Assembly (NCBI RefSeq): GCF_900631615.1 | Contig: NZ_LR131273.1 | Coordinates: 3,504,850-3,568,849, forward strand | Length of the DNA stretch: 64,000 bases | Origin: Tsukamurella paurometabola | GTDB lineage: Bacteria > Actinomycetota > Actinomycetes > Mycobacteriales > Mycobacteriaceae | Reading direction: 5' to 3' | In this document: in pieces, positions 1 through 64,000 of the stretch | Layout: each line of letters starts with the position of its first letter | Position numbering within the stretch: position 1 is the stretch's first letter | Made by a program: the position numbers and the translations under genes | Notes under the pieces: generated by a model | Databases searched by the model: none | Told to the model about the DNA's origin: nothing | Seen by the model: only the letters and a program-made list of their open reading frames with translations

Positions 1-821
1 CCGGTGGCCTCCGCGGTGATCCACTGGAACGCCACCACGAGCAGCAGGATCATCATGAGGCCGTCGCCGCCGAACCACATGATGGCGCCGGCCGCCGACT
101 GGTCCTCGAGCCCGGTGGGGCCCCAGCCCAGTCGCGACGCGGCGTACCCGGGCGCCAGCTCCGTGGTGGTCATCATCAGCGTGACGCCCACCAGGGTGTC
201 CGGGCCCATCGCCAGCAGGAACGAGGCGAAGCGCAGCGGGTGCGACAGTTTGGTGGGGCCGCACAGCTCGTTGCCGATGAGCGGGAGCATGAAGATCCAG
301 CCGACCACGAAGTAGCCGGTGTACTCGAGCTGCTTGAGCCACGGATTGTCGAGGGCGAGATCCTGGAAGCCGGTGAGGTGGGTACTGATCAGCGCGAACG
401 CGTACAGCGGCAGGCCGACGACCGGGCTGGTGATCAGGCGGACCACCCGGTTGCCCAGCACAGCGCGCACGCGGCGGTCGCCCGTCTCACCGGTCGCCGT
501 CGCGAGCAGCCGGATCGGTTCCGCGAGCACGAGGAACATCGGCACCACCGTGATGAGCACGAGGTGCACCACCATGTGCGCCCAGAACAGGTGCTTGGCG
601 AGCTCCGCCATCACGGTGTTGACCGAGAACACCAGGAGCGCCATGGCTACGAACCACGAGAGAAGACGCGAGATGGGCCACGCGACTCCGGCGCGCCGCG
701 CGCGGATCGTGCCGTACACGTAGAGGATGGAGGCGACGACCATGAGCCCCGTCACCACAGGGGTGAAAACCCAGGTATGGAGCACATCCGGCGACGTGGT
801 CGCCACAGCTGAGGGATACAT
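1..821 (-). CDS. CtaG-type cytochrome c oxidase assembly membrane protein (3' end missing)
   Basis: Translating the minus strand from an ATG at 821 gives an open frame to the window edge, about 273 codons. It begins MYPSAVATTSPDVLHTWVF and is strongly hydrophobic throughout, with at least six membrane segments. The stretch with HLFWAHMVVHLVL near residue 75 and later GPDTLVGVTLMMT resemble the Caa3_CtaG family. Those membrane proteins help assemble copper into cytochrome c oxidase; the family assignment is from memory of the pattern. In some actinobacteria this domain is fused behind a CopD domain, but here the protein starts directly with the CtaG part. It faces away from the small HTH gene at 957, leaving a 135-bp shared upstream region. 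The C-terminus lies outside the window. Confidence 0.75.
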   Translation of the reverse strand, partial: MYPSAVATTSPDVLHTWVFTPVVTGLMVVASILYVYGTIRARRAGVAWPISRLLSWFVAMALLVFSVNTVMAELAKHLFWAHMVVHLVLITVVPMFLVLAEPIRLLATATGETGDRRVRAVLGNRVVRLITSPVVGLPLYAFALISTHLTGFQDLALDNPWLKQLEYTGYFVVGWIFMLPLIGNELCGPTKLSHPLRFASFLLAMGPDTLVGVTLMMTTTELAPGYAASRLGWGPTGLEDQSAAGAIMWFGGDGLMMILLLVVAFQWITAEAT

Positions 822-956
822 CGATGCCCGTTGTACCACCCCTGGCAAACTAATCCAACCGGCGTGTAACAAACCACGGCCGACGGTCGATGTACGGTCG
901 AACGCCCCTATCAGCCGCCTGGGTACCCGCCCCGGGCTAGAACTCACGGAGTAGAG

Positions 957-1265
957 ATGCCGAAGGTCCCCGAGCCCACGCCTCAAGAGGTCCGCGACTT
1001 CCTCAGCCCGATCTCGCACTGGTCGCACTTGAAGGCCAACGCGGAGGAGCAGTACCGCAAGACGATTCTCGCGGCCTACGCCGCGCGGATCCCGATCGTG
1101 CACATCGCGCGCTACACGGGCACCTCGCCCCAGGCCGTGAAGAAGGTCATCGATCGGCAGAACGACAAGGCCACGGGCGAGGCGCCGGCGTTCCAGAACA
1201 TGCCGCGCACCGGGTACTACCGGGGCCAGCAGCTGCCGCCGTCGCGGTCCGTCCGCGCGGTCTGA
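957..1265 (+). CDS. small HTH-like protein, unknown role
   Basis: This 102-residue protein is basic and probably cytoplasmic. The middle (ARIPIVHIARYTGTSPQAV, about residues 43-61) reads like a helix-turn-helix of the kind seen in small actinobacterial DNA-binding proteins. There is no signal peptide or membrane segment. It ends 7 bp before the convergent pdtaR stop, so the two genes meet tail to tail. I do not recognise the family. The ATG follows a weak purine-rich stretch (ACGGAGTAGAG), which supports this start. Confidence 0.65.
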   Translation: MPKVPEPTPQEVRDFLSPISHWSHLKANAEEQYRKTILAAYAARIPIVHIARYTGTSPQAVKKVIDRQNDKATGEAPAFQNMPRTGYYRGQQLPPSRSVRAV

Positions 1266-1272
1266 TCGACCG

Positions 1273-1887
1273 CTAGGGCGCTCCCGCCGTGTCGGTGGGG
1301 GTGCCCAGGGTGTCGATCACCAGGTGTGCCACGGTGCGCATGTCGGTCCGGCGGTCCATCGCGGTCCGCTGGATCCACCGGAACGCCTCCGGTTCCGAGA
1401 CGCCGTGCGCCTGCATGAGGATGCTCTTCGCCCGGTCCACGAGCTTGCGGGTCTCGAGTTGGCCGGCAAGTGTGGTGACCTCCTTCTCCAGCGCCTTGAG
1501 CTCGGCGAATCGGCTGATCGCGATCTCGATGGCGGGGACCAGGTCGGCCTTGGTGAACGGTTTGACGAGGTAGGCCATCGCGCCGGCCTCGCGGGCCTTC
1601 TCGACGAACTCGCGTTGACCGAAGGCGGTGAGCATCACGACGGGGGCGATCCGCTCGCGTGCGATGTCCTGTGCGGCGTCGAGGCCGGTGCGAACCGGCA
1701 TCTTCACATCCATGATCACCAGGTCGGGCTGGAGTTCGCGGGCCTTCTCCAGGGCCACTTGGCCGTTCTCGGCCTCGCCGACCACGTCGTAGCCCTCCTC
1801 CCGCAGCATCTCGGTGAGGTCCATGCGGATGATCGCCTCGTCCTCGGCGACGAGGACGCGGTGCGGGGTGGGCTCGGTGTCTTTCAT
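1273..1887 (-). CDS. pdtaR: two-component response regulator with ANTAR domain (PdtaR-like)
   Basis: The 204-residue protein has an N-terminal receiver domain: acidic pocket EDE at 15-17, phospho-acceptor Asp60 in VIMDVKMP, MLTAF, and VKPF with the conserved Lys. A C-terminal ANTAR RNA-binding domain (about 140-195) contains KSILMQAHGVSEPEAF. This matches PdtaR (Rv1626 of M. tuberculosis, about 205 residues), which the histidine kinase PdtaS phosphorylates and which acts by antitermination. No kinase gene is nearby, as is usual for the pair. The ATG at 1887 gives the family length. A longer open frame upstream (to 2955) is the antisense of the hydrolase gene and was not used. It faces away from the hydrolase gene across a 60-bp gap. 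Confidence 0.92.
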   Translation of the reverse strand: MKDTEPTPHRVLVAEDEAIIRMDLTEMLREEGYDVVGEAENGQVALEKARELQPDLVIMDVKMPVRTGLDAAQDIARERIAPVVMLTAFGQREFVEKAREAGAMAYLVKPFTKADLVPAIEIAISRFAELKALEKEVTTLAGQLETRKLVDRAKSILMQAHGVSEPEAFRWIQRTAMDRRTDMRTVAHLVIDTLGTPTDTAGAP

Positions 1888-1947
1888 CAGGGGGTACGTT
1901 ACCGGGCGGTCGGGATCGGGCCCGCTGCGCGCGGTACTGTAAGGCCC

Positions 1948-3063
1948 ATGAACGTATTGAGCCTGACTCAATTGCGCGAGCGTGCCGGCAATCTCTGGGC
2001 GCTGACCCTGGGGGAGGGCATCCGCCCCGTCGAGCGCACCCCGCACGTCGTCGTCGCCGACGGTGACCACCGCACCCTCCGCCGGTTCGCCTCGGATTCC
2101 GACCGTGGTGCCGCTGCGGTCGCCGGAGCTGCGCCGGTGCTTCTGGTGCCGCCGATCGCCGCGCCCGCCACCTGCTACGACCTCTCGCCGGAGACGTCGG
2201 TGGTCGCGCACCTGGCCTCGACGGCGCGCGTCCCCTACGTCATCGACTTCGGTGAGATGGGCTACGGCGACCGTGGGCTCGGGTTCGAGGACTTCGCGCT
2301 CGACATCATCCCGCAGGCCATCGCGCGGACCCTGGAGGACTTCTGGGACGGGGAGGTGCCCGACGGTGCCGGCGTCGACCTGTACGGATGGAGCCTGGGT
2401 GGCACGCTGTCGTTCCTCACCGCCGGCGCGTCGACGGACTCCATCCGCTCGATCGTCTCCATCGCCACCCCGCTGAAGTACGCCGCGCAGCCGCCGTACC
2501 CGCTCGTGACGAAGCTGGCGAAGCCCGTCCGCGGCATGGGTCCCGGCGCGCTGATCGCGCTCATGGGCGGCATCCCTGCGCCGATCGTGCAGGTGGCCTA
2601 CCGCGCCACGTCGTGGGACCGCGAGCTCAAGAAGCCCAAGTTCGTGCTGGAGAACCTCGGCGAGCCCGAGAAGCTCGCGCGCATGGAGGTCATCGACCGC
2701 TTCCAGCGCACCTTCCCCGGCTACCCCGGCAAGCTGGCGACGCAGCTGTGGGAGCGGCTGATCTTCCGCGGCGAGCTCGCCGCCGGGCACGTGCAGCTGG
2801 GGGAGCGGACCATCGATCTGCACTCCATCGACGTGCCCATCCAGCTCTTCGGCTCGCACCGGGACGCCCTGTGCGCGTGGGAGACCGCGCGACACGGCGT
2901 GGATCTGTTCACCGGCTCGCCGCGCGTCGAGTTCGCGACCGTCGAGTCCAGCCACCTCGGCCTCGTCGCCGGCCCCGATGCCGTCCGCGAGACCTGGCCC
3001 GTGATCGACGCCTTCCTCGCGTCCGTGGATGCCGGGTCCGAGGTCGCCGACCCCGCCCGGTAA
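1948..3063 (+). CDS. alpha/beta hydrolase, PHA-synthase (PhaC)-like
   Basis: The 371-residue protein has the nucleophile elbow GWSLGG near residue 150 and a late His in SSHLGLVAG near 343. An Asp of the triad is probably in FGSHRDAL. The layout resembles the PhaC/poly-hydroxyalkanoate synthase-like branch of alpha/beta hydrolases, but PhaC uses Cys as nucleophile and here it is Ser, so hydrolase or acyltransferase activity is more likely than polymerisation. There is no signal peptide. It ends 37 bp before the tRNA-Leu gene. The specific substrate cannot be read from the sequence. Confidence 0.8.
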   Translation: MNVLSLTQLRERAGNLWALTLGEGIRPVERTPHVVVADGDHRTLRRFASDSDRGAAAVAGAAPVLLVPPIAAPATCYDLSPETSVVAHLASTARVPYVIDFGEMGYGDRGLGFEDFALDIIPQAIARTLEDFWDGEVPDGAGVDLYGWSLGGTLSFLTAGASTDSIRSIVSIATPLKYAAQPPYPLVTKLAKPVRGMGPGALIALMGGIPAPIVQVAYRATSWDRELKKPKFVLENLGEPEKLARMEVIDRFQRTFPGYPGKLATQLWERLIFRGELAAGHVQLGERTIDLHSIDVPIQLFGSHRDALCAWETARHGVDLFTGSPRVEFATVESSHLGLVAGPDAVRETWPVIDAFLASVDAGSEVADPAR

Positions 3064-3100
3064 GCTGGCTCGGCTGGCCGTTTCCGACGGTCCGCCGGAC

Positions 3101-3174
3101 GCCCCCGTAGCCCAATTGGCAGAGGCAACGGATTCAAAACCCGTCCAGTGTGAGTTCGAGTCTCACCGGGGGCA
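3101..3174 (+). tRNA. tRNA-Leu (anticodon CAA)
   Basis: A full cloverleaf can be drawn. The acceptor stem 3101-3107 pairs with 3167-3173, with discriminator A3174. The D stem is GCC/GGC. The anticodon stem 3128-3132/3140-3144 has one A-C mismatch next to the loop. The T stem 3150-3154/3162-3166 carries the loop TTCGAGT. The anticodon at 3135-3137 is CAA, which reads UUG. No CCA is encoded. The variable region is only five bases (3145-3149), unlike the long arm expected of tRNA-Leu. The 3' end from 3152 is the integration site of the 31-kb element and is kept intact by it. Confidence 0.88.
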
Positions 3175-3176
3175 CT
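3152..3176 (+). repeat. attL core (tRNA 3' end)
   Basis: This 25-bp sequence starts GAGTTCGAGTC and ends GGGGGCACT. It is identical to 34129-34153. After one mismatch (G/A) the next three bases, CCG, also match. It covers the T arm, the 3' acceptor strand, the discriminator and two bases beyond. Reforming the tRNA end is the usual design of tRNA-targeting tyrosine integrases. Confidence 0.92.
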
Positions 3177-3185
3177 GCCGAGATA

Positions 3186-3224
3186 CGAAAGAACCCGCAG
3201 GTAGATCGCCTGCGGGTTCTTTCG
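3186..3224. terminator. strong hairpin, likely bidirectional terminator
   Basis: A perfect 16-bp stem (3186-3201 with 3209-3224) closes a 7-base loop. It sits just inside attL, between the tRNA and the 3' end of the integrase gene that reads toward it. Reading rightward, the 3' arm ends in GTTCTTTCGTCTT, which is moderately T-rich. Confidence 0.75.
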
Positions 3225-3245
3225 TCTTCGGGTTCAGAGCTGGTC

Positions 3246-3265
3246 GTGAGCACGTTTTGAGCACA
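3246..3265. promoter_or_regulatory. candidate integrase arm-type site, left
   Basis: The sequence GTGAGCACGTTTTGAGCACA contains two TGAGCAC heptamers in direct orientation, 11 bp apart start to start. A near-copy (GTGAGCACGAAATGAGCACG) lies at 34016-34035 inside the other end of the element. Paired short repeats inside both ends are typical of the arm sites bound by the N-terminal domain of lambda-type integrases. The assignment is inference. Confidence 0.5.
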
Positions 3266-3279
3266 GTTCGGTCCGATGC

Positions 3280-4437
3280 TTACGCGGAGAGGGTGGCTGC
3301 GCGGTCTAGTGCGACAGCGACGCTGTCGAGGTCGTCGGGGAAGAGATCCGCGTAGGTGTCGAGAGTGAGCGTGGCAGAGCTGTGGCCCAGCATTCTTTGA
3401 ACAGCCTTGACATGAGCGCCCGCGGAGATGGCCAACGAGGCTGCAGTGTGTCGCATGTCGTGCGGCGTCACACGAGGGAAAGGTGGCGTCGTAGCCTCTC
3501 CGTGCTCGCTCTGCGCAGCTTCCTTTGCGCGCGTATTGGTGGTGTTCTTGATGCATCGCTGAACTGCACCGTCCCACCAGGTGTTATGCCCCGGCGGCTT
3601 GGCGTATCCGCCTTGAGCAGCCGGAAACACGATGTCATCTGGCTGCATCCCTCGGCAGTGGTCGGCGAGCATCGTGACGACGAACGCGGGTAGGGGAACC
3701 GTTCGACGCTCGTAGTCCTTTGGATCGCCGATGTGCACCGTCTTACCCACGAACACGGCGATCCTCTCAACCGACACTCTGCCGCGTCGGAGGTCTATGT
3801 GACGCCGCAGGAGGCCCGCGAGCTCCGACCAACGCAACCCTGTGTACGCAAGGACATAGACCTCAATCGCATGCTGCTTGGCCTCGTTGGCGAACAGTGC
3901 GACCTGCGTGTGAGTGAGAAACTCGTTGCTCTTCGCGGTACCTCGTCGAGGCAACTTCACACCGCGGGCGGGATTCGACCCGATCCGCCTGTCTGCCACC
4001 GCCCCCTCCAAGATGCCGGACAGCACGCCGTGGATCCGCGCGACTGAGTTGGGACCCAAGTTCTCGGACAACTCGGCAATCCAGACCCGAATATCGGTGG
4101 CCCGCACCTTCACAACCTGGACTTGGCCCCAACGCGGCTCGACGTGGACGCGCCAAGCCGATTCGACTGAGCGCTCACCGGACGGTTTGGTGTGCGCGCG
4201 ACCCGCGAGCCACTCCGTGCCGAGAGTGCCGATTGTGACCCTGCCAGCGTTGACATCGATGTACTCGCCACGAAGTGCGCTGACCTGGACGGTGGCGAGG
4301 TACGCTTCCGCTTCCCTTCGAGTTCGAAATCCGCGTTTCGTCGTCTGGACACCGCTCGGACGGCGATACCTCACCATGTAGCGGCCTCGGTCTCGCGCAG
4401 GCCCTCGCGCAAGTTCGTAACGTTCAATCGTTGCCAT
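3280..4437 (-). CDS. int: tyrosine site-specific integrase
   Basis: The 385-residue protein starts at ATG 4437 (MATIERYELARG). It has an N-terminal arm-binding region, a SAM-like core-binding domain (about 70-150) and a C-terminal catalytic domain. Visible catalytic residues are Arg in TGLRWSEL, His-x-x-Arg in HDMRHTAAS, His in MLGHSSATLTLDTYADLF and the nucleophile Tyr in the same stretch. The gene reads toward attL, ends about 100 bp from it, and is expected to carry out integration into and excision from the tRNA-Leu site. Its first 14 bp overlap the end of the upstream XRE gene, so the two are probably translated from one transcript. The open frame upstream of 4437 lies inside the XRE gene and was not used. 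Confidence 0.93.
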   Translation of the reverse strand: MATIERYELARGPARDRGRYMVRYRRPSGVQTTKRGFRTRREAEAYLATVQVSALRGEYIDVNAGRVTIGTLGTEWLAGRAHTKPSGERSVESAWRVHVEPRWGQVQVVKVRATDIRVWIAELSENLGPNSVARIHGVLSGILEGAVADRRIGSNPARGVKLPRRGTAKSNEFLTHTQVALFANEAKQHAIEVYVLAYTGLRWSELAGLLRRHIDLRRGRVSVERIAVFVGKTVHIGDPKDYERRTVPLPAFVVTMLADHCRGMQPDDIVFPAAQGGYAKPPGHNTWWDGAVQRCIKNTTNTRAKEAAQSEHGEATTPPFPRVTPHDMRHTAASLAISAGAHVKAVQRMLGHSSATLTLDTYADLFPDDLDSVAVALDRAATLSA

Positions 4438-4987
4438 CGAGCGCGGCCTCCTCAACCGCGACCCTCTCGATCTCAGCCGCCACCTCGGCGACGATGAGCG
4501 GAGTCTGCCGAGCGCGTCGCTGCTTGTTCGCTCCTTCGCCAGCGCGACGATCACGCTCGACTGTCGCCGTCGTGCCGTATAAGCGTTCGGCGGCAACTTG
4601 GACGACTACCGGATCAGCGTCGAGTTCTGCGCTGATCCGGTCATCGACCGCACCCCAACCCGGTGCGAGGGTTGGATCGGGAAGCGGGGGGAGCAGCGGT
4701 GTGACAGGGGTGCCGCGCAGCGCCGAACGGACGGGCTCCTCGGACTCGGGGATAAGGTCAGCAAGCTGAAGGGGATGGCCCAGCAGGTCGCCAAGTGCAA
4801 TAGCCAAGGGGAGCAATGTCTCTAGATGCGCAGCCGCGACCTTGCCCTGTTCAAGCTGGGTTACCCGTGCCTTCTGCCAGGTAAGGCCTGCCCGCTGTGC
4901 CGCGCGCGCGAGTTGGTCCTGGCTGAAGCCCGCATCCGTACGAAGCTGGCGGACGCGCGCTCCAATGAGCGTGTCGAGTTTAGTCAC
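4424..4987 (-). CDS. XRE-family transcriptional regulator
   Basis: The 187-residue protein (GTG start at 4987) has an N-terminal Cro/CI-type helix-turn-helix (about 8-70: VRQLRTDAGFSQDQLARAA, then VTQLEQGKVA). A Pro-rich linker and an Ala/Glu-rich helical C-terminus follow. It is transcribed together with int, overlapping its start by 14 bp, and faces away from the Xis-like gene. That is the usual position of an element's maintenance repressor, so control of int/xis is a reasonable inference. A palindrome lies directly upstream at 4996-5011. Confidence 0.82.
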   Translation of the reverse strand: MTKLDTLIGARVRQLRTDAGFSQDQLARAAQRAGLTWQKARVTQLEQGKVAAAHLETLLPLAIALGDLLGHPLQLADLIPESEEPVRSALRGTPVTPLLPPLPDPTLAPGWGAVDDRISAELDADPVVVQVAAERLYGTTATVERDRRAGEGANKQRRARQTPLIVAEVAAEIERVAVEEAALDGND

Positions 4988-4995
4988 CCCGCTAG

Positions 4996-5011
4996 GGTCG
5001 CAGAAGCGACC
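4996..5011. promoter_or_regulatory. palindromic operator candidate between XRE and xis
   Basis: GGTCGCAGAAGCGACC has perfect 6-bp arms around a 4-bp centre and lies 9 bp upstream of the XRE start codon in the divergent int-xis control region. A TTGACA hexamer follows at 5016. It is likely a binding site for the adjacent XRE protein. Confidence 0.45.
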
Positions 5012-5082
5012 ATAGTTGACAAGTGGCGACGCTCATGGTTCGCTTGGGTTCATATTACGACCTATGCCGACAAGGGGGCACC

Positions 5083-5304
5083 ATGACGACGGTTACCGGC
5101 TTCATTCATCCTGATGCGCTCTATTCGACTCGGGCGGCAGCCGACGTGATCCCTGGGACTACAGCCGCTGGGCTGGCGAAGATGCGGGAGCGTGGAATTG
5201 GGCCGGAGTATGTGCAGCATCGCCCGCGCGGCGCGGTTACATACCGCGGTTCGGATCTCATCGCCTGGATTGAATCGGCCGTTCGTAAGCCGGGAGGGTG
5301 GTGA
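5083..5304 (+). CDS. excisionase/AlpA-like small DNA-binding protein
   Basis: The 73-residue protein (MTTVTGFIHPDALYSTRAAA) has the AlpA/Xis pattern: a short N-terminal strand, 'LYSTRAAADVI' as a helix-turn-helix opening, and a wing with TYRGSDLIAWIESA. Its size and its position, divergent from int/XRE beside the attachment site, fit a recombination directionality factor. It could instead be a transcriptional activator of excision genes. The ATG has GGGGG upstream at 8 bp. A terminator-like hairpin follows. Confidence 0.7.
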   Translation: MTTVTGFIHPDALYSTRAAADVIPGTTAAGLAKMRERGIGPEYVQHRPRGAVTYRGSDLIAWIESAVRKPGGW

Positions 5305-5324
5305 CGGCGTCCTAATACGCGAAA

Positions 5325-5343
5325 AGCCCCGGGGCGCGGGGCT
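5325..5343 (+). terminator. hairpin after the Xis-like gene
   Basis: AGCCCCG pairs with CGGGGCT around a 5-base loop and is followed by CTTCGTCGCTTTC. It begins 21 bp after the Xis-like stop codon and ends upstream of the ribosome binding site of the next gene. Confidence 0.6.
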
Positions 5344-5379
5344 CTTCGTCGCTTTCACCCTTAAGGAGGAGGGAAAAGC

Positions 5380-5592
5380 ATGGCAAGCGTAGCACGCCGC
5401 GAGGCACCCGGTCACGTCGCAAACGTGCAGGTCACGCATCGATTTGCTGTGCCGCGCGTGTCGATCGCGCTCGGATCGCTCGACCCCCTTACCGGCGAGA
5501 GCACGGTGGTCGTCGCCATCACTCCGGCTGACGCACGGGCGGCTGCCCACCGACTCCTGGACGCGGCGGCGCGAGCAGAGGGGGCGGCGTGA
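5380..5592 (+). CDS. small hypothetical protein
   Basis: The 70-residue protein has an excellent ribosome binding site (AAGGAGGAGGG) ending a few bases before the ATG. The middle reads as beta strands (HRFAVPRVSIALG, STVVVAITPADA) and the end as an Ala-rich helix. It overlaps the next gene by 4 bp (GTGA), so it probably belongs to the same operon. The family is not recognised. Confidence 0.6.
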   Translation: MASVARREAPGHVANVQVTHRFAVPRVSIALGSLDPLTGESTVVVAITPADARAAAHRLLDAAARAEGAA

Positions 5593-6062
5593 CGGAGCCC
5601 GAAGCTCCTCCACGGTCCGCGCCGACGGGGCGTGGATCGCACTCCGATCGGGCCGCTCGATGGGTGCGCGAGCTGGCTGCGGATCAAGGCCGCGGTCGGC
5701 TCGAACCTCTTCCACGTCTGCTTCTGTTCGTCATTGCGTCCCATGCGGATCGGTACTACTCGTGGCCCATCTCCGGCTCTCTGTTTCGGATGGAGACTGG
5801 GATGAGCGCGCAAGGTGTTTCAGACGCGCTGGACGACCTGGAGTGGCTAGGGCTGGTCTACCGGGCTGGTGACGCGCGCACCGGCAGGCGCTCTCGCTAC
5901 TACCTGCCCGCTCCCGGCGGGGCCGATCCGGCCAGTAGTCCGGAAAGGCGGGAGGAGTACGCGGCGGCCGTCGCTCGGGCCATCGCCGTCCGGGCCGATC
6001 CGCAGTCGCCCGCGGATCGCCGCCGCGAGCTCCGCCTGAAGCGGAGGGCCGCCTGTGGATAA
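5589..6062 (+). CDS. winged-helix protein, possible replication initiator of the element
   Basis: The 157-residue protein starts with GTG and overlaps the preceding gene by 4 bp. Residues about 42-110 (LPRLLLFVIASHADRYYSWP, then GMSAQGVSDALDDLEWLG, then RSRYYL) form a clear winged-helix domain. The C-terminus is basic and Ala/Arg-rich. Replication proteins of small actinobacterial elements often start with such a helix-turn-helix, and a block of 22-bp repeats follows directly (6145-6194). Replication initiation is therefore a possibility, but a plain transcription regulator fits equally well. Confidence 0.55.
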   Translation: MTEPEAPPRSAPTGRGSHSDRAARWVRELAADQGRGRLEPLPRLLLFVIASHADRYYSWPISGSLFRMETGMSAQGVSDALDDLEWLGLVYRAGDARTGRRSRYYLPAPGGADPASSPERREEYAAAVARAIAVRADPQSPADRRRELRLKRRAACG

Positions 6063-6090
6063 GCAGCTTGAGCACGAGATCGACCTCTCC

Positions 6091-6194
6091 GCCCGGTGGG
6101 GAGGTACCACCCTGCCCGGCGTTGAGGTACCTCTACGCCGGGTGGGGACCTCCTCCCCACCCGGTAGGGACCTCCTCCCCGCCCGGTGGGGACC
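6091..6194. repeat. iteron-like GC-rich repeat block
   Basis: Two tandem 22-bp units (6145-6166 and 6167-6188) share the pattern GGGACCTCCTCCCC[A/G]CCCGGT[A/G], followed by the first six bases of a third. The flanking sequence repeats GCCCGGTGGGGA (6091 and 6181), and CCGGGTGGGGA/TCCCCACCCGG forms an inverted repeat. A 63-codon frame runs through it from a GTG at 6055, but its sequence is dictated by the repeats and I do not count it as a gene. It could be an origin of replication or a regulator-binding cluster. Confidence 0.55.
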
Positions 6195-6375
6195 AAGACA
6201 GGACGACAACAGTTCCCTTACACGTCGATATCGACACACGCCTTGAGACATCCGTTAGTCGGGTACGTCACCAGCGGCCCCTGCCGCGTGGGGCGCTCCG
6301 CCCCCACACCCCAGGCCCTTCGTCGAATCGGAACCGCGCACGCTTCGCGGCGCACCAACCTTTGAAAGGAATGTC

Positions 6376-6615
6376 GTGGACACCAAGGATGAGATTGAGC
6401 AGATCTGCGCGGCCGTCACCGCGTGCGCATCGGACGTTGGCGTGTCGATCCCGCGAGCTGAGAGCATCGGCGAGGCCGTCGCGATGTGGTACCTCCCGCG
6501 GATTGCCGCGGACTTCCTCCGGCTGGCTCTCCCCGGCGACCCGGACGAGTGCGAGCGGGTACACCGTGCGTTCGCGGCGGTATGCGCCGCTGACGCTGCC
6601 CTTGGAGGCCGCTGA
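6376..6615 (+). CDS. small hypothetical protein
   Basis: This 79-residue acidic protein starts with GTG after GAAAGGA and is predicted mostly helical (DEIEQICAAVTACASDV). It has no signal or membrane segment. It overlaps the next ATG by one base (TGATG), which indicates coupled translation. The family is not recognised. It is probably element housekeeping or cargo. Confidence 0.6.
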   Translation: MDTKDEIEQICAAVTACASDVGVSIPRAESIGEAVAMWYLPRIAADFLRLALPGDPDECERVHRAFAAVCAADAALGGR

Positions 6616-7010
6616 TGCCCACGCAGACCGACCTGTGGGTCCCGGAGGTACCCACGGTGTACGTCGGGCCGTCCGCAGCCTCCAGGGCCTACGTGGCGGC
6701 CGGATGGACGGACCGCCAGGTGGTCGTTGCGGATGAGATTCCGCCTGCCGCGATCGAGGCTCTCGCGGAATCGACGGTCCCCCTTGTCCTCCTCATCGAC
6801 GATGACGCGGTGGGCGGCGAGGGAATCCGTGTGTTGCAGAACGTCGATCCCGACCGTCTCCTGGTCCTGGCGACCGCGGAGTCTCGCGGCCTGCCCATCA
6901 TGAGCCTGCTGGCCAACCACTGGGACACGGTCGAGGTCACCTCTGACAACGACTGGGGAGTATGGCTGTCCGCCGACGGCAGTCAGCAGCGTCGCGTGAG
7001 GGTCGGGTGA
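6615..7010 (+). CDS. hypothetical protein
   Basis: The 131-residue soluble protein alternates strands and helices (VPLVLLIDDDAVGGEGIRVL, DRLLVLATAESRG), giving a P-loop-less Rossmann-like impression, but no nucleotide-binding motif is visible. It overlaps the preceding gene by one base and is followed by about 120 bp without a gene. The family is not recognised. Confidence 0.6.
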   Translation: MPTQTDLWVPEVPTVYVGPSAASRAYVAAGWTDRQVVVADEIPPAAIEALAESTVPLVLLIDDDAVGGEGIRVLQNVDPDRLLVLATAESRGLPIMSLLANHWDTVEVTSDNDWGVWLSADGSQQRRVRVG

Positions 7011-7129
7011 TTCCCATGACCTGAGACCAATCGCCGGCCCGGCGCGGAATCGCCACATCCGCCCGACCGGTTGAGTCTCCGCCCGATCCGGGAGAGCTGT
7101 CCAAGCTCAACCAACACAAGGAGATTCAC

Positions 7130-7474
7130 ATGTTCAACACCATCAACTTCGATACGGCCGATCTGCGCCCTGTCCTGATCACGGGCCCCGCTCGCACCAC
7201 GAGGGCACGCGAGTTCATTGACGCGATCGTCGCTGCGAGCTCGGGGACCGTCACCGTCGCTCGCCGTCTTGACGAGATCACGGACGCGGTAATCAACCCG
7301 TCGACGAGCAAGCTCGTCGGCGTCCTCGATACCGCCGCTCTCTCGATCCGCGAGGATCTGCGAGGGCTGCTCTCTTCTGCTCAGGCTGCGGGGGTGCAGC
7401 TCCTCGTCCTTTCCCGAACCGTGGAAGCTGTGCCCGATGAGCTCCGCGCATACCTTCGGGAGGTGGCTGCGTGA
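7130..7474 (+). CDS. hypothetical protein, alpha/beta fold
   Basis: The 114-residue protein follows a good AAGGAGA ribosome binding site. The pattern LVGVLDTAALSIREDLRG then GVQLLVLSRTVEAVPDEL suggests repeated strand-helix units similar in feel to the protein at 6615. It overlaps the following GTG start by 4 bp. No known domain was recognised. Confidence 0.6.
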   Translation: MFNTINFDTADLRPVLITGPARTTRAREFIDAIVAASSGTVTVARRLDEITDAVINPSTSKLVGVLDTAALSIREDLRGLLSSAQAAGVQLLVLSRTVEAVPDELRAYLREVAA

Positions 7475-8046
7475 AGATCCAGTCCCACCACGACGTACCC
7501 CGGTACGCCTGGCTCACGCCTGCGAGCAGCGATCCGGCTGATCCTGCCATGCGGATTACGACATCGACGGGGACCGTGGATCTGACCCGCGCGGAGTTCG
7601 AGCGGTTGGCAGACCTCCTCGCTAAGGACGTCCGTGCTCGCGCGCATGAGGAAGTCCAGCTCCATCTTCGTGAGCCTCGCCGTCGGCCCCGAAGGGTGCG
7701 GCTCAGGCTTGCGCTCGCGGCGTTCTGTGCAGTTCTCGTGGTGCCGCTCGCTGCTTGCGGGACCGCGGGACCGTCGACGGGTTCGCCGTCGAGCAGCTCC
7801 GCGAGGTGCGCGGCCACGGCCACGAGCGCTCAGGCCACCGCCGCCGACACGGGCCCCAACGATCCGCAGGGCTCCGACGGATCGTCGACGAGAACGCCGC
7901 TCGACGAGGCTCTCGATGAGGTGCACCGTAGGTGCGGACCGGGATCGTTGGTGTCCAGGCCGGATCGTGGCAGCGCGGATGCCGGTGGTGCCGACGATCT
8001 GGAGGATGACCCCGGAGTCCCGAGCCGAGCGGAGGGACCGCGATGA
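7471..8046 (+). CDS. membrane-anchored protein with internal lipobox-like segment
   Basis: The 191-residue protein starts at a GTG that overlaps the previous stop (GTGA). Residues 1-65 are charged and soluble. A basic RRRPRRVRLR run precedes one hydrophobic segment ending PLAACG (about 70-90), and an acidic, low-complexity tail follows. The LAAC resembles a lipobox, but the long N-terminal part is unusual for a lipoprotein, so it may be a single-pass membrane protein. An alternative reading is a shorter lipoprotein starting at an internal codon. Its stop overlaps the next ATG. Confidence 0.55.
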   Translation: MKIQSHHDVPRYAWLTPASSDPADPAMRITTSTGTVDLTRAEFERLADLLAKDVRARAHEEVQLHLREPRRRPRRVRLRLALAAFCAVLVVPLAACGTAGPSTGSPSSSSARCAATATSAQATAADTGPNDPQGSDGSSTRTPLDEALDEVHRRCGPGSLVSRPDRGSADAGGADDLEDDPGVPSRAEGPR

Positions 8047-8471
8047 GATTGGGAGTCGCGGCCTGCGTGGTCCTCGTCCCCTTCGCCGCCGCGTGCGGCA
8101 CCGATGAGGGACCGACCTCCGTCGCCGCTGCACAGCAGACCAACCGCTGCGAAATCGCAGCTGCGGATGCCGCCTATCGTGACGCGACGGGGCGCGTCGC
8201 CCGACAACGCGCCATCAAACGAATTGTCCAGCAGGAGAATTGCGGACGCTCCAAACCGGGCAAATGGGGCTGCATTGTCGATGAGGATGTCGAGCGAGCC
8301 ATGCGTGGGGATGTGGACGCGCCGGGGCTGCGCGCGTTGATCTCCGTCGACCCGCCCCTGTACGGCTCGATTGCACCAGAGGTCGTCGATCCCGCTCGCT
8401 ACGTCGTCAACCTCTGGTGCGCCCATTTCGATGGTGGTCCGACGTTCGTCCTCAGCGGGGTACGCCCGTGA
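8043..8471 (+). CDS. small lipoprotein
   Basis: The 142-residue protein begins MRLGVAACVVLVPFAAACG. This is a short signal peptide with lipobox FAAAC and a lipidated Cys near residue 18. Three further Cys (NRCEIAA, ENCGRS, WGCIV) and a late LWCAH suggest disulfide bonds outside the membrane. Its ATG overlaps the previous stop (ATGA) and its own stop overlaps the next GTG, so it is the middle of a three-gene coupled run. Function unknown. Surface exclusion or cell-surface alteration is possible. Confidence 0.65.
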   Translation: MRLGVAACVVLVPFAAACGTDEGPTSVAAAQQTNRCEIAAADAAYRDATGRVARQRAIKRIVQQENCGRSKPGKWGCIVDEDVERAMRGDVDAPGLRALISVDPPLYGSIAPEVVDPARYVVNLWCAHFDGGPTFVLSGVRP

Positions 8472-8866
8472 GGTCACGAGTTGCTCTTGCGCTCACCGCT
8501 GTTCTCGCCCTCGCTCAGCTCGCTGCATGTGGCGACCGCAGCGGAGAAGGCCAGCTCTGCTTGACCGAATCAACCGTGCAGCAGTGGGAGAGGTCGCCGG
8601 GGTCGGCTGACGATCTCTGGCGCATGATCCGCGCTGTGAAGGTTCGCACCGACCAGGGCTGCGATGCACCCCTTCCGGGCGGTCCCGGCGGATACCTCTG
8701 TGTAACCGGCGGCCTCGCAATGAACGCCGTGTATTCGCCACAGTCTCGGCGAAAGGAGTTGGCGCAGCGAATCGTCGCCGATCTGCTGATTGCCGAACAG
8801 ATGCACAGCGAGGACGACATTTGCGTCTCTCGGTGGACGATCACATCGAGAGGCGATCAGGTGTGA
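8468..8866 (+). CDS. small lipoprotein
   Basis: The 132-residue protein starts at GTG 8468, overlapping the preceding stop. Its signal sequence VALALTAVLALAQLAACG has lipobox LAAC. The mature part has Cys in QLCLTES, QGCDAP, YLCVTG and DDICVS, a pattern like that of the neighbouring lipoprotein but without clear sequence identity. It ends the coupled run. Function unknown. Confidence 0.65.
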   Translation: MRSRVALALTAVLALAQLAACGDRSGEGQLCLTESTVQQWERSPGSADDLWRMIRAVKVRTDQGCDAPLPGGPGGYLCVTGGLAMNAVYSPQSRRKELAQRIVADLLIAEQMHSEDDICVSRWTITSRGDQV

Positions 8867-9046
8867 ATCCGGACCTCTTGTGCCTGTTGCAGCACTCCGC
8901 GATGCGATAGCGTGCGAGACAGCACCGACGGCCTGCTGTGGCGGCGGGCCCGGTGTCAGCGGGCAGCGGGGCGGGGCCAATCGCTAGTGGCATGGATCAG
9001 CTCTCCGGGGCGCTGGCCCGCCCGCCGTTCGCGCAGAGGAGTCGAG

Positions 9047-9982
9047 ATGGACCGCCGTGAGGATCGAGCCAAGAACAGCGAGGAGCTGAATCGGCGGCTA
9101 GCGGAGAGCGACGGTCCCCTCGGCGTTCACGACGACGATGAGCGGGGAACGAGCTACGGGCCGCTGTGGGTCGCCGACGGTGATCCGAGGGTCTATACCG
9201 AGGAATCTGACTATTCGGTCGAGCAGGCCCGTGAACAGGCCCTCTTCTGGTGGGCCGCAGCTGCGGCTGCCGAACGAAACCGCATGGAACGTATGGCTGA
9301 CGACGTCGAGCATGGCGATTACGTGCCCATACCCGGCAGCTTGGAAGTGCATGTTCCGCTGCCTGAGTACGTGCCCGTCGACCGCACGGGACCGGCGATA
9401 CGAGCCGCTCTGCGGGAGGCATCGCCGGATGAGCTTCCGGATTTCGAAGCGGAGTTCCGGATCGCGCTGGCCGAGGCGGAGGACAACTTCGACCTCTCCC
9501 GGGTAGACGCGGCCCTCACCCGCTGGTGGGGTGTCGCGCACATGCGTCTCAACCCGCCGACTGCCGCGGAGCGCGAGCTCGTCGAGCAGGTCGCTCGCGG
9601 CGACTTCGAGGGGCTGCAAGTTGAGTGGCGCGTCTACTTGATTCGTGAAGGGCCGGGCTGGTCCGCGGTGATTCCCGGAACGCCGATCGCAGCGGACGGC
9701 GCGACGCGCGAGGAGGCTCTCGACGAGATGGTCGACGCCCTGCGTGACTACGTCGAGTCGCGGAACGAGTACCTCCGGCTCGCTCCTAACCACGCCGCCA
9801 ACAAGAACCTCGTCGACTTGATCGACGGCGAGACCGACGAAAGCCTGCGCAGATGGGTAGCCGCCGGGGACTGCGGCGACGCGCAGCGCGAGTACGACAC
9901 CTCGCCGGTCCTACGCGATGCCCTGCGGCGCGCTCGGGAAGCGCGGTCCGTGAAGAGGGTGTTCCGCCGCCGCGACGAGTAG
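9047..9982 (+). CDS. DUF6247-like / HicB-like two-domain protein
   Basis: The 311-residue protein starts at ATG 9047 behind GAGGAGTCGAG; the open frame to 8912 is noncoding. An acidic N-terminus (1-110) leads to a region (about 115-190) with GPAIRAALREASPDELPDFE and RVDAALTRWWGVA, which resembles DUF6247. Residues about 197-240 (YLIREGPGWSAVIPGTPIAA then EEALDEMVDALRDYV) resemble the HicB antitoxin fold. HicB normally pairs with an upstream HicA mRNA interferase, but no HicA is visible. The C-terminus is helical and basic. A stand-alone toxin-antitoxin relic or a regulator is possible. Domain names are from recalled patterns. Confidence 0.6.
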   Translation: MDRREDRAKNSEELNRRLAESDGPLGVHDDDERGTSYGPLWVADGDPRVYTEESDYSVEQAREQALFWWAAAAAAERNRMERMADDVEHGDYVPIPGSLEVHVPLPEYVPVDRTGPAIRAALREASPDELPDFEAEFRIALAEAEDNFDLSRVDAALTRWWGVAHMRLNPPTAAERELVEQVARGDFEGLQVEWRVYLIREGPGWSAVIPGTPIAADGATREEALDEMVDALRDYVESRNEYLRLAPNHAANKNLVDLIDGETDESLRRWVAAGDCGDAQREYDTSPVLRDALRRAREARSVKRVFRRRDE

Positions 9983-10130
9983 GCGTTCGCCGGCACACGC
10001 TGAGCCAGTTTGGCGTCACCCCATGGGGCGTCAACGTTGCGGGCTGGCCCGCCGAAGTAAGGAAGCTCTGGCTCTAGCCTTGGCGGGCATCGTTGGATTT
10101 GATGCTACCGGCGACTCGTACCGCGAACGA
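9983..10130. other. spacer with ACACGCTGAGCCAGTT motif
   Basis: No gene was found. The sequence ACACGCTGAGCCAGTT near 9997 recurs in degraded form near 10779 (ACATGCTGAGCCAGTTG) and 10827 (ACACGCTGATCCAGTTG). These look like leftover ends of a lost insertion element flanking the nucleotidyltransferase region. Confidence 0.35.
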
Positions 10131-10556
10131 TCACGTGGCCGCGCCGGGAGGGCCGGGCCTCCAAGTAGAGAGAACGTCCGAGGCCCGGGATTCCTCGACC
10201 ACCTTCCGCGCGTCAGAGTCCCTGTAGGCCATCTCGAAGTCGGTGAGCAACAGGATCAATGGATGAGTGCGAACGTCCCGAACGAGAGCGTCAGGTGATT
10301 CTGCCTCCCAAGCAGCGACTGTGATGCGGTATCCGTTCACCTCGTGGCCAAGCCTGCGGGACAGATCGGTGCACATCGTGCTCGCGGCGCGACGTTCGAC
10401 GGTGCCGATCAGCAGCACGTCGATGTCGCTCGGAGGGGGACCGTCGACGCCGTGGTACCGCGCAGCGAACGAGCCGAAGATGTACCCCACCACCAGGCCG
10501 TCCAGCTCGATCACGGCCTCGCGGATCGCCTCGATGATCTGGTCGGGATCAGTCAA
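10131..10556 (-). CDS. MNT-type nucleotidyltransferase domain protein
   Basis: The 141-residue protein starts at TTG 10556 (TDPDQIIEAIREAV). It has the minimal nucleotidyltransferase signature GSFAARYHGVDGPPPSDIDV: GS followed by DxD, the metal-binding pair. Such proteins act as the nucleotide-transferring half of MNT/HEPN toxin-antitoxin systems or of AbiEii-like pairs. No HEPN gene is adjacent. The frame stays open to 10694, but the upstream part is out of character and a small coupled frame ends at this TTG (TTGA overlap), so the shorter start was chosen. It is bracketed by IS remnants and an IS3 element, so a partner may have been lost. Confidence 0.65.
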   Translation of the reverse strand: MTDPDQIIEAIREAVIELDGLVVGYIFGSFAARYHGVDGPPPSDIDVLLIGTVERRAASTMCTDLSRRLGHEVNGYRITVAAWEAESPDALVRDVRTHPLILLLTDFEMAYRDSDARKVVEESRASDVLSTWRPGPPGAAT

Positions 10557-10654
10557 ATTGATCTCACCTCCAGTGTTCGCGGGTCGATGAGCAGGAGGTT
10601 CTGCGACAAGAGATCCCCGTCGGCGTCGAGCCCCTCGACTTGCGTCGATCCCAC
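10553..10654 (-). CDS. tiny reading frame coupled to the nucleotidyltransferase
   Basis: The GTG at 10654 opens 33 codons (starting GSTQVEGLDADGDLL) whose TGA overlaps the TTG of the nucleotidyltransferase. The coding character (LLSQNLLLIDPRTLEV) looks protein-like and the same frame stays open well upstream without a start codon. It may therefore be the C-terminus of a decayed partner gene rather than a complete gene. Confidence 0.3.
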   Translation of the reverse strand: MGSTQVEGLDADGDLLSQNLLLIDPRTLEVRSI

Positions 10655-10970
10655 CCGATCGCTGTACCGCCAGTGGCATGCCAGTCTCCGGCAATCGCGA
10701 CGCGGTCGGGGGCAGGCTTCATAGTCGCGATTCTCGCACCTGGGGTGTCCGGCGTCCGTGGAAGTGGTGTCGTCCGAAACATGCTGAGCCAGTTGATTGG
10801 CAACCGTCGAGTGGTCGGATGAAGAACACGCTGATCCAGTTGACTGTCAGCGCCGGCCTGGGAGCGAGCGTGGACTCACTCGAAGAACAGGTCCCGCTTC
10901 CACGACCTCGGGACTGCTGCACCGATAAGGACATCTGATCTGGCTTGCCCGCATAGGGTGGCCTGGAAGG

Positions 10971-11288
10971 ATGACTATCGTGCCGAAGCCGTATCCGCAG
11001 GAGTTCCGTGATGACGTGGTCCGCGTGGCCCGTGAGCGCGAGTCGGGGGTGACGCTCGCCCAGATCGCGAAGGACTTCGGGATTCATGAGATGACGCTGC
11101 AGAAGTGGTTGCGCCGCGCGGATATCGATGACGGCCGCAGGCCGGGAACGACATCAACGGAATCGGTTGAGCTGCGTGAGCTGCGGAAGCGGAATCGCTT
11201 GCTGGAGCAGGAGAATGAGGTATTGCGGCGGGCGGCGGCGTATCTGTCGCAGGCGAATCTGCCGGGAAAAGGCTCTACCCGCTCGTGA
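10971..11288 (+). CDS. IS3 transposase OrfA
   Basis: The 105-residue protein has an N-terminal helix-turn-helix (FRDDVVRVARERESGVTLAQ, IAKDFGIHEMTLQKWLRRA) that binds the IS ends. A leucine-rich helix (ELRELRKRNRLLEQENEVLR) for dimerisation follows. Near the 3' end is the string GGGAAAAGG. A -1 shift there would join it to orfB through KRLYPLVKELAADG, the usual IS3 way to make the active OrfAB transposase. Confidence 0.9.
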   Translation: MTIVPKPYPQEFRDDVVRVARERESGVTLAQIAKDFGIHEMTLQKWLRRADIDDGRRPGTTSTESVELRELRKRNRLLEQENEVLRRAAAYLSQANLPGKGSTRS

Positions 11289-12145
11289 AGGAGCTCGCCG
11301 CCGACGGCATTCCCGTGGCGGTGACGTGCCGGGTTCTCAAGCTCTCTCGTCCGCCGTACTACCGGTGGCTGACCGAGGCGGTCACCACGGCTGAACGAAC
11401 CGAGGCCGTGCGGGCGAACGCGCTGTTCGATGCCCACCGTGATGACCCGGAGTTCGGGTATCGATTTCTCGCCGATGAGGCCGAAGCTGCTGGCCAGAGC
11501 ATGAGTGCGCGGACGGCGTGGCGGATCTGCTCGGAGAACAGCTGGTGGTCAAGGTTCGGGAAGAAACGCGGCCGGAACGGGAAGAAACCCGGCCCGCCGG
11601 TGCACGACGACCTCGTCGAACGCGACTTCACCGCCGAATCTCCGAACCAGTTGTGGCTCAGCGATATCACCGAGCATTGGACTGACGAGGGCAAGGTCTA
11701 CCTTTGCGCGATCAAGGACGCCTGCTCGGGGCGGATCGTCGGCTACAGTATCGACTCCCGCATGCAATCACGTCTCGCCGTCAGTGCGTTGAACAATGCG
11801 GTTGCCCGCCGTAGCCACGACGTCGCAGGTTGTATTGTGCACTCCGACAGAGGCTCTCAATTCCGGTCCCGCAAATTCGTGTCGGCGTTGAACCGACACC
11901 ATCTGGTCGGATCGATGGGCAGAGTCGGCGCCGCCGGCGACAACGCCGCGATGGAGTCGTTCTTCGCACTGCTGCAGCGCAACGTCCTCGACCGGCAGCG
12001 ATGGAGCACCCGCGAGCAACTCCGGATCGCGATCGTCACCTGGATCGAACGGACCTACCACCGCCGGCGCCGCCAGGCCCGCCTCGGCCGGTTGACGCCG
12101 ATCGAATACGAGGCGATCATCAACACAGCCGCATCAGCGGCATGA
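11285..12145 (+). CDS. IS3 transposase OrfB (DDE integrase core)
   Basis: The 286-residue frame overlaps orfA by 4 bp and is probably expressed mainly by -1 frameshifting. The rve-type catalytic triad is visible: Asp in QLWLSDITEHWTDEG, Asp in IVHSDRGSQFRSRKF, and Glu in NAAMESFFALLQRNVL. The N-terminal HTH_21 region (EFGYRFLADEAEAAGQSMS) is present. It looks complete. Confidence 0.92.
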   Translation: MKELAADGIPVAVTCRVLKLSRPPYYRWLTEAVTTAERTEAVRANALFDAHRDDPEFGYRFLADEAEAAGQSMSARTAWRICSENSWWSRFGKKRGRNGKKPGPPVHDDLVERDFTAESPNQLWLSDITEHWTDEGKVYLCAIKDACSGRIVGYSIDSRMQSRLAVSALNNAVARRSHDVAGCIVHSDRGSQFRSRKFVSALNRHHLVGSMGRVGAAGDNAAMESFFALLQRNVLDRQRWSTREQLRIAIVTWIERTYHRRRRQARLGRLTPIEYEAIINTAASAA

Positions 12146-12241
12146 CACCGTAACTGTCTCTATCGGTGCAGCAGTCCCCTCAGTCATACACCAGTTGATA
12201 CGTTATGCAACGAGCTGACCAGGGGGAAGGAGACGGGCGGC

Positions 12242-13132
12242 GTGACTTCGAGAGATGTGCTGCTAGGTGTAGCAGCACTGGCTGCATGTTTTGTCACGGG
12301 ATGTGCTGGAACCTCGACGATGCCGGATCGAGTGGCCAGTACGTCGATCGAGCTGTGGAGTACCCCTGCGGCGCAATCCTCCGCTACTTCCAGCACGCCG
12401 AGTGCCCGGGCAGCGTCGCCTTCCGAGTGGCCTGCGCTCAAACCTGGCCACTGGGTCTCCTTGCAAGGTAGCCAGGGCGGAACAGCGTACGACTTCAGCT
12501 ACGGCCCGGTGATCGGCATGGGATCGACGGTCGTTCAGCAGGGGACTTCGGGTACCGACGCTTCGTGCACCGCCGGATGGCCGGTCTTCGATGCCAAGGA
12601 CCGCGTGGGGTTCCTCACCGCGGGGCACTGCGACGCGAACCCCGGCGGGGTCACCTGGATGTACCTGGACGCGAACCGGTCGCAGAAGCGCATGCTCAAT
12701 GCATACGAGCGCAGCGTGGGCACGGTCTCCAACGGCACGAAGCTCGACGCCGCGGTCTTCTTCCTCACTCCAGAGCAACAGGCCAACCGTGACTACGCGA
12801 ACACCGTGACCAAGACGGTGCGGATCAAGGACTATCTGAGCCCCGCACAGACCAAGGCAATGCCCGTCGGAACCCCGGTCTGCATGATGGGCGGTCGCGC
12901 GGGAACCACCTGCGGCCCGCTCATTTCCGCCACCGATTACGACATCGAGTGGGGCGGCTACGCGATTCAGGGCGATTCCGGTGCTGGCGTATTCGTGGTC
13001 GACGCGAACATGAATGCGTACGCGATCGGACTGCTCAGCTCGGGCCCGGACGACTACCACAACCGCGCGACGCACATCGAGCCCGTACTCAAGCGGTGGG
13101 GCCTGAAGATGATGACCACGCCCGCGAACTAG
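12242..13132 (+). CDS. secreted trypsin-like serine protease lipoprotein
   Basis: The 296-residue protein starts at GTG 12242 behind GGGGGAAGGAGA. The N-terminus is a lipoprotein signal (LLGVAALAACFVTGCAG, lipobox VTGC), then a Ser/Thr/Pro linker. The S1-type triad is visible: His in FLTAGHCD, Asp in TKLDAAVFF and Ser in QGDSGAGVFV. Four Cys outside the lipobox could form two disulfides. This is a cell-surface protease carried as element cargo just right of the IS3 copy. Its substrate is unknown. Confidence 0.8.
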   Translation: MTSRDVLLGVAALAACFVTGCAGTSTMPDRVASTSIELWSTPAAQSSATSSTPSARAASPSEWPALKPGHWVSLQGSQGGTAYDFSYGPVIGMGSTVVQQGTSGTDASCTAGWPVFDAKDRVGFLTAGHCDANPGGVTWMYLDANRSQKRMLNAYERSVGTVSNGTKLDAAVFFLTPEQQANRDYANTVTKTVRIKDYLSPAQTKAMPVGTPVCMMGGRAGTTCGPLISATDYDIEWGGYAIQGDSGAGVFVVDANMNAYAIGLLSSGPDDYHNRATHIEPVLKRWGLKMMTTPAN

Positions 13133-13147
13133 GGGTTGATTTTGAAC

Positions 13148-13930
13148 ATGCGACAGCAGTGCGTGGCAGGTCTCTCGATCCTCTTCCTTGCCGCAGGGTG
13201 TGGGAGCGCCGACCCGAGCACCAACCTTGTGGAGACGCCGTCCGAGGAGATCCTGAAGTTCGACCTCACAAACCAGAAACTCGTCCACTCAGACTCACAG
13301 GTCAACGGGTCACTCAACGCCACCCCGCTCTTCCAGTACCGCCCGCAGCGGATGCTCGTCCAGCAGGGACAGCAGGCCCCCGAGAACTTCGACGGCGGAT
13401 ACGGACCGGCCAAGTGCGGGCCGCAGACCGGATGGAAGCAGCGGGGCATCACCCTCTACACGGTCACGCCAAACGACAAGGAGGTCACGAACGCTGCGAA
13501 GATGCAGGACCGCGAGCTCTACGAGGACGTCCTCATTCAGGAGTTCTTCGTGTTCGACTCGGTTGCTTCCGCACGCGGCTACTTCAACACGATGAAGGAG
13601 ACGCTGCGCAAGCAGTGCCCCGACGTCGACCGCACCATGGGCGGACGGTTCCCGATCCAGATCAAGCCCGCGATCACCTCCGAGTCCGAGGACCGGTTCA
13701 CCGCGGACTCGACCGTTACCCCCTCGCGCTACGACCACTCTCCTGAGACGTCCGGAGGCAACGGATCGACAGGGCAGCAGTGGCGTCGCGTGGCCAGCGT
13801 GGACCGCAACATCGTCACGATCACCGACGGCGCGCACTACATCACCAAGACGCACGCGAATCTGATCCAGCCGACCAACATCACCGTCGCTGCGGACCTG
13901 ATCAGCAACTACATCAGGCAGCTCCAATAG
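13148..13930 (+). CDS. secreted lipoprotein, DUF7373-like
   Basis: The 260-residue protein has signal CVAGLSILFLAAGCG with lipobox LAAGC. The mature part is soluble and mixed alpha/beta (FVFDSVASARGYFNTMKETL, ITDGAHYITKTHANLIQPT). It resembles large mycolata lipoprotein families found near element boundaries, but I cannot name it with certainty. It starts 15 bp after the protease stop, so it is likely co-transcribed. The ATG at 13148 was preferred over a TTG 12 bp upstream. Confidence 0.65.
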   Translation: MRQQCVAGLSILFLAAGCGSADPSTNLVETPSEEILKFDLTNQKLVHSDSQVNGSLNATPLFQYRPQRMLVQQGQQAPENFDGGYGPAKCGPQTGWKQRGITLYTVTPNDKEVTNAAKMQDRELYEDVLIQEFFVFDSVASARGYFNTMKETLRKQCPDVDRTMGGRFPIQIKPAITSESEDRFTADSTVTPSRYDHSPETSGGNGSTGQQWRRVASVDRNIVTITDGAHYITKTHANLIQPTNITVAADLISNYIRQLQ

Positions 13931-13950
13931 GCGTGCACTCCCCGGACTAG

Positions 13951-14418
13951 ATGAACTTGGAACCGATCGACGAGCTGGTGCGTCTAATGGGTATGGGGGA
14001 AGAACACGACGACGTACCCGCCTTGCCCGACTGGGTTGAGGACTACTTCGCTGACCAGCGTCGCTACTGGCGCACGCTCCGCGATGACGGATTGATCGAC
14101 CTAGCCGACACTGGGGAGCTGATCCGGCGTCAGGTCGATCGAGCTGGACTCCGCGCTTACCTTGAAGGACAAGACCAACGTCCAGCACGTAACGATCGAG
14201 GGCGTCCCCGACGCCTACTGCCGCTCGTACGGAATCGGTGGCGTCGCATCCGAGCTGTACTACGCCTGCTGGGTCGCGGTGGGGCGGTACGTCTCCGAGT
14301 TCGTCGACAAGCAGCCGACGAAGACTTTCCAGGCGACCGATGCGGCGCACCGGGTACTGCAACATTCGAGATGACGTTTGGGCACGTAGAGCTACGCAGC
14401 AGAATCGACTTCTCTTGA
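13951..14418 (+). CDS. hypothetical frame, probably a fusion of fragments
   Basis: The first 70 codons (PALPDWVEDYFADQRRYWRT, LIDLADTGELIRRQVDRAG) look like real protein. After about 14160 the frame turns Arg-rich and unnatural, while another frame becomes clearly protein-like (see the fragment at 14162). This pattern indicates a small gene joined by deletion to the tail of a different gene. Confidence 0.35.
   Translation: MNLEPIDELVRLMGMGEEHDDVPALPDWVEDYFADQRRYWRTLRDDGLIDLADTGELIRRQVDRAGLRAYLEGQDQRPARNDRGRPRRLLPLVRNRWRRIRAVLRLLGRGGAVRLRVRRQAADEDFPGDRCGAPGTATFEMTFGHVELRSRIDFS
14162..14374 (+). pseudogene. C-terminal fragment of a secreted lipoprotein gene
   Basis: The frame reads KDKTNVQHVTIEGVPDAYCR, then YGIGGVASELYYACWVAVGR, then a helical tail, ending at TGA 14374. 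Two Cys and the GRYVSEF pattern are what the C-terminal end of DUF7373-type lipoproteins looks like. The N-terminal part and the signal peptide are absent. It is likely the remnant of a paralogue of the lipoprotein at 13148. Confidence 0.5.
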
Positions 14419-15261
14419 TCGGTACCCGACGGATGTGAACCATTCATCCCGACCAAGGGCTTCATACATTGCCCCCCGTCGATCATTGACGTCCCCCTCG
14501 AAAGCGAGTTTGCTCTGTTCGAGTAGATGCTCCACGACACTCTCGCGGTCGTCCTCCGCAAAGCGCGAATTCAATGTTCGAATTATTCCCGATATCTCAC
14601 GTGCAGACACTACCGAATACAGTTCTCCCAGGTGGAGCGTCTCGAATTGATTAACAATCCGCCGCCTAGTGGTCGCGTCGATCCGCCTGTCTGGATCCGC
14701 ACGGAACGCAACCACCGGAGTCTGATCGAGAACCTCAGCACGGAGCCACCGCGTGCTCAGCAAGTCGCGCGCCGGCCGGGCGTAAGGATGAATCAGTTGG
14801 TCGGTTTCCGCGGTGGCGAATCGGTCGTTGAGCAACTTGTTGCACCGAATGCACGCCGGTATTAGGTTCCATGGGTCGATAGCGAGCTCGTGAACGAGAG
14901 TAATCGGAACAAAATGATCAAGAGTATCTGCCATCCCATACTGGCAATAGCTACAAAGCTGATGTAGCGCATTATTCTTTATCGCGTCATATATACGTCG
15001 AGCCTTGCTGCCCGACCTGGACAGTTGACCGGTGTATAGTTTTTGCAAATCAGCATCGCTGATTCCGGGGATAGGGTACAAGCTCTTCTTCGTCTGATGT
15101 AAAGATTGATCGTGAATGCGATCCTGAAAGTCCGAACTGTTCTGTGTGAACGCCGGTACTGCCGAATTTACATTAGCTTTGAGCTCTTTGTCTCGTATGC
15201 CGTTCGCGCACGCCTTCGCCGACTCCTCGACGGTGCACGTGGGCGGATCAACCGCCCACAT
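14392..15261 (-). CDS. HNH endonuclease, Septu PtuB-like
   Basis: The 289-residue protein carries an HNH zinc-finger nuclease motif near residues 103-150: CSYCQYG, then TLDHFVPI, then NLIPACIRCNKLLNDRF, i.e. two CxxC pairs with the catalytic His in LDHF. It overlaps the 3' end of the upstream ATPase gene by 14 bp, so the two are co-translated. An ATPase plus HNH protein is the make-up of Septu anti-phage systems (PtuA/PtuB), where the nuclease cuts nucleic acid when the ATPase senses phage. Base composition is visibly lower in GC than the neighbours, suggesting recent acquisition. Another restriction-like ATPase/HNH pair is possible. Confidence 0.72.
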   Translation of the reverse strand: MWAVDPPTCTVEESAKACANGIRDKELKANVNSAVPAFTQNSSDFQDRIHDQSLHQTKKSLYPIPGISDADLQKLYTGQLSRSGSKARRIYDAIKNNALHQLCSYCQYGMADTLDHFVPITLVHELAIDPWNLIPACIRCNKLLNDRFATAETDQLIHPYARPARDLLSTRWLRAEVLDQTPVVAFRADPDRRIDATTRRRIVNQFETLHLGELYSVVSAREISGIIRTLNSRFAEDDRESVVEHLLEQSKLAFEGDVNDRRGAMYEALGRDEWFTSVGYRSREVDSAA

Positions 15262-16837
15262 GATTTGCCCCCGCAGATTGAGGCGAGGTCGGAGTCATCA
15301 TTGCCCGGAGGATCGACCTCGCCTCCGATCCTAGGTGCCCTTCGAATGCCGCGACCGCCTCGTCGTAACTGCTCGCGGACATCGCTGCATCCGCGAGCAT
15401 TCTGTGGAAGCCGGTGCTTGTAACCTCTAGTCCGAACACTTCGTCAGTCAGAATTCCGACATTCTCTCCGAATGTTTCAATTCTTGGGCGATCGACTCGC
15501 AAGCTGTTTCCTGAGCGGCTCAACTTCCAAACGCAATCGCGCGGGACCTCTTGCAGCACCACTGGTGAATGGGTAGCTACGACTGCCATTCCGTTTCGGT
15601 CGGTCAAGAGATCGCTCAGGGCCCGCACGAAAGCCGAAAGCAACGGCGGATGAAGGTGGGCCTCCGGCTCATCCAGCAAGACGAGGCTCTTTTCCTCGAC
15701 CGTCTCGACCAGTTTCGCAATGCTAAGCAAGACGATCTTGTGGCCGGATGAGAGCTTTCCGAAACGAGCGCCAAACTCAGACACAGCCTCCTCGACTTCA
15801 GATTCGTTTTCAGGTTCAAGATAGTAGGAGTCGACTCCGTCGCCAGGGAGCGTAAGGAGGTCGGCCAGACCCGCCTCTGCGAAAATCGGATCATTCTCTA
15901 GGATGCCGAGGGCATTGCGCAAGCGGGCTCGGCGTGCCCCAACGAGACATTGCTTTAATGACCGAGTCATCTCCGCACGTATTGCAGGCATGTCCTTGGT
16001 TGCCGACTCACCTTCTTGCGGCCGCTTCTTTTTAAGTCCGACGTAGTGGTACGAAAGCCCCTTCCCTCGGCTTTGCGACTCTCGCATAGGAACAAATTCG
16101 TCAAAAGCGCTAAACGAGACGGAAACTATGTTGGATAGCTGATTCCAAGGCCCCTTCGGTGCGTCTTCTTCCCGTGATCGAGTCACCATGGTCGTTGCAA
16201 GACTTGTTAGAAACGTGCTCTTTCCGACCCCGTTTCTCCCGATTATTACGTGGATGTTTGAGGGGGGACGTGATCCGGGTGTTACTGAAAAGGAAACCTT
16301 CGGGCGGGGATCAGCACTCCGGGGCGTGAAGGAGAAAGAATAGGGCGTTAGCCGTGCACCGCCTCGGGCCATACGTGAATACTGCTCTTCGACCGTTTTG
16401 ATAGTAACCGTGCGTAAGAGCGATGTCCTGGTGACTTCTTCGTGAAGTGCCAGATCGCGAGCGGTCGCGTCAAAAGCGATGTCGCGAAGCGATCGAAGGA
16501 TGGACTCTCGGAAGGCGTCGCCCAGCGAACCGATCGTGGCGTAGTACGAATCATCCTGTCCGAGCGAAAAATACCCTTCGGGAAGTTGCGTGAATGACTG
16601 CGGAAGTGTAGGCGAGCGTGATCCGTCAGCGCTAGTACCCGCACGACCGCTCTGCAGCCCAACATTTCCAATTTTTACCTCGCCGAGGGCATGGCCCCGG
16701 CCATCTTCATCGATGAAGTGAGCGAGGTGGAGTGTCTGATACTTGAACCAGTCATCCCAGTCGGTTAGCCATAGAAATACGACTCCACGCGCATGTCGGT
16801 CAATCTGTCGGGCACTGCCGACTACTCGAAACATCAC
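15248..16837 (-). CDS. AAA/ABC-type ATPase, Septu PtuA-like
   Basis: The 529-residue protein has Walker A IGRNGVGKST (about residue 205), an ABC-type signature LSSGHKIVLLS (about 390), Walker B SLVLLDEPEAHLHP and a switch His in VVATHSPVV. That is the OLD/AAA-21-like arrangement used by defence ATPases such as PtuA. The N-terminal 190 residues are unique and may be the sensing part. It is transcribed first, with the HNH gene overlapping its end. An IS630 copy lies 50 bp upstream of its start codon and may have removed or changed its promoter. Confidence 0.75.
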   Translation of the reverse strand: MMFRVVGSARQIDRHARGVVFLWLTDWDDWFKYQTLHLAHFIDEDGRGHALGEVKIGNVGLQSGRAGTSADGSRSPTLPQSFTQLPEGYFSLGQDDSYYATIGSLGDAFRESILRSLRDIAFDATARDLALHEEVTRTSLLRTVTIKTVEEQYSRMARGGARLTPYSFSFTPRSADPRPKVSFSVTPGSRPPSNIHVIIGRNGVGKSTFLTSLATTMVTRSREEDAPKGPWNQLSNIVSVSFSAFDEFVPMRESQSRGKGLSYHYVGLKKKRPQEGESATKDMPAIRAEMTRSLKQCLVGARRARLRNALGILENDPIFAEAGLADLLTLPGDGVDSYYLEPENESEVEEAVSEFGARFGKLSSGHKIVLLSIAKLVETVEEKSLVLLDEPEAHLHPPLLSAFVRALSDLLTDRNGMAVVATHSPVVLQEVPRDCVWKLSRSGNSLRVDRPRIETFGENVGILTDEVFGLEVTSTGFHRMLADAAMSASSYDEAVAAFEGHLGSEARSILRAMMTPTSPQSAGANHVGG

Positions 16838-16885
16838 GGTGGGCCTCCTCTACACCTCGAGCTGAGCATACTGTGAGCGCGGATC

Positions 16886-17983
16886 CTAGTGGCGCGGGTT
16901 TGAAGTTGTTGGACGGTTCGCCTTCTCGAGGATCTGCTCGGCGGTCTTGGTCCAGACGAACGGCTGTGCTCTCGGGTTCCAGCCGTCGATGAACGCCCGG
17001 ATCTTGGCGTTGAGGTCCTGGACGGAGGTGAACACGCCGCGCCGGATGGCCTGTCGTTCGACGATCCCGAACCAGGCCTCGACGAGATTCATCCAGGAGG
17101 CGTGTGTCGGGGTGAAGTGCACGACGATCCGGGGATGCTTGGCGAGCCAGGCCTTGACGTTCGCATGCTTGTGAGCTGCGTAGTTGTCCATCACCAGGTG
17201 CAGCTCGACCGGGTTGCCGTCGGAGTCGAGCACGTCGCGGTAGGCCCGCTCGATCTGACGCAGGAACGCCAGGAACTCCTGGTGCCGGTGCTTGGGTTTG
17301 AGGGCGGCGGTGACCTTGCCGGTCGCGATGTCGAGGGCGGCGAACAAGGTGGTGGTGCCGTGCCGGTAGTAGTCATGGGAGCGGCGTTCGACCTTCCCGG
17401 GCTGGGTCGGCAGGATCGGCACCGTCCGATCCAGGGCTTGGATCTGCGACTTCTCATCCACGCACAGCACGATCGCGTTCTGAGGCGGGTTCAAGTACAG
17501 GCCGCAGATGTCGGTGACCTTGCCGACCAGCTCGGGGTCGGTGGAGAACCGGAACGATTCGGCCTTGAACGGTTTGATCCCGTACGCGCGCCACGCCCGC
17601 GCCACCGCGGCCGGCGACACCTTGATCCGGGCGGCGAGCAGCCTCGTCGACCAATGCGTCACCCCAAGGCTTTTCGGCGGCGGCGTGAGCGTTGCGACGA
17701 TGATCGCATCCTGATCGAGCTCCCGCGGCCGGCCTGGCCGAACCCGATCGGACAGGCCCTCCAGGCCACGCTCGAGATACCGATCCCGCCACGCGATCAC
17801 CGTCGTCCGGCTCGCATCGACCAACTCAGCGATCCGCTGATTCGACTCACCATCAGCGGCCAGCAACACGATCCGCGCCCGCTTGGCCGCGGACGCCCGC
17901 ACCGAAGCGGACCGGGTCCACGACTCCAGCACCTCCCGATCACCATCGCGCAGCGTCAACGCCGGAGCAGGATGATTCGCCAT
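16886..17983 (-). CDS. IS630-family transposase, copy 1
   Basis: The 365-residue protein has an N-terminal homeodomain-like HTH (NQRIAELVDASRTTVIAWRD) and a DDE domain: Asp in VLCVDEKSQIQAL, Asp in LHLVMDNYAAHKH, Glu in SWMNLVEAWFG. Its TAG stop uses the TA target dinucleotide outside the IS end, so the last codon depends on the insertion site. It appears intact. Confidence 0.93.
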   Translation of the reverse strand: MANHPAPALTLRDGDREVLESWTRSASVRASAAKRARIVLLAADGESNQRIAELVDASRTTVIAWRDRYLERGLEGLSDRVRPGRPRELDQDAIIVATLTPPPKSLGVTHWSTRLLAARIKVSPAAVARAWRAYGIKPFKAESFRFSTDPELVGKVTDICGLYLNPPQNAIVLCVDEKSQIQALDRTVPILPTQPGKVERRSHDYYRHGTTTLFAALDIATGKVTAALKPKHRHQEFLAFLRQIERAYRDVLDSDGNPVELHLVMDNYAAHKHANVKAWLAKHPRIVVHFTPTHASWMNLVEAWFGIVERQAIRRGVFTSVQDLNAKIRAFIDGWNPRAQPFVWTKTAEQILEKANRPTTSNPRH

Positions 17984-18035
17984 GCCTCAATTCTCGCAGG
18001 CACCAAACTGTTCAATGATTAACGACACGCGCCAC
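16889..18035 (-). mobile_element. IS630-family insertion sequence, copy 1 (1147 bp)
   Basis: The terminal inverted repeats GTGGCGCG/CGCGCCAC are flanked on both sides by TA (16887-16888 and 18036-18037), the target dinucleotide of IS630/Tc1 elements. Length and encoded protein are identical to the copy at 24656-25802, so one copied recently from the other or both arrived together. It sits between the Septu-like ATPase start and a MITE and interrupts no recognised gene. Confidence 0.93.
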
Positions 18036-18050
18036 TAGGTGCTGGTCTAG

Positions 18051-18232
18051 GGCGTGTCTAACAATTGATCGGGCTCGATGATGACAGGCTCGGTGCATGT
18101 CGCGGTTTCAGGTGCTCTCCGATGCTCAGTGGTCGTTGATCGAGGACATGCTGCCACGGCCGACCGGCCGGCGCGGTAGGCCGTTCTCGGATGCACAGTC
18201 ATCGCCTGGACCCGAGAATTAACAGACACGCC
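18051..18232 (+). mobile_element. 182-bp MITE-like remnant of an IS5-family element
   Basis: The ends GGCGTGTCT/AGACACGCC are inverted repeats, and CTAG flanks both sides (18047-18050 and 18233-18236) as a target duplication. Inside, a 41-codon frame from ATG 18097 to 18222 reads MSRFQVLSDAQWSLIEDMLP then GRRGRPFSD. This is the start of an IS5-type (DUF4096) transposase, cut off by an internal deletion. It could be moved only by a transposase supplied elsewhere in the genome. Confidence 0.75.
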
Positions 18233-18298
18233 CTAGGCGCGAGACTCAACTCTGAGACGAACGACGCGTCAGGCGTCGGGCATTCATCCGCAACCCTT

Positions 18299-19018
18299 TC
18301 ACGGCCTGCGGTTCCGTACCAACCGAACCGGCCACGGCTTCAAGTCGAACCTCGGCTCGACGCCGTGCGGATGGACGGGGATCACCGCCGCTCCCGAGAC
18401 GGCGAAGTTGTGCCGGTGCTCCACCGGTGCGTTCTCCACCTGAAACTCCAGCCGTCTGCGCGCTTCAGACGCCGCCTCGTACGGGTCGAGGAAGTACCCG
18501 AGTTCGGGCTGCACCTGAACTTCGTAGTCCGGGTTCAGATGGAGCGGCAGGGCGATCAGGTAGATCGTCTGAGAGTCTCGATTGAAGTTGTCGGCGCGCT
18601 CGTAGTCGATCTTCGCCTCCGTGGGCACCGTCCGGTGGATGTCCCTGTCGGTACCCTGATCCAGGTCCAGCACGCCGTCCTGCTTCCGGGCGTCTCCTCG
18701 TGCGACTGTTCTCCAGTAGAAGACGGCCAACTCCCGCTCCCAGCGGTCCACGACGTCGTCGAGTCCAACGATCCGAGCCTCCTCGGGCGCGACCGCGGCG
18801 AGGTGGTGCGCCGCGTTCACCGCCTCCCCGAGTCTCATCACGAGGTCGTACTCCGCGTCACGTGCCGCGCCAGTCGGTGCGGGGCTCGCAAGCACCGCGC
18901 GATTGACCTCTTCCCGCTCGATCCGCCGCCGCTCGGCAGCGACGCGGGCTTCATCGACCTTTCCTGCAGCCACGGCCTCTGCGCGGAGCTCACGCCAGTT
19001 ACGAGCGCCACCCGTCAT
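18299..19018 (-). CDS. hypothetical protein, last gene of the transfer operon
   Basis: The 239-residue protein starts at ATG 19018, overlapping the preceding stop (ATGA). The N-terminal half is helical and Ala/Arg/Glu-rich, with possible coiled coil (DEARVAAERRRIEREEVNRA). The second half is more ordered (SQTIYLIALPLHLNPDYEVQ). No known domain was recognised. Its place at the end of the operon suggests an accessory role. Confidence 0.6.
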   Translation of the reverse strand: MTGGARNWRELRAEAVAAGKVDEARVAAERRRIEREEVNRAVLASPAPTGAARDAEYDLVMRLGEAVNAAHHLAAVAPEEARIVGLDDVVDRWERELAVFYWRTVARGDARKQDGVLDLDQGTDRDIHRTVPTEAKIDYERADNFNRDSQTIYLIALPLHLNPDYEVQVQPELGYFLDPYEAASEARRRLEFQVENAPVEHRHNFAVSGAAVIPVHPHGVEPRFDLKPWPVRLVRNRRP

Positions 19019-19344
19019 GCGGACACCCGCCGGTACCACTTCTCGAACTTGAGAACGAACTCGGGGAAGCTGCGAAACGCCGCCGCCGTCAACTCTTTGG
19101 CCAAGTCCTGGTGCTCGTACTCATCGACGCCGCGAACCCAGGCTTGGTCTTCCACTGCGGCCACCACCGCTTCACGCAGAGCTATGCGGAGCTCGGCGGC
19201 GTCGCGCAGAAGCTCGGCCTCATCATCATCCGCGACTGCCAACCAGAGATCGTTTGCCGTACGGCTTCGTGCCAAGTCGTTGGCCAGATACCTCCGCGCG
19301 GATTCCAGGGCATCGACCGCTTCCTGCCTCGATTGAAAGGTCAT
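19015..19344 (-). CDS. small helical hypothetical protein
   Basis: The 109-residue protein is rich in helix formers (RQEAVDALESARRYLANDLA). Both ends overlap neighbours by 4 bp in the ATGA arrangement, a strong sign of a real, co-translated gene. The family is not recognised. Confidence 0.62.
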   Translation of the reverse strand: MTFQSRQEAVDALESARRYLANDLARSRTANDLWLAVADDDEAELLRDAAELRIALREAVVAAVEDQAWVRGVDEYEHQDLAKELTAAAFRSFPEFVLKFEKWYRRVSA

Positions 19345-20165
19345 GCGGCGACCTCCCCGGCGAGCTTCTCGATGGTCCGGACAGTGCCCTGGGCGACCCC
19401 GGCAGCCATCCCGGCGGCCTTCTGGCCCTTCCCCTCGGCGCGCGCCGCGAGCACTGCGGTGATCACGTTGATCGGCTGCGTAGTGCGGCCGGTCGCGGCG
19501 ATCAGCTCCGCCAGCTCCCGGTGATCGTCCATGGGATCAGCATGATCATCGTGCGGATCACTGGCAGGCTCGACGAGGTGCATCGGTGCCTCCGTCTGGG
19601 CCTCGGTGATCACCTGGTGCAGCTCGCCGGCCCCAGGCTGATCACCCTCGTGACCTGCGCCGATCAGCGGCAGATCGACCGTCTGATCAAGGTTGATCGG
19701 CTCTGCGATCGGCTGATCAGGCGCGGTGATCACCGGCTGATCGGCGGGGATCACCGGGTGCCCGGAGGGGCGATCAGCGACCTCGGTCCCGCGGTCCGCA
19801 CGGACCAGTTCCCAGCTCGCGCCCGCGATGGTCACGTCGACCACGAGCGGCAAGATCACCGCGACGGCGGGCGCGAACCCGAAGGTGATCAGCAGCTCCC
19901 GCAGCCCCATGAACGAGACAGCGAAGGCGCCGAGCGCGATCATCGAGATCACCGCTGCGCCCACCCAGTCACCCCGGCGCGACCCCTCCGGCGCAGTGAT
20001 CAGGTTGTGCGTGTGCCAGAACAGGAACACGGGCGCGATGCTCGCCGCGACCGCCGCGCCCCACCCGTACACCGTCGGCGCGACGAGCACAGCGTGCATC
20101 ACGTTGCCGGTGATCGAGGTCAGCACCGCGAGGGCCAGGAGTCCCTTCCAACGGGTCCACATCAT
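19341..20165 (-). CDS. DUF2637-like membrane protein, possible spread (Spd) protein
   Basis: The 274-residue protein has four hydrophobic segments in its first 120 residues (GLLALAVLTSITGNVMHAVL, GAAVAASIAPVFLFW, VGAAVISMIALGAFAVSFMG, FAPAVAVILPLVVDVTIAG). A Pro/Asp-rich linker and a short C-terminal HTH-like region (TGRTTQPINVITAVLAARAE, GVAQGTVRTIEKL) follow. DUF2637 proteins of Streptomyces plasmids and AICEs have the same layout and are linked to plasmid spread between hyphae. The linker is encoded by a run of GATCA/TGATC motifs. Confidence 0.72.
   Translation of the reverse strand: MMWTRWKGLLALAVLTSITGNVMHAVLVAPTVYGWGAAVAASIAPVFLFWHTHNLITAPEGSRRGDWVGAAVISMIALGAFAVSFMGLRELLITFGFAPAVAVILPLVVDVTIAGASWELVRADRGTEVADRPSGHPVIPADQPVITAPDQPIAEPINLDQTVDLPLIGAGHEGDQPGAGELHQVITEAQTEAPMHLVEPASDPHDDHADPMDDHRELAELIAATGRTTQPINVITAVLAARAEGKGQKAAGMAAGVAQGTVRTIEKLAGEVAA
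19459..20005. repeat. dense TGATCA/GATC motif region
   Basis: By eye this stretch contains nine TGATCA palindromes and over a dozen further GATC sites (for example CTGATCAAGG and GGTGATCACC) in about 550 bp. It falls in the linker and membrane part of the DUF2637-like gene. TraB-type translocases recognise clusters of 8-bp repeats (clt) in Streptomyces plasmids, so such a cluster in a transfer operon deserves attention. The repeats may simply follow from the repeated amino acids. Confidence 0.4.
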
Positions 20166-20662
20166 GCTGCGTCCTTAAGCTCGCGTACTTCGTCGTCAGT
20201 GACCGCCTCGCCCGCGCGAATCCGGTGGGCGAGGGTCTGGATCTGGGGCCACACCGACTCCAGCTCGTAATGCCAGATGTCCTCGGGCTGCGAATCGAGC
20301 CCATGACGATCCATCTCGCGCCGCACAGCCACCTGCACCGGGTCGTTGCGCCATGCACGCCACACAGCAGCGTCGTCCGGCTGGTTCACCAGAACCCCAA
20401 CGACGTAGTCGGAGAAATCGCAGTCGTCCTCATCGCGCTCATCGAAAGGGCGTTCCCCCCAGAGGAACCTGGCTTCTGCCCACGGGCCCGCGTACGCGAT
20501 GAACCCGAAGTCCCACGGAGCGGAGCGATGCAGGGTCAGCCCGTGCCCCGGCTGGTTCAGGTCGATCGTGACGCTACGGAGGCTCGAACCTCCACGCATC
20601 ACAGCCGCGATCGCGTGGCCTGCCTCGTGGTGGGCAGTCAAGTCAAGGTCATGGTCGGTCAT
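20162..20662 (-). CDS. HEXXH zincin-like protein
   Basis: The 166-residue protein starts at ATG 20662, overlapping the resolvase stop (ATGA). It opens DLDLTAHHEAGHAIAAVMRG, and the HEAGH motif is the zinc site of M41/M50-like metallopeptidases. A later acidic stretch (DERDEDDCDFSDYV) could supply the third ligand. It is short for a protease and has no membrane segment. Small stand-alone HEXXH proteins occur on actinobacterial elements with unknown roles; cleavage of a regulator, as ImmA does, is possible. Confidence 0.62.
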   Translation of the reverse strand: MTDHDLDLTAHHEAGHAIAAVMRGGSSLRSVTIDLNQPGHGLTLHRSAPWDFGFIAYAGPWAEARFLWGERPFDERDEDDCDFSDYVVGVLVNQPDDAAVWRAWRNDPVQVAVRREMDRHGLDSQPEDIWHYELESVWPQIQTLAHRIRAGEAVTDDEVRELKDAA

Positions 20663-21228
20663 GCCGCGGTCTCCTTCGCTGCTCGGTAGATCGTGTAGCG
20701 AGAGCACCCGTACTCGTGAGCGAGATCCGACGCGGATTCCCCGGCCGAGTAACGCGCCTTCACCTCCGTCTCCTGCTCTCTCGTGAGGCAGGGCTTGCGG
20801 CCCTTGTAGACGCCCTTCTTCTTCGCCAACGCGATTCCCTCCCGTTGGCGCTCGTGGATCAGAGCGCGCTCGAACTCCGCGACCGCTCCGAGCATGGACA
20901 ACAACAGGTTGCTTATCGGGGAGTCGTCGCCGGTGAAGGTCTGCCCCTCCTTGCAAAACTCGACCCTGACGCCCTTGCCGGTGAGCTGCCGAACGATGCG
21001 TCGGAGATCTTCGACGTTGCGGGCGAGCCGGTCCATGCTGTGCACGACGAGCGTGTCGCCGTCACGGACGTACTGGAGCGCCTCGTTGAGCTGCGGACGC
21101 TCCAAAGTCGCGCCGCTGGCCTTATCGATGAAGGTGCGGTCGAGTTCGATTCCGTCGAGCTGTCGCTCCGTGTGCTGATCGACGGTCGAGACGCGGATGT
21201 AGCCAACTCGCTGGCCCGTTCCGGCCAT
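20659..21228 (-). CDS. serine recombinase, resolvase/invertase family
   Basis: The 189-residue protein has the catalytic Ser in GYIRVSTVDQHTERQ, the conserved DTLVVHSMDRLARNVEDLR motif, GAVAEFERALIHERQREG and a C-terminal HTH (GESASDLAHEYGCSRYTIYR). Size and order match the Tn3-resolvase/Gin group, so it is a small resolvase rather than a large serine integrase. It could resolve multimers of the element. Upstream lies a 142-bp region with nested inverted repeats that may be its res site. Confidence 0.88.
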   Translation of the reverse strand: MAGTGQRVGYIRVSTVDQHTERQLDGIELDRTFIDKASGATLERPQLNEALQYVRDGDTLVVHSMDRLARNVEDLRRIVRQLTGKGVRVEFCKEGQTFTGDDSPISNLLLSMLGAVAEFERALIHERQREGIALAKKKGVYKGRKPCLTREQETEVKARYSAGESASDLAHEYGCSRYTIYRAAKETAA

Positions 21229-21370
21229 GATTCCCTCCGTGTTGCATTGGGGTCTAAGAGGTCATTGCGCAGTCGTTGCAGAACGTGAAATCGACTCTAT
21301 TGCAACGGTCTGACGAAAATCGGGGATGTTTCGATGGAGTGGACCCCAAAGCGACATGTGCAGCTGGGGT
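21229..21370. promoter_or_regulatory. inverted-repeat region upstream of the resolvase (possible res site)
   Basis: Two nested inverted pairs are present: TTGGGGTC (21247) with GACCCCAA (21342), and CGTTGCA (21274) with TGCAACG (21301). Related TTGCA/CATTGC words lie between them. The region is noncoding and adjoins the resolvase start, as res sites do. Confidence 0.4.
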
Positions 21371-21820
21371 TCAGTTGTCCAGCCCAAGGGCTTCATCGGC
21401 TTCACGCAGCCTCTCGAAAGCGCGCAGCTGCTCCTCACGTCGCTCCTCGACGAATTCCATGACGTCCTTTGCGAGGACCCTGTGATGGCTGCCGACCATG
21501 TGCGCCGCGAGGCTGCCGTCCTTGATCCACTTCATCACCGTCGGGCGCGTTACCCCGAGCTGTCGGGCAGCTTCCGTGGTCGTCAGTTCCCGTGGCATGT
21601 TCGTCAGGTCGTCGTCGATGCCGTCTTGGTCCTCGCGCGCCATAGCAATCATCAGCGACTGCCGGTATCGCTCAACCTCCGCCGCCGCGATGCGAATATC
21701 GTTCCCAACCCGCGTCGCGGTGATCTCTCCGGCGTTGACTCGCCGAGTGACGGCGGCGCGCGACATCCCGAGGCGGGACGCTGCCTGCTCGACATCAAGG
21801 GTTTCAGACATCGACGTCAT
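21371..21820 (-). CDS. double HTH_17/excisionase-type DNA-binding protein
   Basis: The 149-residue protein starts at ATG 21820, overlapping the upstream stop (ATGA). It contains two MerR/excisionase-like helix-turn-helix units: VEQAASRLGMSRAAVTRRVN with the wing RVGNDIRIAAAEVERY, and TTEAARQLGVTRPTVMKWIK with the wing VGSHHRVLAKDVMEFV. Such tandem proteins are often antitoxins or small regulators. No toxin gene is adjacent, so an operon regulator is the simpler reading. Confidence 0.7.
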   Translation of the reverse strand: MTSMSETLDVEQAASRLGMSRAAVTRRVNAGEITATRVGNDIRIAAAEVERYRQSLMIAMAREDQDGIDDDLTNMPRELTTTEAARQLGVTRPTVMKWIKDGSLAAHMVGSHHRVLAKDVMEFVEERREEQLRAFERLREADEALGLDN

Positions 21821-22383
21821 CCTGCCCAGCTCGCGCCCGGGGGCACGATCCACTGTCCGGGAGCGGGCGCGACGGTCCCCGCAGGTGGAAGTGGTTCGCT
21901 ACCAGGAACGCCGGTCGTCTGATTCGGCCGTGCGCCACCGGAATCGACGACCGTGCGATCGGAGGTCGCGGTCGCGTCTGACCCATGAACCGTCCCCGCG
22001 ATCAGCACGATGAGAAGCCATATGAGGCACCCGATCGCGGCAACGAGCGTCCGTCGTCCGAGGGTCGACTTCGGAGTCAGATATGCGATCCAGCTACGCA
22101 CCAGCAGCTTCCGTCGCTCGCGTCGGACCAACTCGCGAAACTCAATCACCGACGTGTCCGGGTCGACCTGGACCTTGCGCCCGACAACGACCTCTCCGTG
22201 CGGCGCACTCGACCGGTAAACGGTCGCCTGCCAGTACGTCTCGGAGGCGTCCTGATTCCCAGACCAGCGACCGCGGTACGCGAGCCTGGGCGGAAGCGGC
22301 ACGCGAGCAGAATCCTCACGTTCGCTGAGCACTTCGAGTTCTGCGGGCGCATTCCAGAAGATCTGCGCGAACGGGTTCGCCAT
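21817..22383 (-). CDS. single-pass membrane protein
   Basis: The 188-residue protein has a soluble N-terminal part (1-115), one membrane segment (LVAAIGCLIWLLIVLIAGTV), and a Pro/Gly/Thr-rich outer tail. The N-terminal region has an RELVRRERRKLLVR amphipathic stretch that may contact partner proteins. It shares one base with the preceding stop. Its position after the translocase suggests a transfer accessory protein. The family is not recognised. Confidence 0.6.
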   Translation of the reverse strand: MANPFAQIFWNAPAELEVLSEREDSARVPLPPRLAYRGRWSGNQDASETYWQATVYRSSAPHGEVVVGRKVQVDPDTSVIEFRELVRRERRKLLVRSWIAYLTPKSTLGRRTLVAAIGCLIWLLIVLIAGTVHGSDATATSDRTVVDSGGARPNQTTGVPGSEPLPPAGTVAPAPGQWIVPPGASWAG

Positions 22384-22733
22384 CAGATGACCTCCGAATC
22401 GGGGACCGTCGGCGCGAATTCTGCGGCGCGATCAGGCGTACCGATCGTGACCCGTTCCAGCTCGCGAATCTCAGCGAGAAGCGCAGCAACACGCTTGCCC
22501 CGCGCAGTGCCGATTTCGTCCACGTGTGCGGCCAGGATCGCGAGCCGCCAACGGTCCAGTGCGGCAGCGATTCGCGGCACGGGCTGCCCACCCTTTCCGC
22601 CCTCGATCGCGGCAGCGAGTTCGACGGCCTCGTCGGCGAACTGCTTCGCCTCCGGTAGTGCGCGTCGTTGGTACCTCCAACGGGTGGCAGCCACCTCCAG
22701 CTCTTTCGTGAGTTTAAACCTGTTCGTCTTCAT
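22383..22733 (-). CDS. helical hypothetical protein
   Basis: The 116-residue protein is predicted almost all helical (LTKELEVAATRWRYQRRALP, QFADEAVELAAAIEGG, RVAALLAEIRELERV) with no signal or membrane part. It overlaps the next gene by one base and follows a 161-bp intergenic gap, so a promoter may lie there. The family is not recognised. Confidence 0.58.
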   Translation of the reverse strand: MKTNRFKLTKELEVAATRWRYQRRALPEAKQFADEAVELAAAIEGGKGGQPVPRIAAALDRWRLAILAAHVDEIGTARGKRVAALLAEIRELERVTIGTPDRAAEFAPTVPDSEVI

Positions 22734-22894
22734 TCCGTTCCTCTCGTAGTGGATTGACTCAGTTCATGCAGGGAAAATCGGACGGAACCCGGAGCTCACA
22801 ATTCGGTCTGAATGTGATTCCGGGACACACCCACTCGCGCGCACGCGCGTAGGGCCGTTTTCGGCGGGGCCGGAAGACGCCCCCAGATCCGCGC

Positions 22895-23290
22895 TCACGG
22901 CCGATCGCCGCCGGGGCGGACGATCCACCCACCCGGGGCGTCCGCGTCGCGGACGAGCGAGTCGTGACGGGCCGTGGCCCAGGGCACGGCGGCGAGCTTC
23001 TGCGACAGCGTTTCGCGCCTGACTCCGACGACGCGCGCAAGCGGGATCTGGGCCATGCCGCCCATCGCTAGGCACCCCACGAGCTCCAGCTCGGCGCGTT
23101 CAATTTCGCCGCGAGCGGCCCGCAGAGAGGCGAGCGCCTGATACGCCTCCTGCAGGGTCGGATGCGTGCTCTCAGCGACCTTCTGAAGCGGGCCGAGGGC
23201 GCCAGCAGTGACGGTGACGATCCGTCCACAGAGGTGCGGAAGTAGGTCCCGGGCGGCGCGGTTCAGGACGGGGTTTTTGCGAGGCATCAT
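22895..23290 (-). CDS. small hypothetical protein with HTH-like segment
   Basis: The 131-residue protein starts at ATG 23290 (second ATG 23287), overlapping the translocase stop (ATGA). A helical core (PTLQEAYQALASLRAARGEI) is followed by QIPLARVVGVRRETLSQKLA, which reads as a helix-turn-helix. Direct coupling to the translocase suggests a partner or regulator of transfer. The family is not recognised. Confidence 0.6.
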   Translation of the reverse strand: MMPRKNPVLNRAARDLLPHLCGRIVTVTAGALGPLQKVAESTHPTLQEAYQALASLRAARGEIERAELELVGCLAMGGMAQIPLARVVGVRRETLSQKLAAVPWATARHDSLVRDADAPGGWIVRPGGDRP

Positions 23291-24655
23291 GCACTCCTCT
23301 GAGGGTTGATGTGCCCCGCATTGAGGAGGGGCGCGCCGGGGTCGTACAGGGGATCGGTGGGGTCGTACATCCGGGCCTCCTCGATCGGGTTTCCGTCCTC
23401 GTCGTCGAGCACGATGACCGGCAGCTCGGCGACCGTGTGGAGCGGCTTCGTCGGGGCGCCACCCCAGAGAGACCAGGACAGCCAATCACCATCCGAGCCC
23501 TCGCCCGCGGTCGGAAACTGCCACCCGAATCGCCGCTGGCGCGGAGTGCCGGCGAGTGCCGCATTGAACCTCTGAGCAGCATCATCGACGTTGTAGAAGC
23601 CCTGGAACTGAACAGGTTTCCCTTCCTGTCCGGCGATGATCCCGCGGCCCTGCATACCGTCGGTGATGCCCTCGGCGGCTGCCCGCGCGTCGTCTCGATC
23701 TGCTTCCGCGAACAGCCGCTCGATGTGTCCGGCGCTTCCCGACTTCGGGCGCCCGACAATGATTCGGTTCGCCGCGTTGGCGGTGATCCGTCCGGGCAGT
23801 GAGGAGGCGTACACATGCTGGGTCGAGATCGTCATGAACATCCCGAAGGATCGTCCCTGGGCATACATCTTGCTAACCAGGTTCACCATCTCGTTTGCCG
23901 CCATTTGGTCCGCCTTCGAGCCGCTGTTCAGTAGCTCATCAAGGCCCTGTCCCCACTCGTCGATGATGACGACAATCGTCTCCCAGGCGGGCTCAACCCC
24001 TTCGGCGAGAAAGAACGGCATGAGGGCCTGACGTCGTGCGAGCTCGTCTGCGAACCAGCGGATGAGGCGCGCGATCGACGCCGGATTCGCGCTCAAGTGG
24101 ACGACGCCGGGTACACGATTCCGGTAGAGCTCGTCCATGTCGCCGCCAGCCTTGAAGTCGCCGAGCAGAATCTTCGCGCCCTGGAGGCCGAGAGCGGACA
24201 CCATCAACTTGAGCAGCGTGGACTTACCCGCGCCCGACGTCCCCGTGATCACTGTATGAGGGCGCTTCGCGAGCTCGATAAAGATGCTCTCGCCGTCCGC
24301 CGTCACGCCGACGGGCAGCACGATCTGACGTCCCGCGACGATCCGTTCTGCCTCGGTACGCGGACGTACGAGCAGGGTGGGAGACAGAGGCGCTTCCTTC
24401 GGAAACGTCACCTCGCGCGTGCGCAGTTCGATTCGCGCAAGATGGCCGTTAGGGACCACCGCGAGGTTTGGGGCCTTGAACTCGGTGGCGAGCTTTCCGC
24501 GCGCGCGTACGAAATCGTCGATCGACTGCCCAGAGAGAGGTTCGACAATGATCTCGGGACCGCGGTGCCCGTTGCGAATCTCTTTAACCTTGGGCGCAGT
24601 GCCGGATCCTTTAGTCACCTGAGTCAGGTTCGCCGCGTGGAAAGTTCGCGCCCTA
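23287..24655 (-). pseudogene. FtsK/TraB-type DNA translocase, C-terminal ATPase part (gene split by IS630)
   Basis: This part holds the motor domain: Walker A VITGTSGAGKSTLLKLMVSA, then ILLGDFKAGGDMDELYRN, Walker B IVVIIDEWGQGLDELL, and the FtsK-like FMTISTQHVYASSLPG. It ends with a short C-terminal tail. A GTG at 24618 could still start a 443-residue product. Joining the codons across the IS (…DADHA|RARTFHAANLTQVTKGS…) gives one 671-codon frame with the part at 25803-26448, so the original protein was about 670 residues. TraB-type proteins form a hexameric pump that moves double-stranded DNA between cells. Without its N-terminal part, transfer is probably lost. Confidence 0.85.
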
Positions 24656-25750
24656 GTGGCGCGGGTTTGAAGTTGTTGGACGGTTCGCCTTCTCGAGGAT
24701 CTGCTCGGCGGTCTTGGTCCAGACGAACGGCTGTGCTCTCGGGTTCCAGCCGTCGATGAACGCCCGGATCTTGGCGTTGAGGTCCTGGACGGAGGTGAAC
24801 ACGCCGCGCCGGATGGCCTGTCGTTCGACGATCCCGAACCAGGCCTCGACGAGATTCATCCAGGAGGCGTGTGTCGGGGTGAAGTGCACGACGATCCGGG
24901 GATGCTTGGCGAGCCAGGCCTTGACGTTCGCATGCTTGTGAGCTGCGTAGTTGTCCATCACCAGGTGCAGCTCGACCGGGTTGCCGTCGGAGTCGAGCAC
25001 GTCGCGGTAGGCCCGCTCGATCTGACGCAGGAACGCCAGGAACTCCTGGTGCCGGTGCTTGGGTTTGAGGGCGGCGGTGACCTTGCCGGTCGCGATGTCG
25101 AGGGCGGCGAACAAGGTGGTGGTGCCGTGCCGGTAGTAGTCATGGGAGCGGCGTTCGACCTTCCCGGGCTGGGTCGGCAGGATCGGCACCGTCCGATCCA
25201 GGGCTTGGATCTGCGACTTCTCATCCACGCACAGCACGATCGCGTTCTGAGGCGGGTTCAAGTACAGGCCGCAGATGTCGGTGACCTTGCCGACCAGCTC
25301 GGGGTCGGTGGAGAACCGGAACGATTCGGCCTTGAACGGTTTGATCCCGTACGCGCGCCACGCCCGCGCCACCGCGGCCGGCGACACCTTGATCCGGGCG
25401 GCGAGCAGCCTCGTCGACCAATGCGTCACCCCAAGGCTTTTCGGCGGCGGCGTGAGCGTTGCGACGATGATCGCATCCTGATCGAGCTCCCGCGGCCGGC
25501 CTGGCCGAACCCGATCGGACAGGCCCTCCAGGCCACGCTCGAGATACCGATCCCGCCACGCGATCACCGTCGTCCGGCTCGCATCGACCAACTCAGCGAT
25601 CCGCTGATTCGACTCACCATCAGCGGCCAGCAACACGATCCGCGCCCGCTTGGCCGCGGACGCCCGCACCGAAGCGGACCGGGTCCACGACTCCAGCACC
25701 TCCCGATCACCATCGCGCAGCGTCAACGCCGGAGCAGGATGATTCGCCAT
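24653..25750 (-). CDS. IS630-family transposase, copy 2
   Basis: The 365-residue protein is identical to the one at 16886-17983, with the same DDE residues (VLCVDEKS, LVMDNYAAH, NLVEAWFG). As in copy 1, the stop codon TAG is completed by the duplicated target TA. Identity of the two copies indicates recent movement. Confidence 0.93.
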   Translation of the reverse strand: MANHPAPALTLRDGDREVLESWTRSASVRASAAKRARIVLLAADGESNQRIAELVDASRTTVIAWRDRYLERGLEGLSDRVRPGRPRELDQDAIIVATLTPPPKSLGVTHWSTRLLAARIKVSPAAVARAWRAYGIKPFKAESFRFSTDPELVGKVTDICGLYLNPPQNAIVLCVDEKSQIQALDRTVPILPTQPGKVERRSHDYYRHGTTTLFAALDIATGKVTAALKPKHRHQEFLAFLRQIERAYRDVLDSDGNPVELHLVMDNYAAHKHANVKAWLAKHPRIVVHFTPTHASWMNLVEAWFGIVERQAIRRGVFTSVQDLNAKIRAFIDGWNPRAQPFVWTKTAEQILEKANRPTTSNPRH

Positions 25751-25802
25751 GCCTCAATTCTCGCAGGCACCAAACTGTTCAATGATTAACGACACGCGCC
25801 AC
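24656..25802 (-). mobile_element. IS630-family insertion sequence, copy 2 (1147 bp)
   Basis: It is identical in length and encoded protein to copy 1, has the same GTGGCGCG/CGCGCCAC ends, and is flanked by TA (24654-24655 and 25803-25804). It interrupts the FtsK/TraB-type gene. Removing it together with one TA rejoins the frame without any change. Confidence 0.94.
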
Positions 25803-26448
25803 TAGCATGGTCCGCGTCGAGATAGAACCGTCTCACCGGCGGAGGGAACCCCTCCGTCAGATTTTCAGCTCGTCTGCGGATCAGCAGGATCACGAGCTCG
25901 CCGTTCGAACCTCGGCGGGCGGCGCGATGAATCTCATACTGCGTCCGAAACTGCTGCGCGACAGCATCGCCGAGCTCCTTGATGTGGACAGTTCCACCAA
26001 CGGGAAGCGTGATCTCGACGAGGATGTCGCGCCAGCCCGGCTCTGAGCTGCCGATCAGCTTCGCAATCCCGTAGCTCCCGGCGGGAAGGTGAATCGACGT
26101 AAGCCAATCGGACTGCGTGAGCCGCCAGTTCCAGATCGAGACCCAGCGCTCGGCTACGGTTCCCTCCGGCTTTGCCTGTCCTCGCTCGGGAACCGGCAGG
26201 TGGATTTCCTCGACGTCGCGAGCCAGCGCAATGAGTTCGTTGGCGTCCGCCTGCAGGCGAGCCTTCTGTGCGGCCTTACCGTCTGTCGTCGGCTCGACCG
26301 GCTCGACCGGCTCGACCGGCTTGACCGGCTTGACCGGCGCGGTCTCCTCGGCCTTCGGACGACGCGCGGGCTTCCGTTCCGGCGGTGCGGGCTCAGGCGC
26401 ATCGACGACCTTCGGGACGCCGGTAAGCCGTGCAAGTGGATTGCTCAT
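25803..26448 (-). pseudogene. FtsK/TraB-type translocase, N-terminal part (gene split by IS630)
   Basis: This is the first 215 codons of the split gene. The ATG at 26448 overlaps the upstream stop (ATGA). An N-terminal Pro/Lys/Glu repeat region (VKPVKPVEPVEPVEP) precedes an alpha/beta region (ERWVSIWNWRLTQSDWLTSI, GWRDILVEITLPVGGTVHIK) without membrane segments. The frame now runs into the IS and stops after SGACR. In the intact protein this would precede the ATPase and may direct oligomerisation or membrane contact. Confidence 0.8.
26290..26334. repeat. 9-bp tandem repeat, five units
   Basis: Five units of CGGCTCGAC or CGGCTTGAC encode the alternating Val-Pro-Lys/Glu repeat of the translocase N-terminus. 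The unit is a multiple of three, so copy changes would lengthen or shorten the linker without breaking the frame. Confidence 0.7.
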
Positions 26449-27593
26449 TTCCACACCACCGCGCCGTCCTCGTCGTCCTGGCTCGCGGCGGCGGAATTAT
26501 TCGTCACCGTGACGTGCAGCAAGCCACTTGAGTGATCGCGCTGCACGATCGGCGGCATCGCCGCGCGGACCTTCCACGCCTTGAGCAAGGCGGCCAGCTT
26601 CTTGGTGAGTTCTTCCTCGCCAACGGAGGCATGCGCGGCGGCGATGACGATCCGCGCGTCACCCTCACCGAGCGGCTCGATCCGGACGACGTCCAGCCAG
26701 TAGCTCGGGACCGGCTCACCGGTGACCTGGTTGTTGGTATAGGTGACCCACCGGAAGTCCTTGCAAACCTTGTGCAGCCGCGCATTCGCGATGGACGGTC
26801 CCCCCGACTCGTCGGCAACGGCGGCGAGTGCGCTGCCCTCGGGCGCGGAGAACCCGCCGGTCACAGCCTGATTCTTCGCGAGTGCGACCGCCTCCTCGGT
26901 CGTCAGATGCGGCTCGCTCACGCACACCGAAGTGGGATCGAACGGCGGAATCTCCGCGCCGATCGAAGCGAGATCTGCGTACCGCGCACGGTGAGCGGAC
27001 TCGGCCTGAGTGAGCCGCTCGTGGACGGCGTGCTGATAATCAGCCTCAGCGAGCTGGTAGCCCGCGACCGGCCAGTCGAGCCGCTTCGCAGACCTTCGCG
27101 CGAACCATGCAACCGCCGCGCCCACGACCACGATGGAGACCTGTTCCGAGGTCGCCAGGCCACCGAGCGGTACGCCAAGACCAGCCAGTAGGAGAGCCCC
27201 ACCGAGCACGCCGAAAGCGACCGACCCGGCCCGCTCCCGGCGAGCCTTCGCGACCGCCAACCGCGCCGCGGGCCCCGCCGGATCACGACCGGGAGGAACC
27301 GCCGAGTTGTTGATCAAGCCCATCGCGGCGATGAGGACAAGTAGGCCGCCCGCCAGCGCGGGAATGAGCACGCGGGGCTCCTTGAACGCGCGCGACTTCG
27401 CCTTCGGCGACGACCGATAGTCGGCCTCCGCCTCATTCATGATCTTGTCGATCTCCGCGGCCGAGCACGCGAGTCCGCGCGGGCTGTCGCAGGCGGCAGA
27501 TGAAGTGGTCGGCGCGGGGGTGGAGGGCTGGTTCTGAGAGGCCGAGCAGCCGCCCAGAACCAGCCCGCCGAGCGCGATGGCGGCGATTAGGAG
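26445..27593 (-). pseudogene. lipoprotein/membrane transfer protein, main part (gene split by IS21)
   Basis: The main part of the gene reads AAIALGGLVLGGCSASQNQP from the IS edge, continues through ACSAAEIDKIMNEAEADYRS, and ends at TGA 26445. There are hydrophobic segments at RVLIPALAGGLLVLIAAMGL and around AGSVAFGVLGGALLLAGLGV, then a long soluble domain ending DEDGAVVWK. Adding 18 codons from 30659-30712 gives a 398-codon frame starting MTSPQNAPWRRAHSTLLI, with lipobox LGGC near residue 31. An ATG at 27440 could yield a 331-residue product lacking the signal. It is coupled to the translocase gene downstream (ATGA). Confidence 0.82.
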
Positions 27594-27739
27594 TGGCTAT
27601 GACAGCTTGAAGAGGCCCCGGCTCGACGGCTAGACCTGGCCCCGTTTGCGACTCGCCGGTGGTGTTGCGACGGTTTGATCTGGCCCCACCTGATGGTTGC
27701 TCGTGAACATCGTTTCCGAGCCGAAGCAGGTGGTGGCCA

Positions 27740-29500
27740 ATGATGGGATCGAAGGTGGAGCTGTTCGCGCAGATCCGGCGGGACGCCCGGGTCGAGGGCA
27801 TGAGTATCCGGGCGTTGGCTCGCAAGCATGGCGTGCACCGGAGGACGGTGCGGCAGGCGTTGTCATCGGCGGAGCCGCCGCCGCGGAAGACGCCGGAGCG
27901 GTCGTCGCCGCGGTTGGACCGGTTCAAGGCGGCGATTGATGAGATGTTGCGGTCGGATCTGGATGCTCCGCGTAAGCAGCGGCACACCGCGACGCGGATC
28001 CGGGAACGCCTGGCGATCGAGCACGATGCGGTCGAGTTGTCGTATTCGACGGTGCGGGACTACGTGCGGGTCCGGCGGGCGCAGATCGAGGTGGAGGCCG
28101 GCCGCCGCCGGGAGGTGTTCATCGCCCAGGACCACGCATCCGGGGCGGAGGCGGAGGTCGACTTCGGCGAGGTCTGGGTGATCCTGGGCGGGGTGAAGAC
28201 CAAGTGCCACATGTTCGTCTACCGGCTCTCGCACTCGGGCAAGGCCATTCACCGGGTCTATCCGACCGGCGGGCAGGAAGCGTTCCTCGAAGGGCACGTC
28301 GAGGCGTTCCGCGAGCTCGGCGGGGTCCCGACCCGGCATATCCGCTACGACAATCTCACCTCGGCGGTGGTCGCGGTCCTGCAGGGCGGAGACCGGCGGC
28401 GACAGGAGAACCCGCGGTGGACGTTGTTTCACTCGCACTACGGATTCGATCCGTTCTACTGCCAGCCCGGCATCGCCGGGGCGCACGAGAAGGGCGGCGT
28501 TGAAGGCGAGGTCGGATGGTTCCGCCGCAACCGGCTGACCCCAATGCCGCAGGTCGAGTCCCTCGATGAGCTCAACGAGCAGATCAAAGCCTGGGAGGAC
28601 CGCGACGAGGGCCGCCGGATCGACGGACGACTGCGCACCATCGGCCAGGACTACGAGCACGACCGAGCAGCGCTCGCGCCGCTGCCGGTGGAGGATTTCG
28701 ACCCGGGCCTGATCCTCACACCACGGGTCGATCGGTCGGCGATGATCACCGTTCGGATGGTGAAGTATTCGGTGCCGGCGCACCTGATCGGCCGCCGAGT
28801 CCGCGTCTCACTACAAGCCTCCCAGCTGCTGGTCTACGACGGCCGGACCCTGGTCGCGCGGCATCCACGGGTCGCCGGCCGCGGCACCGCGAAGATCGAC
28901 CTCGACCACTACCTCGAGGTGCTCAAGTTCAAACCCGGTGCCCTGCCGGGATCAACGGCGTTGGCGCAGGCCCGCGCTGCCGGGGTGTTCACCGCCAGCC
29001 ATGATGCGTTCTGGGCCGCCGCCCGACGAGTCAACGGCGACACCGACGGCACCAGCGAGCTGATCGACGTCCTGCTGCTGCACCGCAGCCTGCCCGCCGC
29101 GGCGGTGATCGCCGGCATCGATGCTGCATTGCGGGTCGGGGCGGTGAGCGCCGAGGTCGTCGCCGTTGAGGCTCGCCGCGCCGAAGCCCGCCTGCTCGCG
29201 CACGCCTCGGTCGCTGCCGACCAGACAGGTGGGGCCAACGCTGGCCGTCATCTCGATCGCCATGCCGAACGACGCGAGCAACGAGTTGTCAGCCTCACCC
29301 AACGACGGCTCGCAGACCCCGCGGCGGTGATCGCCGGCCTGCCACCCGACCGGCGACCGCTGCCCAGCGTTACGGCCTACGACCGCCTGCTCCCGCAGCA
29401 CCGGCGACGCACTGCCTCCGACGCGCTACCTGCGTCGCTGGACCCACCACCGATTGAGTCGCTGGACCCACCACCGATTGAAAGGCCCACCCGGCTATGA
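27740..29500 (+). CDS. istA: IS21 transposase IstA
   Basis: The 586-residue protein has an N-terminal HTH (MSIRALARKHGVHRRTVRQA) and an rve DDE core: Asp in AEAEVDFGEVWV, Asp in HIRYDNLTSAVV, Glu in EKGGVEGEVGWFRRN. A C-terminal beta-rich domain follows (MITVRMVKYSVPAHLIGRRV). The extreme C-terminus contains the duplicated octapeptide SLDPPPIE, a 24-bp tandem repeat. It overlaps istB by 4 bp, so the pair is translationally coupled. Confidence 0.94.
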   Translation: MMGSKVELFAQIRRDARVEGMSIRALARKHGVHRRTVRQALSSAEPPPRKTPERSSPRLDRFKAAIDEMLRSDLDAPRKQRHTATRIRERLAIEHDAVELSYSTVRDYVRVRRAQIEVEAGRRREVFIAQDHASGAEAEVDFGEVWVILGGVKTKCHMFVYRLSHSGKAIHRVYPTGGQEAFLEGHVEAFRELGGVPTRHIRYDNLTSAVVAVLQGGDRRRQENPRWTLFHSHYGFDPFYCQPGIAGAHEKGGVEGEVGWFRRNRLTPMPQVESLDELNEQIKAWEDRDEGRRIDGRLRTIGQDYEHDRAALAPLPVEDFDPGLILTPRVDRSAMITVRMVKYSVPAHLIGRRVRVSLQASQLLVYDGRTLVARHPRVAGRGTAKIDLDHYLEVLKFKPGALPGSTALAQARAAGVFTASHDAFWAAARRVNGDTDGTSELIDVLLLHRSLPAAAVIAGIDAALRVGAVSAEVVAVEARRAEARLLAHASVAADQTGGANAGRHLDRHAERREQRVVSLTQRRLADPAAVIAGLPPDRRPLPSVTAYDRLLPQHRRRTASDALPASLDPPPIESLDPPPIERPTRL

Positions 29501-30324
29501 CCGCAACCGCCAATAAGAACCAGACGAATGCGCTGGCCCCGTCGTTGCGCCGCCGGGGCGGCCTCACCGAAGAAGCCGCCCTCGCCGCCGTTGACCAGGC
29601 CTGCCGGCGCCTACGCCTGCCGACAGTGCGGTCGATGATCGACCAGCACCTCACCGCCGCCGCCAAGCAGCAATTGTCCTACCAGGGGTTCCTCGCCGAA
29701 CTCCTGCTCGCCGAAGTCGACGACCGGGACCGCCGCTCCACTGTTCGCCGCGTCAAAGCCGCGGGGTTCCCGCGGGAGAAGTGGCTGGCGGACTTCGACT
29801 TCGACGCCAACCCCGACATCGAACCCGCCACCATCCACCAGCTCGCCACCGGCGACTGGATCCGCCACGGACTGCCGCTCTGCCTCATCGGCGACTCCGG
29901 AACCGGCAAATCCCATCTGCTGATCGGATTGGGAACCGCTGCCGCCGAGCAAGGCTTTAGAGTCCGCTACACCCTCGCCACCAAACTAGTGAACGAGCTG
30001 GTCGAGGCCGCTGACGAGAAGCAGCTCGCGAAGACCATCAACCGCTACGGCCGCGTTGACCTGCTCATCATCGACGAGCTCGGCTACATGGAACTCGATC
30101 GCCGCGGCGCCGAACTGCTCTTCCAAGTCCTCACCGAACGCGAAGAGAAGAACAGCGTCGCGATCGCTTCCAACCAGTCCTTCTCCGGCTGGACTGACAC
30201 CTTCACCGACCCACGACTCTGCGCCGCGATCGTCGACCGGCTCACCTACCGCGGCACCATCATCGAAACCGGCACTCACAGCTACCGCCTGGCTCACACC
30301 GAAGCAGCAGCTACCGCGGGCTAA
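29497..30324 (+). CDS. istB: IS21 helper ATPase IstB
   Basis: The 275-residue AAA+ protein is of the DnaC/IstB type: Walker A LIGDSGTGKSHLLIGLG (about residue 127), Walker B VDLLIIDELGYMELD, sensor IASNQSFSGW. It regulates the IstA transpososome and target choice. It looks complete. Confidence 0.94.
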   Translation: MTATANKNQTNALAPSLRRRGGLTEEAALAAVDQACRRLRLPTVRSMIDQHLTAAAKQQLSYQGFLAELLLAEVDDRDRRSTVRRVKAAGFPREKWLADFDFDANPDIEPATIHQLATGDWIRHGLPLCLIGDSGTGKSHLLIGLGTAAAEQGFRVRYTLATKLVNELVEAADEKQLAKTINRYGRVDLLIIDELGYMELDRRGAELLFQVLTEREEKNSVAIASNQSFSGWTDTFTDPRLCAAIVDRLTYRGTIIETGTHSYRLAHTEAAATAG

Positions 30325-30572
30325 GCGCGGCGTTCGTCCTTGACTACCGACAGATGCCGGCGCAAGGCCCGGTTCTGGTGAGTGACATAAACCACGGTCC
30401 ACCGGGTCGTCAGGTTCGGCAGTCGCTCCCCGTCTTTAATCTTCACCCGGACCGATACCTGATCACCGAGCTGATCATCACGCGCGATCACGAACTCGGC
30501 ATACGCACGCACCGACTCGCGATCCCAACCAGTCGGCGCAACCACACTGCGCACCCGCGGCCGCCCATCCAC
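30321..30572 (-). CDS. possible passenger frame inside the IS21 element
   Basis: This 83-codon frame is antisense to and convergent with istB, overlapping its end by 4 bp. It is beta-strand-like (DQVSVRVKIKDGERLP, RWTVVYVTHQNRALRRHL), which looks like protein, but there is no clear ribosome binding site. It lies in the 334 bp between istB and the right IS end, which is longer than needed for an IS terminus. The rest of that stretch holds nothing else I can name. Confidence 0.35.
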   Translation of the reverse strand: MDGRPRVRSVVAPTGWDRESVRAYAEFVIARDDQLGDQVSVRVKIKDGERLPNLTTRWTVVYVTHQNRALRRHLSVVKDERRA

Positions 30573-30658
30573 ACCCCGGACTCTAGCGGCTCAGGGCCCC
30601 ACTCAGGTGGGGCCGAATGAAACCGCCCTACCGGGGCCAGATCAACTTGACATAGCCA

Positions 30659-30712
30659 GATTAGGAGAGTGGAGTGGGCCCGCCGCCACGGCGCGTTCTG
30701 GGGGGAGGTCAT
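30659..30712 (-). pseudogene. first 18 codons of the IS21-split lipoprotein gene
   Basis: The ATG at 30712 (ATGA overlap with the upstream gene) opens TSPQNAPWRRAHSTLLI, the basic n-region and start of the hydrophobic core of the signal peptide. Then the IS21 end begins. Together with 26445-27584 this makes exactly 1194 bp. Confidence 0.8.
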
Positions 30713-30885
30713 GCCACCGATGATGTGGGCCCCGGGGACACATAGCAAGGCCAGAACATCATCTGACCTGCGATGATGATGGGCAGAAATCCTACAGCGA
30801 AGGACGTGACAACCGGGCCGGCGTCACGCCCAGGCAGGGTCACGAGAACTACAACCGGTCCTACAAAAATTCGGACAAAACCCAA
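30709..30885 (-). CDS. 58-residue membrane protein, first gene of the transfer operon
   Basis: A TTG at 30885 preceded by GGCCTGGA opens MGFVRIFVGPVVVLVTLPGR and continues with a hydrophobic hairpin (VVTSFAVGFLPIIIAGQMMF). The TGA overlaps the ATG of the split lipoprotein gene (ATGA), which argues that it is real. Small membrane proteins are common in the spread region of actinobacterial plasmids. The promoter should lie in 30886-30998. Confidence 0.5.
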   Translation of the reverse strand: MGFVRIFVGPVVVLVTLPGRDAGPVVTSFAVGFLPIIIAGQMMFWPCYVSPGPTSSVA

Positions 30886-30998
30886 TCCAGGCCGGAACTG
30901 TGAGAAACATCACAGCCACGGCTTGGTGTCACTCTCCGACCGCGCGAGGTGTCGAGCCGCCGCACGTCCAGGTGTCTTCGTCGACAAGTAGTTAGGGC

Positions 30999-32558
30999 TC
31001 AGTCGAGCGTCGGGTGCCAGCCGAACAGTGCGCGGTGGTGCAGCGCCTCGGGAGGCTCGGGGATATTCTCGTCGCCCGGCTGGGCCAACGCGCTTCCGAG
31101 TAGCCCGTTGTACCCCTCCGCAGCATTCGGCTTGTTGCACAGAATGACACGCGAGAATGCATCGACATAACCGAGCGCGCAACGTAGGAGACTCAGGCCG
31201 AGCGTCGGGACGTCGGCGACGAGCGTGCTCGGCCCGAACGCACGTTCAGGCATCGCCCGATAGGCCCCCAAGTCGTCGTAGTGCTGTTGCGTCAGTCCGT
31301 TGCTTGAGTTCGGTAGGAGATCGGGTACCTTCCCCAACTCGATCGCGACCAGCTTGGTGGATCCGTAGGAACGCGCGAGCCATGCTCCCGCGGGTAGGAC
31401 ACCCCCGTGCACCCTGTTGCGCAGTTGCTTCGCGATCCACGCGTACTTCTGTAGGCGTTCCACATCGACGAGAAGACTCGCGTCATAGTTGGGTCGAACG
31501 TGCTTATCGATGAATGCTGCGGAATCGAGTGACTGCCGGGACTTTCCGAGCTCCACGCTCGGGTTGAGTAGATGCTCGTAGAGCCTGCCAAACATGTCAA
31601 ACGCCGCCGATAGGTACAGCAACTCACGGTCGAGCGCCTCCGATGTCGCCTCAGTGACGTCGACTTGGTTCTGCCCGTCCTGCCCGTTCGAGAGTGCGGC
31701 CAGGAGGCCGTCGAACGCTCGGACAGCTCGGCACAGTCTGATCTCGACAGTTTCGAGTGCCTCGACCGTGGCGAACTGAAGCATGCACCCCGCGATGATC
31801 TTAAGTAGATGAAAGTAGCGCAGTCCGCTGATCACTCCGTCCCTGTAGAGGTCGTGAACGGAGCGAGACTGCGTCGTGCGCGTCCACTCTCCCCAGCTAT
31901 TCGTCCCGCGTTCCACGCGGGTCACCGGGTTGTGCTTCACGCGGAAGTAGTGCCCGATCACTGCGACCGCTTCATCCGGGCGCACGGCGAGCACGATGTC
32001 GTTGTCCTGGACGTCGGCGCGCCCGGCTGTAACGGCGTTGGTAACGATGACGTCGATCTGTACCGCGCCTGCTCCGGCTGCGTAAGCCGCGGCGCGGTGT
32101 CGGTCGCCCAGTGGGATCGCCGGTACCCCGTCTGGCATATCGCTCTCATCCAACTGGGAGTACACCCCGAAGAAGTGCCCACTCGTCCAACAGAACACCT
32201 TTCCGTCCTGGTTCAGCGTCACAGGCACGCGCGAGGTGTCGAGCAGCCGCTCACTGTCGTCCACGGAGGTGTACGTGATGCGTGCGACCACCGCAGAGGG
32301 GAGCAATGTCAACCATTCGCAGGGCACTTCGTCTTCGTTCTGAACCAGGAGATACGGCTCGACCTCGTCGCGCGTAAGCAGCTCAGGCAGGTAGCCGTCT
32401 GGAGGTGTCGGGACCGTCGCGACGTCGATCCCGAGCCGCACAGGGCGAGTTGCGGGTCGCAGCGGGAAGAGCGGGGTGTGTTCGGCTCGCTTACCTGTCG
32501 GCGGGCGGACGTACCTCATGAACCGGTAGTTCGGTTGCCCCTCGGGGATGACGACCAT
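30999..32558 (-). CDS. large cargo protein of unknown function
   Basis: The 519-residue protein starts at ATG 32558 (VVIPEGQPNYRFMRYV). The frame stays open to 32762, but that part overlaps the divergent gene. The N-terminal half is beta-rich; the C-terminal half is helical (LLYLSAAFDMFGRLYEHLLN, RLQKYAWIAKQLRNRVHGG). The RNRVHGG segment inside a helical domain recalls the basic R-(3-6)-H signature of HEPN-type RNases, though spacing and family are unproven. No transmembrane segment. It is the last leftward gene before attR and faces away from 32623, a typical place for defence cargo. Confidence 0.6.
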   Translation of the reverse strand: MVVIPEGQPNYRFMRYVRPPTGKRAEHTPLFPLRPATRPVRLGIDVATVPTPPDGYLPELLTRDEVEPYLLVQNEDEVPCEWLTLLPSAVVARITYTSVDDSERLLDTSRVPVTLNQDGKVFCWTSGHFFGVYSQLDESDMPDGVPAIPLGDRHRAAAYAAGAGAVQIDVIVTNAVTAGRADVQDNDIVLAVRPDEAVAVIGHYFRVKHNPVTRVERGTNSWGEWTRTTQSRSVHDLYRDGVISGLRYFHLLKIIAGCMLQFATVEALETVEIRLCRAVRAFDGLLAALSNGQDGQNQVDVTEATSEALDRELLYLSAAFDMFGRLYEHLLNPSVELGKSRQSLDSAAFIDKHVRPNYDASLLVDVERLQKYAWIAKQLRNRVHGGVLPAGAWLARSYGSTKLVAIELGKVPDLLPNSSNGLTQQHYDDLGAYRAMPERAFGPSTLVADVPTLGLSLLRCALGYVDAFSRVILCNKPNAAEGYNGLLGSALAQPGDENIPEPPEALHHRALFGWHPTLD

Positions 32559-32622
32559 GCGGAAATGATCGCAAGCGAACGGTAGGTGCGAGGCACATTC
32601 GATCCTCTGGCACGATCCAGGC

Positions 32623-33435
32623 ATGGGCAGTTCTGGACACCGGGTCGTGATCGAGGATGCTGACGGAGCGTTGCGCGCCCTGTGCAAGATCCAGATCCTT
32701 GCTGACGGTGGGTACTCGGTGATCTGCCCATACCACAGCGCGCGGGAAGGCTGGCTCTTCAAGATCCCGATCGGACTTGGTTACGGTCCTCAGAACGGTA
32801 AGTGGGCATCAGTCGAAGATGCTGTTCACTACACGGCATCCGACCACGTCAAGCTGTCGCACCACAGGGACGGACTCGTGCAGTTCAGCAGCGAATCCAA
32901 GGGGACGATCCGCTCCGGTATCAACGTGCTCGGCCTCCCGAGGGGGATCGGCGTCTTCTCAGTGCCGATTGATGTAGGGGTTACGACCGGCCCCGCCTTT
33001 GGTCTGTCCGCCTGGGGCCTCGGTGACTACTCAGAAGTAGACGCCCTGCGGAAGTCTGATCTCGTATTCCGCATAGCAGATATGGACTTCCAATCGTGTA
33101 CCCCCGGAACCGCTAACGGCTACTCGCTGGAGGGATGGCTACTATCCAAGGAGTGGCGAGGAGGCATCCATGAAGGTACTGGCGACAGTCGAATACGGCT
33201 GTGCGGGACGACACCCGCGGGTCAGTCGAGGTCCATCGAACTCCGTGTAATCCAACTACGGGGGACCGAGTCATTCGTTGGAGTGCAAGTACGAAGGATT
33301 CATCAGAGATTCCCAGATGCTTCAGGGTTCTGGTTCGGCGGACCGAGGGGGCGCGAGGGCGATCAAATTGTCGCTGCCTATCCGCGACCGGACGGTACCT
33401 TTGCCGACGCTGAGAGCCTTGACTACAGGCCATGA
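32623..33435 (+). CDS. cargo protein of unknown function
   Basis: The 270-residue soluble protein is mainly beta-rich (HRVVIEDADGALRALCKIQI, GGYSVICPYHSAREGWLFKI, INVLGLPRGIGVFSVPIDVG). No catalytic motif or membrane segment was recognised. It faces away from the large unknown gene across 64 bp, so the two probably share a control region. The C-terminal 40 residues are Gly/Arg-rich and less convincing. Confidence 0.55.
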   Translation: MGSSGHRVVIEDADGALRALCKIQILADGGYSVICPYHSAREGWLFKIPIGLGYGPQNGKWASVEDAVHYTASDHVKLSHHRDGLVQFSSESKGTIRSGINVLGLPRGIGVFSVPIDVGVTTGPAFGLSAWGLGDYSEVDALRKSDLVFRIADMDFQSCTPGTANGYSLEGWLLSKEWRGGIHEGTGDSRIRLCGTTPAGQSRSIELRVIQLRGTESFVGVQVRRIHQRFPDASGFWFGGPRGREGDQIVAAYPRPDGTFADAESLDYRP

Positions 33436-34015
33436 TCTCTGCCCTGGACACGGAAGCGCGTTACCGCCCGAATAGCTGGATGACCGGGCTGTGTGGCCAC
33501 TCCTGCACCGCCTGTCGTGGAGCCGCTTCGGGTGCTCCACGACTTGCCGCGAAGGCAGCGTCCGGAGATCGAGGAAGATCGGCTGATGACGGGCGGTGGA
33601 CAGAGCTTGCTGCATCTTGTTCACCGTGAAGAATGTGCCGCCTCCCGCTGGCGCTAGCCGTGCCATCATCACGTGTCGCTTCAGGGAGAGGAACACTTCG
33701 TCCGCCAAGTCATCGGCGGGGGTGGCGGTTGATCGCGGCGCATCCGGCAACGCTACGACCGGGTGGGGTGGACGCGGGCAGTATTTCATCTTGCAGTCCG
33801 CAGTCAGTCCGCAGTAGCTCCGGTGCGGCTCGTCGCTCGCCAATGTCACCAACGGCCTGACATGCAGGAATCCAACGCGTCCAACGTTCCCGGCGTAATC
33901 AAACGCCCAGGACGTAGTTCCGCTTCAATGTGTAGACCCGCAGTTCAGAGCCGGTAGGAGCGGGCTCAGTCCGCAAAAGCGGTTTCGTGGACCACTCGGC
34001 AATCGGGGGCCGTCC
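33436..34015. other. gene-poor stretch before attR
   Basis: No convincing gene on either strand. The open frames are short, Arg/Ser-rich and mutually overlapping. A small hairpin CCGCAAAAGCGG lies near 33972. This is the inner right end of the element. Confidence 0.5.
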
Positions 34016-34035
34016 GTGAGCACGAAATGAGCACG
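34016..34035. promoter_or_regulatory. candidate integrase arm-type site, right
   Basis: GTGAGCACGAAATGAGCACG differs from the left-end site (3246-3265) at only a few positions: the central three bases and the last. It has the same pair of TGAGCAC words 11 bp apart. It lies 93 bp inside attR. Confidence 0.5.
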
Positions 34036-34128
34036 GATTCGCGTCGGTTGGTGTCGATCTATGTCGACTCAGGTCTGTCATCGTCGCAGCTCATTGCCTC
34101 CTGGCGATTACTGACTGCGTTGACGAAA

Positions 34129-34153
34129 GAGTTCGAGTCTCACCGGGGGCACT
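34129..34153 (+). repeat. attR core
   Basis: This is a perfect 25-bp copy of the tRNA-Leu 3' end (3152-3176). The sequence before it (TGACGAAA) does not continue the tRNA, so this is the displaced copy. Chromosomal sequence resumes after 34153. The stop codon of the protease-nuclease gene begins 7 bp further on. Confidence 0.92.
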
Positions 34154-34159
34154 ACCGCA

Positions 34160-36058
34160 TCACCAGATGATGTCGCTGACGCTCGCCAGCGGTGAGTGGT
34201 CGGCGAGGCTCTCCGGCGCCGCGTAGGTGTCGCCGGTGTGCAGCTGGTCCGGGAAGCGCAGCTTGGTCCGTTCCTCGATCGTCGGCAGACTCACTTGGTA
34301 GGCGCGGAACTCGTCGAGGTCGAGGGCCTCGAGCCGGTCGAGGTTCTGGGTGAGCAGGAATCCACGGGCAACGAGCTTCCCGTCGCCGACGAACGCGACG
34401 ACCTTGAAGAACTCGCGGGGAAGAGCGACGCCCCGGTAGGTGCGGTCGTCGTCGCCGAAGACGGGCCCGCCGAAGACGCTGACCTTGAGGTTCTCCGCCT
34501 CGGTGTCGGTGAGGACGGCGTTCTCGATGAGTCCCCAGATGCCTTGGCGGGCACTCTGGTTGAAGTCCTCGACCTGCGGGGAGATGTTCGTGTAGTAGAA
34601 CGAGTCGGTGTTCGCCTGCTCGGCCTCGGACGGGCTGCCCCAGGTGAGGTCTGCTCGGCGAGCGACGTGTCCGCGGTCGATGCGGTTACCGGAGTACAGC
34701 TCGTTCCCGACCTGCGTGTCCTCGGGGAGGCGCGGATCCTTGACGAACTTCGAACCGCTGCGGTCGATGCTCGTCAGACTGGTGCCGTCGATGTTCCAGG
34801 CGACCCAGCGGGTGAGGCGCCGCGATCGGCTCTGCGTCAGCGAGAAGTGCGTGTAGTCGATGATCGGGCTGCCGTCGACCTCCACGGCGTCGTCGGCCAG
34901 GCTCGCATCCACCGCGGGGACGGGCACCGCGGTGCTGAGGAAGTCGGGGTCGTACCCGGCGCCGATCCGCGCCGCCGGGGCGGCCTGCGCGGCGGGGGCA
35001 CCGGCGGGTGGCGTGAGGGTGATGCCGAGCTTGGTGAACACGGACGTGCCGAGGCAGGCGAGCGCGTGCTCGTCCGGGCTGCCCGTGGCCTCACCGCCGA
35101 AGTGGAGGCCTGCGAAGACTCCTGTGGGGCGGCCGTTGGCGGCTTTGAACAGCCAGACGGCTCCGGAGTCTCCGCCCATGCTGATCTCGTTGTCGGGGGC
35201 CGGGTTTCTGGGGTCGGGGCCGATCTCGAAGCCGCCGACCTGTCGCTCTCCGACGTTGCCGCCGTAGTCGATCTTGACGACGACGTCGATGCGGCGCACG
35301 AGACCGTGGGTGACGCCGGTGGTGCGGCCGCTCTTGACGACCTTGTCGCCGAGCTCGGGTTCGCCGAGCTCGGTCGGCGCGACTGTCAGCCCGAGCGGTT
35401 CCGGGGTGTAGCCGCGGTCCTCGATGGTGGCGACGGCACAGTCGCCGGCGACCCCGAGGTGGGAGCGGTACAGCACCCCGAGCCGGTTGTCGTCCACCCG
35501 GTCGTCGTCGTAGGCGCCGGGCTGGACGACGGTGTCGCCGACCTTGCCGTCGGGGCCGTTGAGGACGTGCCAGTTCGACAAGATCAGCGGGGTGCCGTCG
35601 GTGCGGTCGTAGACGATCGCGCCGATGGTGCCGGCGGAGACCTTGACGTTGCCGACGCTGATGCCGGGGCGGATCGGGTCCAGGCGAGCCTTGGCCTCGG
35701 CCGGTGCCGCCTCGGGTTCGGCGACGATCCGGTACGAGAGCTCGTAACTGCGCTCGAGCACATCCGTGGGCACCGCTACGCCGTCGACCTCGACCGACTC
35801 CGGCAGCAACGCGGTGCCCAGGCTCTCGAGCGCCTCGGGCGCCACCTTCCGGCGCACGGTGAACTGCACCGCGACGGTATCGGTGGGCTTGCCGTCGACG
35901 ACCTTGTGCCCGATGCCGACCGAGGTCACATTCGGATCGGCGAGGAAGTCGGAGGCGCGGGCGCGCACGTATCTGCGCAGCGCTTCCGTGGAAGCGCGGG
36001 GCGCATCCTTGGCCTGCTGGGTCGACGGTGCTGCGGGCTTCCGTTTGTTTCCGGCCAT
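34160..36058 (-). CDS. serine protease fused to DNA/RNA non-specific endonuclease
   Basis: The 632-residue protein has two catalytic halves. Residues about 140-370 form a trypsin-like fold with His in LILSNWHVLNGPDG, an Asp candidate in AGDCAVATIED, and Ser in SMGGDSGAVWLFKA. Residues about 420-620 form a NucA/EndA-type nuclease with the DRGH motif in NRIDRGHVARRADLTWG and YYTNISPQVEDFNQ, whose Asn matches the metal-binding position. There is no signal peptide. Start at ATG 36058 (AGNKRKPAAP); the 18 codons upstream are not convincing. It is the first chromosomal gene after the element, convergent with the tRNA. A stress or anti-DNA effector that autoprocesses is a possible role. Confidence 0.85.
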   Translation of the reverse strand: MAGNKRKPAAPSTQQAKDAPRASTEALRRYVRARASDFLADPNVTSVGIGHKVVDGKPTDTVAVQFTVRRKVAPEALESLGTALLPESVEVDGVAVPTDVLERSYELSYRIVAEPEAAPAEAKARLDPIRPGISVGNVKVSAGTIGAIVYDRTDGTPLILSNWHVLNGPDGKVGDTVVQPGAYDDDRVDDNRLGVLYRSHLGVAGDCAVATIEDRGYTPEPLGLTVAPTELGEPELGDKVVKSGRTTGVTHGLVRRIDVVVKIDYGGNVGERQVGGFEIGPDPRNPAPDNEISMGGDSGAVWLFKAANGRPTGVFAGLHFGGEATGSPDEHALACLGTSVFTKLGITLTPPAGAPAAQAAPAARIGAGYDPDFLSTAVPVPAVDASLADDAVEVDGSPIIDYTHFSLTQSRSRRLTRWVAWNIDGTSLTSIDRSGSKFVKDPRLPEDTQVGNELYSGNRIDRGHVARRADLTWGSPSEAEQANTDSFYYTNISPQVEDFNQSARQGIWGLIENAVLTDTEAENLKVSVFGGPVFGDDDRTYRGVALPREFFKVVAFVGDGKLVARGFLLTQNLDRLEALDLDEFRAYQVSLPTIEERTKLRFPDQLHTGDTYAAPESLADHSPLASVSDIIW

Positions 36059-36219
36059 AACTTCAACGGTAGGTGAGATTCGCGCGTGTGGCTCGGCGAG
36101 CGGACCGGGCACGACGGATCGTTGTGCGCGTGAACGGCAACGGCGGTGCTGCCGGGTGGGAAGATCCCGGCGATGACCGAAGAGATGAGGCGCTGGGGCG
36201 AGTGCGCGGGAGGCGCCCG

Positions 36220-36822
36220 CTATCTTCCGGCGCAGCCGTGTAGGTATGCGCGCATGATCGGTCGGACCGGTGCGTTCGCGTCGATCGCCGAGCGATGGAA
36301 CGTGAGCGAGTCGACGAGCCTGAGTAGCTCGTCCACGTCGCTGGCGGAGTGGCGAAGCCCGGCGCGGCGCAGAGCTGCTATCGCGATTCTTCGTGCTGTC
36401 GCGTGCACCTCAGAACCGGTCGTCAATTTCGCGTGCAGCGTCGGAGCGTCATGCAACTCGATGATCAGTGCGTACCGCGCGCGCATATCGTCGCGCCGAG
36501 ACGCGAGCGCTTCGACGAGGGCTGCGAAATGGTCGGCTAGTTCGTCAACGGACAGGGGGGCTGGATCGTGGTCCAGCCGTGTCGCGATTCGTTCGGAGTC
36601 GACCAGTGTCGATTCAGCCAGTGCGTCCACGACCAATGTCAGAAGCGCTTCGCGCGTGCGCGCGATGTGGGAGGTCGATCCCGGCGGAAGTCCGGCACTC
36701 GCGTCGACTGCGCGATGGGTCAACGCGCGAACGCCATCCTGCGCGAGTATGCCGATCGCACTCCGAGCGACCAGGTCTCGACGGTAGTGCGCGGCCGGTG
36801 ATCGAGGTGGCATGTCGGGCAT
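36220..36822 (-). CDS. TetR-family regulator
   Basis: The 200-residue protein has an N-terminal HTH (AILAQDG-type: LVARSAIGILAQDGVRALTH, AVDASAGLPPGSTSHIART). The C-terminal ligand domain is helical. It faces away from the dehalogenase-like gene and a strong inverted repeat lies between them, so it very likely represses that gene. The start is uncertain among GTG 36828, ATG 36822 and ATG 36813. Confidence 0.85.
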   Translation of the reverse strand: MPDMPPRSPAAHYRRDLVARSAIGILAQDGVRALTHRAVDASAGLPPGSTSHIARTREALLTLVVDALAESTLVDSERIATRLDHDPAPLSVDELADHFAALVEALASRRDDMRARYALIIELHDAPTLHAKLTTGSEVHATARRIAIAALRRAGLRHSASDVDELLRLVDSLTFHRSAIDANAPVRPIMRAYLHGCAGR

Positions 36823-36827
36823 GAGCA

Positions 36828-36873
36828 CATGCTACAGATGTAGCGTGTGCTTGACGGCTACGCCTGTAGCATG
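36828..36873. promoter_or_regulatory. TetR operator pair between regulator and hydrolase
   Basis: CATGCTACAG (36828-36837) is exactly inverted in CTGTAGCATG (36864-36873). Between them a second, shorter version (ATGTAGCGTG, GGCTACGCC) and a TTGACG hexamer (36851) occur. Confidence 0.7.
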
Positions 36874-36889
36874 CGAGAGGAGAGGTGGC

Positions 36890-37756
36890 ATGTTCGTTGA
36901 ATTCCTGCCCGACCGTGATCTGTACCCCTTCGAGTCTCGGTGGTGTGAGACCGATGCCGGAAGAGTGCACTACGTGGACGAGGGGCAAGGCCCTGTCCTG
37001 CTCTTCTGTCATGGGACGCCGACCTGGAGTTTTCTGTACCGCCGAATCATCTCCGTCCTCCGGGTGCGATATCGCTGCATCGCCGTCGACAATCTCGGAT
37101 TCGGTCTATCGGAGCGTCCCTACGGGTACGGCTACACGATCCCTGCACTGTCGAGCGTGCTCGGTCGCCTGGTGGACCGGCTCGACCTGAATGACTTCGT
37201 CGTCGTCGGACACGATTGGGGTGGACCGATCGCATTGGGCGCGGCGGTGGAGCGTGCCGACCGAGTGCGTGGCGTCGTTCTTGCGAACACCACGTACTGG
37301 CCGAATCGAGCACTCTCGAAACGTCTGTTCAGCGCAGCGATGAGTTCCGGTTTTGCGCAACGACAGATCCTCGAGAAGAATCTCATGATCGACCGGGTTC
37401 TGGTCTCCGAGGTGGGGCGGTTGGTCACTCGCCGGGAGGTCGAGCACTACCGCGGGGTACAGCCGAACCCAGCAGCACGCGTCGCCTTGGCGGTCATGCC
37501 CAAGGAGATCCGGGACGCCCGACCCTTTCTCGGTCGGCTCGAGCGGTCGGTGCCCACGGCTCTCGGTCAGAAGCCCGCGCTCGCGATCTGGGGGATGCGC
37601 GACCCGGTGTTCCGGCCGCATGCGTATCTGCCGCAGGTGCGTCGGGACTTCGCGGATATCGAGTTTGTGGAGATCGCCGCTGCCGGCCATGCAGTTCAGG
37701 AGTTCGCACCGGGTCGCTTCGCGGCGGCCATCGCGCGACGATTCCCGCCCTCGTAG
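36890..37756 (+). CDS. alpha/beta hydrolase, haloalkane dehalogenase-like
   Basis: The 288-residue protein starts at ATG 36890 after GAGAGGAGAGG. It has the oxyanion motif HGTPTWSFLYR (about residue 44), the nucleophile elbow GHDWGGPIAL with Asp (not Ser) as nucleophile, an acid candidate in WGMRDPVF, and His in AAGHAVQEFAP. An Asp nucleophile plus HGxPxW is the signature of haloalkane dehalogenases and of epoxide hydrolases; the halide-stabilising Trp after Asp is present (DW). Regulation by the divergent TetR is likely. Confidence 0.82.
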   Translation: MFVEFLPDRDLYPFESRWCETDAGRVHYVDEGQGPVLLFCHGTPTWSFLYRRIISVLRVRYRCIAVDNLGFGLSERPYGYGYTIPALSSVLGRLVDRLDLNDFVVVGHDWGGPIALGAAVERADRVRGVVLANTTYWPNRALSKRLFSAAMSSGFAQRQILEKNLMIDRVLVSEVGRLVTRREVEHYRGVQPNPAARVALAVMPKEIRDARPFLGRLERSVPTALGQKPALAIWGMRDPVFRPHAYLPQVRRDFADIEFVEIAAAGHAVQEFAPGRFAAAIARRFPPS

Positions 37757-37786
37757 GAGTCCCGGATCGTGGCCGCTGCTCGGAGT

Positions 37787-38473
37787 TCACGCGGAGCCGT
37801 GATCATGCGGGTGCCGACGCGAGTAGGTGTTCGTGTACGGCTGTCCCGTGAGATCGCCTATCGCCCTCATTGTCAGGTCTGTCGCGCCACGGATCCCGTG
37901 CTCGTCGATGAGGCCGCCGATGTCGAGCGGTACGCCGAACCGCACACTCACGCCACCCCGTCGGATCGATCGTCGCGGGCCGGGCGGGTTGACGGTGTCC
38001 GTGCCACTCAATCCCACCGGTACGACGAGTGTGCCCGGCACCTGTTGGGCGACCCGCGCCAGTCCGGTGTGTCCCCGGTGGAGGTGTCCGTCGGGGGAGC
38101 GAGTGCCCTCGGGATAGATTCCCCAGGCGCCGCCCCGTCGGAGGTGCTCGACCGCCGCGTCCAGCGCGGCGGTGTCGCCACCCGATCGGTCGACGGGGAT
38201 CTGCCCCGCCGTTTGGAAGAACCAGCGCGATAGTCGACCGCGGATGCCGGTGCCGGTGAAGTACTCCGACTTCGCCAGGAAGGCGATTTCCCTTGGCGTT
38301 ACGAGAGGAAGGATCAGGGAGTCGACCTCCGCGAGGTGGTTCGCCGCCAGGATCACCGGACCGCGGCGAGGAATGTTCTCGACACCGACCGTCTCGACGT
38401 GAACCACGGCGCGCAGCGCGGGACCGATCAATACGTGCTTGTACAGGGCGTAGAACACGGCAGCCTCCTCCAT
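37787..38473 (-). CDS. 1-acyl-sn-glycerol-3-phosphate acyltransferase (PlsC-like)
   Basis: The 228-residue protein has the acyltransferase motifs NHLAEVDSLILP (HxxxxD) and GIYPEGTRSPDG (EGTR), and VVPVGLSGTD as block IV. It should acylate lysophosphatidic acid at sn-2 at the inner membrane. The ATG at 38473 sits 3 bp from a perfect 17-bp operator, so the transcript is probably nearly leaderless. A longer frame upstream belongs to the antisense of the TetR gene. It faces away from the TetR regulator. Confidence 0.85.
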   Translation of the reverse strand: MEEAAVFYALYKHVLIGPALRAVVHVETVGVENIPRRGPVILAANHLAEVDSLILPLVTPREIAFLAKSEYFTGTGIRGRLSRWFFQTAGQIPVDRSGGDTAALDAAVEHLRRGGAWGIYPEGTRSPDGHLHRGHTGLARVAQQVPGTLVVPVGLSGTDTVNPPGPRRSIRRGGVSVRFGVPLDIGGLIDEHGIRGATDLTMRAIGDLTGQPYTNTYSRRHPHDHGSA

Positions 38474-38475
38474 CT

Positions 38476-38535
38476 CGTAGACATTGTCTACGGCGGCGCT
38501 TGCCAGCATGCCCGAAGGCGTAGACACTGTCAACG
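38476..38535. promoter_or_regulatory. two TetR operator copies between plsC and its regulator
   Basis: CGTAGACATTGTCTACG (38476-38492) has perfect 8-bp arms. A copy with one arm mismatch, CGTAGACACTGTCAACG, spans 38519-38535. The spacing of 43 bp is about four helical turns. Each copy lies at one of the two divergent start codons. Confidence 0.75.
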
Positions 38536-39047
38536 TGGATGCGACGCGCGAAACCCTGATTCGGGTCGGAACGGCGATGGTGGACGCGGACGGCATCGCT
38601 GCGGTGGGGGTCCGGTCCGTCGCGGCGGCGGCGGGGCTGTCCCACGGAGCCCCACGGAGGTATTTCCCGACGCTCGCCGCACTGCTCGCCGCCATCGCCA
38701 GGGAGGGGGTCGACGACCTCGATCGCGCGCTGGCACCGGCCCTGGCACGCGGCGTCGGCGACGCGGCGGTCGCGTACTGGCGCTTCTCCGTGGAACGCCC
38801 GCACATGTTTGATCTGATCTTCCGGCACGATCTCCTCGGCGGTGCCGGGGGAGACCTCCGCGAAGTCACCCGACCCTGGATCGACGCGCTGGCGGAACGC
38901 CTCGACGGCATCGATCGCGCGATCGAACTCTGGTCGGCGATCCACGGTCTCTGCGTCCTCGCCCGTACTGCGGCGATCGCCTCCGCGGGGATCACCGTGG
39001 ACGAGGGCTACGTCCGTGCCGTCGCCGAACGCCTCGCGGCCGCCTGA
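38535..39047 (+). CDS. TetR-family regulator
   Basis: The 170-residue protein starts at GTG 38535, directly at the second operator; an ATG at 38508 is the alternative. HTH residues are GVRSVAAAAGLSHGAPRRYF. The C-terminal domain resembles TetR_C_13-type regulators. It probably represses both itself and the divergent acyltransferase through the paired operators. Confidence 0.85.
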   Translation: MDATRETLIRVGTAMVDADGIAAVGVRSVAAAAGLSHGAPRRYFPTLAALLAAIAREGVDDLDRALAPALARGVGDAAVAYWRFSVERPHMFDLIFRHDLLGGAGGDLREVTRPWIDALAERLDGIDRAIELWSAIHGLCVLARTAAIASAGITVDEGYVRAVAERLAAA

Positions 39048-39057
39048 ACGGACGGCA

Positions 39058-39088
39058 CCGCCCGCCCCTGGGAATCAGGAGCGGGCGG
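39058..39088. terminator. bidirectional terminator hairpin
   Basis: CCGCCCGC pairs with GCGGGCGG over a 15-base loop, lying between the convergent TetR and Kas genes. Confidence 0.6.
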
Positions 39089-39109
39089 CGTCGTGAGAAG
39101 TGCTGCGAC

Positions 39110-40417
39110 TCAGTACTTGCCGAAGGCCAGCGCCACGTCGTGGCCGCCGAAGCCGAACGAGTTGTTCAGCGCGTACTTGTAGTCGCCCTTGCGTGCCTCG
39201 CCGTGTACCACGTCGAGCTCGATCTCGGGGTCCTGGTTGTCCAGGTTGAGGGTCGGCGGGATGATGCCGTCGCGCAGCGACAGCACCGTCAGGGCGGCCT
39301 CGAGGGCGCCGACGGCGCCGATCGAGTGGCCCAGCGCGCCCTTCGGGGCGTAGATCGCCGCGTCGGTGCCGACGACCGCGTTGATGGCCTTGGCCTCGGC
39401 GGTGTCGCCGATCGGGGTCGCGGTGGCGTGCGCGTTGATGTAGTCGATATCCTCGCGCGTCAGGCCGGCGGTCTCCATGGCGCGCTTCATGGCGCGGGCG
39501 GCGCCGCCGCCCTCCACGTCGGGGGAGACCATGTGGTAGCCGTCGGAGGTGATGCCGGCGCCGAGCAGGCGCGCGATGGGCTTCGCGCCGCGGGCGAGGG
39601 CGTGCTCCTCGGTCTCGATGATCATCAGCGTCTGCGCCTCGCCGAAGACGAAGCCGTCGCGGTCCTTGTCGAACGGGCGCGACGCGGCCAGCGGATCGTC
39701 GTTGCGGGTCGAGAGAGCGCGCATCATCGCGAACGGGGCGATGACGGGGCTGTCGATCCGGCCCTCGATGCCGCCGCAGACCGCGATGTCGGCATCGCCC
39801 AGGACGATCTGGCGCCAGGCGTGGGCGATGGCCTCGTTGCCGGTCGAGCAGGCCGAGACGGGGGCGATGGCGCCCGCCCGGGCGCCGATCTCCAGGGCGG
39901 AGACGGCGCAGGCGCCGTTCGGCATGGCCATCTGCACGGTGAACGGAGAGACCTTGCGGACGCCGTGATCGCGGAGCGCGTCGACGGCCTCGACCATCGA
40001 CTCGCCGCCGCCGAGGCCGGTGCCGACGACCGCGGCGAGGCGGGTCGGATCGACATCCGGGCGGCCCGCGTTATCCCACAGGCGCTTGGTGATCACGTGC
40101 GCGGCCTGCTCGACGTAGGACATGCGGCGCTTGCTGACGTGCTGCTTGCTGATGTCGCCCGCGTACTTGCGGTCCGGACGCTCGGGCACCTCGGAGGTGG
40201 GGTCCTCGAGCAACTGTCCGCCGAAGCGGACCGGGAGGTCGGCGATGTCGACGCCGATGAAGTCGCCCTTGAGCTCGCGAATGCCGCTCTTGCCGGCCAG
40301 AAGGCCCGCCCATGTGGACTCGGTGTCGGTGCCGATCGAGGTGGTCATCTCGATCGCGGTGACCACGACGTTGGGGAACTGCCCGCCGAGCGTGCTGAAA
40401 CTCCGGATGTCTGCCAT
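39110..40417 (-). CDS. beta-ketoacyl-ACP synthase, KasA/KasB type
   Basis: The 435-residue thiolase-fold condensing enzyme has active-site Cys in [16 protein letters not shown], His in [12 protein letters not shown] and His in [27 protein letters not shown] closes the protein as in mycobacterial KasA/KasB, which elongate meromycolic acids on AcpM in FAS-II. A 10-residue insertion around [12 protein letters not shown] distinguishes it from M. tuberculosis KasA as I recall it. It stands alone here, without fabD, acpM or accD6, so it may be a second copy serving a specialised chain length. The start is ATG 40417 or 40426. Confidence 0.88.
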
Positions 40418-40517
40418 GCCCTCCATGAAACAGGATGGAAACGTGCATCCGGCTGTTCTCAGGTGAGAACTTCACAGCCGTCTCTTGTGGGATCGTCACG
40501 AACCGTTCGGTTCACCC

Positions 40518-41240
40518 TCAGTCGTCGTCGGCCCCACGGTCGATCCGCAGCACGCCGTCGACGCCGCCGAGCGCGGCGCCGGCCTCGGTGACGCCGCGGC
40601 CCACCAGCGATAACGCGACGGTCACCTGCCGGTCCGCCGTCACCTCGTCGGCCGGCCCGTCGACCACGGTGAGGGAGGCCACAGTCCATCCGCGGCGCGA
40701 GCACGCCGACAGGACCTCCCGCAGGACGCCGGCCCCGTCGCGATAGGTGAGGGTGACACCGCGCTCGGCGGTGCCCCGTGCCGCGACCATGCGCCCGAGC
40801 GGGGTGAAGCCGAGCACCGCGACGAAGTGGAGAGCCGTGACCGCGACGGCGAGGATCTCGAGCCCCGCGCCCGCGGCCATGCCGATCGCGGCGGTCTCCC
40901 ACACCGCTGCGGCGGTGGTGAGGCCGCGGATCGCGCCGCGCCGCGTGATGATCAACCCCGCGCCGAGGAAGCCGATACCGGAGACGATCTGCGCTGCGAC
41001 GCGCGACGGGTCGAGCACCACGGTCCCCGCTGCGAGAACGTTGCCGAACCCGTACTTGCTGACCAGGAGGATGAGTGCGGACGTGGTGCCGACGATCGCC
41101 TGGGTACGGAGCCCGGCGCTCTTGCCGCGGAACTCGCGCTCCAGCCCGACCACGGTGGACAGGCAGAACGCGAGAACCAGCTGCTCGATCTGGCGCCAGC
41201 CCTGACCGGCGCTGATCCATGAGTCCGCGAGCGTGCTCAC
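40518..41240 (-). CDS. MgtC/SapB-family membrane protein
   Basis: The 240-residue protein starts at GTG 41240, overlapping the upstream stop. It has the MgtC motif LVLAFCLSTVVGLEREFRGK then SAGLRTQAIVGTTSALILLV, four to five membrane segments, and GIGFLGAGLIITR. A soluble ACT-like C-terminal domain (GVTLTYRDGAGVLREVLSAC) follows. MgtC proteins link to growth at low magnesium and to intracellular survival by an indirect mechanism. Confidence 0.88.
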   Translation of the reverse strand: MSTLADSWISAGQGWRQIEQLVLAFCLSTVVGLEREFRGKSAGLRTQAIVGTTSALILLVSKYGFGNVLAAGTVVLDPSRVAAQIVSGIGFLGAGLIITRRGAIRGLTTAAAVWETAAIGMAAGAGLEILAVAVTALHFVAVLGFTPLGRMVAARGTAERGVTLTYRDGAGVLREVLSACSRRGWTVASLTVVDGPADEVTADRQVTVALSLVGRGVTEAGAALGGVDGVLRIDRGADDD

Positions 41241-42373
41241 ACTTCCATGGTGCTCCCGATCGGCGCCGACGCAACCGTTTTCCGGTCGGGCGGCATGAAC
41301 GTCGCCGCCACCGCCGCGAGGCCGATGGCGAAGCAGAGGAGCGCGAACGGCAGGTTCCCGACGGGGTCGCCGGCCTCGGTCGCCCCGCCCTCGGCACCCA
41401 GGAAGGCGGGCAGGGCCGTCGCCCACAGCACGGCGAAGACCGCCAGGTACGCCGTGGCGTACGCCTGGACCAGGCGGTTGCGGTGCGCCGGGACCGACGG
41501 TGCGCCGGGCGCGGGGGACAGGCACCGTCGGAGCGCGAACAGCGCGGCCCCGGTCATGAGGGCCAGTTCCACGGCGTAGACGGTGCCGCGCACCGTGTCG
41601 CCGGCCAGCCCCAGGACCGTCGCAGGCAGGGGCAGCACGAACGTGCCCACCGACGCCGCGAGCCCGACGACGACGGTGCGCCACACCAGCTGCGGACCGG
41701 TGAACCGCGCGCCCGCGTCCACGTGGCGCCCGACCATGAACTGCACGCACAGTGCCAACGACATCGGCCACAGCGCCGCGAAGACCACGACCGAGCCCAT
41801 CGGGACCGAGGCGAAGAAGGGCAGGTTGATCGGGTTGTCGGGCGCCCACTCCCACCAGCGGAGCTGTGGGCCGAGATGGTCGAAGACCTCGTAGAAGGCG
41901 CCGTGTACGAGCCCGACGGTGCACGCGCCGAGGACGATCCCGCACCGCCGGAAGACGCCGAGCATGCGGACGATCTCGAACGACATCGTCGCCATCATCG
42001 GATAGATCGCGACGATGTACAGCGGCAGCCTGCCCCAGAGGAATTCGACCGTGAACAGGTTGTGCGCGAACATCGTGTCCACGTACTCGTCGATGCCGAA
42101 GGCGCCGGGGAAGTAGAGCGGCGGCTCGATGACGAACAGGTAAGCGGTCGCGCCGAACCAGACGGCCAGGTTCGTCGCGTCGCCCGCGCGCCACCTGCGG
42201 ATCGCGTGGATCAGCATGAGGATCGAACCGGCGATGATCGTCAGCTCCAACACCGGGAGCGTCCAGTTCTCCAGGGCTAGGGGACTGCGGACGGAGACGA
42301 GCCCGCCGGTGTCCTCGCAGGTGAAGCCCATTCGGCGCGCGAGCGCGTCGAAGGTCGGAGTGCACAGGTCCAT
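41237..42373 (-). CDS. polytopic membrane protein, unknown function
   Basis: The 378-residue protein has about nine hydrophobic segments and conserved-looking loops (EPPLYFPGAFGIDEYVDTMF, RWWEWAPDNPINLPFF). It overlaps the MgtC-like gene by 4 bp and follows the metal-hydrolase gene by 4 bp, so the three are probably one operon. I do not recognise the family with confidence. Confidence 0.7.
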   Translation of the reverse strand: MDLCTPTFDALARRMGFTCEDTGGLVSVRSPLALENWTLPVLELTIIAGSILMLIHAIRRWRAGDATNLAVWFGATAYLFVIEPPLYFPGAFGIDEYVDTMFAHNLFTVEFLWGRLPLYIVAIYPMMATMSFEIVRMLGVFRRCGIVLGACTVGLVHGAFYEVFDHLGPQLRWWEWAPDNPINLPFFASVPMGSVVVFAALWPMSLALCVQFMVGRHVDAGARFTGPQLVWRTVVVGLAASVGTFVLPLPATVLGLAGDTVRGTVYAVELALMTGAALFALRRCLSPAPGAPSVPAHRNRLVQAYATAYLAVFAVLWATALPAFLGAEGGATEAGDPVGNLPFALLCFAIGLAAVAATFMPPDRKTVASAPIGSTMEV

Positions 42374-42376
42374 CCG

Positions 42377-43300
42377 TCAGACCCCGATCGCCGCGTCGGA
42401 GGCGTACCACCGAGTGCAGTCGACTCCGCTGTCGTAGCGGCGCAACCATTCGCCGGCGAGGGCGGGCAGATTCTCGTGCGCGGGGTCGTGCAGCGGCATC
42501 TGGCTGCGAATGATGCCCTTGAGCGCGACGGCCTGCTCGGCCTTGGGGAGCACGTCGAAGGCGCGGGGCATCGCTCCCTTCGTCAGGTGCGGCGCCACCG
42601 CGACGAGCATCTTCTGCTTGAGCCGGTACCGGCCGAACATCGAGAGCGCGTCGACCTGCCGGTCCTTCAGCGGAACGTGCTGATTGAAACCGGCGCACGC
42701 GATGCGGATCACCTTGAGCACGTGGGCGAAGACCGACGGGGCCATGCGCATCCGGTACACCTCGCTGCCCACGATCGCGTTGTAGATGATGAGGGCGGAG
42801 CTGCGGTGCTCCACCTCCTCGACGAAGTGCCACAGGAACATCGACGCCACGCGATCGTCACCCGGCCGGAACAGCGTCGCCTCGTTGTCGAGCATGAGTT
42901 TGAAGACCGGGGTGAACGTCGCCTCGAGGTCGGCCGTGTACGCGAGTCGGTAGTCGGTGGAGGTGGCCTCGGTGAGGAGGTCGAACTCGCCGATCACCGC
43001 GTCGAGGGTGTTCTCGAGGCCGGGGTACTGCGCGATGAGGGCCTGCACGTGCCTGCGGTGCGCCGTCGAGTGGTGCCCCTCCTGCTGCATGAACGCCGTC
43101 GCCTCGGCGGCCACCGCGGGGTCGGCGAACTCCTTGCGCAGCTGCAGGATCAGCTTGACGATCATCTTCTCGAAGCCGACGGCGAGGAAGGAGACCGCGT
43201 TCATCATCGACGAGAAGGCGGGATTGTCGGGGTTCCACAGGAAGGGCACGGATGCCTCGTCGAAATGGAAGTCCATCTTGCGGGGGTGCAGGTCCGTCAT
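42377..43300 (-). CDS. predicted metal-dependent hydrolase (PF10118-like)
   Basis: The 307-residue protein starts at ATG 43300. It carries paired metal-ligand motifs QEGHHSTAHRRHV (about residue 92) and FLWHFVEEVEHRSSAL (about 185), a pattern of the COG3687/PF10118 family with a ferritin-like di-metal helix bundle. Members are often next to TetR regulators and lipid genes, as here. It faces away from the TetR at 43366 and an inverted repeat sits between. Confidence 0.8.
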   Translation of the reverse strand: MTDLHPRKMDFHFDEASVPFLWNPDNPAFSSMMNAVSFLAVGFEKMIVKLILQLRKEFADPAVAAEATAFMQQEGHHSTAHRRHVQALIAQYPGLENTLDAVIGEFDLLTEATSTDYRLAYTADLEATFTPVFKLMLDNEATLFRPGDDRVASMFLWHFVEEVEHRSSALIIYNAIVGSEVYRMRMAPSVFAHVLKVIRIACAGFNQHVPLKDRQVDALSMFGRYRLKQKMLVAVAPHLTKGAMPRAFDVLPKAEQAVALKGIIRSQMPLHDPAHENLPALAGEWLRRYDSGVDCTRWYASDAAIGV

Positions 43301-43306
43301 GGTGTG

Positions 43307-43336
43307 AACATACACATAGAACAGGTTCTGTATGTT
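43307..43336. promoter_or_regulatory. inverted repeat, likely TetR operator
   Basis: AGAACAGGTTCT forms the core, and AACATA/TATGTT bracket it at 43307 and 43331. It lies between the divergent metal-hydrolase and TetR genes. Confidence 0.6.
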
Positions 43337-43365
43337 GAGAACGCGCGAAGCTGTAGCCTGGGGCG

Positions 43366-43980
43366 ATGGCACGCAGGGGATGGGGTGGCTCGCCGCCGGC
43401 CGGCGACGAGGAGGCCGCGGCGCGCATCGTCGCCGCCGCCGTCGAGCTGATCGGCGAGCGCGGCACCACGTCGATCGCGGAGGTCGCCGACGCTCTCGGC
43501 GTGATCCGGCAGACCGTCTACCGGTATTTCCCGACGGTGGATGCGCTGCTCCAGGCCGCTGCGGTCCAGGCCGTCGGTGCCTTCCTCGACCGCCTCGCCG
43601 CGCACGTGCGAGGCATCGGCGACCCCGCCGACGCCGTCGTCGAGGGCATCGTCTTCACGCTGGACCAGGTGCCCCGCGCTCCGCATCTCCGGCTCATGCT
43701 GGCCGGGGAGCACTCGCACACCGAGGCCATCGCCTCCGGGCAGGCGATGGCCTTCGGGATGACGATGATCCGCCGCTTCGACGTCGACTGGCCCGCCCAC
43801 GGCTACGACGAGGCGCGGCTGCGCGAACTCGTCGAGTTCCAGCTGCGCATCATGCAGTCCTTCTTCATCTCGCCGGGTGATCCGGCGCGCACTCCCGACG
43901 AACTGCGTTCCTATCTCCGCCGGTGGGTCGCACCCGCCGTCGACCTGCGCTGCAACCCCGCTGCAACTCTTGACTCGTAG
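43366..43980 (+). CDS. TetR-family regulator
   Basis: The 204-residue protein has HTH residues TSIAEVADALGVIRQTVYRY in the first 60 positions and a helical ligand domain. It probably controls the divergent metal-hydrolase operon. The ethanolamine permease gene follows 98 bp downstream in the same direction, so control of that operon is also possible. Confidence 0.87.
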   Translation: MARRGWGGSPPAGDEEAAARIVAAAVELIGERGTTSIAEVADALGVIRQTVYRYFPTVDALLQAAAVQAVGAFLDRLAAHVRGIGDPADAVVEGIVFTLDQVPRAPHLRLMLAGEHSHTEAIASGQAMAFGMTMIRRFDVDWPAHGYDEARLRELVEFQLRIMQSFFISPGDPARTPDELRSYLRRWVAPAVDLRCNPAATLDS

Positions 43981-44078
43981 TGTTCCAGATCACACCGGCA
44001 AGACCCGTCGGTGAAACACGCCGATCCGATTCCGGAAACACGCCGGGAACAGGATCGACCGTGATCAGGAAGGCCCAC

Positions 44079-45524
44079 ATGAGTACAGAGCGCCAGGCGC
44101 CGCAGCAGATCCACCACGACGGGGTGGACGCCACTATCGAGTCCGACGACTACCTCGCCAAACGCACCCTCCGGTCGGGTTCCGCCGGCTGGGTGCTGCT
44201 GGCGGGCCTGGGCGTGAGTTACGTGATCTCCGGCGACTACGCCGGGTGGAACAACGGGCTCGCGCAGGGCGGCTGGGGCGGCCTCGCCATCGCCGCGGTG
44301 ATCATCGCGGGGATGTACCTCGCGATGGTGCTCGGCATGGCCGAGATGTCCTCGGCACTGCCCGCCGCCGGCGGCGGCTACACCTTCGCCCGCCGCGCGA
44401 TGGGCCCCTGGGGCGGATACGCCACGGGCATCGCGATCCTCATCGAGTACTCCATCGCTCCCGCGGCGATCGCGACGTTCATCGGCGCCTACGTCGATTC
44501 GCTGAACCTGTTCGGGATCACCGACGGCTGGTGGGTGTACCTGTTCGTCTACGCGCTGTTCATCGGCATCCACCTCACCGGCGCCGGCGAGGCGCTCAAG
44601 GCGATGTTCCTGATCACCGCGATCGCCCTGGTGGGCCTGGTGATCTTCGCGGTCTTCGCCATCGGGAAGTTCGACGCCCACAACCTGACCGACATCGCCG
44701 CCTCCGATGCCGTGGGCGCGTCGAGCTGGCTCCCGCACGGTTACCTCGGCATCTGGGCCGCGGTGCCGTTCGCGATCTGGTTCTTCCTCGCCATCGAGGG
44801 CGTCCCGCTCGCCGCGGAGGAGGCCCGCGAACCCGAGAAGAACGTCCCGCGCGGCATCATCGTCGCGATGTGCGTCCTGGTCGTCACCGGCGCGACGGTC
44901 TTCTTCCTCGCCCCGGGTGCCGTCGGCGCGCAGGCGATGTCGGAATCCGGCAACCCGCTCGTCGAGGCCCTCGGCGACGGCACCGCGTCGAAGCTGGTCA
45001 ACTACATCGGCCTGGCCGGCCTGGTCGCGAGCTTCTTCTCCATCATGTACGCCTACTCGCGCCAGACCTTCGCGCTCTCCCGCGCCGGCTACCTGCCGAA
45101 GAGCCTGTCGGTCACCAACGCCCGCAAGGCCCCCGTCCTCGCGCTGATCGTCCCCGGCGTGATCGGTTTCGCCCTCTCGCTCACGGGCAAGGGCGCGATG
45201 CTGCTCAACATGGCGGTCTTCGGCGCGGCCCTGAGCTACGTGCTGATGATGATCAGTCACATCGTGCTGCGCCGCCGCGAGCCCGACATGCCCCGGCCGT
45301 ACCGAACCCCCGGTGGCATCGTCACCACCTCGTTCGCGCTGGTCATCGCCTGCGCCGCCGTGGTCGCGACCTTCCTCGTGGACCCGACGGCGGCGGGCCT
45401 GACGCTCGCCGCGTTCGCCGCCTTCCTGGTGTACTTCGGCGTGTACAGCCGCCACCACCTCGTGGCCAACTCGCCGGACGAGGAGTTCGCCGCGCTCGCC
45501 GACGCCGAGCGGGACCTGCAGTGA
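44079..45524 (+). CDS. eat: ethanolamine permease (APC superfamily)
   Basis: The 481-residue protein has twelve hydrophobic segments and APC motifs (LAGLGVSYVISGDYAGWNNG, then EMSSALPAAGGGYTFARRAM). The VISGDYxGWN pattern is characteristic of the Eat ethanolamine permeases. The ATG at 44079 follows CAGGAAGG; the frame upstream to 43980 is not typical. It leads the operon eat - HAD lipoprotein - eutB - eutC and overlaps the HAD gene (GTGA). Confidence 0.88.
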   Translation: MSTERQAPQQIHHDGVDATIESDDYLAKRTLRSGSAGWVLLAGLGVSYVISGDYAGWNNGLAQGGWGGLAIAAVIIAGMYLAMVLGMAEMSSALPAAGGGYTFARRAMGPWGGYATGIAILIEYSIAPAAIATFIGAYVDSLNLFGITDGWWVYLFVYALFIGIHLTGAGEALKAMFLITAIALVGLVIFAVFAIGKFDAHNLTDIAASDAVGASSWLPHGYLGIWAAVPFAIWFFLAIEGVPLAAEEAREPEKNVPRGIIVAMCVLVVTGATVFFLAPGAVGAQAMSESGNPLVEALGDGTASKLVNYIGLAGLVASFFSIMYAYSRQTFALSRAGYLPKSLSVTNARKAPVLALIVPGVIGFALSLTGKGAMLLNMAVFGAALSYVLMMISHIVLRRREPDMPRPYRTPGGIVTTSFALVIACAAVVATFLVDPTAAGLTLAAFAAFLVYFGVYSRHHLVANSPDEEFAALADAERDLQ

Positions 45525-46783
45525 GGCGCACCCGCGCGGCACTGTTCGCCGCGGCGGCCCTGGCACTCGCCCCGATCGCCGGCTGCACGACGAACGACGC
45601 GCAGGACACGGCCGCCGAGTGCCGCACCCTCGCGCCGGACGCCGGCTGGTACGGCGACAACCACGACCGCCTGCAGAAACTGATCGCCGAGCGCGGCCAC
45701 TGCGGCGCCGCCCACGACGGTGCGGCCCCCGTCGCCCTGTTCGACTGGGACAACACCGTGGTGCGCAACGACATCGGCTCCGCGACCGCCTACTGGATGA
45801 TCCGGACCGGCAAGATCCGGCAGCCCGCGAACGGCGACTGGCGGACGACCAGCCGCTACCTCGCCCCCGAAGCGGCGCAGGCCCTCGCCGAGGCGTGCCC
45901 GACCGCGCTCGCCGCGCCGGGGGCGCCGCTGCCGACGGACCGCGACACCCGGTGCGCCGACGCGCTCGTCTCGATCGTCGACGACGGGGAGATCGGCGGG
46001 AGCCCCGCCTTCGCCGGCTACGACCACCGCCGCATGGAGCCCGCCTACGCGTGGGTGGTCCAGCTCATGGCCGGCTACACCGAGGCGGAGATCGAGGACT
46101 TCGCGAAGGCGGCCCGCACGGAGGCACTGGCGGCCGCCGAGGGGACGACGCAGCGCGTCGGCACCATCGAGGTGGCCGCGTGGGTGCGCTACTACACCCA
46201 GATCAAGGACCTCATCGGGACACTCGTCGCCAACGGCTTCGACGTCCGGATCATCTCCGCGTCGGCGCAGCCGGTCGTCCGCGCCTGGGCGCCGGAGGTC
46301 GGGCTCGGCCCGGACAAGCTGATCGGGATCCGCCCCGTCGTGTCCGACGGGAAGATCGTCCCGCACCTGCGGGGCTGCGGCGACGTACCGGACGGCGACG
46401 ACTCGATGATCAACTACATCGACGGCAAGCGCTGCCTGGTCAACCAGGAGGTCCTCGGCATCACCGGGGCGCAGGCCTGGCGGCAGGCGCCGGAGGCCCG
46501 ACGGCAGGTGCTCTCCGCCGGCGACTCGGTCACCGACCTCACGTTCCTCGGCGACGCGACCGGCCTACGGCTCGTGATCAACCGCAACGTCCCCGAGCTG
46601 ATGTGCACGGCGTACGCCGACGCAGACGGCAAGTGGCTCGTGAACCCCATGTTCATCGAGCCGAAGCCGCAGGCGAAGCCCTACGCGTGCGCGACCGCGG
46701 GTACCGACGCCGCCGGAGCGAAGGTGCCGGTCCGCGGCGCGGACGGCGCCCCGTTGGGGTCCGTCGCCGATACCGTCTACTAG
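45521..46783 (+). CDS. HAD-family phosphatase lipoprotein
   Basis: The 420-residue protein starts at GTG 45521. It has a lipoprotein signal (AALALAPIAGCT, lipobox IAGC). HAD motifs: I in ALFDWDNTVVRND, II in VRIISASAQPVV, IV in SAGDSVTDLTFLG. An exported HAD phosphatase between an ethanolamine permease and ethanolamine ammonia-lyase suggests release of ethanolamine or choline from its phosphate outside the membrane, comparable to phosphorylcholine phosphatases. That substrate is inferred from context alone. Confidence 0.8.
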   Translation: MRRTRAALFAAAALALAPIAGCTTNDAQDTAAECRTLAPDAGWYGDNHDRLQKLIAERGHCGAAHDGAAPVALFDWDNTVVRNDIGSATAYWMIRTGKIRQPANGDWRTTSRYLAPEAAQALAEACPTALAAPGAPLPTDRDTRCADALVSIVDDGEIGGSPAFAGYDHRRMEPAYAWVVQLMAGYTEAEIEDFAKAARTEALAAAEGTTQRVGTIEVAAWVRYYTQIKDLIGTLVANGFDVRIISASAQPVVRAWAPEVGLGPDKLIGIRPVVSDGKIVPHLRGCGDVPDGDDSMINYIDGKRCLVNQEVLGITGAQAWRQAPEARRQVLSAGDSVTDLTFLGDATGLRLVINRNVPELMCTAYADADGKWLVNPMFIEPKPQAKPYACATAGTDAAGAKVPVRGADGAPLGSVADTVY

Positions 46784-46809
46784 AAGCCACGTCTGAAAAC
46801 GGAGCAATC

Positions 46810-48225
46810 ATGATCCGCACCCAATCCGTGCGCGGGGAGACCTTCACCTTCACCTCGATGGCCGACCTGCTGGCCAAGGCCACGCCCCTGCGCTCCGGCG
46901 ACCAGCTCGCCGGCTGCGCGGCGGCCTCCGACGCCGAGCGGGCCGCCGCGAAGTGGGCACTCGCCGAGGTGCCGCTGACGGCGCTGCTCGAGGAACTCGT
47001 CGTACCGTACGAGTCCGACGAGGTCACCCGCCTCATCATCGACAGCCACGACCGGGCGGCGTTCGCGCCGATCGCGCATCTCACCGTCGGTGACCTCCGG
47101 GACCTCCTGCTGCGGATCGCCGTCGCCGACGATGCCGGTGCCCGCCTCGCCGCGCTCGGCCCGGCCCTCACCCCGGAGATGGTCGCGGCGGTCAGCAAGC
47201 TGATGCGCAACCAGGACCTCATCGCCGTCGCGCGGGCGGTCCGCGTCACCGCGGGATTCCGCACGACGGTCGGCCTGCCGGGCACACTGGCGACGCGCCT
47301 GCAGCCCAACCACCCGACCGACGATCCGCGGGGCATCGCCGCGGCGACCCTCGACGGGCTGCTCCTCGGTTGCGGCGACGCGGTGATCGGGATCAACCCC
47401 GCCACCGACTCGCCGCACGCGACCTCCGACCTGCTGCACCTGCTCGACGAGGTGCGCACCCGCTTCGACATCCCCACCCAGTCGTGCGTGCTCAGCCACG
47501 TGACGACGACGCTGGGGCTCATCGAGCAGGGCGCCCCGGTCGACCTCGTCTTCCAGTCGATCGCCGGTACCGAGGGCGCGAACTCCGCGTTCGGCGTCAC
47601 GCTCGGCCTGCTCGACGAGGCGAACGCCGCGGCGCGCGAGCTGGGGCGCGGCACCGTCGGGAACAACGTCATGTACCTGGAGACCGGGCAGGGTTCCGCG
47701 CTGTCCTCCGGCACGCACCTCGGGACCGACGGTGCTCCCGTCGACCAGCAGACCCTCGAGACCCGCGCCTACGCGGTGGCCCGGCACCTCGACCCGCTCC
47801 TGGTGAACACCGTCGTCGGCTTCATCGGGCCCGAGTACCTCTACGACGGCAAGCAGATCACGCGCGCCGGCCTCGAGGACCACTTCTGCGGCAAGCTCCT
47901 GGGCCTGCCGATGGGCGTCGACGTCTGCTACACCAACCACGCCGAGGCCGATCAGGACGACATGGACGACCTGCTCACGCTGCTCGCCGTCGCGGGGGTG
48001 TCGTTCGTCATCACCGTGCCCGGTGCCGACGACGTGATGCTCGGCTACCAGTCGCTCGCCTTCCACGACGCGCTCTACGTGCGCCGCGCCCTCGGCCTGC
48101 GGCCCGCGCCGGAGTTCGACGCCTGGCTCGCCCGGCAGGGGATGACCGACGAGTCCGGCGGCCTCCGCGACGTGGCCGTCGAGGCGTCCCCGTTGCGCGA
48201 ACTCGCGGCGGGGGTCCCGCGGTGA
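46810..48225 (+). CDS. eutB: ethanolamine ammonia-lyase large subunit
   Basis: The 471-residue TIM-barrel protein matches EutB: VGLPGTLATRLQPNHPTDDP, GDAVIGINPATDSPHATSDL, TLGLIEQGAPVDLVFQSIAG, VGNNVMYLETGQGSALSSGT, and the metal/substrate region LGLPMGVDVCYTNHAEADQD. With EutC it binds adenosylcobalamin and converts ethanolamine to acetaldehyde and ammonia. ATG 46810 follows GGAGC. Confidence 0.95.
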   Translation: MIRTQSVRGETFTFTSMADLLAKATPLRSGDQLAGCAAASDAERAAAKWALAEVPLTALLEELVVPYESDEVTRLIIDSHDRAAFAPIAHLTVGDLRDLLLRIAVADDAGARLAALGPALTPEMVAAVSKLMRNQDLIAVARAVRVTAGFRTTVGLPGTLATRLQPNHPTDDPRGIAAATLDGLLLGCGDAVIGINPATDSPHATSDLLHLLDEVRTRFDIPTQSCVLSHVTTTLGLIEQGAPVDLVFQSIAGTEGANSAFGVTLGLLDEANAAARELGRGTVGNNVMYLETGQGSALSSGTHLGTDGAPVDQQTLETRAYAVARHLDPLLVNTVVGFIGPEYLYDGKQITRAGLEDHFCGKLLGLPMGVDVCYTNHAEADQDDMDDLLTLLAVAGVSFVITVPGADDVMLGYQSLAFHDALYVRRALGLRPAPEFDAWLARQGMTDESGGLRDVAVEASPLRELAAGVPR

Positions 48226-49016
48226 GCGCGCCCGAGCGGTCCGAGGACCCGTTCTGGGACGCCCTGCGTACCACCACCCAGTCGCGGATCGGGCTGGGGC
48301 GCACCGGTGATGCCCTTCCCACGCGGCGCGTGCTCGAGTTCGCGGCGGCGCACGCCGCAGCCCGCGACGCGGTCCACCAGCCGCTCGACGCCGACGACCT
48401 CCTCGCCCGCGCCCGGGACCTGGGCATCGGCGAGCCCGTCGTCGTCACCAGCCGGGCCACCGACCGCGGGGAGTACCTGCGGCGGCCCGACCTGGGCCGG
48501 GCGCCCGCCGACCTGACGGGCCTCAGCCCGCTGCCCGACGGCGTCGCCGACGTCGCCCTCGTGCTCGCCGACGGCCTCTCGCCCCGCGCGCTCACCGATC
48601 ACGGCGTCGCCTTGGCTGCGGCGATCCTCGCAGCTCTGCCGGCCGACGTGACGGTCGCGCCGCCGGTGATCGCCACCCAGGCCCGCGTCGCGCTGGGCGA
48701 TCACGTCGCCCGCGCGCTCGGCGCCCGGACCCTGCTCGTGCTCATCGGGGAGCGGCCCGGCCTCTCGGTGGCGGACAGCCTCGGGATCTACCTCACCCAC
48801 CGTGCCGACCCGGAGGACTTCGGCGCGGGGGTCACCGACGCGCACCGCAACTGCATCTCCAACATCCACCCACCCGAGGGCCTCGGCTACGCCGATGCAG
48901 CCCGCATCGCGGCGGGGCTCGTCGTGGGCGCGCGGCGGCTCGGCCGCTCCGGCGTCGACCTCAAGGACACCTCCCGCGCCGAGCTGGAAGGCGCTGACCT
49001 GCGCGGACTAGACTGA
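48222..49016 (+). CDS. eutC: ethanolamine ammonia-lyase small subunit
   Basis: The 264-residue protein starts at GTG 48222, overlapping the eutB stop. EutC hallmarks are TQSRIGLGRTGDALPTRRVL, VVTSRATDRGEYLRRPDLGR, VLIGERPGLSVADSLGIYLT and DAHRNCISNIHPPEGLGY. It completes the B12-dependent enzyme. No microcompartment shell genes are present, so acetaldehyde is handled in the cytosol. Confidence 0.95.
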   Translation: MSAPERSEDPFWDALRTTTQSRIGLGRTGDALPTRRVLEFAAAHAAARDAVHQPLDADDLLARARDLGIGEPVVVTSRATDRGEYLRRPDLGRAPADLTGLSPLPDGVADVALVLADGLSPRALTDHGVALAAAILAALPADVTVAPPVIATQARVALGDHVARALGARTLLVLIGERPGLSVADSLGIYLTHRADPEDFGAGVTDAHRNCISNIHPPEGLGYADAARIAAGLVVGARRLGRSGVDLKDTSRAELEGADLRGLD

Positions 49017-49042
49017 GCGCAGCGGAACGAAGGAGAACCACC

Positions 49043-49306
49043 ATGATCGGCAAGCGCATCCAGGAGAACATCGAGGCCGTCACCAGGATCGCGGCGGACT
49101 CCGTGCGCAAGTCCGGTGAGATCCTGGAGGGCGCCGGCGCGGCGCTGCAGGGGGATGTCAAGGGCGGCGCGAGCCGCATCGCCACCGGCGCGGCGGGGAT
49201 CGCGACGTCCGCCGCCACCGAGGGCGTCAAGCTCGCCGGGGACAACCTGGCCGCGGCCCGCGAAGCCGCCGATGCGGTCGCCGACCGGGTGACCCGCAAG
49301 GACTGA
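49043..49306 (+). CDS. small amphipathic helical protein
   Basis: The 87-residue Ala-rich protein has repeating 11-residue-like amphipathic helix (GKRIQENIEAVTRIAADSVR, EGVKLAGDNLAAAREAADAV), reminiscent of small stress-related helical proteins. It follows eutC by 26 bp with a good AAGGAGA site. Convergent with the AraC gene, directly abutting it. Function unknown. Confidence 0.6.
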   Translation: MIGKRIQENIEAVTRIAADSVRKSGEILEGAGAALQGDVKGGASRIATGAAGIATSAATEGVKLAGDNLAAAREAADAVADRVTRKD

Positions 49307-50071
49307 TCACCGCGCGGTCCTGCGATAGCCGCCCGGCGTGAAGCCGAGGACCTTCCGGAAGTCGCGGACCAGGTGCGGCTGGTCGGCGTACCCGAGATCC
49401 GCGGCGATCTGCGCGACCGTGGTGCCGGGTTCGGTGCTCAGCAGGTGCGCCGCCTGGTGCAGCCGCCTGCGGTGGATCAACGCGAGGGGTGTCAACCCCA
49501 CGTAGCGGCGGGTGAGGCGTTGCGCGGTCCGCGGCGAGACGCCGATCGCCGCCGCCGCGTCCTCCACCGTGAGGATCGCCTCGTCCTCCTCGATCGCGAC
49601 CACCAGCCGATTGGCGAGCGCGGCGTCGTCGGACACCGTCGGAACGCGTGCCGTGAGCCAGGACTCGACGGCGAGGCACGCGCTCGCGAGGTCGCCGTTC
49701 CCCATCGCCGCGGCGACGTCCGCGTGCAGCTCCGGCGCGTCGACCACCGGATACTCGTTGAGGATCGAGCGCGCGTCCGCGGTGACGGCCGGTGTCGCCG
49801 CGGGCCGCAGCAGCGCGCCGACCGCCCAGCCCGTGCCTACGAGGTCGCGGTGGGACCGGACCGTGGTCGCGCCCGCCAGGCCGACCAGTTCCGTCTCGAC
49901 CACCAGATTGAGCGCCGGGTACGCGAGCACGTCCTGCCGCGACGTACGGCCGGGCGCGATCTCCCATTGCGAGATCCAGAACCAGCGGACCAGCGCGTCC
50001 GCGGCGGGGGAGGGCGGCCGGCGTTCGAAGGTGGGCAGCTGCGCCGGGTAGAGGATGCCGCGGGAGTTCAC
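49307..50071 (-). CDS. AraC-family regulator
   Basis: The 254-residue protein has the C-terminal two-HTH AraC domain: VEDAAAAIGVSPRTAQRLTR and VAQIAADLGYADQPHLVRDF, with FRKVLGFTPGGYRR. The N-terminal DUF6597-like sensor region begins at FERRPPSPAADALVRWFWIS. It faces away from the VOC protein gene, the likely target. Confidence 0.87.
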   Translation of the reverse strand: MNSRGILYPAQLPTFERRPPSPAADALVRWFWISQWEIAPGRTSRQDVLAYPALNLVVETELVGLAGATTVRSHRDLVGTGWAVGALLRPAATPAVTADARSILNEYPVVDAPELHADVAAAMGNGDLASACLAVESWLTARVPTVSDDAALANRLVVAIEEDEAILTVEDAAAAIGVSPRTAQRLTRRYVGLTPLALIHRRRLHQAAHLLSTEPGTTVAQIAADLGYADQPHLVRDFRKVLGFTPGGYRRTAR

Positions 50072-50146
50072 GGAATCGATCGTAGGCGCGAGGGCTGTCG
50101 CGAATGTTCAATCGACGGGCCGTGGTGCGCCCGTAGCGTTTCGGGC

Positions 50147-50644
50147 ATGACAGAGAACATCACCGCCGCGAACGGCGTACACACCACCAACGGAGTCCCG
50201 CACTCCTTCAGCTCACTGACGCCCTTCCTCGCGATCCGGGACGCGAAGGGGGCCATCGACTTCTACACCTCCGTCCTCGGGGCCCGGCCGCTGGGCGTCA
50301 CGGAGATGGGCGGCGTCGTCGTGCACGCCGAACTCGACTTCGGGCAGGGCCGCCTCCAGCTCGGGGAACCCAACGACCAGTTCGGCCTGGTCGCGCCCCC
50401 GGACGGCGACGCGGACTGCTACTCGCTGGGGCTGTACTGCAGCAACGTCGACGACGTCGTCGCGCGCGCCGAGGCCGCGGGGGCGACGATCCGCGAGCCG
50501 GTGGCGAACTTCGTCTCCGGTGACCGGTTCGCCAGCATCCGCGACCCGTTCGGCGTGCGCTGGTCGATCATGACCCGCGTCGAGGACCTCAGCGACGAGG
50601 AGAGCGCCGCCCGCGTCGAGGAATGGGCCGCAGCCCAGGGGTGA
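50147..50644 (+). CDS. VOC/glyoxalase-fold protein
   Basis: The 165-residue protein has the PhnB-like VOC pattern: TPFLAIRDAKGAIDFYTSVL, HAELDFGQGRLQLGEP, and DRFASIRDPFGVRWSIMTRV. Only part of the metal-ligand set is visible (His in VVVHAELDF), so the reaction cannot be assigned. Divergent from AraC across a 75-bp gap. Confidence 0.8.
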   Translation: MTENITAANGVHTTNGVPHSFSSLTPFLAIRDAKGAIDFYTSVLGARPLGVTEMGGVVVHAELDFGQGRLQLGEPNDQFGLVAPPDGDADCYSLGLYCSNVDDVVARAEAAGATIREPVANFVSGDRFASIRDPFGVRWSIMTRVEDLSDEESAARVEEWAAAQG

Positions 50645-50663
50645 TCCGGCCCAGCGGGCGGGC

Positions 50664-50690
50664 GGGGCCGCGGCGTCACGCCGCGGCCCC
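50664..50690. terminator. bidirectional terminator hairpin
   Basis: A perfect 12-bp GC stem (GGGGCCGCGGCG with CGCCGCGGCCCC) and a 3-base loop lie between the convergent VOC and LppP/LprE-like genes. Confidence 0.75.
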
Positions 50691-50708
50691 GTCGGCCCGC
50701 GCACTGCT

Positions 50709-51203
50709 TCAGCCCGCGACCTGGGGCGGGATCGGGTCCAGCGGTTGCGGGGTGTCCTGCGGCAACGCCTGGTAGCGAACGTCGGCCTGGCCCGTGGGGT
50801 TCGCGTTCGCATCACCGGGGTTGAGCCACTTGAACCGCACGGTGATCTGCCCGGGTTCAGAGGTTCCGACCACCGATGTGTAGGCGTGCGCCTTCGGGGT
50901 GGTCGTCCCGGCGTACTTCATCTGGTCGAACAGCAGGATCTGCACGGGCGAGCTTCCCGTTCCGCCCGCCGTATCCAGCCGCACCCAGTTCAGCGTGCAG
51001 CCGATCGACGAGCCGCGGGCCGTCGCCTGCCACGACACGCCGGGCAGGGGCGGGGCGACGGTACGGATCGCGGCGTCGATGCGGTCCTGGGGGACGGCCG
51101 GGCACGGCGTCGGGGTCGCCGCCGCGGCTCCGGTGCCGACGGTGCCGGCCGCCGCGCCGACGGCCGCCGCGGACAGCGCGAGTGCGATCAGGGGTTTGCG
51201 CAT
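50709..51203 (-). CDS. LppP/LprE-like secreted protein
   Basis: The 164-residue protein has a Sec signal (PLIALALSAAAVGAAAGTVG, cleavage near GAAAATP) without a lipobox Cys, so it is secreted rather than lipidated. The body matches the mycobacterial LppP/LprE pattern (LNWVRLDTAGGTGSSPVQIL, LFDQMKYAGTTTPKAHAYTS). Function unknown in the family. Two Cys could form a disulfide. Confidence 0.72.
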   Translation of the reverse strand: MRKPLIALALSAAAVGAAAGTVGTGAAAATPTPCPAVPQDRIDAAIRTVAPPLPGVSWQATARGSSIGCTLNWVRLDTAGGTGSSPVQILLFDQMKYAGTTTPKAHAYTSVVGTSEPGQITVRFKWLNPGDANANPTGQADVRYQALPQDTPQPLDPIPPQVAG

Positions 51204-51317
51204 GGGGTTCGTTCCTTCCTACCTTGCGGGAGGTCGACACGGTCTCCATCGACACGACAATCGTTCTATCGGGTAACGGTTCCGGCGTGTTACGCGGGCC
51301 ACGCCTACGCTGAGGGC

Positions 51318-52313
51318 ATGAGCGAGGAACAGGGCAGCTACGTCACCGCGAATCAGCCGTACGAGCGCGACACCCGGTACATCGAAACCAGGATCACCCG
51401 CGACGGCCGGGACGGGTACCCGGTGGAACCGGGGCGGTACCGCCTGGTCGCCTCGTACGCGTGCCCGTGGGCCACGCGCACCATCATCGTGCGCCGGCTG
51501 CTGGGGCTCGAGGACGCGATCTCCCTCGGCATCGCCGGACCCACGCACGACAAGAGGTCGTGGACCTTCGACCTCGACCCCGGCGGCCTCGACCCCGTCC
51601 TCCGGATCCCGCGCCTGCAGGACGCCTACTTCGCGCGGGTTCCCGACTACCCGAAGGGCATCACCGTGCCCGCGATCGTCGACGTGCCGACCGGTGCGGT
51701 GGTCACCAACGACTTCCCGCAGATCACCCTCGACTTCGAGCTGGAGTGGGTGGACTTCCACCGGCCCGGCGCCCCGCAGCTCTACCCCGAGGATCTCCGG
51801 GGCGAGATCGACGAGGTGAACAAGCTCGTCTACCGCGACGTCAACAACGGTGTGTACCGCTGCGGCTTCGCGGGCTCGCAGGAGTCCTACGACGCGGCCT
51901 ACGATCAGCTCTTCTCGCGCCTCGACTGGCTCACCGAGCGTCTCGCGACACAGCGGTACCTGGTGGGCGACACCATCACCGAGGCCGACGTACGTCTGTT
52001 CACCACGCTGGCCCGGTTCGACCCGGTGTACCACGGCCACTTCAAGTGCAACCGCGAGAAGCTCAGCGAGATGCCGGTGCTGTGGGCCTACGCCCGCGAC
52101 CTGTTCCAGACCCCGGGGTTCGGCGACTCGACGCACTTCGAGCACATCAAGCGGCACTACTACGAGGTGCACCGCGACATCAACCCGTCGGGCATCGTGC
52201 CGAAGGGGCCGGACCTGAAGAACTGGTTCACCGAGCACGGCCGGGAGAAGTTGGGCGGCAGCCCCTTCGGCGCCGGCACCGCTCCCGCGACGCTACCGGT
52301 CCCCGCCGGCTGA
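51318..52313 (+). CDS. glutathionyl-hydroquinone-reductase-like thiol transferase (ECM4 family)
   Basis: The 331-residue GST-fold protein has the active-site motif YACPWATRTIIVRRL near residue 50 and the omega/Xi-class C-terminal region RYLVGDTITEADVRLFTTLA. The YxC-P-W motif is that of S-glutathionyl-(hydro)quinone reductases. Actinobacteria lack glutathione and use mycothiol, so the thiol partner is probably mycothiol (inference). Its 3' end overlaps the convergent OYE gene by 21 bp. Confidence 0.85.
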   Translation: MSEEQGSYVTANQPYERDTRYIETRITRDGRDGYPVEPGRYRLVASYACPWATRTIIVRRLLGLEDAISLGIAGPTHDKRSWTFDLDPGGLDPVLRIPRLQDAYFARVPDYPKGITVPAIVDVPTGAVVTNDFPQITLDFELEWVDFHRPGAPQLYPEDLRGEIDEVNKLVYRDVNNGVYRCGFAGSQESYDAAYDQLFSRLDWLTERLATQRYLVGDTITEADVRLFTTLARFDPVYHGHFKCNREKLSEMPVLWAYARDLFQTPGFGDSTHFEHIKRHYYEVHRDINPSGIVPKGPDLKNWFTEHGREKLGGSPFGAGTAPATLPVPAG

Positions 52314-53378
52314 CACTGCGGCGCACGGGTAGTCGCTGTAACCCTCCGCCGTGCGTCCGTAGAGCACGTCCTCACGGATGGCCGCGAGTGGCAGACCCCG
52401 CCGAATGCGTTCCACCAGATCGGGGTTCGCGATGAACGCGCGGCCGAAGGAGACCAGATCGGCGCCGTCGGCGAGCGCGCGCTCGGCGGCGGGCGCCGAG
52501 GTGGGCGCGCGATTCTCGCCGATATTGGCGATGACGGTGCCGTCGAAGCGCGGCCGCAGGTCCGCCAGCGCCGGGTAGTCGTCGTTGTCGGTGAGGTGCA
52601 GGTACATCAGGTCGCGGCGCCCCAACTCCTCGACGAGGCGACGGTAGAGCGCCGCGGGATCGCGTTCGACCATCGAGAACTGCGGGTTGCCGGGCGACAG
52701 GCGGATGGCCGTGCGCTCGGCGCCCACGACCTCCGTCACCGCGTCGACCACCTCGAGGGCGAACCGCATCCGGTTCGTCGTGGACCCGCCGTAGCGGTCA
52801 TCACGAAGGTTGGTGTTGTCGGCGAGGAACTGGTGGATCAGGTAGCTGTTGGCACCATGCAGCTCCACCCCGTCGAATCCCGCCGCCACCGCCCGCCGTG
52901 CGGAGGCCGCGTAGTGCGCGATCGTCGCCTCGATGGCGGCGATCGACATCGCCGTGGGGCGCGGCCAGGCCGCCTTCGAGCCGTCGAGCAGGTGCAGTAC
53001 GTCGCCGTCGGGCACCGCCGACGGTCCCGCGGGCACCGATCCGTCGATCCGTGCGGCGGGGTGTCCCTTGCGGCCGCCGTGCATGAGCTGGGCGACGATC
53101 CGGCCGCCCTCGGCGTGGACGGCGTCGACGACCCGCGCCCAGGCGCCCTCGTGACGGTCCGTCGCGAGCCCGGGCACCCACGCCTCGCTCTGACCGGACG
53201 AATGCGGCCACATGCCCTCCGTCACGAGGAGGCCGGCACCGGCGCGCTGGCGGTAGTAGTCGGCGACGTCGGCGGTCGGCGAGCCGTCGGGCGTCGAGCG
53301 CAGGCGCGTCATCGGCGCCATGACTACCCGGTTGGGGAGGTCGAGGGTGCGGCTGCGGTACGGCGTGAGGAGTGACAT
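52293..53378 (-). CDS. alkene reductase, Old Yellow Enzyme family
   Basis: The 361-residue FMN TIM-barrel protein has VVMAPMTRLRSTPDGSPTAD, ELHGANSYLIHQFLADNTNL with the DRYGGS loop, and SFGRAFIANPDLVERIRRGL. His/Asn in ELHGAN are the substrate-binding pair, so it should reduce activated C=C bonds with NADPH. Divergent from a MerR regulator with its operator between. Confidence 0.92.
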   Translation of the reverse strand: MSLLTPYRSRTLDLPNRVVMAPMTRLRSTPDGSPTADVADYYRQRAGAGLLVTEGMWPHSSGQSEAWVPGLATDRHEGAWARVVDAVHAEGGRIVAQLMHGGRKGHPAARIDGSVPAGPSAVPDGDVLHLLDGSKAAWPRPTAMSIAAIEATIAHYAASARRAVAAGFDGVELHGANSYLIHQFLADNTNLRDDRYGGSTTNRMRFALEVVDAVTEVVGAERTAIRLSPGNPQFSMVERDPAALYRRLVEELGRRDLMYLHLTDNDDYPALADLRPRFDGTVIANIGENRAPTSAPAAERALADGADLVSFGRAFIANPDLVERIRRGLPLAAIREDVLYGRTAEGYSDYPCAAVSAGGDR

Positions 53379-53393
53379 GCCCGTACGCTAGAA

Positions 53394-53411
53394 CCTGACA
53401 CTGATGTGAGG
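53394..53411. promoter_or_regulatory. MerR-type operator
   Basis: CCTGACACTGATGTGAGG is an 18-bp dyad (CCTnACA-CTGA-TGTnAGG) in the 41-bp gap between the OYE gene and the MerR gene, as expected for a SoxR/MerR-type activator site. Confidence 0.72.
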
Positions 53412-53419
53412 GGCAAGCG

Positions 53420-53782
53420 ATGCGGATCGGTGAACTCGCGGCGCGGACCGGCGTGAGCGTGCGGTCGCTGCGGTACTACGAGGAGAAGGGCCTGCTCGCG
53501 TCCACGCGCACCGCGGCGGGGCAGCGCGTGTATCCGGAACGGGCCGTCGACCGGGTCGTGCGCATTCAGGAACTGTTCGCGGCGGGGCTCGCCAGCGGAG
53601 TCATCGCCCAGTTGCTGCCCTGCATCCACGACGAGGACGGTTCGCCGAACGAGACCGCGACGCCGTGGCTCGCCGCCACGCTGCGCGCGGAGCGCGACCG
53701 CATCGACGCGGGCATCCGCGACCTCCAGCGCGCCCGCGAGGTCCTCGACGACGTGATCGACACCGCCGGTGCAGGTCCGTGA
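53420..53782 (+). CDS. MerR-family regulator
   Basis: The 120-residue protein has MRIGELAARTGVSVRSLRYY (HTH), EEKGLLASTRTAAGQRVYPE (wing) and a long dimerisation helix. One Cys (LLPCIHDED) is present. It probably activates the divergent reductase gene in response to electrophiles. Confidence 0.88.
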   Translation: MRIGELAARTGVSVRSLRYYEEKGLLASTRTAAGQRVYPERAVDRVVRIQELFAAGLASGVIAQLLPCIHDEDGSPNETATPWLAATLRAERDRIDAGIRDLQRAREVLDDVIDTAGAGP

Positions 53783-53814
53783 CGGCCGTGTGCGGCAGCC
53801 GCAAGGGGACCCGG

Positions 53815-54639
53815 TCACGCCCCTGCCTCTGCGAGGTGCGCGGCGGCGAGATCGGCGACGGCGAGATCCCGCTCCCGCTCGTCGGTCTCGCCGTCCTCGT
53901 CGAACCACGCCGCGGAGAGTCCCGCGAACGCGATCACCCACCGCAGCAGGCGCTCGCGCGGTAGCCCGGATTCGGTGACGATCACGTCGAGCTGGCGCGC
54001 GAAGCGCGCCGGATCCGCGGCGGTCGGCAGGTCCGGGTTGGTCAGCAGGTTGGCGTAGTCGTAGCCGCGTTCCCCGACGACGCACTTCGGGTCGATCGCC
54101 AGCCATCCGCGATCGCCGAAGTCGAGAACGTTGTCGTGGTGCACGTCGCCGTGCAGGATCACTTCGTCGCGCGGGGTCGCGAACAGGGTCGTGGCCTCCA
54201 CCCAGGACCGCCGGTACCGCACATCTGCGTCCCGCGCCGCCGCGAGCGAGGCGAACCAGTCGTGCAGTGGCACGAGGTCGGCGTCCGGCGCACCGGGCCG
54301 CGCCCGGTGCAGGTGTTCGACGGTGCCGCACAGGATCCGGGTGGCCTCGTCGTCGCGCCCGCCCAGCGCCATCGCCATCAGGTCCCCGGAACCGGTCGCG
54401 CGTTCCATCAGCACGGTGTCGCCCTCGTGCGCGAAGACCTCCGCGGCACCGTCGCCGGCCCACCAGCGCAGCACGGCCGCCCCCGCTCGCTCCTCCGCGG
54501 CGTTCGCGCGCTTGAGCATCGCTGGCCGTCCGTGCCAGCGCACGGGCAGCAGGTCGCTGCCGGGCGTGGCGAAGGGCGCACCGTCGGGGGAGAGGTCCCA
54601 GCGATCGAGGACGTCCCGCCAGGAATCGAGGTCGTGCAC
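53815..54639 (-). CDS. aminoglycoside O-phosphotransferase, APH(6)-like
   Basis: The 274-residue kinase-fold protein starts at GTG 54639. Motifs: brenner loop VILHGDVHHDNVLDFGDRGW and metal-binding AIDPKCVVGERGYDYANLL. The HGDxHxxN...IDPK pair is that of the APH(6)/hydroxyurea phosphotransferase group, some of which inactivate streptomycin. Chromosomal family members often have other substrates, so resistance should not be assumed. Confidence 0.82.
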   Translation of the reverse strand: MHDLDSWRDVLDRWDLSPDGAPFATPGSDLLPVRWHGRPAMLKRANAAEERAGAAVLRWWAGDGAAEVFAHEGDTVLMERATGSGDLMAMALGGRDDEATRILCGTVEHLHRARPGAPDADLVPLHDWFASLAAARDADVRYRRSWVEATTLFATPRDEVILHGDVHHDNVLDFGDRGWLAIDPKCVVGERGYDYANLLTNPDLPTAADPARFARQLDVIVTESGLPRERLLRWVIAFAGLSAAWFDEDGETDERERDLAVADLAAAHLAEAGA

Positions 54640-54736
54640 AGCATTCGACCCTAGTGGGGCGCATGATGGTGCGATGAGCGACGACGCGGGTGAGACCTCG
54701 GTGGCGATGGCGCGGGTACGGGCGCATGATGAAGCC

Positions 54737-55159
54737 GTGAGCGACTTCAATCAGGCCATCATCGACGAGTTCCGTGCCAACGGCGGCACCGTGACCGCCA
54801 TGGGCTTCGGCCGGGCGCTCGCGCTCGTCCACAGCGTCGGAGCCAAATCCGGAGAACCGCGGGTGAATCCGCTGGCGGCGATCCGCGACGACCTGGGCTG
54901 GCTGCTGCCCGCGTCCGCCGGCGGCTCTCCGAAGAACCCCGCCTGGTACCACAACCTCAAGGCCCACCCGGACATCGAGATCGAGTACCCGAACGACGAG
55001 GGTGGAATCTCCACCGCGCAGGTCACCGCTACCGAGCTGACCGGAGCCGAGCGCGATGAGGCGTGGGCGCGGTTCAAGGCCCGTTCCTCGGGTTTCGCGG
55101 AGTACGAGAAGGCGGCGCAGGGGCGCGTGATCCCCGTCTTCCGGCTGACGCCGCGCTGA
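54737..55159 (+). CDS. Ddn-like F420-dependent nitroreductase family protein
   Basis: The 140-residue protein starts at GTG 54737 (SDFNQAIIDEFRANGG); an ATG at 54674 in frame is possible. The split-barrel pattern LALVHSVGAKSGEPRVNPLA and PAWYHNLKAHPDIEIEYP matches the deazaflavin-dependent nitroreductase (Ddn/DUF385) family. It should bind coenzyme F420. It ends one base before the MFS stop region. Confidence 0.88.
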   Translation: MSDFNQAIIDEFRANGGTVTAMGFGRALALVHSVGAKSGEPRVNPLAAIRDDLGWLLPASAGGSPKNPAWYHNLKAHPDIEIEYPNDEGGISTAQVTATELTGAERDEAWARFKARSSGFAEYEKAAQGRVIPVFRLTPR

Positions 55160-55160
55160 C

Positions 55161-56645
55161 TCAGGCGCTCACCGGCTGCGGCGCGGCCGTGCGGTCGCGG
55201 TCGCGCATGACGACGAAGGCCGCGATGGCGGTGATGACGAGGACGGCGCTCGATACGCCCACCGTCGTGGTCACGGCGTCCACCCAGGCCGACCGTGCCG
55301 CGTCCGCGAGAGCGGCACCGTCGGGTCCGCCGATGCCGTCGGCGAGCGCCAGGGTGTCGCCGAGCGTGCGCGACATCCCGTCGTGCCGGGTGAACACCGC
55401 CGTCGCCACCGAGCCGAGTACGGCGAGGCCGAGTGCGGTGCCGAGCTCGAAGCTCATCTCCGACATCGACGAGGCCTGCCCCGCCCGTTCCGGTGGCGCG
55501 GCGTCGAGCGCGACCGCGGAGACGAAGGTGAACAGGGTGCCGTATCCCACGCCCGCGACGACGGTCCCGACCACGTACACCCAGGCCGGGCCGTCGGTGC
55601 CGAGCCCGACGAGCAGGAACTGGCCGACCGCCGAGAACAGGAGCGCGGTCACGAACGTCGCGCGCCGCCCGAGATACCGCTCGATCCACGGCGCCCGCAT
55701 CGAGAAGTACGCCACCACGGCGGCTGCGGGGAGGCCGAGCAGCGCTGCGGCGAGCACGTCGAGGCCCACGACGGACTGCAGGTAGATGCCCGTGAGATAG
55801 GACATCGAGCTCAGCGTCGACACCGCCAGGATGGTGCCCGCGATGGCCATCGCGAAGTACCGGTTACGGAACAGGTCGAACGGGATCAGGGGGTGGGCGG
55901 TGCGGCGCTGCTGTGCGATGAACGCGATCAACACCACGGCGCCCGCGGCTCCGACGGCGAGCGTGGTGCCGTCGACGCCGTGACCGGCCGCCGACTTCAC
56001 CGCGTACACCAGGGGGAAGATCGCGGCCATCGACAGCGCGACGCCCACCAGATCGAAGGGGGCCGAGGTTCCGGTACGGAACTCCGGGATGAGCAGCGGT
56101 CCGGCGACGAGGAAGGCGAGGAAGACCGGTGCGTTGATGAGGAACACCGAGCCCCACCAGAAGTGGTGCAGCAGAACGCCGCCGATCACCGGGCCGACCG
56201 CCATGCCGAACGAGAACGCGGCCGTCCAGATGCCGATCGCGATGCCGCGGGCCTTGGGGTCGCGGAAGATGTTAGCGATGAGCGCCAGGCTCGCGGGCAG
56301 GAGGGTCGCGCCGCCGATGCCCATGAGGGCGCGCGCCGCGATGAGCAGCGCGGGCGACGGCGCGAAGGCCGCGATCACCGAGGCCACGCCGAACAGCCCG
56401 GCGCCCCAGGTCATCAGGCGGCGGCGGCCCTAGCGATCGCCGAGGTTGCCCATGGTGATGAGAAGGCCGGCCAGCATGAACGGGTAGATGTCGAGGATCC
56501 ACAGCTGCTCGGCAGGCGTCGGATGCAGCGCGGTGGTGAGGTGGGGCATCGCCAGGTACAGCACCGACGCGTCCATCGACACCAGGAACACCGGCAGCAG
56601 GAGTGCGGCGAGACCGGCCCAGGCACGGCGCGGGGTGGTGGACAC
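55161..56645 (-). pseudogene. MFS multidrug exporter with in-frame stop codon
   Basis: The gene starts at GTG 56645 (STTPRRAWAGLAALLLPVF) behind GAGGAG and encodes a 14-TM DHA2-type exporter of about 494 codons. At codon 72 (56430-56432) the frame reads TAG inside MFS motif A: MGNLGDR-stop-GRRRLMTWG. The same frame continues without any indel to 55161. A TGG or TTG codon would need one base change. An ATG (56414) just after the stop could start a 417-residue product lacking TM1-2, which is unlikely to work. It faces away from a TetR regulator, as drug exporters do. Confidence 0.85.
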
Positions 56646-56675
56646 GAAGAACTCCTCGAACATCGATCGGCGTGC

Positions 56676-56714
56676 GCGTACGGCGTACGCAGGACTGCTG
56701 GGTACACTGTACGC
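56676..56714. promoter_or_regulatory. TetR operators in the MFS/TetR intergenic region
   Basis: GCGTACGGCGTACGC (56676-56690) and GTACACTGTACGC (56702-56714) share the GTAC-N3-GTAC core. They lie between the divergent MFS and TetR genes. Confidence 0.65.
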
Positions 56715-56751
56715 AGCAACGTCGATTTCGGTCAACGGAGAAAGGGCGCAG

Positions 56752-57414
56752 GTGTCCGAGACCACGCTGACGCGCGACGCCATCGTGGCGGAGGCCGTCC
56801 GGCTCGCCGACGAGGGCGGCCTCGAGAAGGTGTCCATGCGGCGCATCGCGGACGCCCTCGGTGCGGGCGCCATGTCGCTCTACCGCCACGTACCCGACAA
56901 GGACAGCCTCGTCCGGGACATGGCCGCATCCGTGGGCGCCGAGTACCTGTACCCGCCGGAGCTGCTGGGCGACCCGGACTGGCGCACGCGCGCGCACGTC
57001 GCCGCCGAGGCGGACATGCGGCTGTACCTGCACCACCCGTGGGTGCTGCTGGCCCATTCCATGCCGCGCGCCGCGATGGCACCGTCCGCCGTCTCGTGCT
57101 TCCACTGGCTGGTCGAGGCGTTCAGCCACCTCACCGGAGCCGTCGCTGATTCGGCGGAACTCACGCTCCACGTGTGGAACCACGTTCAGGGCGCGGGCAT
57201 CGGCGCGGTCGGGCGGCTGCTCCTGGCCCCGGGTTCGTCACTCGACGGGGCCGGATTCGTGGCCGACCTCGCCGACAATCCGGTGATCGAGGAGCTGCCG
57301 CTGCTCAAGGAGCTCGTCGAGGTGGACCGGCCGGACCTGTGCGCCGCGATGCCGCTGCTGCACGCCGGGATCGATGCGCTGTGCGCCGGTTTCGCGGAGC
57401 GATACCGGCGCTGA
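56752..57414 (+). CDS. TetR-family regulator of the exporter
   Basis: The 220-residue protein starts at GTG 56752 after GGAGAAAGGG. HTH residues: VSMRRIADALGAGAMSLYRH. The C-terminal TetR_C_1-type domain is as in tetracycline-class regulators. It looks intact, although its likely target gene carries a stop codon. Confidence 0.87.
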   Translation: MSETTLTRDAIVAEAVRLADEGGLEKVSMRRIADALGAGAMSLYRHVPDKDSLVRDMAASVGAEYLYPPELLGDPDWRTRAHVAAEADMRLYLHHPWVLLAHSMPRAAMAPSAVSCFHWLVEAFSHLTGAVADSAELTLHVWNHVQGAGIGAVGRLLLAPGSSLDGAGFVADLADNPVIEELPLLKELVEVDRPDLCAAMPLLHAGIDALCAGFAERYRR

Positions 57415-57477
57415 ACCGTCGACGCCCGTTCAGGACGTCTCCACCGCCGATTCAACCGGATCGGTCAGCGTGACATC

Positions 57478-59268
57478 GTGAGCACTGCGAATCGGCGGAC
57501 CTTCCTCAGAGGCGCCCTCACCGGCGGTATCGTCGCGGGCATGGGCCTGCTCCCATCGTCGCTGACCGAGGCGCTGGCCCAACCCGCGCCCGCGGGCGGC
57601 CTCGACGGCCTGGAACACGTCATCTTCCTGATGCAGGAGAACCGCTCCTTCGACCACTACTACGGCCGTCTCCGCGGGGTGCGGGGGTTCGCCGACCCCG
57701 CCGCCATCCGCCTGCGCTCCGGCCACGACGTCTTCCTCCAACCCACCCGGTCCGGCCTGGCGGTGCCGCCGTTCCCGGTGCGGGGTGCGGCCGAGCGGCA
57801 GCGGATGGACGCGGAGAACATCGACGCGCTCGACCACACGTGGAAGGGCGGCCACGCGGCGCTCGCCGACGGTTGGCACGACGGATGGATCGCCGCCAAG
57901 ACCGACTCGACGATGGCCTACTACGACCGCGAGGACATCCCGTTCCACTACGCCCTCGCCGACGCCTTCACGATCTGCGACCACTACTACTGCAGCTCGC
58001 CCACATCGACCTCGCCGAATCGCAACTTCTTCTTCTCCGGCACCACCGGGTTCGAGCCCGGCACCGGTGAGCGGGCCGTCGAGAACACCGCCTACGACCG
58101 CGGCCACCCCGGCTACGACTGGCCGTGCATCGGCGAGATCCTCCAGCGTGCAGGCGTCTCCTGGCAGGTGTATCAGGAGTGGGACAACTTCACCGACAAC
58201 AACATCGAGTTCTTCCGCCGCTTCAAGGCGGTGTCGAAGGCCGTTTTCGCCGACTTCGGCGTCGAGATCGACGACTTCTACCAGGGCCTGCGCCGCCTCC
58301 CCGCGGCGGAGGCGCACCGTCGATCGGGAGAGGTGGACGCCCGCGCCCGGGCGCTGGGGTCCGAGGACCGCGAGCTCTTCTTCCGCGGCCTGCGCCGCAC
58401 CGCCACCGGCACGCTCACGGACCGGATCGCCGCGGACATCGCCGCGGGCGCACTGCCCACGGTCAGCTACGTGGTGGCCTCGGAGCGGGAATCGGAGCAC
58501 CCCAGCGGCTCGTCGCCGCGTGCGTCCGCCAACCTCGTGTACCGCATCCTCGACGCCCTCGGCCGCAATCCCGAGGTGTGGCGGAAGACGGCGCTGTTCC
58601 TGCTCTACGACGAGAACGACGGCTACTTCGACCACGTGCCGCCGCCGCGCCCGCCGCGCGACCGGTCCGACGAGTGGGTCGGCGACCTTCCGCTCGGGCT
58701 CGGGGACCGGGTGCCGATGACGATCGTCTCCCCGTGGACCGTCGGCGGATTCGTCGCGTCCGAGACCTTCGACCACACCTCCACCCTGCGGTTCCTCGAG
58801 CGGTGGCTGGGCGTCTCGGTACCCGCGATCTCCGGCTGGCGGCGCACCGTCTGTGGTGATCTGACCAGCGCGTTCGACTTCAGGGTGCCACGCTCGCTGC
58901 CCCCGCGGGCGCGGCCCCGCCCCGTCGGCGCGCTCAGCCCGCGCTGGAAGCCGCACGCTCCCGCCGTCGGTACCCGCCCGGGCCAGGAGCCGGGCGAACG
59001 ACCGGCCCGTCCGCTGCCGTACGTGCCCGCCGCCACCGCGGCACCCGGACCCGACGGTGTCCGACTCCGCCTGTCCAACACGGGGACCCGGAGCGCCCAC
59101 TTCATCGTCTTCCCGTACCACACACCCGATGCGGTGCCGGTGCACGCCGACGTGCTCGGCGAGCGGAACCTCGTGATCCCCGCGCCGGGCGGCCGCTACG
59201 ACCTGCTGGTCCTCGGTCCCGCCGGGGAGCACTGGGAGTTCGTCAGCGCTCCGGCCGCCGCAGGATGA
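57478..59268 (+). CDS. phospholipase C, phosphoesterase family, Tat-exported
   Basis: The 596-residue protein begins with a twin-arginine signal (NRRTFLRGALTGGIVAGMGL) and continues with HVIFLMQENRSFDHYYGRLR, GWHDGWIAAKTDSTMAYYDR, SSPTSTSPNRNFFFSGTTGF and LLYDENDGYFDHVPPP. This is the acid-phosphatase-like Plc family, with the Asn/Thr and Asp/His metal ligands. One C-terminal DUF756 repeat is visible (GVRLRLSNTGTRSAHFIVFP). It should cleave phosphatidylcholine or sphingomyelin outside the cell. Its 3' end overlaps the convergent MerR-HEAT gene by 26 bp. Confidence 0.9.
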   Translation: MSTANRRTFLRGALTGGIVAGMGLLPSSLTEALAQPAPAGGLDGLEHVIFLMQENRSFDHYYGRLRGVRGFADPAAIRLRSGHDVFLQPTRSGLAVPPFPVRGAAERQRMDAENIDALDHTWKGGHAALADGWHDGWIAAKTDSTMAYYDREDIPFHYALADAFTICDHYYCSSPTSTSPNRNFFFSGTTGFEPGTGERAVENTAYDRGHPGYDWPCIGEILQRAGVSWQVYQEWDNFTDNNIEFFRRFKAVSKAVFADFGVEIDDFYQGLRRLPAAEAHRRSGEVDARARALGSEDRELFFRGLRRTATGTLTDRIAADIAAGALPTVSYVVASERESEHPSGSSPRASANLVYRILDALGRNPEVWRKTALFLLYDENDGYFDHVPPPRPPRDRSDEWVGDLPLGLGDRVPMTIVSPWTVGGFVASETFDHTSTLRFLERWLGVSVPAISGWRRTVCGDLTSAFDFRVPRSLPPRARPRPVGALSPRWKPHAPAVGTRPGQEPGERPARPLPYVPAATAAPGPDGVRLRLSNTGTRSAHFIVFPYHTPDAVPVHADVLGERNLVIPAPGGRYDLLVLGPAGEHWEFVSAPAAAG

Positions 59269-60223
59269 ATGCGGCGGTACCGGCGATCCGCGGGTCGGCG
59301 TCGTCCGCGAGGGCGCGCAGCGCCGCTTCCGCGCCCGGGGTGGGGATCTCGGCGAGTGCCTGCGCGACCCGCTGCCGCACAGCGTACTCCGCGGAATCCC
59401 GCGCGGTGGCCGCCAGCTCGATGCTGATCCGCTCCGCGTCGGGGCTCGCGGCGGCGATGACTCCCAGCGCCTCCGCAGCGTCGACGTCCTTCTCGCCCTC
59501 GCGCACCATGCGCAGGAGCTCCGGGACGGCCGCCGGATCGCCGCGCAGTCCCAACGCGACGGCGGCGATCACCCGGACGGAGCCGTCGTCGTTCTCGAGT
59601 CCGGTCCGCAGGGCATCGTCCTGACCGGGCGCCTCGGCGAGCGCTTCGACGGCGCGCCGACGGGCGTCCGGGGCGGGGGAGTCGAGCGCCTCGATCAGGG
59701 GCGCCAGGTCCCCTGCATCGGTCCGCGCGAGCGCCCAGCGGAGCGCGCCCGCCACGTTCGTGCTCTCCTCCTTGAGCAGCGCCTCGGCCAGGGCTTCGGC
59801 GGGGGCCCGCCCCGTGAGCGCAGCACGCTGCCGCGCGGCGGGGGTGACACTGTCGAGGTGCGAGAGGAGGTTCACCACGTCGAGGACCTGCTCCCAATCG
59901 GCAGGGCCGCTGGCCGAGACCCGCCGCAACCGCTCCACCAGTTCCGTCTCGAGACGGATCCGCTCGCGAGCGCGCGCGATCATCTCGGTGACGAGCTGAT
60001 CGGGTGCGAACGACGGGTCGTCGAGCGCGCGCCCGATCTCCTTGAGGGACAGTCCGAGTGAGCGCAGGCTCTCGACGTGGAAGATGCGCCGGATGTCGCC
60101 GTCGGTGTACTCCCGGTACCCCGACGACGACCGGTGCGAGGGGCGGACGAGGCCCAGCGCGTCGTAGTGCCGCAGCATGCGGGCGCTCACGCCCGAGCGG
60201 TGCGCCACCTCGCCGATCCGCAT
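59243..60223 (-). CDS. MerR regulator fused to HEAT repeats
   Basis: The 326-residue protein has residues 1-75 as a MerR domain (MRIGEVAHRSGVSARMLRHY, YREYTDGDIRRIFHVESLRS) and a coiled dimerisation helix to about 115. About five HEAT-like repeats follow to the end (APDARRRAVEALAEAPGQDD, GSVRVIAAVALGLRGDPAAV, ADPRIAGTAAFILRRPER). HEAT repeats bind proteins or DNA, so this regulator probably senses a protein partner instead of a small ligand. It follows a HEAT-only gene by 19 bp in the same operon. Confidence 0.85.
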   Translation of the reverse strand: MRIGEVAHRSGVSARMLRHYDALGLVRPSHRSSSGYREYTDGDIRRIFHVESLRSLGLSLKEIGRALDDPSFAPDQLVTEMIARARERIRLETELVERLRRVSASGPADWEQVLDVVNLLSHLDSVTPAARQRAALTGRAPAEALAEALLKEESTNVAGALRWALARTDAGDLAPLIEALDSPAPDARRRAVEALAEAPGQDDALRTGLENDDGSVRVIAAVALGLRGDPAAVPELLRMVREGEKDVDAAEALGVIAAASPDAERISIELAATARDSAEYAVRQRVAQALAEIPTPGAEAALRALADDADPRIAGTAAFILRRPER

Positions 60224-60242
60224 GGCCTCGCCCTCCCTCCGG

Positions 60243-60875
60243 TCACTCCGCGCGGCCGAGCGCAGCCACGCGCTGCGCCTCGTGGACCGAGCCCGCGAAC
60301 CCCGAGTCCGGGTCCTCGAGCAGCCGCGCGATCTCCGCCACGTGCTGCCGCACGGCGTCGCTCGTCACGGTCGCGCCCTCCACCGCGGCGATGCCCTCGT
60401 CACCGAGCGCGAGGATGCTGCGGCTCAGGCTGCGGCGCGTCTGGGCGTCCCCGCGCCCGAGCTGCGCGGCCAGAGCGCCGGCGGCCGACCGTCGGGCCGC
60501 GGCGTCCGGGGCGAGCACACCGGCCGTGCGCCACGCGGCCTTCGCCACCTCGCCGTCGGGGTCCCCGCTGAGGGCGACGGCCTCCGCGAACGCCGGTGCG
60601 GCCGCGGCGCCGCCGATCTTCGACAGCGAGTGCAGCGCCTGACTCCGGGCCTGCGGCACCGGCGACGCGAGCTCCGCCCGCAACAGCGGCACCGTCGCGG
60701 CCGCGGGGAGCCGCGTCAGTGCCCAGGTGAGCATGTCGCGCACGAAGAAGTCCGGCTCGACCGCGCACCGCTCCACGAGCGCGGCGGCGTCGACGGTGCC
60801 GGGCGCAGTGCCCGCGTCGAGCGCCGCGCGCAGGCGGATCGAGGCGTTCTGATGGTCGAGCAGGGTCCGGGCCAT
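60243..60875 (-). CDS. HEAT-repeat protein
   Basis: The 210-residue protein starts at ATG 60875 behind GGAGG. Repeated helical pairs (FFVRDMLTWALTRLPAAATV, VPQARSQALHSLSKIGGAAA, GEVAKAAWRTAGVLAPDAAA) are of the same type as in the next gene. It is probably the partner or target-binding subunit of the MerR-HEAT protein. Confidence 0.8.
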   Translation of the reverse strand: MARTLLDHQNASIRLRAALDAGTAPGTVDAAALVERCAVEPDFFVRDMLTWALTRLPAAATVPLLRAELASPVPQARSQALHSLSKIGGAAAAPAFAEAVALSGDPDGEVAKAAWRTAGVLAPDAAARRSAAGALAAQLGRGDAQTRRSLSRSILALGDEGIAAVEGATVTSDAVRQHVAEIARLLEDPDSGFAGSVHEAQRVAALGRAE

Positions 60876-60913
60876 GATGGCCACCTCCTTGGATCGTCGG
60901 TGGCTCCATGGGA

Positions 60914-60936
60914 GACCCTGTCACGATGTCAAGGTC
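60914..60936. promoter_or_regulatory. MerR-type operator of the HEAT operon
   Basis: On the minus strand GACCTTGACATCG leads into TGACAGGGTC. The two 10-bp arms match at eight positions and the dyad sits over a TTGACA hexamer upstream of the HEAT gene. It fits autoregulation by the MerR-HEAT protein. Confidence 0.6.
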
Positions 60937-60956
60937 AAGCGCTGCAGGTCAGCGGC

Positions 60957-61142
60957 TCACTCCTTGTCGACGTCGACCACCTTCGCGCCCTCTGCGGCGC
61001 GCTGCACGGCGGCGGCACCGTCGTGGGCGCCCTTCCGCGAGGCGTAGGCCTGGCCCGACGCCACGACCTCGCCGTTGCCGGCCTTGAGCCGGAACCGGAA
61101 CTTGCCGGAGTTGTCCTCGTACACCTCGAACTTGCCTGCCAT
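60957..61142 (-). CDS. YegP/DUF1508 family small protein
   Basis: The 61-residue protein has KFEVYEDNSGKFRFRLKAGN then EVVASGQAYASRKGAHDG, the single YegP repeat. Function unknown; family members are linked to stress. ATG 61142 was chosen because it gives the family N-terminus. It faces away from the SPFH gene. Confidence 0.88.
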   Translation of the reverse strand: MAGKFEVYEDNSGKFRFRLKAGNGEVVASGQAYASRKGAHDGAAAVQRAAEGAKVVDVDKE

Positions 61143-61346
61143 CTGGAGCACCTTTCTCGTGGTGATCCCCGTCGTCGGGGCCGGATGCAGCGTATGACGT
61201 CGCCCACGGGAATGTGAGGCGAAGCGACCGACACGCCGGGCCCGGATCGCCGCGATCGAAACCGCCCTCAGCGAGCTACCAGCCGTTCCCAAGCGGCGTG
61301 ACTATCGTGGATCGCGACGGCAACGACGACAGGGGTGGCAGCGCAG

Positions 61347-62495
61347 ATGGGGATCATGGACCGGGTCCGCGGGGAACTCGTCGACATCATCGAGTGGCTC
61401 GAGGACAACCGCTCGACGATGGCGTGGCGGTTCCCGCGCTACAACAACGAGATCAAGAACGGCGCGCAGCTCATCGTGCGCGAGGGCCAGGAAGCCCTGT
61501 TCGTCTACCGCGGGCAGCTCGCCGACCGGTACGGCTCGGGCAACTACCAGCTGGTCTCGGAGAACATGCCCGTCATGTCCACGCTGCAGGGCTGGCCGCA
61601 CGGCTTCAAGAGCCCGTTCCGGAGCGAGGTCTACTTCGTCAACACCCGCCCCATCACCGATCTGCGGTGGGGCACGGCGAATCCGATCACCATCCGGGAC
61701 CAGGACTTCGGCATGGTTCAGGTGCGTGCGAACGGCCTCTGCGTCGTGCGCGTCGTCGACTCGCCGACGTTCCTGCGCCAGGTGATCGGGACCGACTCCA
61801 ACGTCGACTCGGACGAGATCGCCGAGCTGCTGCGCCGCACCATCACCACGGCCTTCTCCGAGATGCTCATCGAGACCGGCGTCGGTGCGATCGACCTGCA
61901 GGCCCGGCAGCGCGAACTCGCGGCGAAGCTGCAGGAGTACGTGCAGTCCAGGATCAACCAGCAGTACGGGCTCGCCTGCGAGGCCGTCGAGCTGAACATC
62001 TCGCTGCCCGACGAGATCACGCAGGCCATGACCCGCGGCGTCGCTCGCGGCGTGGAGGAGAAGGGCTACTACGGCAACGTCGGCGACATGAACCGCTTCC
62101 AACAGGGACGCGCCGCCGACGCGATGCTCGGCGCCGCGACCAACGAGGGAGGCGGCGGGGCCGGTGACTTCCTGGGCGCCGGCATGGGCATGGCGATGGG
62201 CCAGCAGTTCGCCCAGAACTTCCGGAGCCAGCAGGTACCGGCTCAGGCCGCGCAGCCGGGTTCCGGTGCGGCGCAGTCCGGCCCGCCGCCGCTGCCGAAC
62301 GCACAGGTCTTCCACGTGGAGCAGAACGGACAGTCCGCCGGGCCGTTCCCGCTCGAACAGTTGCGCACCATGAACCTCACCCCGCAGACGCTCGTGTGGT
62401 CGCCCGCGCTCACCGACTGGACCCCGGCCGGGCAGGTGCCCGCGCTGGCGTCGTTGTTCGGCCGGACTCCGCCGCCGCTGCCGCCGCGGACGTAG
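61347..62495 (+). CDS. SPFH-domain protein with C-terminal GYF_2 domain
   Basis: The 382-residue protein starts at ATG 61347 (GIMDRVRGELVDIIEWLEDN). Residues 1-245 match the YdjI/'virion core protein' SPFH family (NEIKNGAQLIVREGQEALFV, SPFRSEVYFVNTRPITDLRW, VRANGLCVVRVVDSPTFLRQ). A Gly/Ala/Pro linker leads to a GYF_2 module (FHVEQNGQSAGPFPLEQLRT, VWSPALTDWTPAGQVPAL). GYF modules bind proline-rich peptides, and the next gene begins with a Pro-rich stretch. Confidence 0.85.
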   Translation: MGIMDRVRGELVDIIEWLEDNRSTMAWRFPRYNNEIKNGAQLIVREGQEALFVYRGQLADRYGSGNYQLVSENMPVMSTLQGWPHGFKSPFRSEVYFVNTRPITDLRWGTANPITIRDQDFGMVQVRANGLCVVRVVDSPTFLRQVIGTDSNVDSDEIAELLRRTITTAFSEMLIETGVGAIDLQARQRELAAKLQEYVQSRINQQYGLACEAVELNISLPDEITQAMTRGVARGVEEKGYYGNVGDMNRFQQGRAADAMLGAATNEGGGGAGDFLGAGMGMAMGQQFAQNFRSQQVPAQAAQPGSGAAQSGPPPLPNAQVFHVEQNGQSAGPFPLEQLRTMNLTPQTLVWSPALTDWTPAGQVPALASLFGRTPPPLPPRT

Positions 62496-62497
62496 CC

Positions 62498-63766
62498 GTG
62501 ACCACGCCGCCCCCGCTACCCGGCCGCCCCGGCGGGCAGCCCGGACGACAGCAGCCCCCGCCGTCGCCCGCGCCGCCGCGCCCACCGCAGCCGCCCCGCC
62601 CCGCCGACCCCGTGACGGCGCGGTCGGAGCAGCTCGTGCCCGGCGTCCCGTCGGCCAACGACCGCGAGATGCTGCAGGTCACCGAGCAGACGCGCACCTA
62701 CCCGTGCGGCAACTGCGGCGACGCGCTGATCTACGACCCGTCGATCGGGAAGCTGCGCTCGCCGAGCTGCGGCAGCACGTACCCGGTGCTCCTCGACACC
62801 AGCAAGGTGTTGGTGCCGCACCCGCTGGGGCCCACGATGAACGCGCTCTACGCCCGTGCGGCCTCCGCGGAGCAGGTGCGGGTCGTGGATCACGAGGTCG
62901 TGTGCCAGAACTGCGGCGGCCACACCCTGTTCAGCGGCACCCTCACCGCCGTGAGGTGCCCGTACTGCAACACCCCGATCCAGCGCACCGATGTTCAGGC
63001 CGCGCCCGCGCGGCTCCCGGTCGACGGGATCCTCCCGCTGCGGGTGGGCGAGGACCAGGCGCGGCGGAACATCGAGGCCTGGGTGAACAGCCGCTGGTTC
63101 GCGCCGCGCGAGTTCAAGAAGTACCGCGTGCTCGGCTCGTTCACCAGCGTCTACCTCTCGTACTACACCTACGACGCCGAGGTGACCACGGACTACTCGG
63201 GCTCTCGTGGTGTGCACCGCACCCGCCGCGACCGCGACGGCAACATCGAGACCTACACCGACTGGTGGCCGGTGAGCGGACGGGTGCACGACAGCATCCG
63301 GCAGCTCGCCGAGTCCGCCAACACCGGACTCGACTCCGCTCGGGTCCGCGACCTCGAACCGTGGCCGACGGAGCAGTCGGTCACCTACACGCCGGAGTTC
63401 GTCGCGGGTCACCTCGCGCGCACCTACGACGGGGATGCGGCGCAGGTCTTCGAGGCGCAGGCGCGGCCACGGATCGAGGGCATCATCGAGCACACCGTGC
63501 GCCGCGACATCGGCGGCGACGAGCAGCGGATCAGCCGGATGAACCCGGTCTACCACTCGATCGACTTCCTCTACCTGCTCATGCCGGTGTGGCTGCTCAC
63601 CGTGACGTTCGCGAACAAGCCGTTCCAGGTGTTCGTCAACGGCGTGACGGGCGAAGTGCAAGGTCAGCGGCCGTGGAGTGCGATCAAGATCGCGTTCGCG
63701 GTCACCGTCGGCTTGCTGCTGGTCGGGCTCGCGGTGTACCTGTACATGCAGGCTCGCGGCGGGTAG
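62498..63766 (+). CDS. zinc-ribbon membrane protein, partner of the SPFH protein
   Basis: The 422-residue protein starts at GTG 62498, 2 bp after the SPFH stop. A Pro-rich N-terminus (1-45, PPPSPAPPRPPQPPRP) precedes two zinc-ribbon units: YPCGNCGDALIYDP...SPSCGS, with one expected Cys replaced by Ser, and VCQNCGGHTLFSG...RCPYCNTP. A beta-rich TFIIB-like conserved region then leads to two membrane segments near the C-terminus (LYLLMPVWLLTVTFA, IAFAVTVGLLLVGLAVYLYM). The Pro-rich N-terminus may bind the GYF module. Confidence 0.8.
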   Translation: MTTPPPLPGRPGGQPGRQQPPPSPAPPRPPQPPRPADPVTARSEQLVPGVPSANDREMLQVTEQTRTYPCGNCGDALIYDPSIGKLRSPSCGSTYPVLLDTSKVLVPHPLGPTMNALYARAASAEQVRVVDHEVVCQNCGGHTLFSGTLTAVRCPYCNTPIQRTDVQAAPARLPVDGILPLRVGEDQARRNIEAWVNSRWFAPREFKKYRVLGSFTSVYLSYYTYDAEVTTDYSGSRGVHRTRRDRDGNIETYTDWWPVSGRVHDSIRQLAESANTGLDSARVRDLEPWPTEQSVTYTPEFVAGHLARTYDGDAAQVFEAQARPRIEGIIEHTVRRDIGGDEQRISRMNPVYHSIDFLYLLMPVWLLTVTFANKPFQVFVNGVTGEVQGQRPWSAIKIAFAVTVGLLLVGLAVYLYMQARGG

Positions 63767-63792
63767 CCGCCGCGGCGGCGAGGAGGTACGTC

Positions 63793-64000
63793 ATGTCGTG
63801 GATCATCGTGGTGCTGCTCGCGGTCGTGGTGCTGGCCGTGCTCGCGGCCACCGGTTTCGCGATCGCGCTCGTACGCAACAGTCGCAGGCAGCAGCGGGCG
63901 GAGGCCGCCATGCCGTTCCCGTCGCGCGCCCCACTGTCGTGGTCCGGTTCGCACGTCCCCGAGGCGCGCCTCCATCGGCGCATCCGCACGGCGCTGCGCG
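63793..64000 (+). CDS. membrane protein, truncated by window edge
   Basis: ATG 63793 follows a perfect AGGAGG. The first 27 codons (MSWIIVVLLAVVVLAVLAAT) form one membrane segment, followed by basic residues (VRNSRRQQRAEAAM) and an unfinished soluble part. It is probably the third gene of the SPFH/zinc-ribbon cluster. Confidence 0.7.
   Translation, partial: MSWIIVVLLAVVVLAVLAATGFAIALVRNSRRQQRAEAAMPFPSRAPLSWSGSHVPEARLHRRIRTALR

Follow-up and report, generated by a model that had tools for sequence, protein, structure and literature searches.

What kind of mobile element occupies the tRNA-Leu(CAA) gene in this stretch of Tsukamurella paurometabola DNA, and could it still transfer itself with a single FtsK-type motor? 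Coordinates are positions in the window, the whole 64,000-nt stretch that was analysed (NZ_LR131273.1, 3,504,850 to 3,568,849). The tRNA gene was located by ARAGORN at 3101..3175 (+). Its 3′ part forms attL (3152..3176, +), one copy of a direct repeat whose other copy, attR, lies at 34129..34153 (+). The copies, defined by repeat search and empty-site comparison, are identical over 25 bp and 97% identical over 29 bp, and bracket 31 kb placed in the 3′ end of the tRNA gene. When the tRNA was used as query against the whole 4.70-Mb genome, the second copy was a 24-base exact match, far above chance for a given 24-mer. In one of 16 Tsukamurella genomes (G002) the site is empty, and both flanks meet through a 24-bp core. 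The perfect 25-bp repeat of a preliminary description is thus exact in the window, but the supported core is 24 bp since the 25th base is absent from the empty site. The 31-kb extent and exact boundaries proposed there hold, and the comparison of related genomes that it called for does reveal an unoccupied tRNA-Leu(CAA) site. Nor is the same block found in all relatives, the finding it had named as fatal to its proposal: the integrase has no close copy in 14 of the 15 other genomes of the genus and FtsK none in any of the 15 (nearest, 51%). A coincidental repeat in ordinary chromosome is a reading of negligible probability. No point in its favour was found, and the joined flanks of G002 already refute it. 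By sequence comparison, the island is a genuine integrated element with exact tRNA boundaries. For Tsukamurella, this is an integrative element whose limits are exact and for which an empty site serves as control; a limited literature search found no paper with a title on integrative and conjugative elements of this genus.

The expected tyrosine integrase is encoded directly beside attL (3280..4440, -; PF00589, 3.8e-18), where a tyrosine or serine integrase is looked for in actinomycete integrative and conjugative elements (AICEs). In G004 the same tRNA locus holds a relative that is 94.5-95% identical, and among the 15 other genomes 95% identity is seen only there. The int gene is overlapped by that of an XRE-type regulator (4424..4987, -; HTH_31, 8.3e-7), and a small excisionase-like protein follows (5083..5304, +); relatives of both (52% and 51%, respectively) lie beside the G004 integrase. 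Position and the G004 relative speak for the Xis-like assignment made earlier, but the ORF has no match in Pfam, PHROG or NCBIfam. The element is probably able to excise.

Published AICE criteria, as given by Ghinet et al. 2011 (PMC3218068), combine Int, Tra and Rep within 30-60 kb, with int adjoining the att site. The replication proteins named there (RepSA, RepAM or Prim-Pol) were not found here. Prim-Pol gave 0 matches in the whole genome in a search that matched 2 of 14 controls. RepSA (PF20199) also gave 0 matches, a weak negative as no control genome matched either. For RepAM, no DUF3631 match was obtained in a Pfam scan of 28 island proteins, short ORFs lying outside the scan. A winged-helix protein is encoded at 5589..6062 (+) and matches MarR_2 (3.7e-6) and PHROG 270 'replication initiation protein' (1e-6). 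Just 3′ of this gene TRF detected five 22-bp direct repeats (6084..6194, +), candidate iterons or origin. The array scores 99 compared with 66 for the best of 100 dinucleotide shuffles; a 24-bp repeat within the IS21 transposase gene scores nearly the same (96). Together, the putative initiator, whose profile matches are weak (1e-6), and the repeats form a candidate replicon.

The presence of an FtsK/TraB-type ATPase had also been proposed. An FtsK_SpoIIIE domain (PF01580, 2.6e-11) is indeed present, on the C-terminal piece of a split gene (23287..24618, -). Alignment to relatives indicates that IS630 copy 2 (24652..25805, -) divides ftsK into ORFs of 222 and 443 codons. In pTpau01 and G023, undivided ORFs align at their first part with the N-terminal piece (25786..26454, -), the final codons of which lie within the IS; the C-terminal piece aligns with the second part of undivided ORFs in relatives. 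The motor domain itself is still an open frame. Because the gene is split, self-transfer has probably been lost or reduced, and for this copy it is doubtful. The TraB side of the proposal is not borne out. The window FtsK aligns with pIJ101 Tra, the sole reference Tra used, over the P-loop region only, and the C-terminal winged helix of that protein (MarR_2 at 594-631, 2.9e-5) has no counterpart in the Pfam scan of the window FtsK. In the FtsK tree the window sequence groups with pTpau01 (support 99/98). Among the island proteins searched with Pfam and NCBIfam, none matched a relaxase or type IV secretion component at a curated cut-off. Double-stranded transfer is uncertain even for the ancestor, since no close kinship of the FtsK with pIJ101 Tra is visible and the plasmid of its nearest relative has a MOBF relaxase. 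Could the two pieces work together as separate polypeptides of a functional AICE-like element? Both are open, the division falls between an N-terminal region with no predicted TM segment and the motor, and the TM part is a gene of its own. However, the same regions form one ORF in pTpau01 and G023, and the IS630 copy appears to part the C-terminal piece from the start and translation signals that it originally had, which makes such an arrangement improbable. With the motor gene split and RepSA, RepAM and Prim-Pol not found, the picture of a working single-ATPase AICE is not supported.

The protein encoded upstream of ftsK (26445..27440, -) has two TM segments and, judged by hydropathy and relatives, is the likely membrane partner of the motor. 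Relatives precede ftsK in pTpau01 (41%) and in G023 and prophiGD51-2 (28%). Matches are present in only 3 of 301 family genomes, its own included, so the link between the two-TM protein and FtsK draws on few loci. Also adjoining FtsK is a small protein (22895..23287, -) with a stretch that looks helix-turn-helix-like by eye. Relatives were detected by tblastn beside FtsK at four of the seven other loci aligned (G001, G004:C1/plasmid 14, G012 and G013). At the other three (Gordonia effusa, G023 and prophiGD51-2) the ORF after FtsK is 29-31% identical to it by alignment, and that of prophiGD51-2 is annotated as HTH DNA-binding. None of the eight proteins, the window member included, has a Pfam match. 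It is conceivable, if rather unlikely, that these loci form a Tsukamurella/Gordonia branch of FtsK-type integrative elements whose motor does not itself carry the DNA-recognition part: no detectable C-terminal winged helix, a separate two-TM anchor, a small HTH-like protein reading the transfer origin and, in the window member, a winged-helix/iteron replicon replacing the usual Rep. If true, a bare FtsK motor working with separate components would add a new form to the single-ATPase mechanism of conjugation. The element makes such a split-component scheme for conjugation with one motor open to test.

The resolvase, HEXXH protein and DUF2637-like protein listed in the preliminary description were all recovered. 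They are a serine resolvase (20659..21228, -; PF00239, 5.5e-38), a putative HEXXH metalloprotease (20162..20662, -; Peptidase_M50B, 1.2e-5, just under the curated cut-off) and a DUF2637 membrane protein (19341..20165, -; PF10935, 4.7e-7) that is spread-protein-like by position only. By translation, the HEXXH protein has 166 aa from an ATG overlapping the resolvase stop, in a frame open to 20956. A two-domain HTH_17 protein (21371..21853, -; 8.8e-25) and a protein with no Pfam match (18299..19039, -) are encoded on either side; the latter has relatives, 42-84% identical over parts, beside DUF2637 in related elements (G004B, G004:C1, G012 and G013). The gene order had been described as unrecognised. 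This is so for the exact order, with HEXXH between resolvase and DUF2637 and all on the ftsK strand, which is absent elsewhere among the loci compared; but T. tyrosinosolvens plasmid 14 (G004:C1) and the G012 and G013 islands also have a resolvase beside DUF2637, close to FtsK and the small protein adjoining it. On plasmid 14 the resolvase and DUF2637 proteins are 94% and 85% identical to those of the window; the resolvase is 72% identical in G012 and 36% in G013. At these loci, unlike in the window, the pair runs divergently to the FtsK genes and the FtsK is 28-31% identical; both G012 and G013 encode Toprim/D5 primase-helicases, and their integrases lie beside tRNA-Pro and tRNA-Ala. The HEXXH relative of G012 (61-67%) lies beside the primase-helicase near the integrase; its placement in the window thus reflects a local arrangement, not a constant component of a transfer operon.

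At the G. effusa locus (L069), FtsK (37-38% identical), Prim-Pol, DUF2637 and an integrase (26%) occur together. The 331-aa ORF before FtsK is 31% identical to the two-TM protein pairwise, with no tblastn match at 1e-4. In G023, tblastn gives 37% for FtsK. Unlike the window, both loci have an intact ftsK and nothing matching the resolvase or HEXXH protein, and G. effusa has the Prim-Pol gene. The nearest relatives of the two-TM protein and FtsK (50% for the latter) are on T. paurometabola pTpau01, a plasmid whose FtsK is shortened beside an IS21-family insertion. These results suggest that Tsukamurella islands and plasmids exchange modules for transfer, spread, replication and integration. With AICEs, as characterised in PMC3218068, the element shares a tyrosine integrase at a tRNA 3′ end, one FtsK_SpoIIIE-domain protein, a size of ~31 kb, an actinomycete host and cargo genes; it differs in its Rep and split ftsK, and further in its FtsK sequence, the resolvase in the module and its mosaic origin.

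We consider it quite probable that the island is a Tsukamurella integrative element of mosaic build, damaged by IS copies and AICE-like in its putative working though not by the published Rep criterion. Considered by itself, the locus belongs with a broadly known kind of element, as a damaged relative. Comparison shows integration by the tyrosine integrase at the 24-bp 3′ end of tRNA-Leu(CAA), with the tRNA kept whole. Helped by the small Xis-like protein, itself regulated by the XRE protein, the element could then probably excise as a circle. More tentatively, the winged-helix initiator acting on the five 22-bp repeats might keep the circle temporarily, in place of RepSA, RepAM or Prim-Pol. 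Judging from relatives, the ancestor's FtsK-family motor, anchored by the two-TM protein, may have pumped the double-stranded circle into a neighbouring cell, where the small HTH-like protein could have served as its guide and DUF2637 would have aided spread. In this copy, as the alignments show, IS630 has cut the motor gene.

A prophage or phage satellite at the same tRNA is very unlikely. The integrase-XRE-Xis layout and the PHROG replication-initiation match are phage-like, G004 has what appears by eye to be a phage-like 10-kb element at the same tRNA, and a record named as a prophage, prophiGD51-2, bears related FtsK genes. Against this, capsid, portal, tail and packaging families were absent from 28 island proteins searched with Pfam and 10 searched with PHROGs, and the lone terminase match (0.0013) is weak and comes from the FtsK ATPase.

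The inventory of the preliminary description had missed four IS copies, including the one that splits the ATPase gene. Together these amount to 6.6 kb of the element. IS630 copy 1 (16885..18038, -; DDE_3, 2e-20) is identical to copy 2 over all 1154 bp, and seven full or near-full identical copies are present in the whole genome. The IS3-family element (10910..12178, +; orfA 10971-11288, orfB 11285-12145; rve, 1.2e-19) has terminal inverted repeats and CTC on both sides. The IS21-family element (27591..30659, +; istA 27740-29500, istB 29497-30324; IstB_IS21, 2.6e-62) is flanked by ATTAG, its ends having been set against a 99.7% identical copy in G004. Target duplications accompany the IS ends, in keeping with the IS-damaged element. 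Such damage bears on another reading, a tentative one that we regard as clearly less probable than the mosaic element: a defence island that cannot transfer itself, moved by its integrase and carried by a helper plasmid or element, with the transfer genes as relics. The split ftsK, the lack of a canonical Rep among our matches and the four IS copies are in line with it, as are the location of related modules on plasmids of the genus and the G004 island, which has the 95% integrase, the same tRNA locus and a Prim-Pol gene but no match to the window FtsK pieces. On the other side, open frames persist for the motor domain, for its membrane partner and for the small protein adjoining FtsK, and the damage looks recent because the IS630 copies are identical. 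This reading overlaps the mosaic AICE-like element favoured above, and the likelihoods we attach to the readings do not sum to one.

The defence-like cargo announced earlier was confirmed as an HNH gene (14392..15261, -; HNH, 1.3e-4; PDC-M01B, 8.9e-119) and an overlapping AAA ATPase gene (15248..16837, -; PDC-M01A, 5.1e-188; PtuA1/PtuA, 1.2e-163). As in Septu (PtuAB) and PADLOC PDC-M01, a PtuA-type ATPase gene is followed by an overlapping HNH gene, here PtuB-like by position. Unlike Septu, the pair is best matched by the PADLOC candidate PDC-M01 models, with no PtuB model among the matches listed (25 of 43); the match to the NCBIfam retron-type PtuA model is far under its cut-off. This Septu-like pair, predicted from sequence, is likely the host's benefit. 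Other products include a DUF6247 protein (9044..9982, +; 7.4e-12) and a nucleotidyltransferase-like protein of uncertain start (10131..10694, -; PADLOC candidate PDC-M05A, 4e-17; no Pfam match) with a 64% relative in the G004 island. Towards attR lie a cargo protein of no known family (30999..32762, -; no match in Pfam, NCBIfam or PADLOC) and an ORF overlapping it (32623..33435, +; no match in Pfam or PADLOC). Further cargo is a predicted lipoprotein (13136..13930, +; no Pfam match), assigned by eye, its gene being called from ORF and codon use. Before it is encoded, likewise as cargo, a secreted trypsin-like protein (12242..13132, +; NF051463, 4.4e-9, under cut-off; no Pfam match), which has relatives in the G004 island (45%) and, in part, in the G012 island (28%).

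The 31-kb element at 3152-34153 is real and has exact ends, and it is IS-damaged and mosaic. The host genome is a single contig of 4,698,699 bases, of which the window covers 64 kb. The tRNA-Leu(CAA) gene lies at 3101-3175, and its 3′ end is repeated exactly over 25 bp (3152-3176 and 34129-34153). The flanks were compared with 16 Tsukamurella genomes, the host included. The tRNA gene with its upstream flank matched in all 16 and the right flank in 12 of the 16 (E 1e-50 or better); in seven of the 16 the right-flank match begins within the first 9 bases of the flank. In one of them, G002, the left and right flanks are contiguous and share 24 bases, which constitutes the empty site (left flank 98.3% over 176 bases; right flank 89.9% over 575 bases). 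The repeat and the joined flanks in G002 bear out the preliminary description, which had proposed a tRNA-bounded integrated element with exact ends. It had also asked whether the block is common to all relatives. Judged by FtsK and integrase only, the block is confined to its own genome: no FtsK elsewhere in the genus is closer than 51% identical (G009), and the sole close integrase (95%) is in G004. The gene beside attR (34160-36112) encodes a 650-aa protein with a non-specific DNA/RNA endonuclease domain (PF01223, 3.1e-42), and its DNA adjoins the empty site in G002.

The distance from the tRNA to the right flank on the same contig is 2.6 kb in G013, 3.1 kb in G010 and 11 kb in G005; in G004 a partial match of 359 bp lies ~55 kb away and the full match ~65 kb away. 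Further copies of the tRNA 3′ end occur downstream, two in G004 and one each in G012 (8 kb) and G001 (12 kb), and G011 has a second copy on a different contig. The intervening DNA and second 3′-end copies in several genus genomes indicate that tRNA-Leu(CAA) is a recurrent integration site. For the G012 and G013 islands no second att copy was found in the 38-40 kb examined, and the term 'island' there refers to an integrase beside a tRNA (tRNA-Pro and tRNA-Ala, respectively).

In G004, the 95% identical integrase belongs to a 41.5-kb island flanked by two tRNA 3′-end copies. The window products with relatives in this island (42-73% over the matched stretches) are the XRE, Xis-like, NTase, DUF6247, 13951-14418, DUF2637, 18299-19039 and trypsin-like ones, and its IS21 copy is 99.7% identical to that of the window over 3069 bp. 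A Prim-Pol gene is present (PF09250, 3.3e-16) and the window FtsK pieces have no match in the island by locus comparison. By these two differences, the same integration head carries different replication and transfer cargo in the window and in G004. The island sits in tandem behind a ~10-kb phage-like element adjoining the same tRNA (L063, G004:C3:3159316-3169616), whose ORFs, read by eye, are integrase, XRE, AlpA-, HNH-, terminase-, portal- and capsid-like; it is a putative phage-satellite-like element or prophage remnant.

IS sequences make up 6,646 of the 31,002 bp of the element. IS21 (27591-30659) has ATTAG at both flanks and IS3 (10910-12178) has CTC at both flanks. An IS21-family element ~99.7% identical to the former is also found on two G004 contigs, a T. 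tyrosinosolvens plasmid record and G013 (L062, L071, L087, L088). The two IS630 copies in the element are identical over 1154 bp, and seven full or near-full copies exist genome-wide; elsewhere in the genus (15 genomes), matches at 1e-50 were limited to G006 (85%, 966 bp) and, in G011, three short pieces of the IS ends. A composite transposon bounded by the two IS630 copies was considered and rejected, as the same orientation and CTAG at each end were all that favoured it. IS630 copy 2 separates ORF 25786-26454 from ORF 23287-24618, both on the minus strand, which align respectively to the N-terminal and the following part of single ORFs in relatives (577 aa in the T. paurometabola plasmid pTpau01; 643 aa in G023).

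In the FtsK tree, the window protein groups with that of pTpau01 (support 99/98), those of G012, G013 and T. tyrosinosolvens 'plasmid 14' cluster at 100/100, and the pIJ101 branch is long; the window FtsK aligns to pIJ101 Tra over the P-loop region only. Its profile matches to solved chains include FtsK/SpoIIIE (4nh0), a 'DNA translocase coupling protein' (6o1w), FtsK and EccC, and the best NCBIfam model, EccCa, falls far under its cut-off. An FtsK-alignment scan of named genomes gave a single relative, Gordonia effusa. The two-TM protein preceding FtsK, matched in three of 301 family genomes (own included), also occurs ahead of FtsK in pTpau01, G023 and Mycobacterium prophiGD51-2. The FtsK of pTpau01 is cut short, and the small protein adjacent to FtsK was sought in the other loci; it has tblastn matches in G001, G004:C1/plasmid 14, G012 and G013 and none in G. 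effusa, G023 or prophiGD51-2. The ORFs following FtsK in the latter three align to it at 29-31% identity, and one of them carries an HTH DNA-binding annotation; Pfam gave no match for any of eight such small proteins. A scan for clt-like clustered motifs of 8-10 bases yielded just one 8-mer with six copies, within the DUF2637 gene, which was not taken as a clt site. The record prophiGD51-2 (L072, MW584195.1), a prophage by its name, has the two-TM/FtsK/HTH set together with DNA primase/polymerase genes, as AICE-like elements do.

The gene order had been described as unfamiliar, with a resolvase and an HEXXH protein inside the transfer operon. This does not hold as such, since a resolvase beside DUF2637 near FtsK recurs in G004:C1/plasmid 14, G012 and G013. 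Resolvase and DUF2637 do not always go together, however: DUF2637 occurs at nine places in six of the 16 genus genomes, and of the six places compared, four have an adjacent resolvase (window, G004:C1, G012, G013) and two do not (G004:C3:3149054 and G001); the other three are in G005, at G004:C3:2720621 and at G000:1745022. In G012 and G013, where DUF2637 was identified by Pfam and not by tblastn, the pair is divergent from the FtsK genes. Plasmid 14 has the two genes side by side, with 94% (resolvase) and 85% (DUF2637) identity to those of the window, and its FtsK is only 31% identical; this record may be an assembly piece, and G004, with the same identities, has the region on a 306,652-base contig. 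The HEXXH query ORF (20162-20956) also runs across the resolvase in a different reading frame, so hits within its first ~100 residues (G004, G015, a second one in G012) were taken as resolvase genes. The HEXXH part matched at 1e-8 in four of 301 genomes besides its own (G012, G121, G321, G318), and in G012 it adjoins a Toprim/D5 primase-helicase near the integrase; a transfer-operon role for it is not supported. The exact window order was not seen elsewhere among the compared loci; with the plasmid 14 FtsK distant and the G012 HEXXH gene placed elsewhere, it is read as a local patchwork. DUF2637 proteins may act like Streptomyces Spd proteins; pIJ101 SpdB has no Pfam match.

Prim-Pol had no match in the whole genome (the control did match), RepSA likewise had none, a weak negative as its control genomes also lacked a match, and DUF3631 had none among 28 island proteins by Pfam. 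A 157-aa protein (5589-6062) matches MarR_2 at the cut-off (27.4 vs 27 bits) and PHROG replication-initiation families at 1e-6; one other of the 301 family genomes has a relative (1e-5). Directly after its gene lie five 22-bp repeats (TRF score 99, against 66 for the best of 100 dinucleotide shuffles); a coding repeat in an IS21 gene scores a similar 96. The protein and repeats are a candidate replicon only. PMC3218068 defines an AICE by Int, Tra and Rep together; fragments with no more than two of these are, by its account, likely to be prophages, transposons, islands of another kind or what is left of an AICE. The element works like an AICE but, as far as tested, falls short of the Rep part of that definition. 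AICEs are few in Mycobacteriaceae according to PMC8190616 and PMC7478629.

The defence-like cargo proposed earlier stands, the AAA/HNH pair being strong by PADLOC. The AAA ATPase matches PDC-M01A (5.1e-188) and PtuA (1.2e-163), the HNH protein PDC-M01B (8.9e-119), and the NTase the PADLOC candidate PDC-M05A. The pair lies in the most AT-rich stretch of the island (56-57% GC). From these matches, the AAA/HNH and NTase products would be expected to have defence activity. Genes for a secreted trypsin-like protein and a lipoprotein (12242-13930) adjoin the defence genes, and relatives of the trypsin-like protein sit in the G004 and G012 islands.
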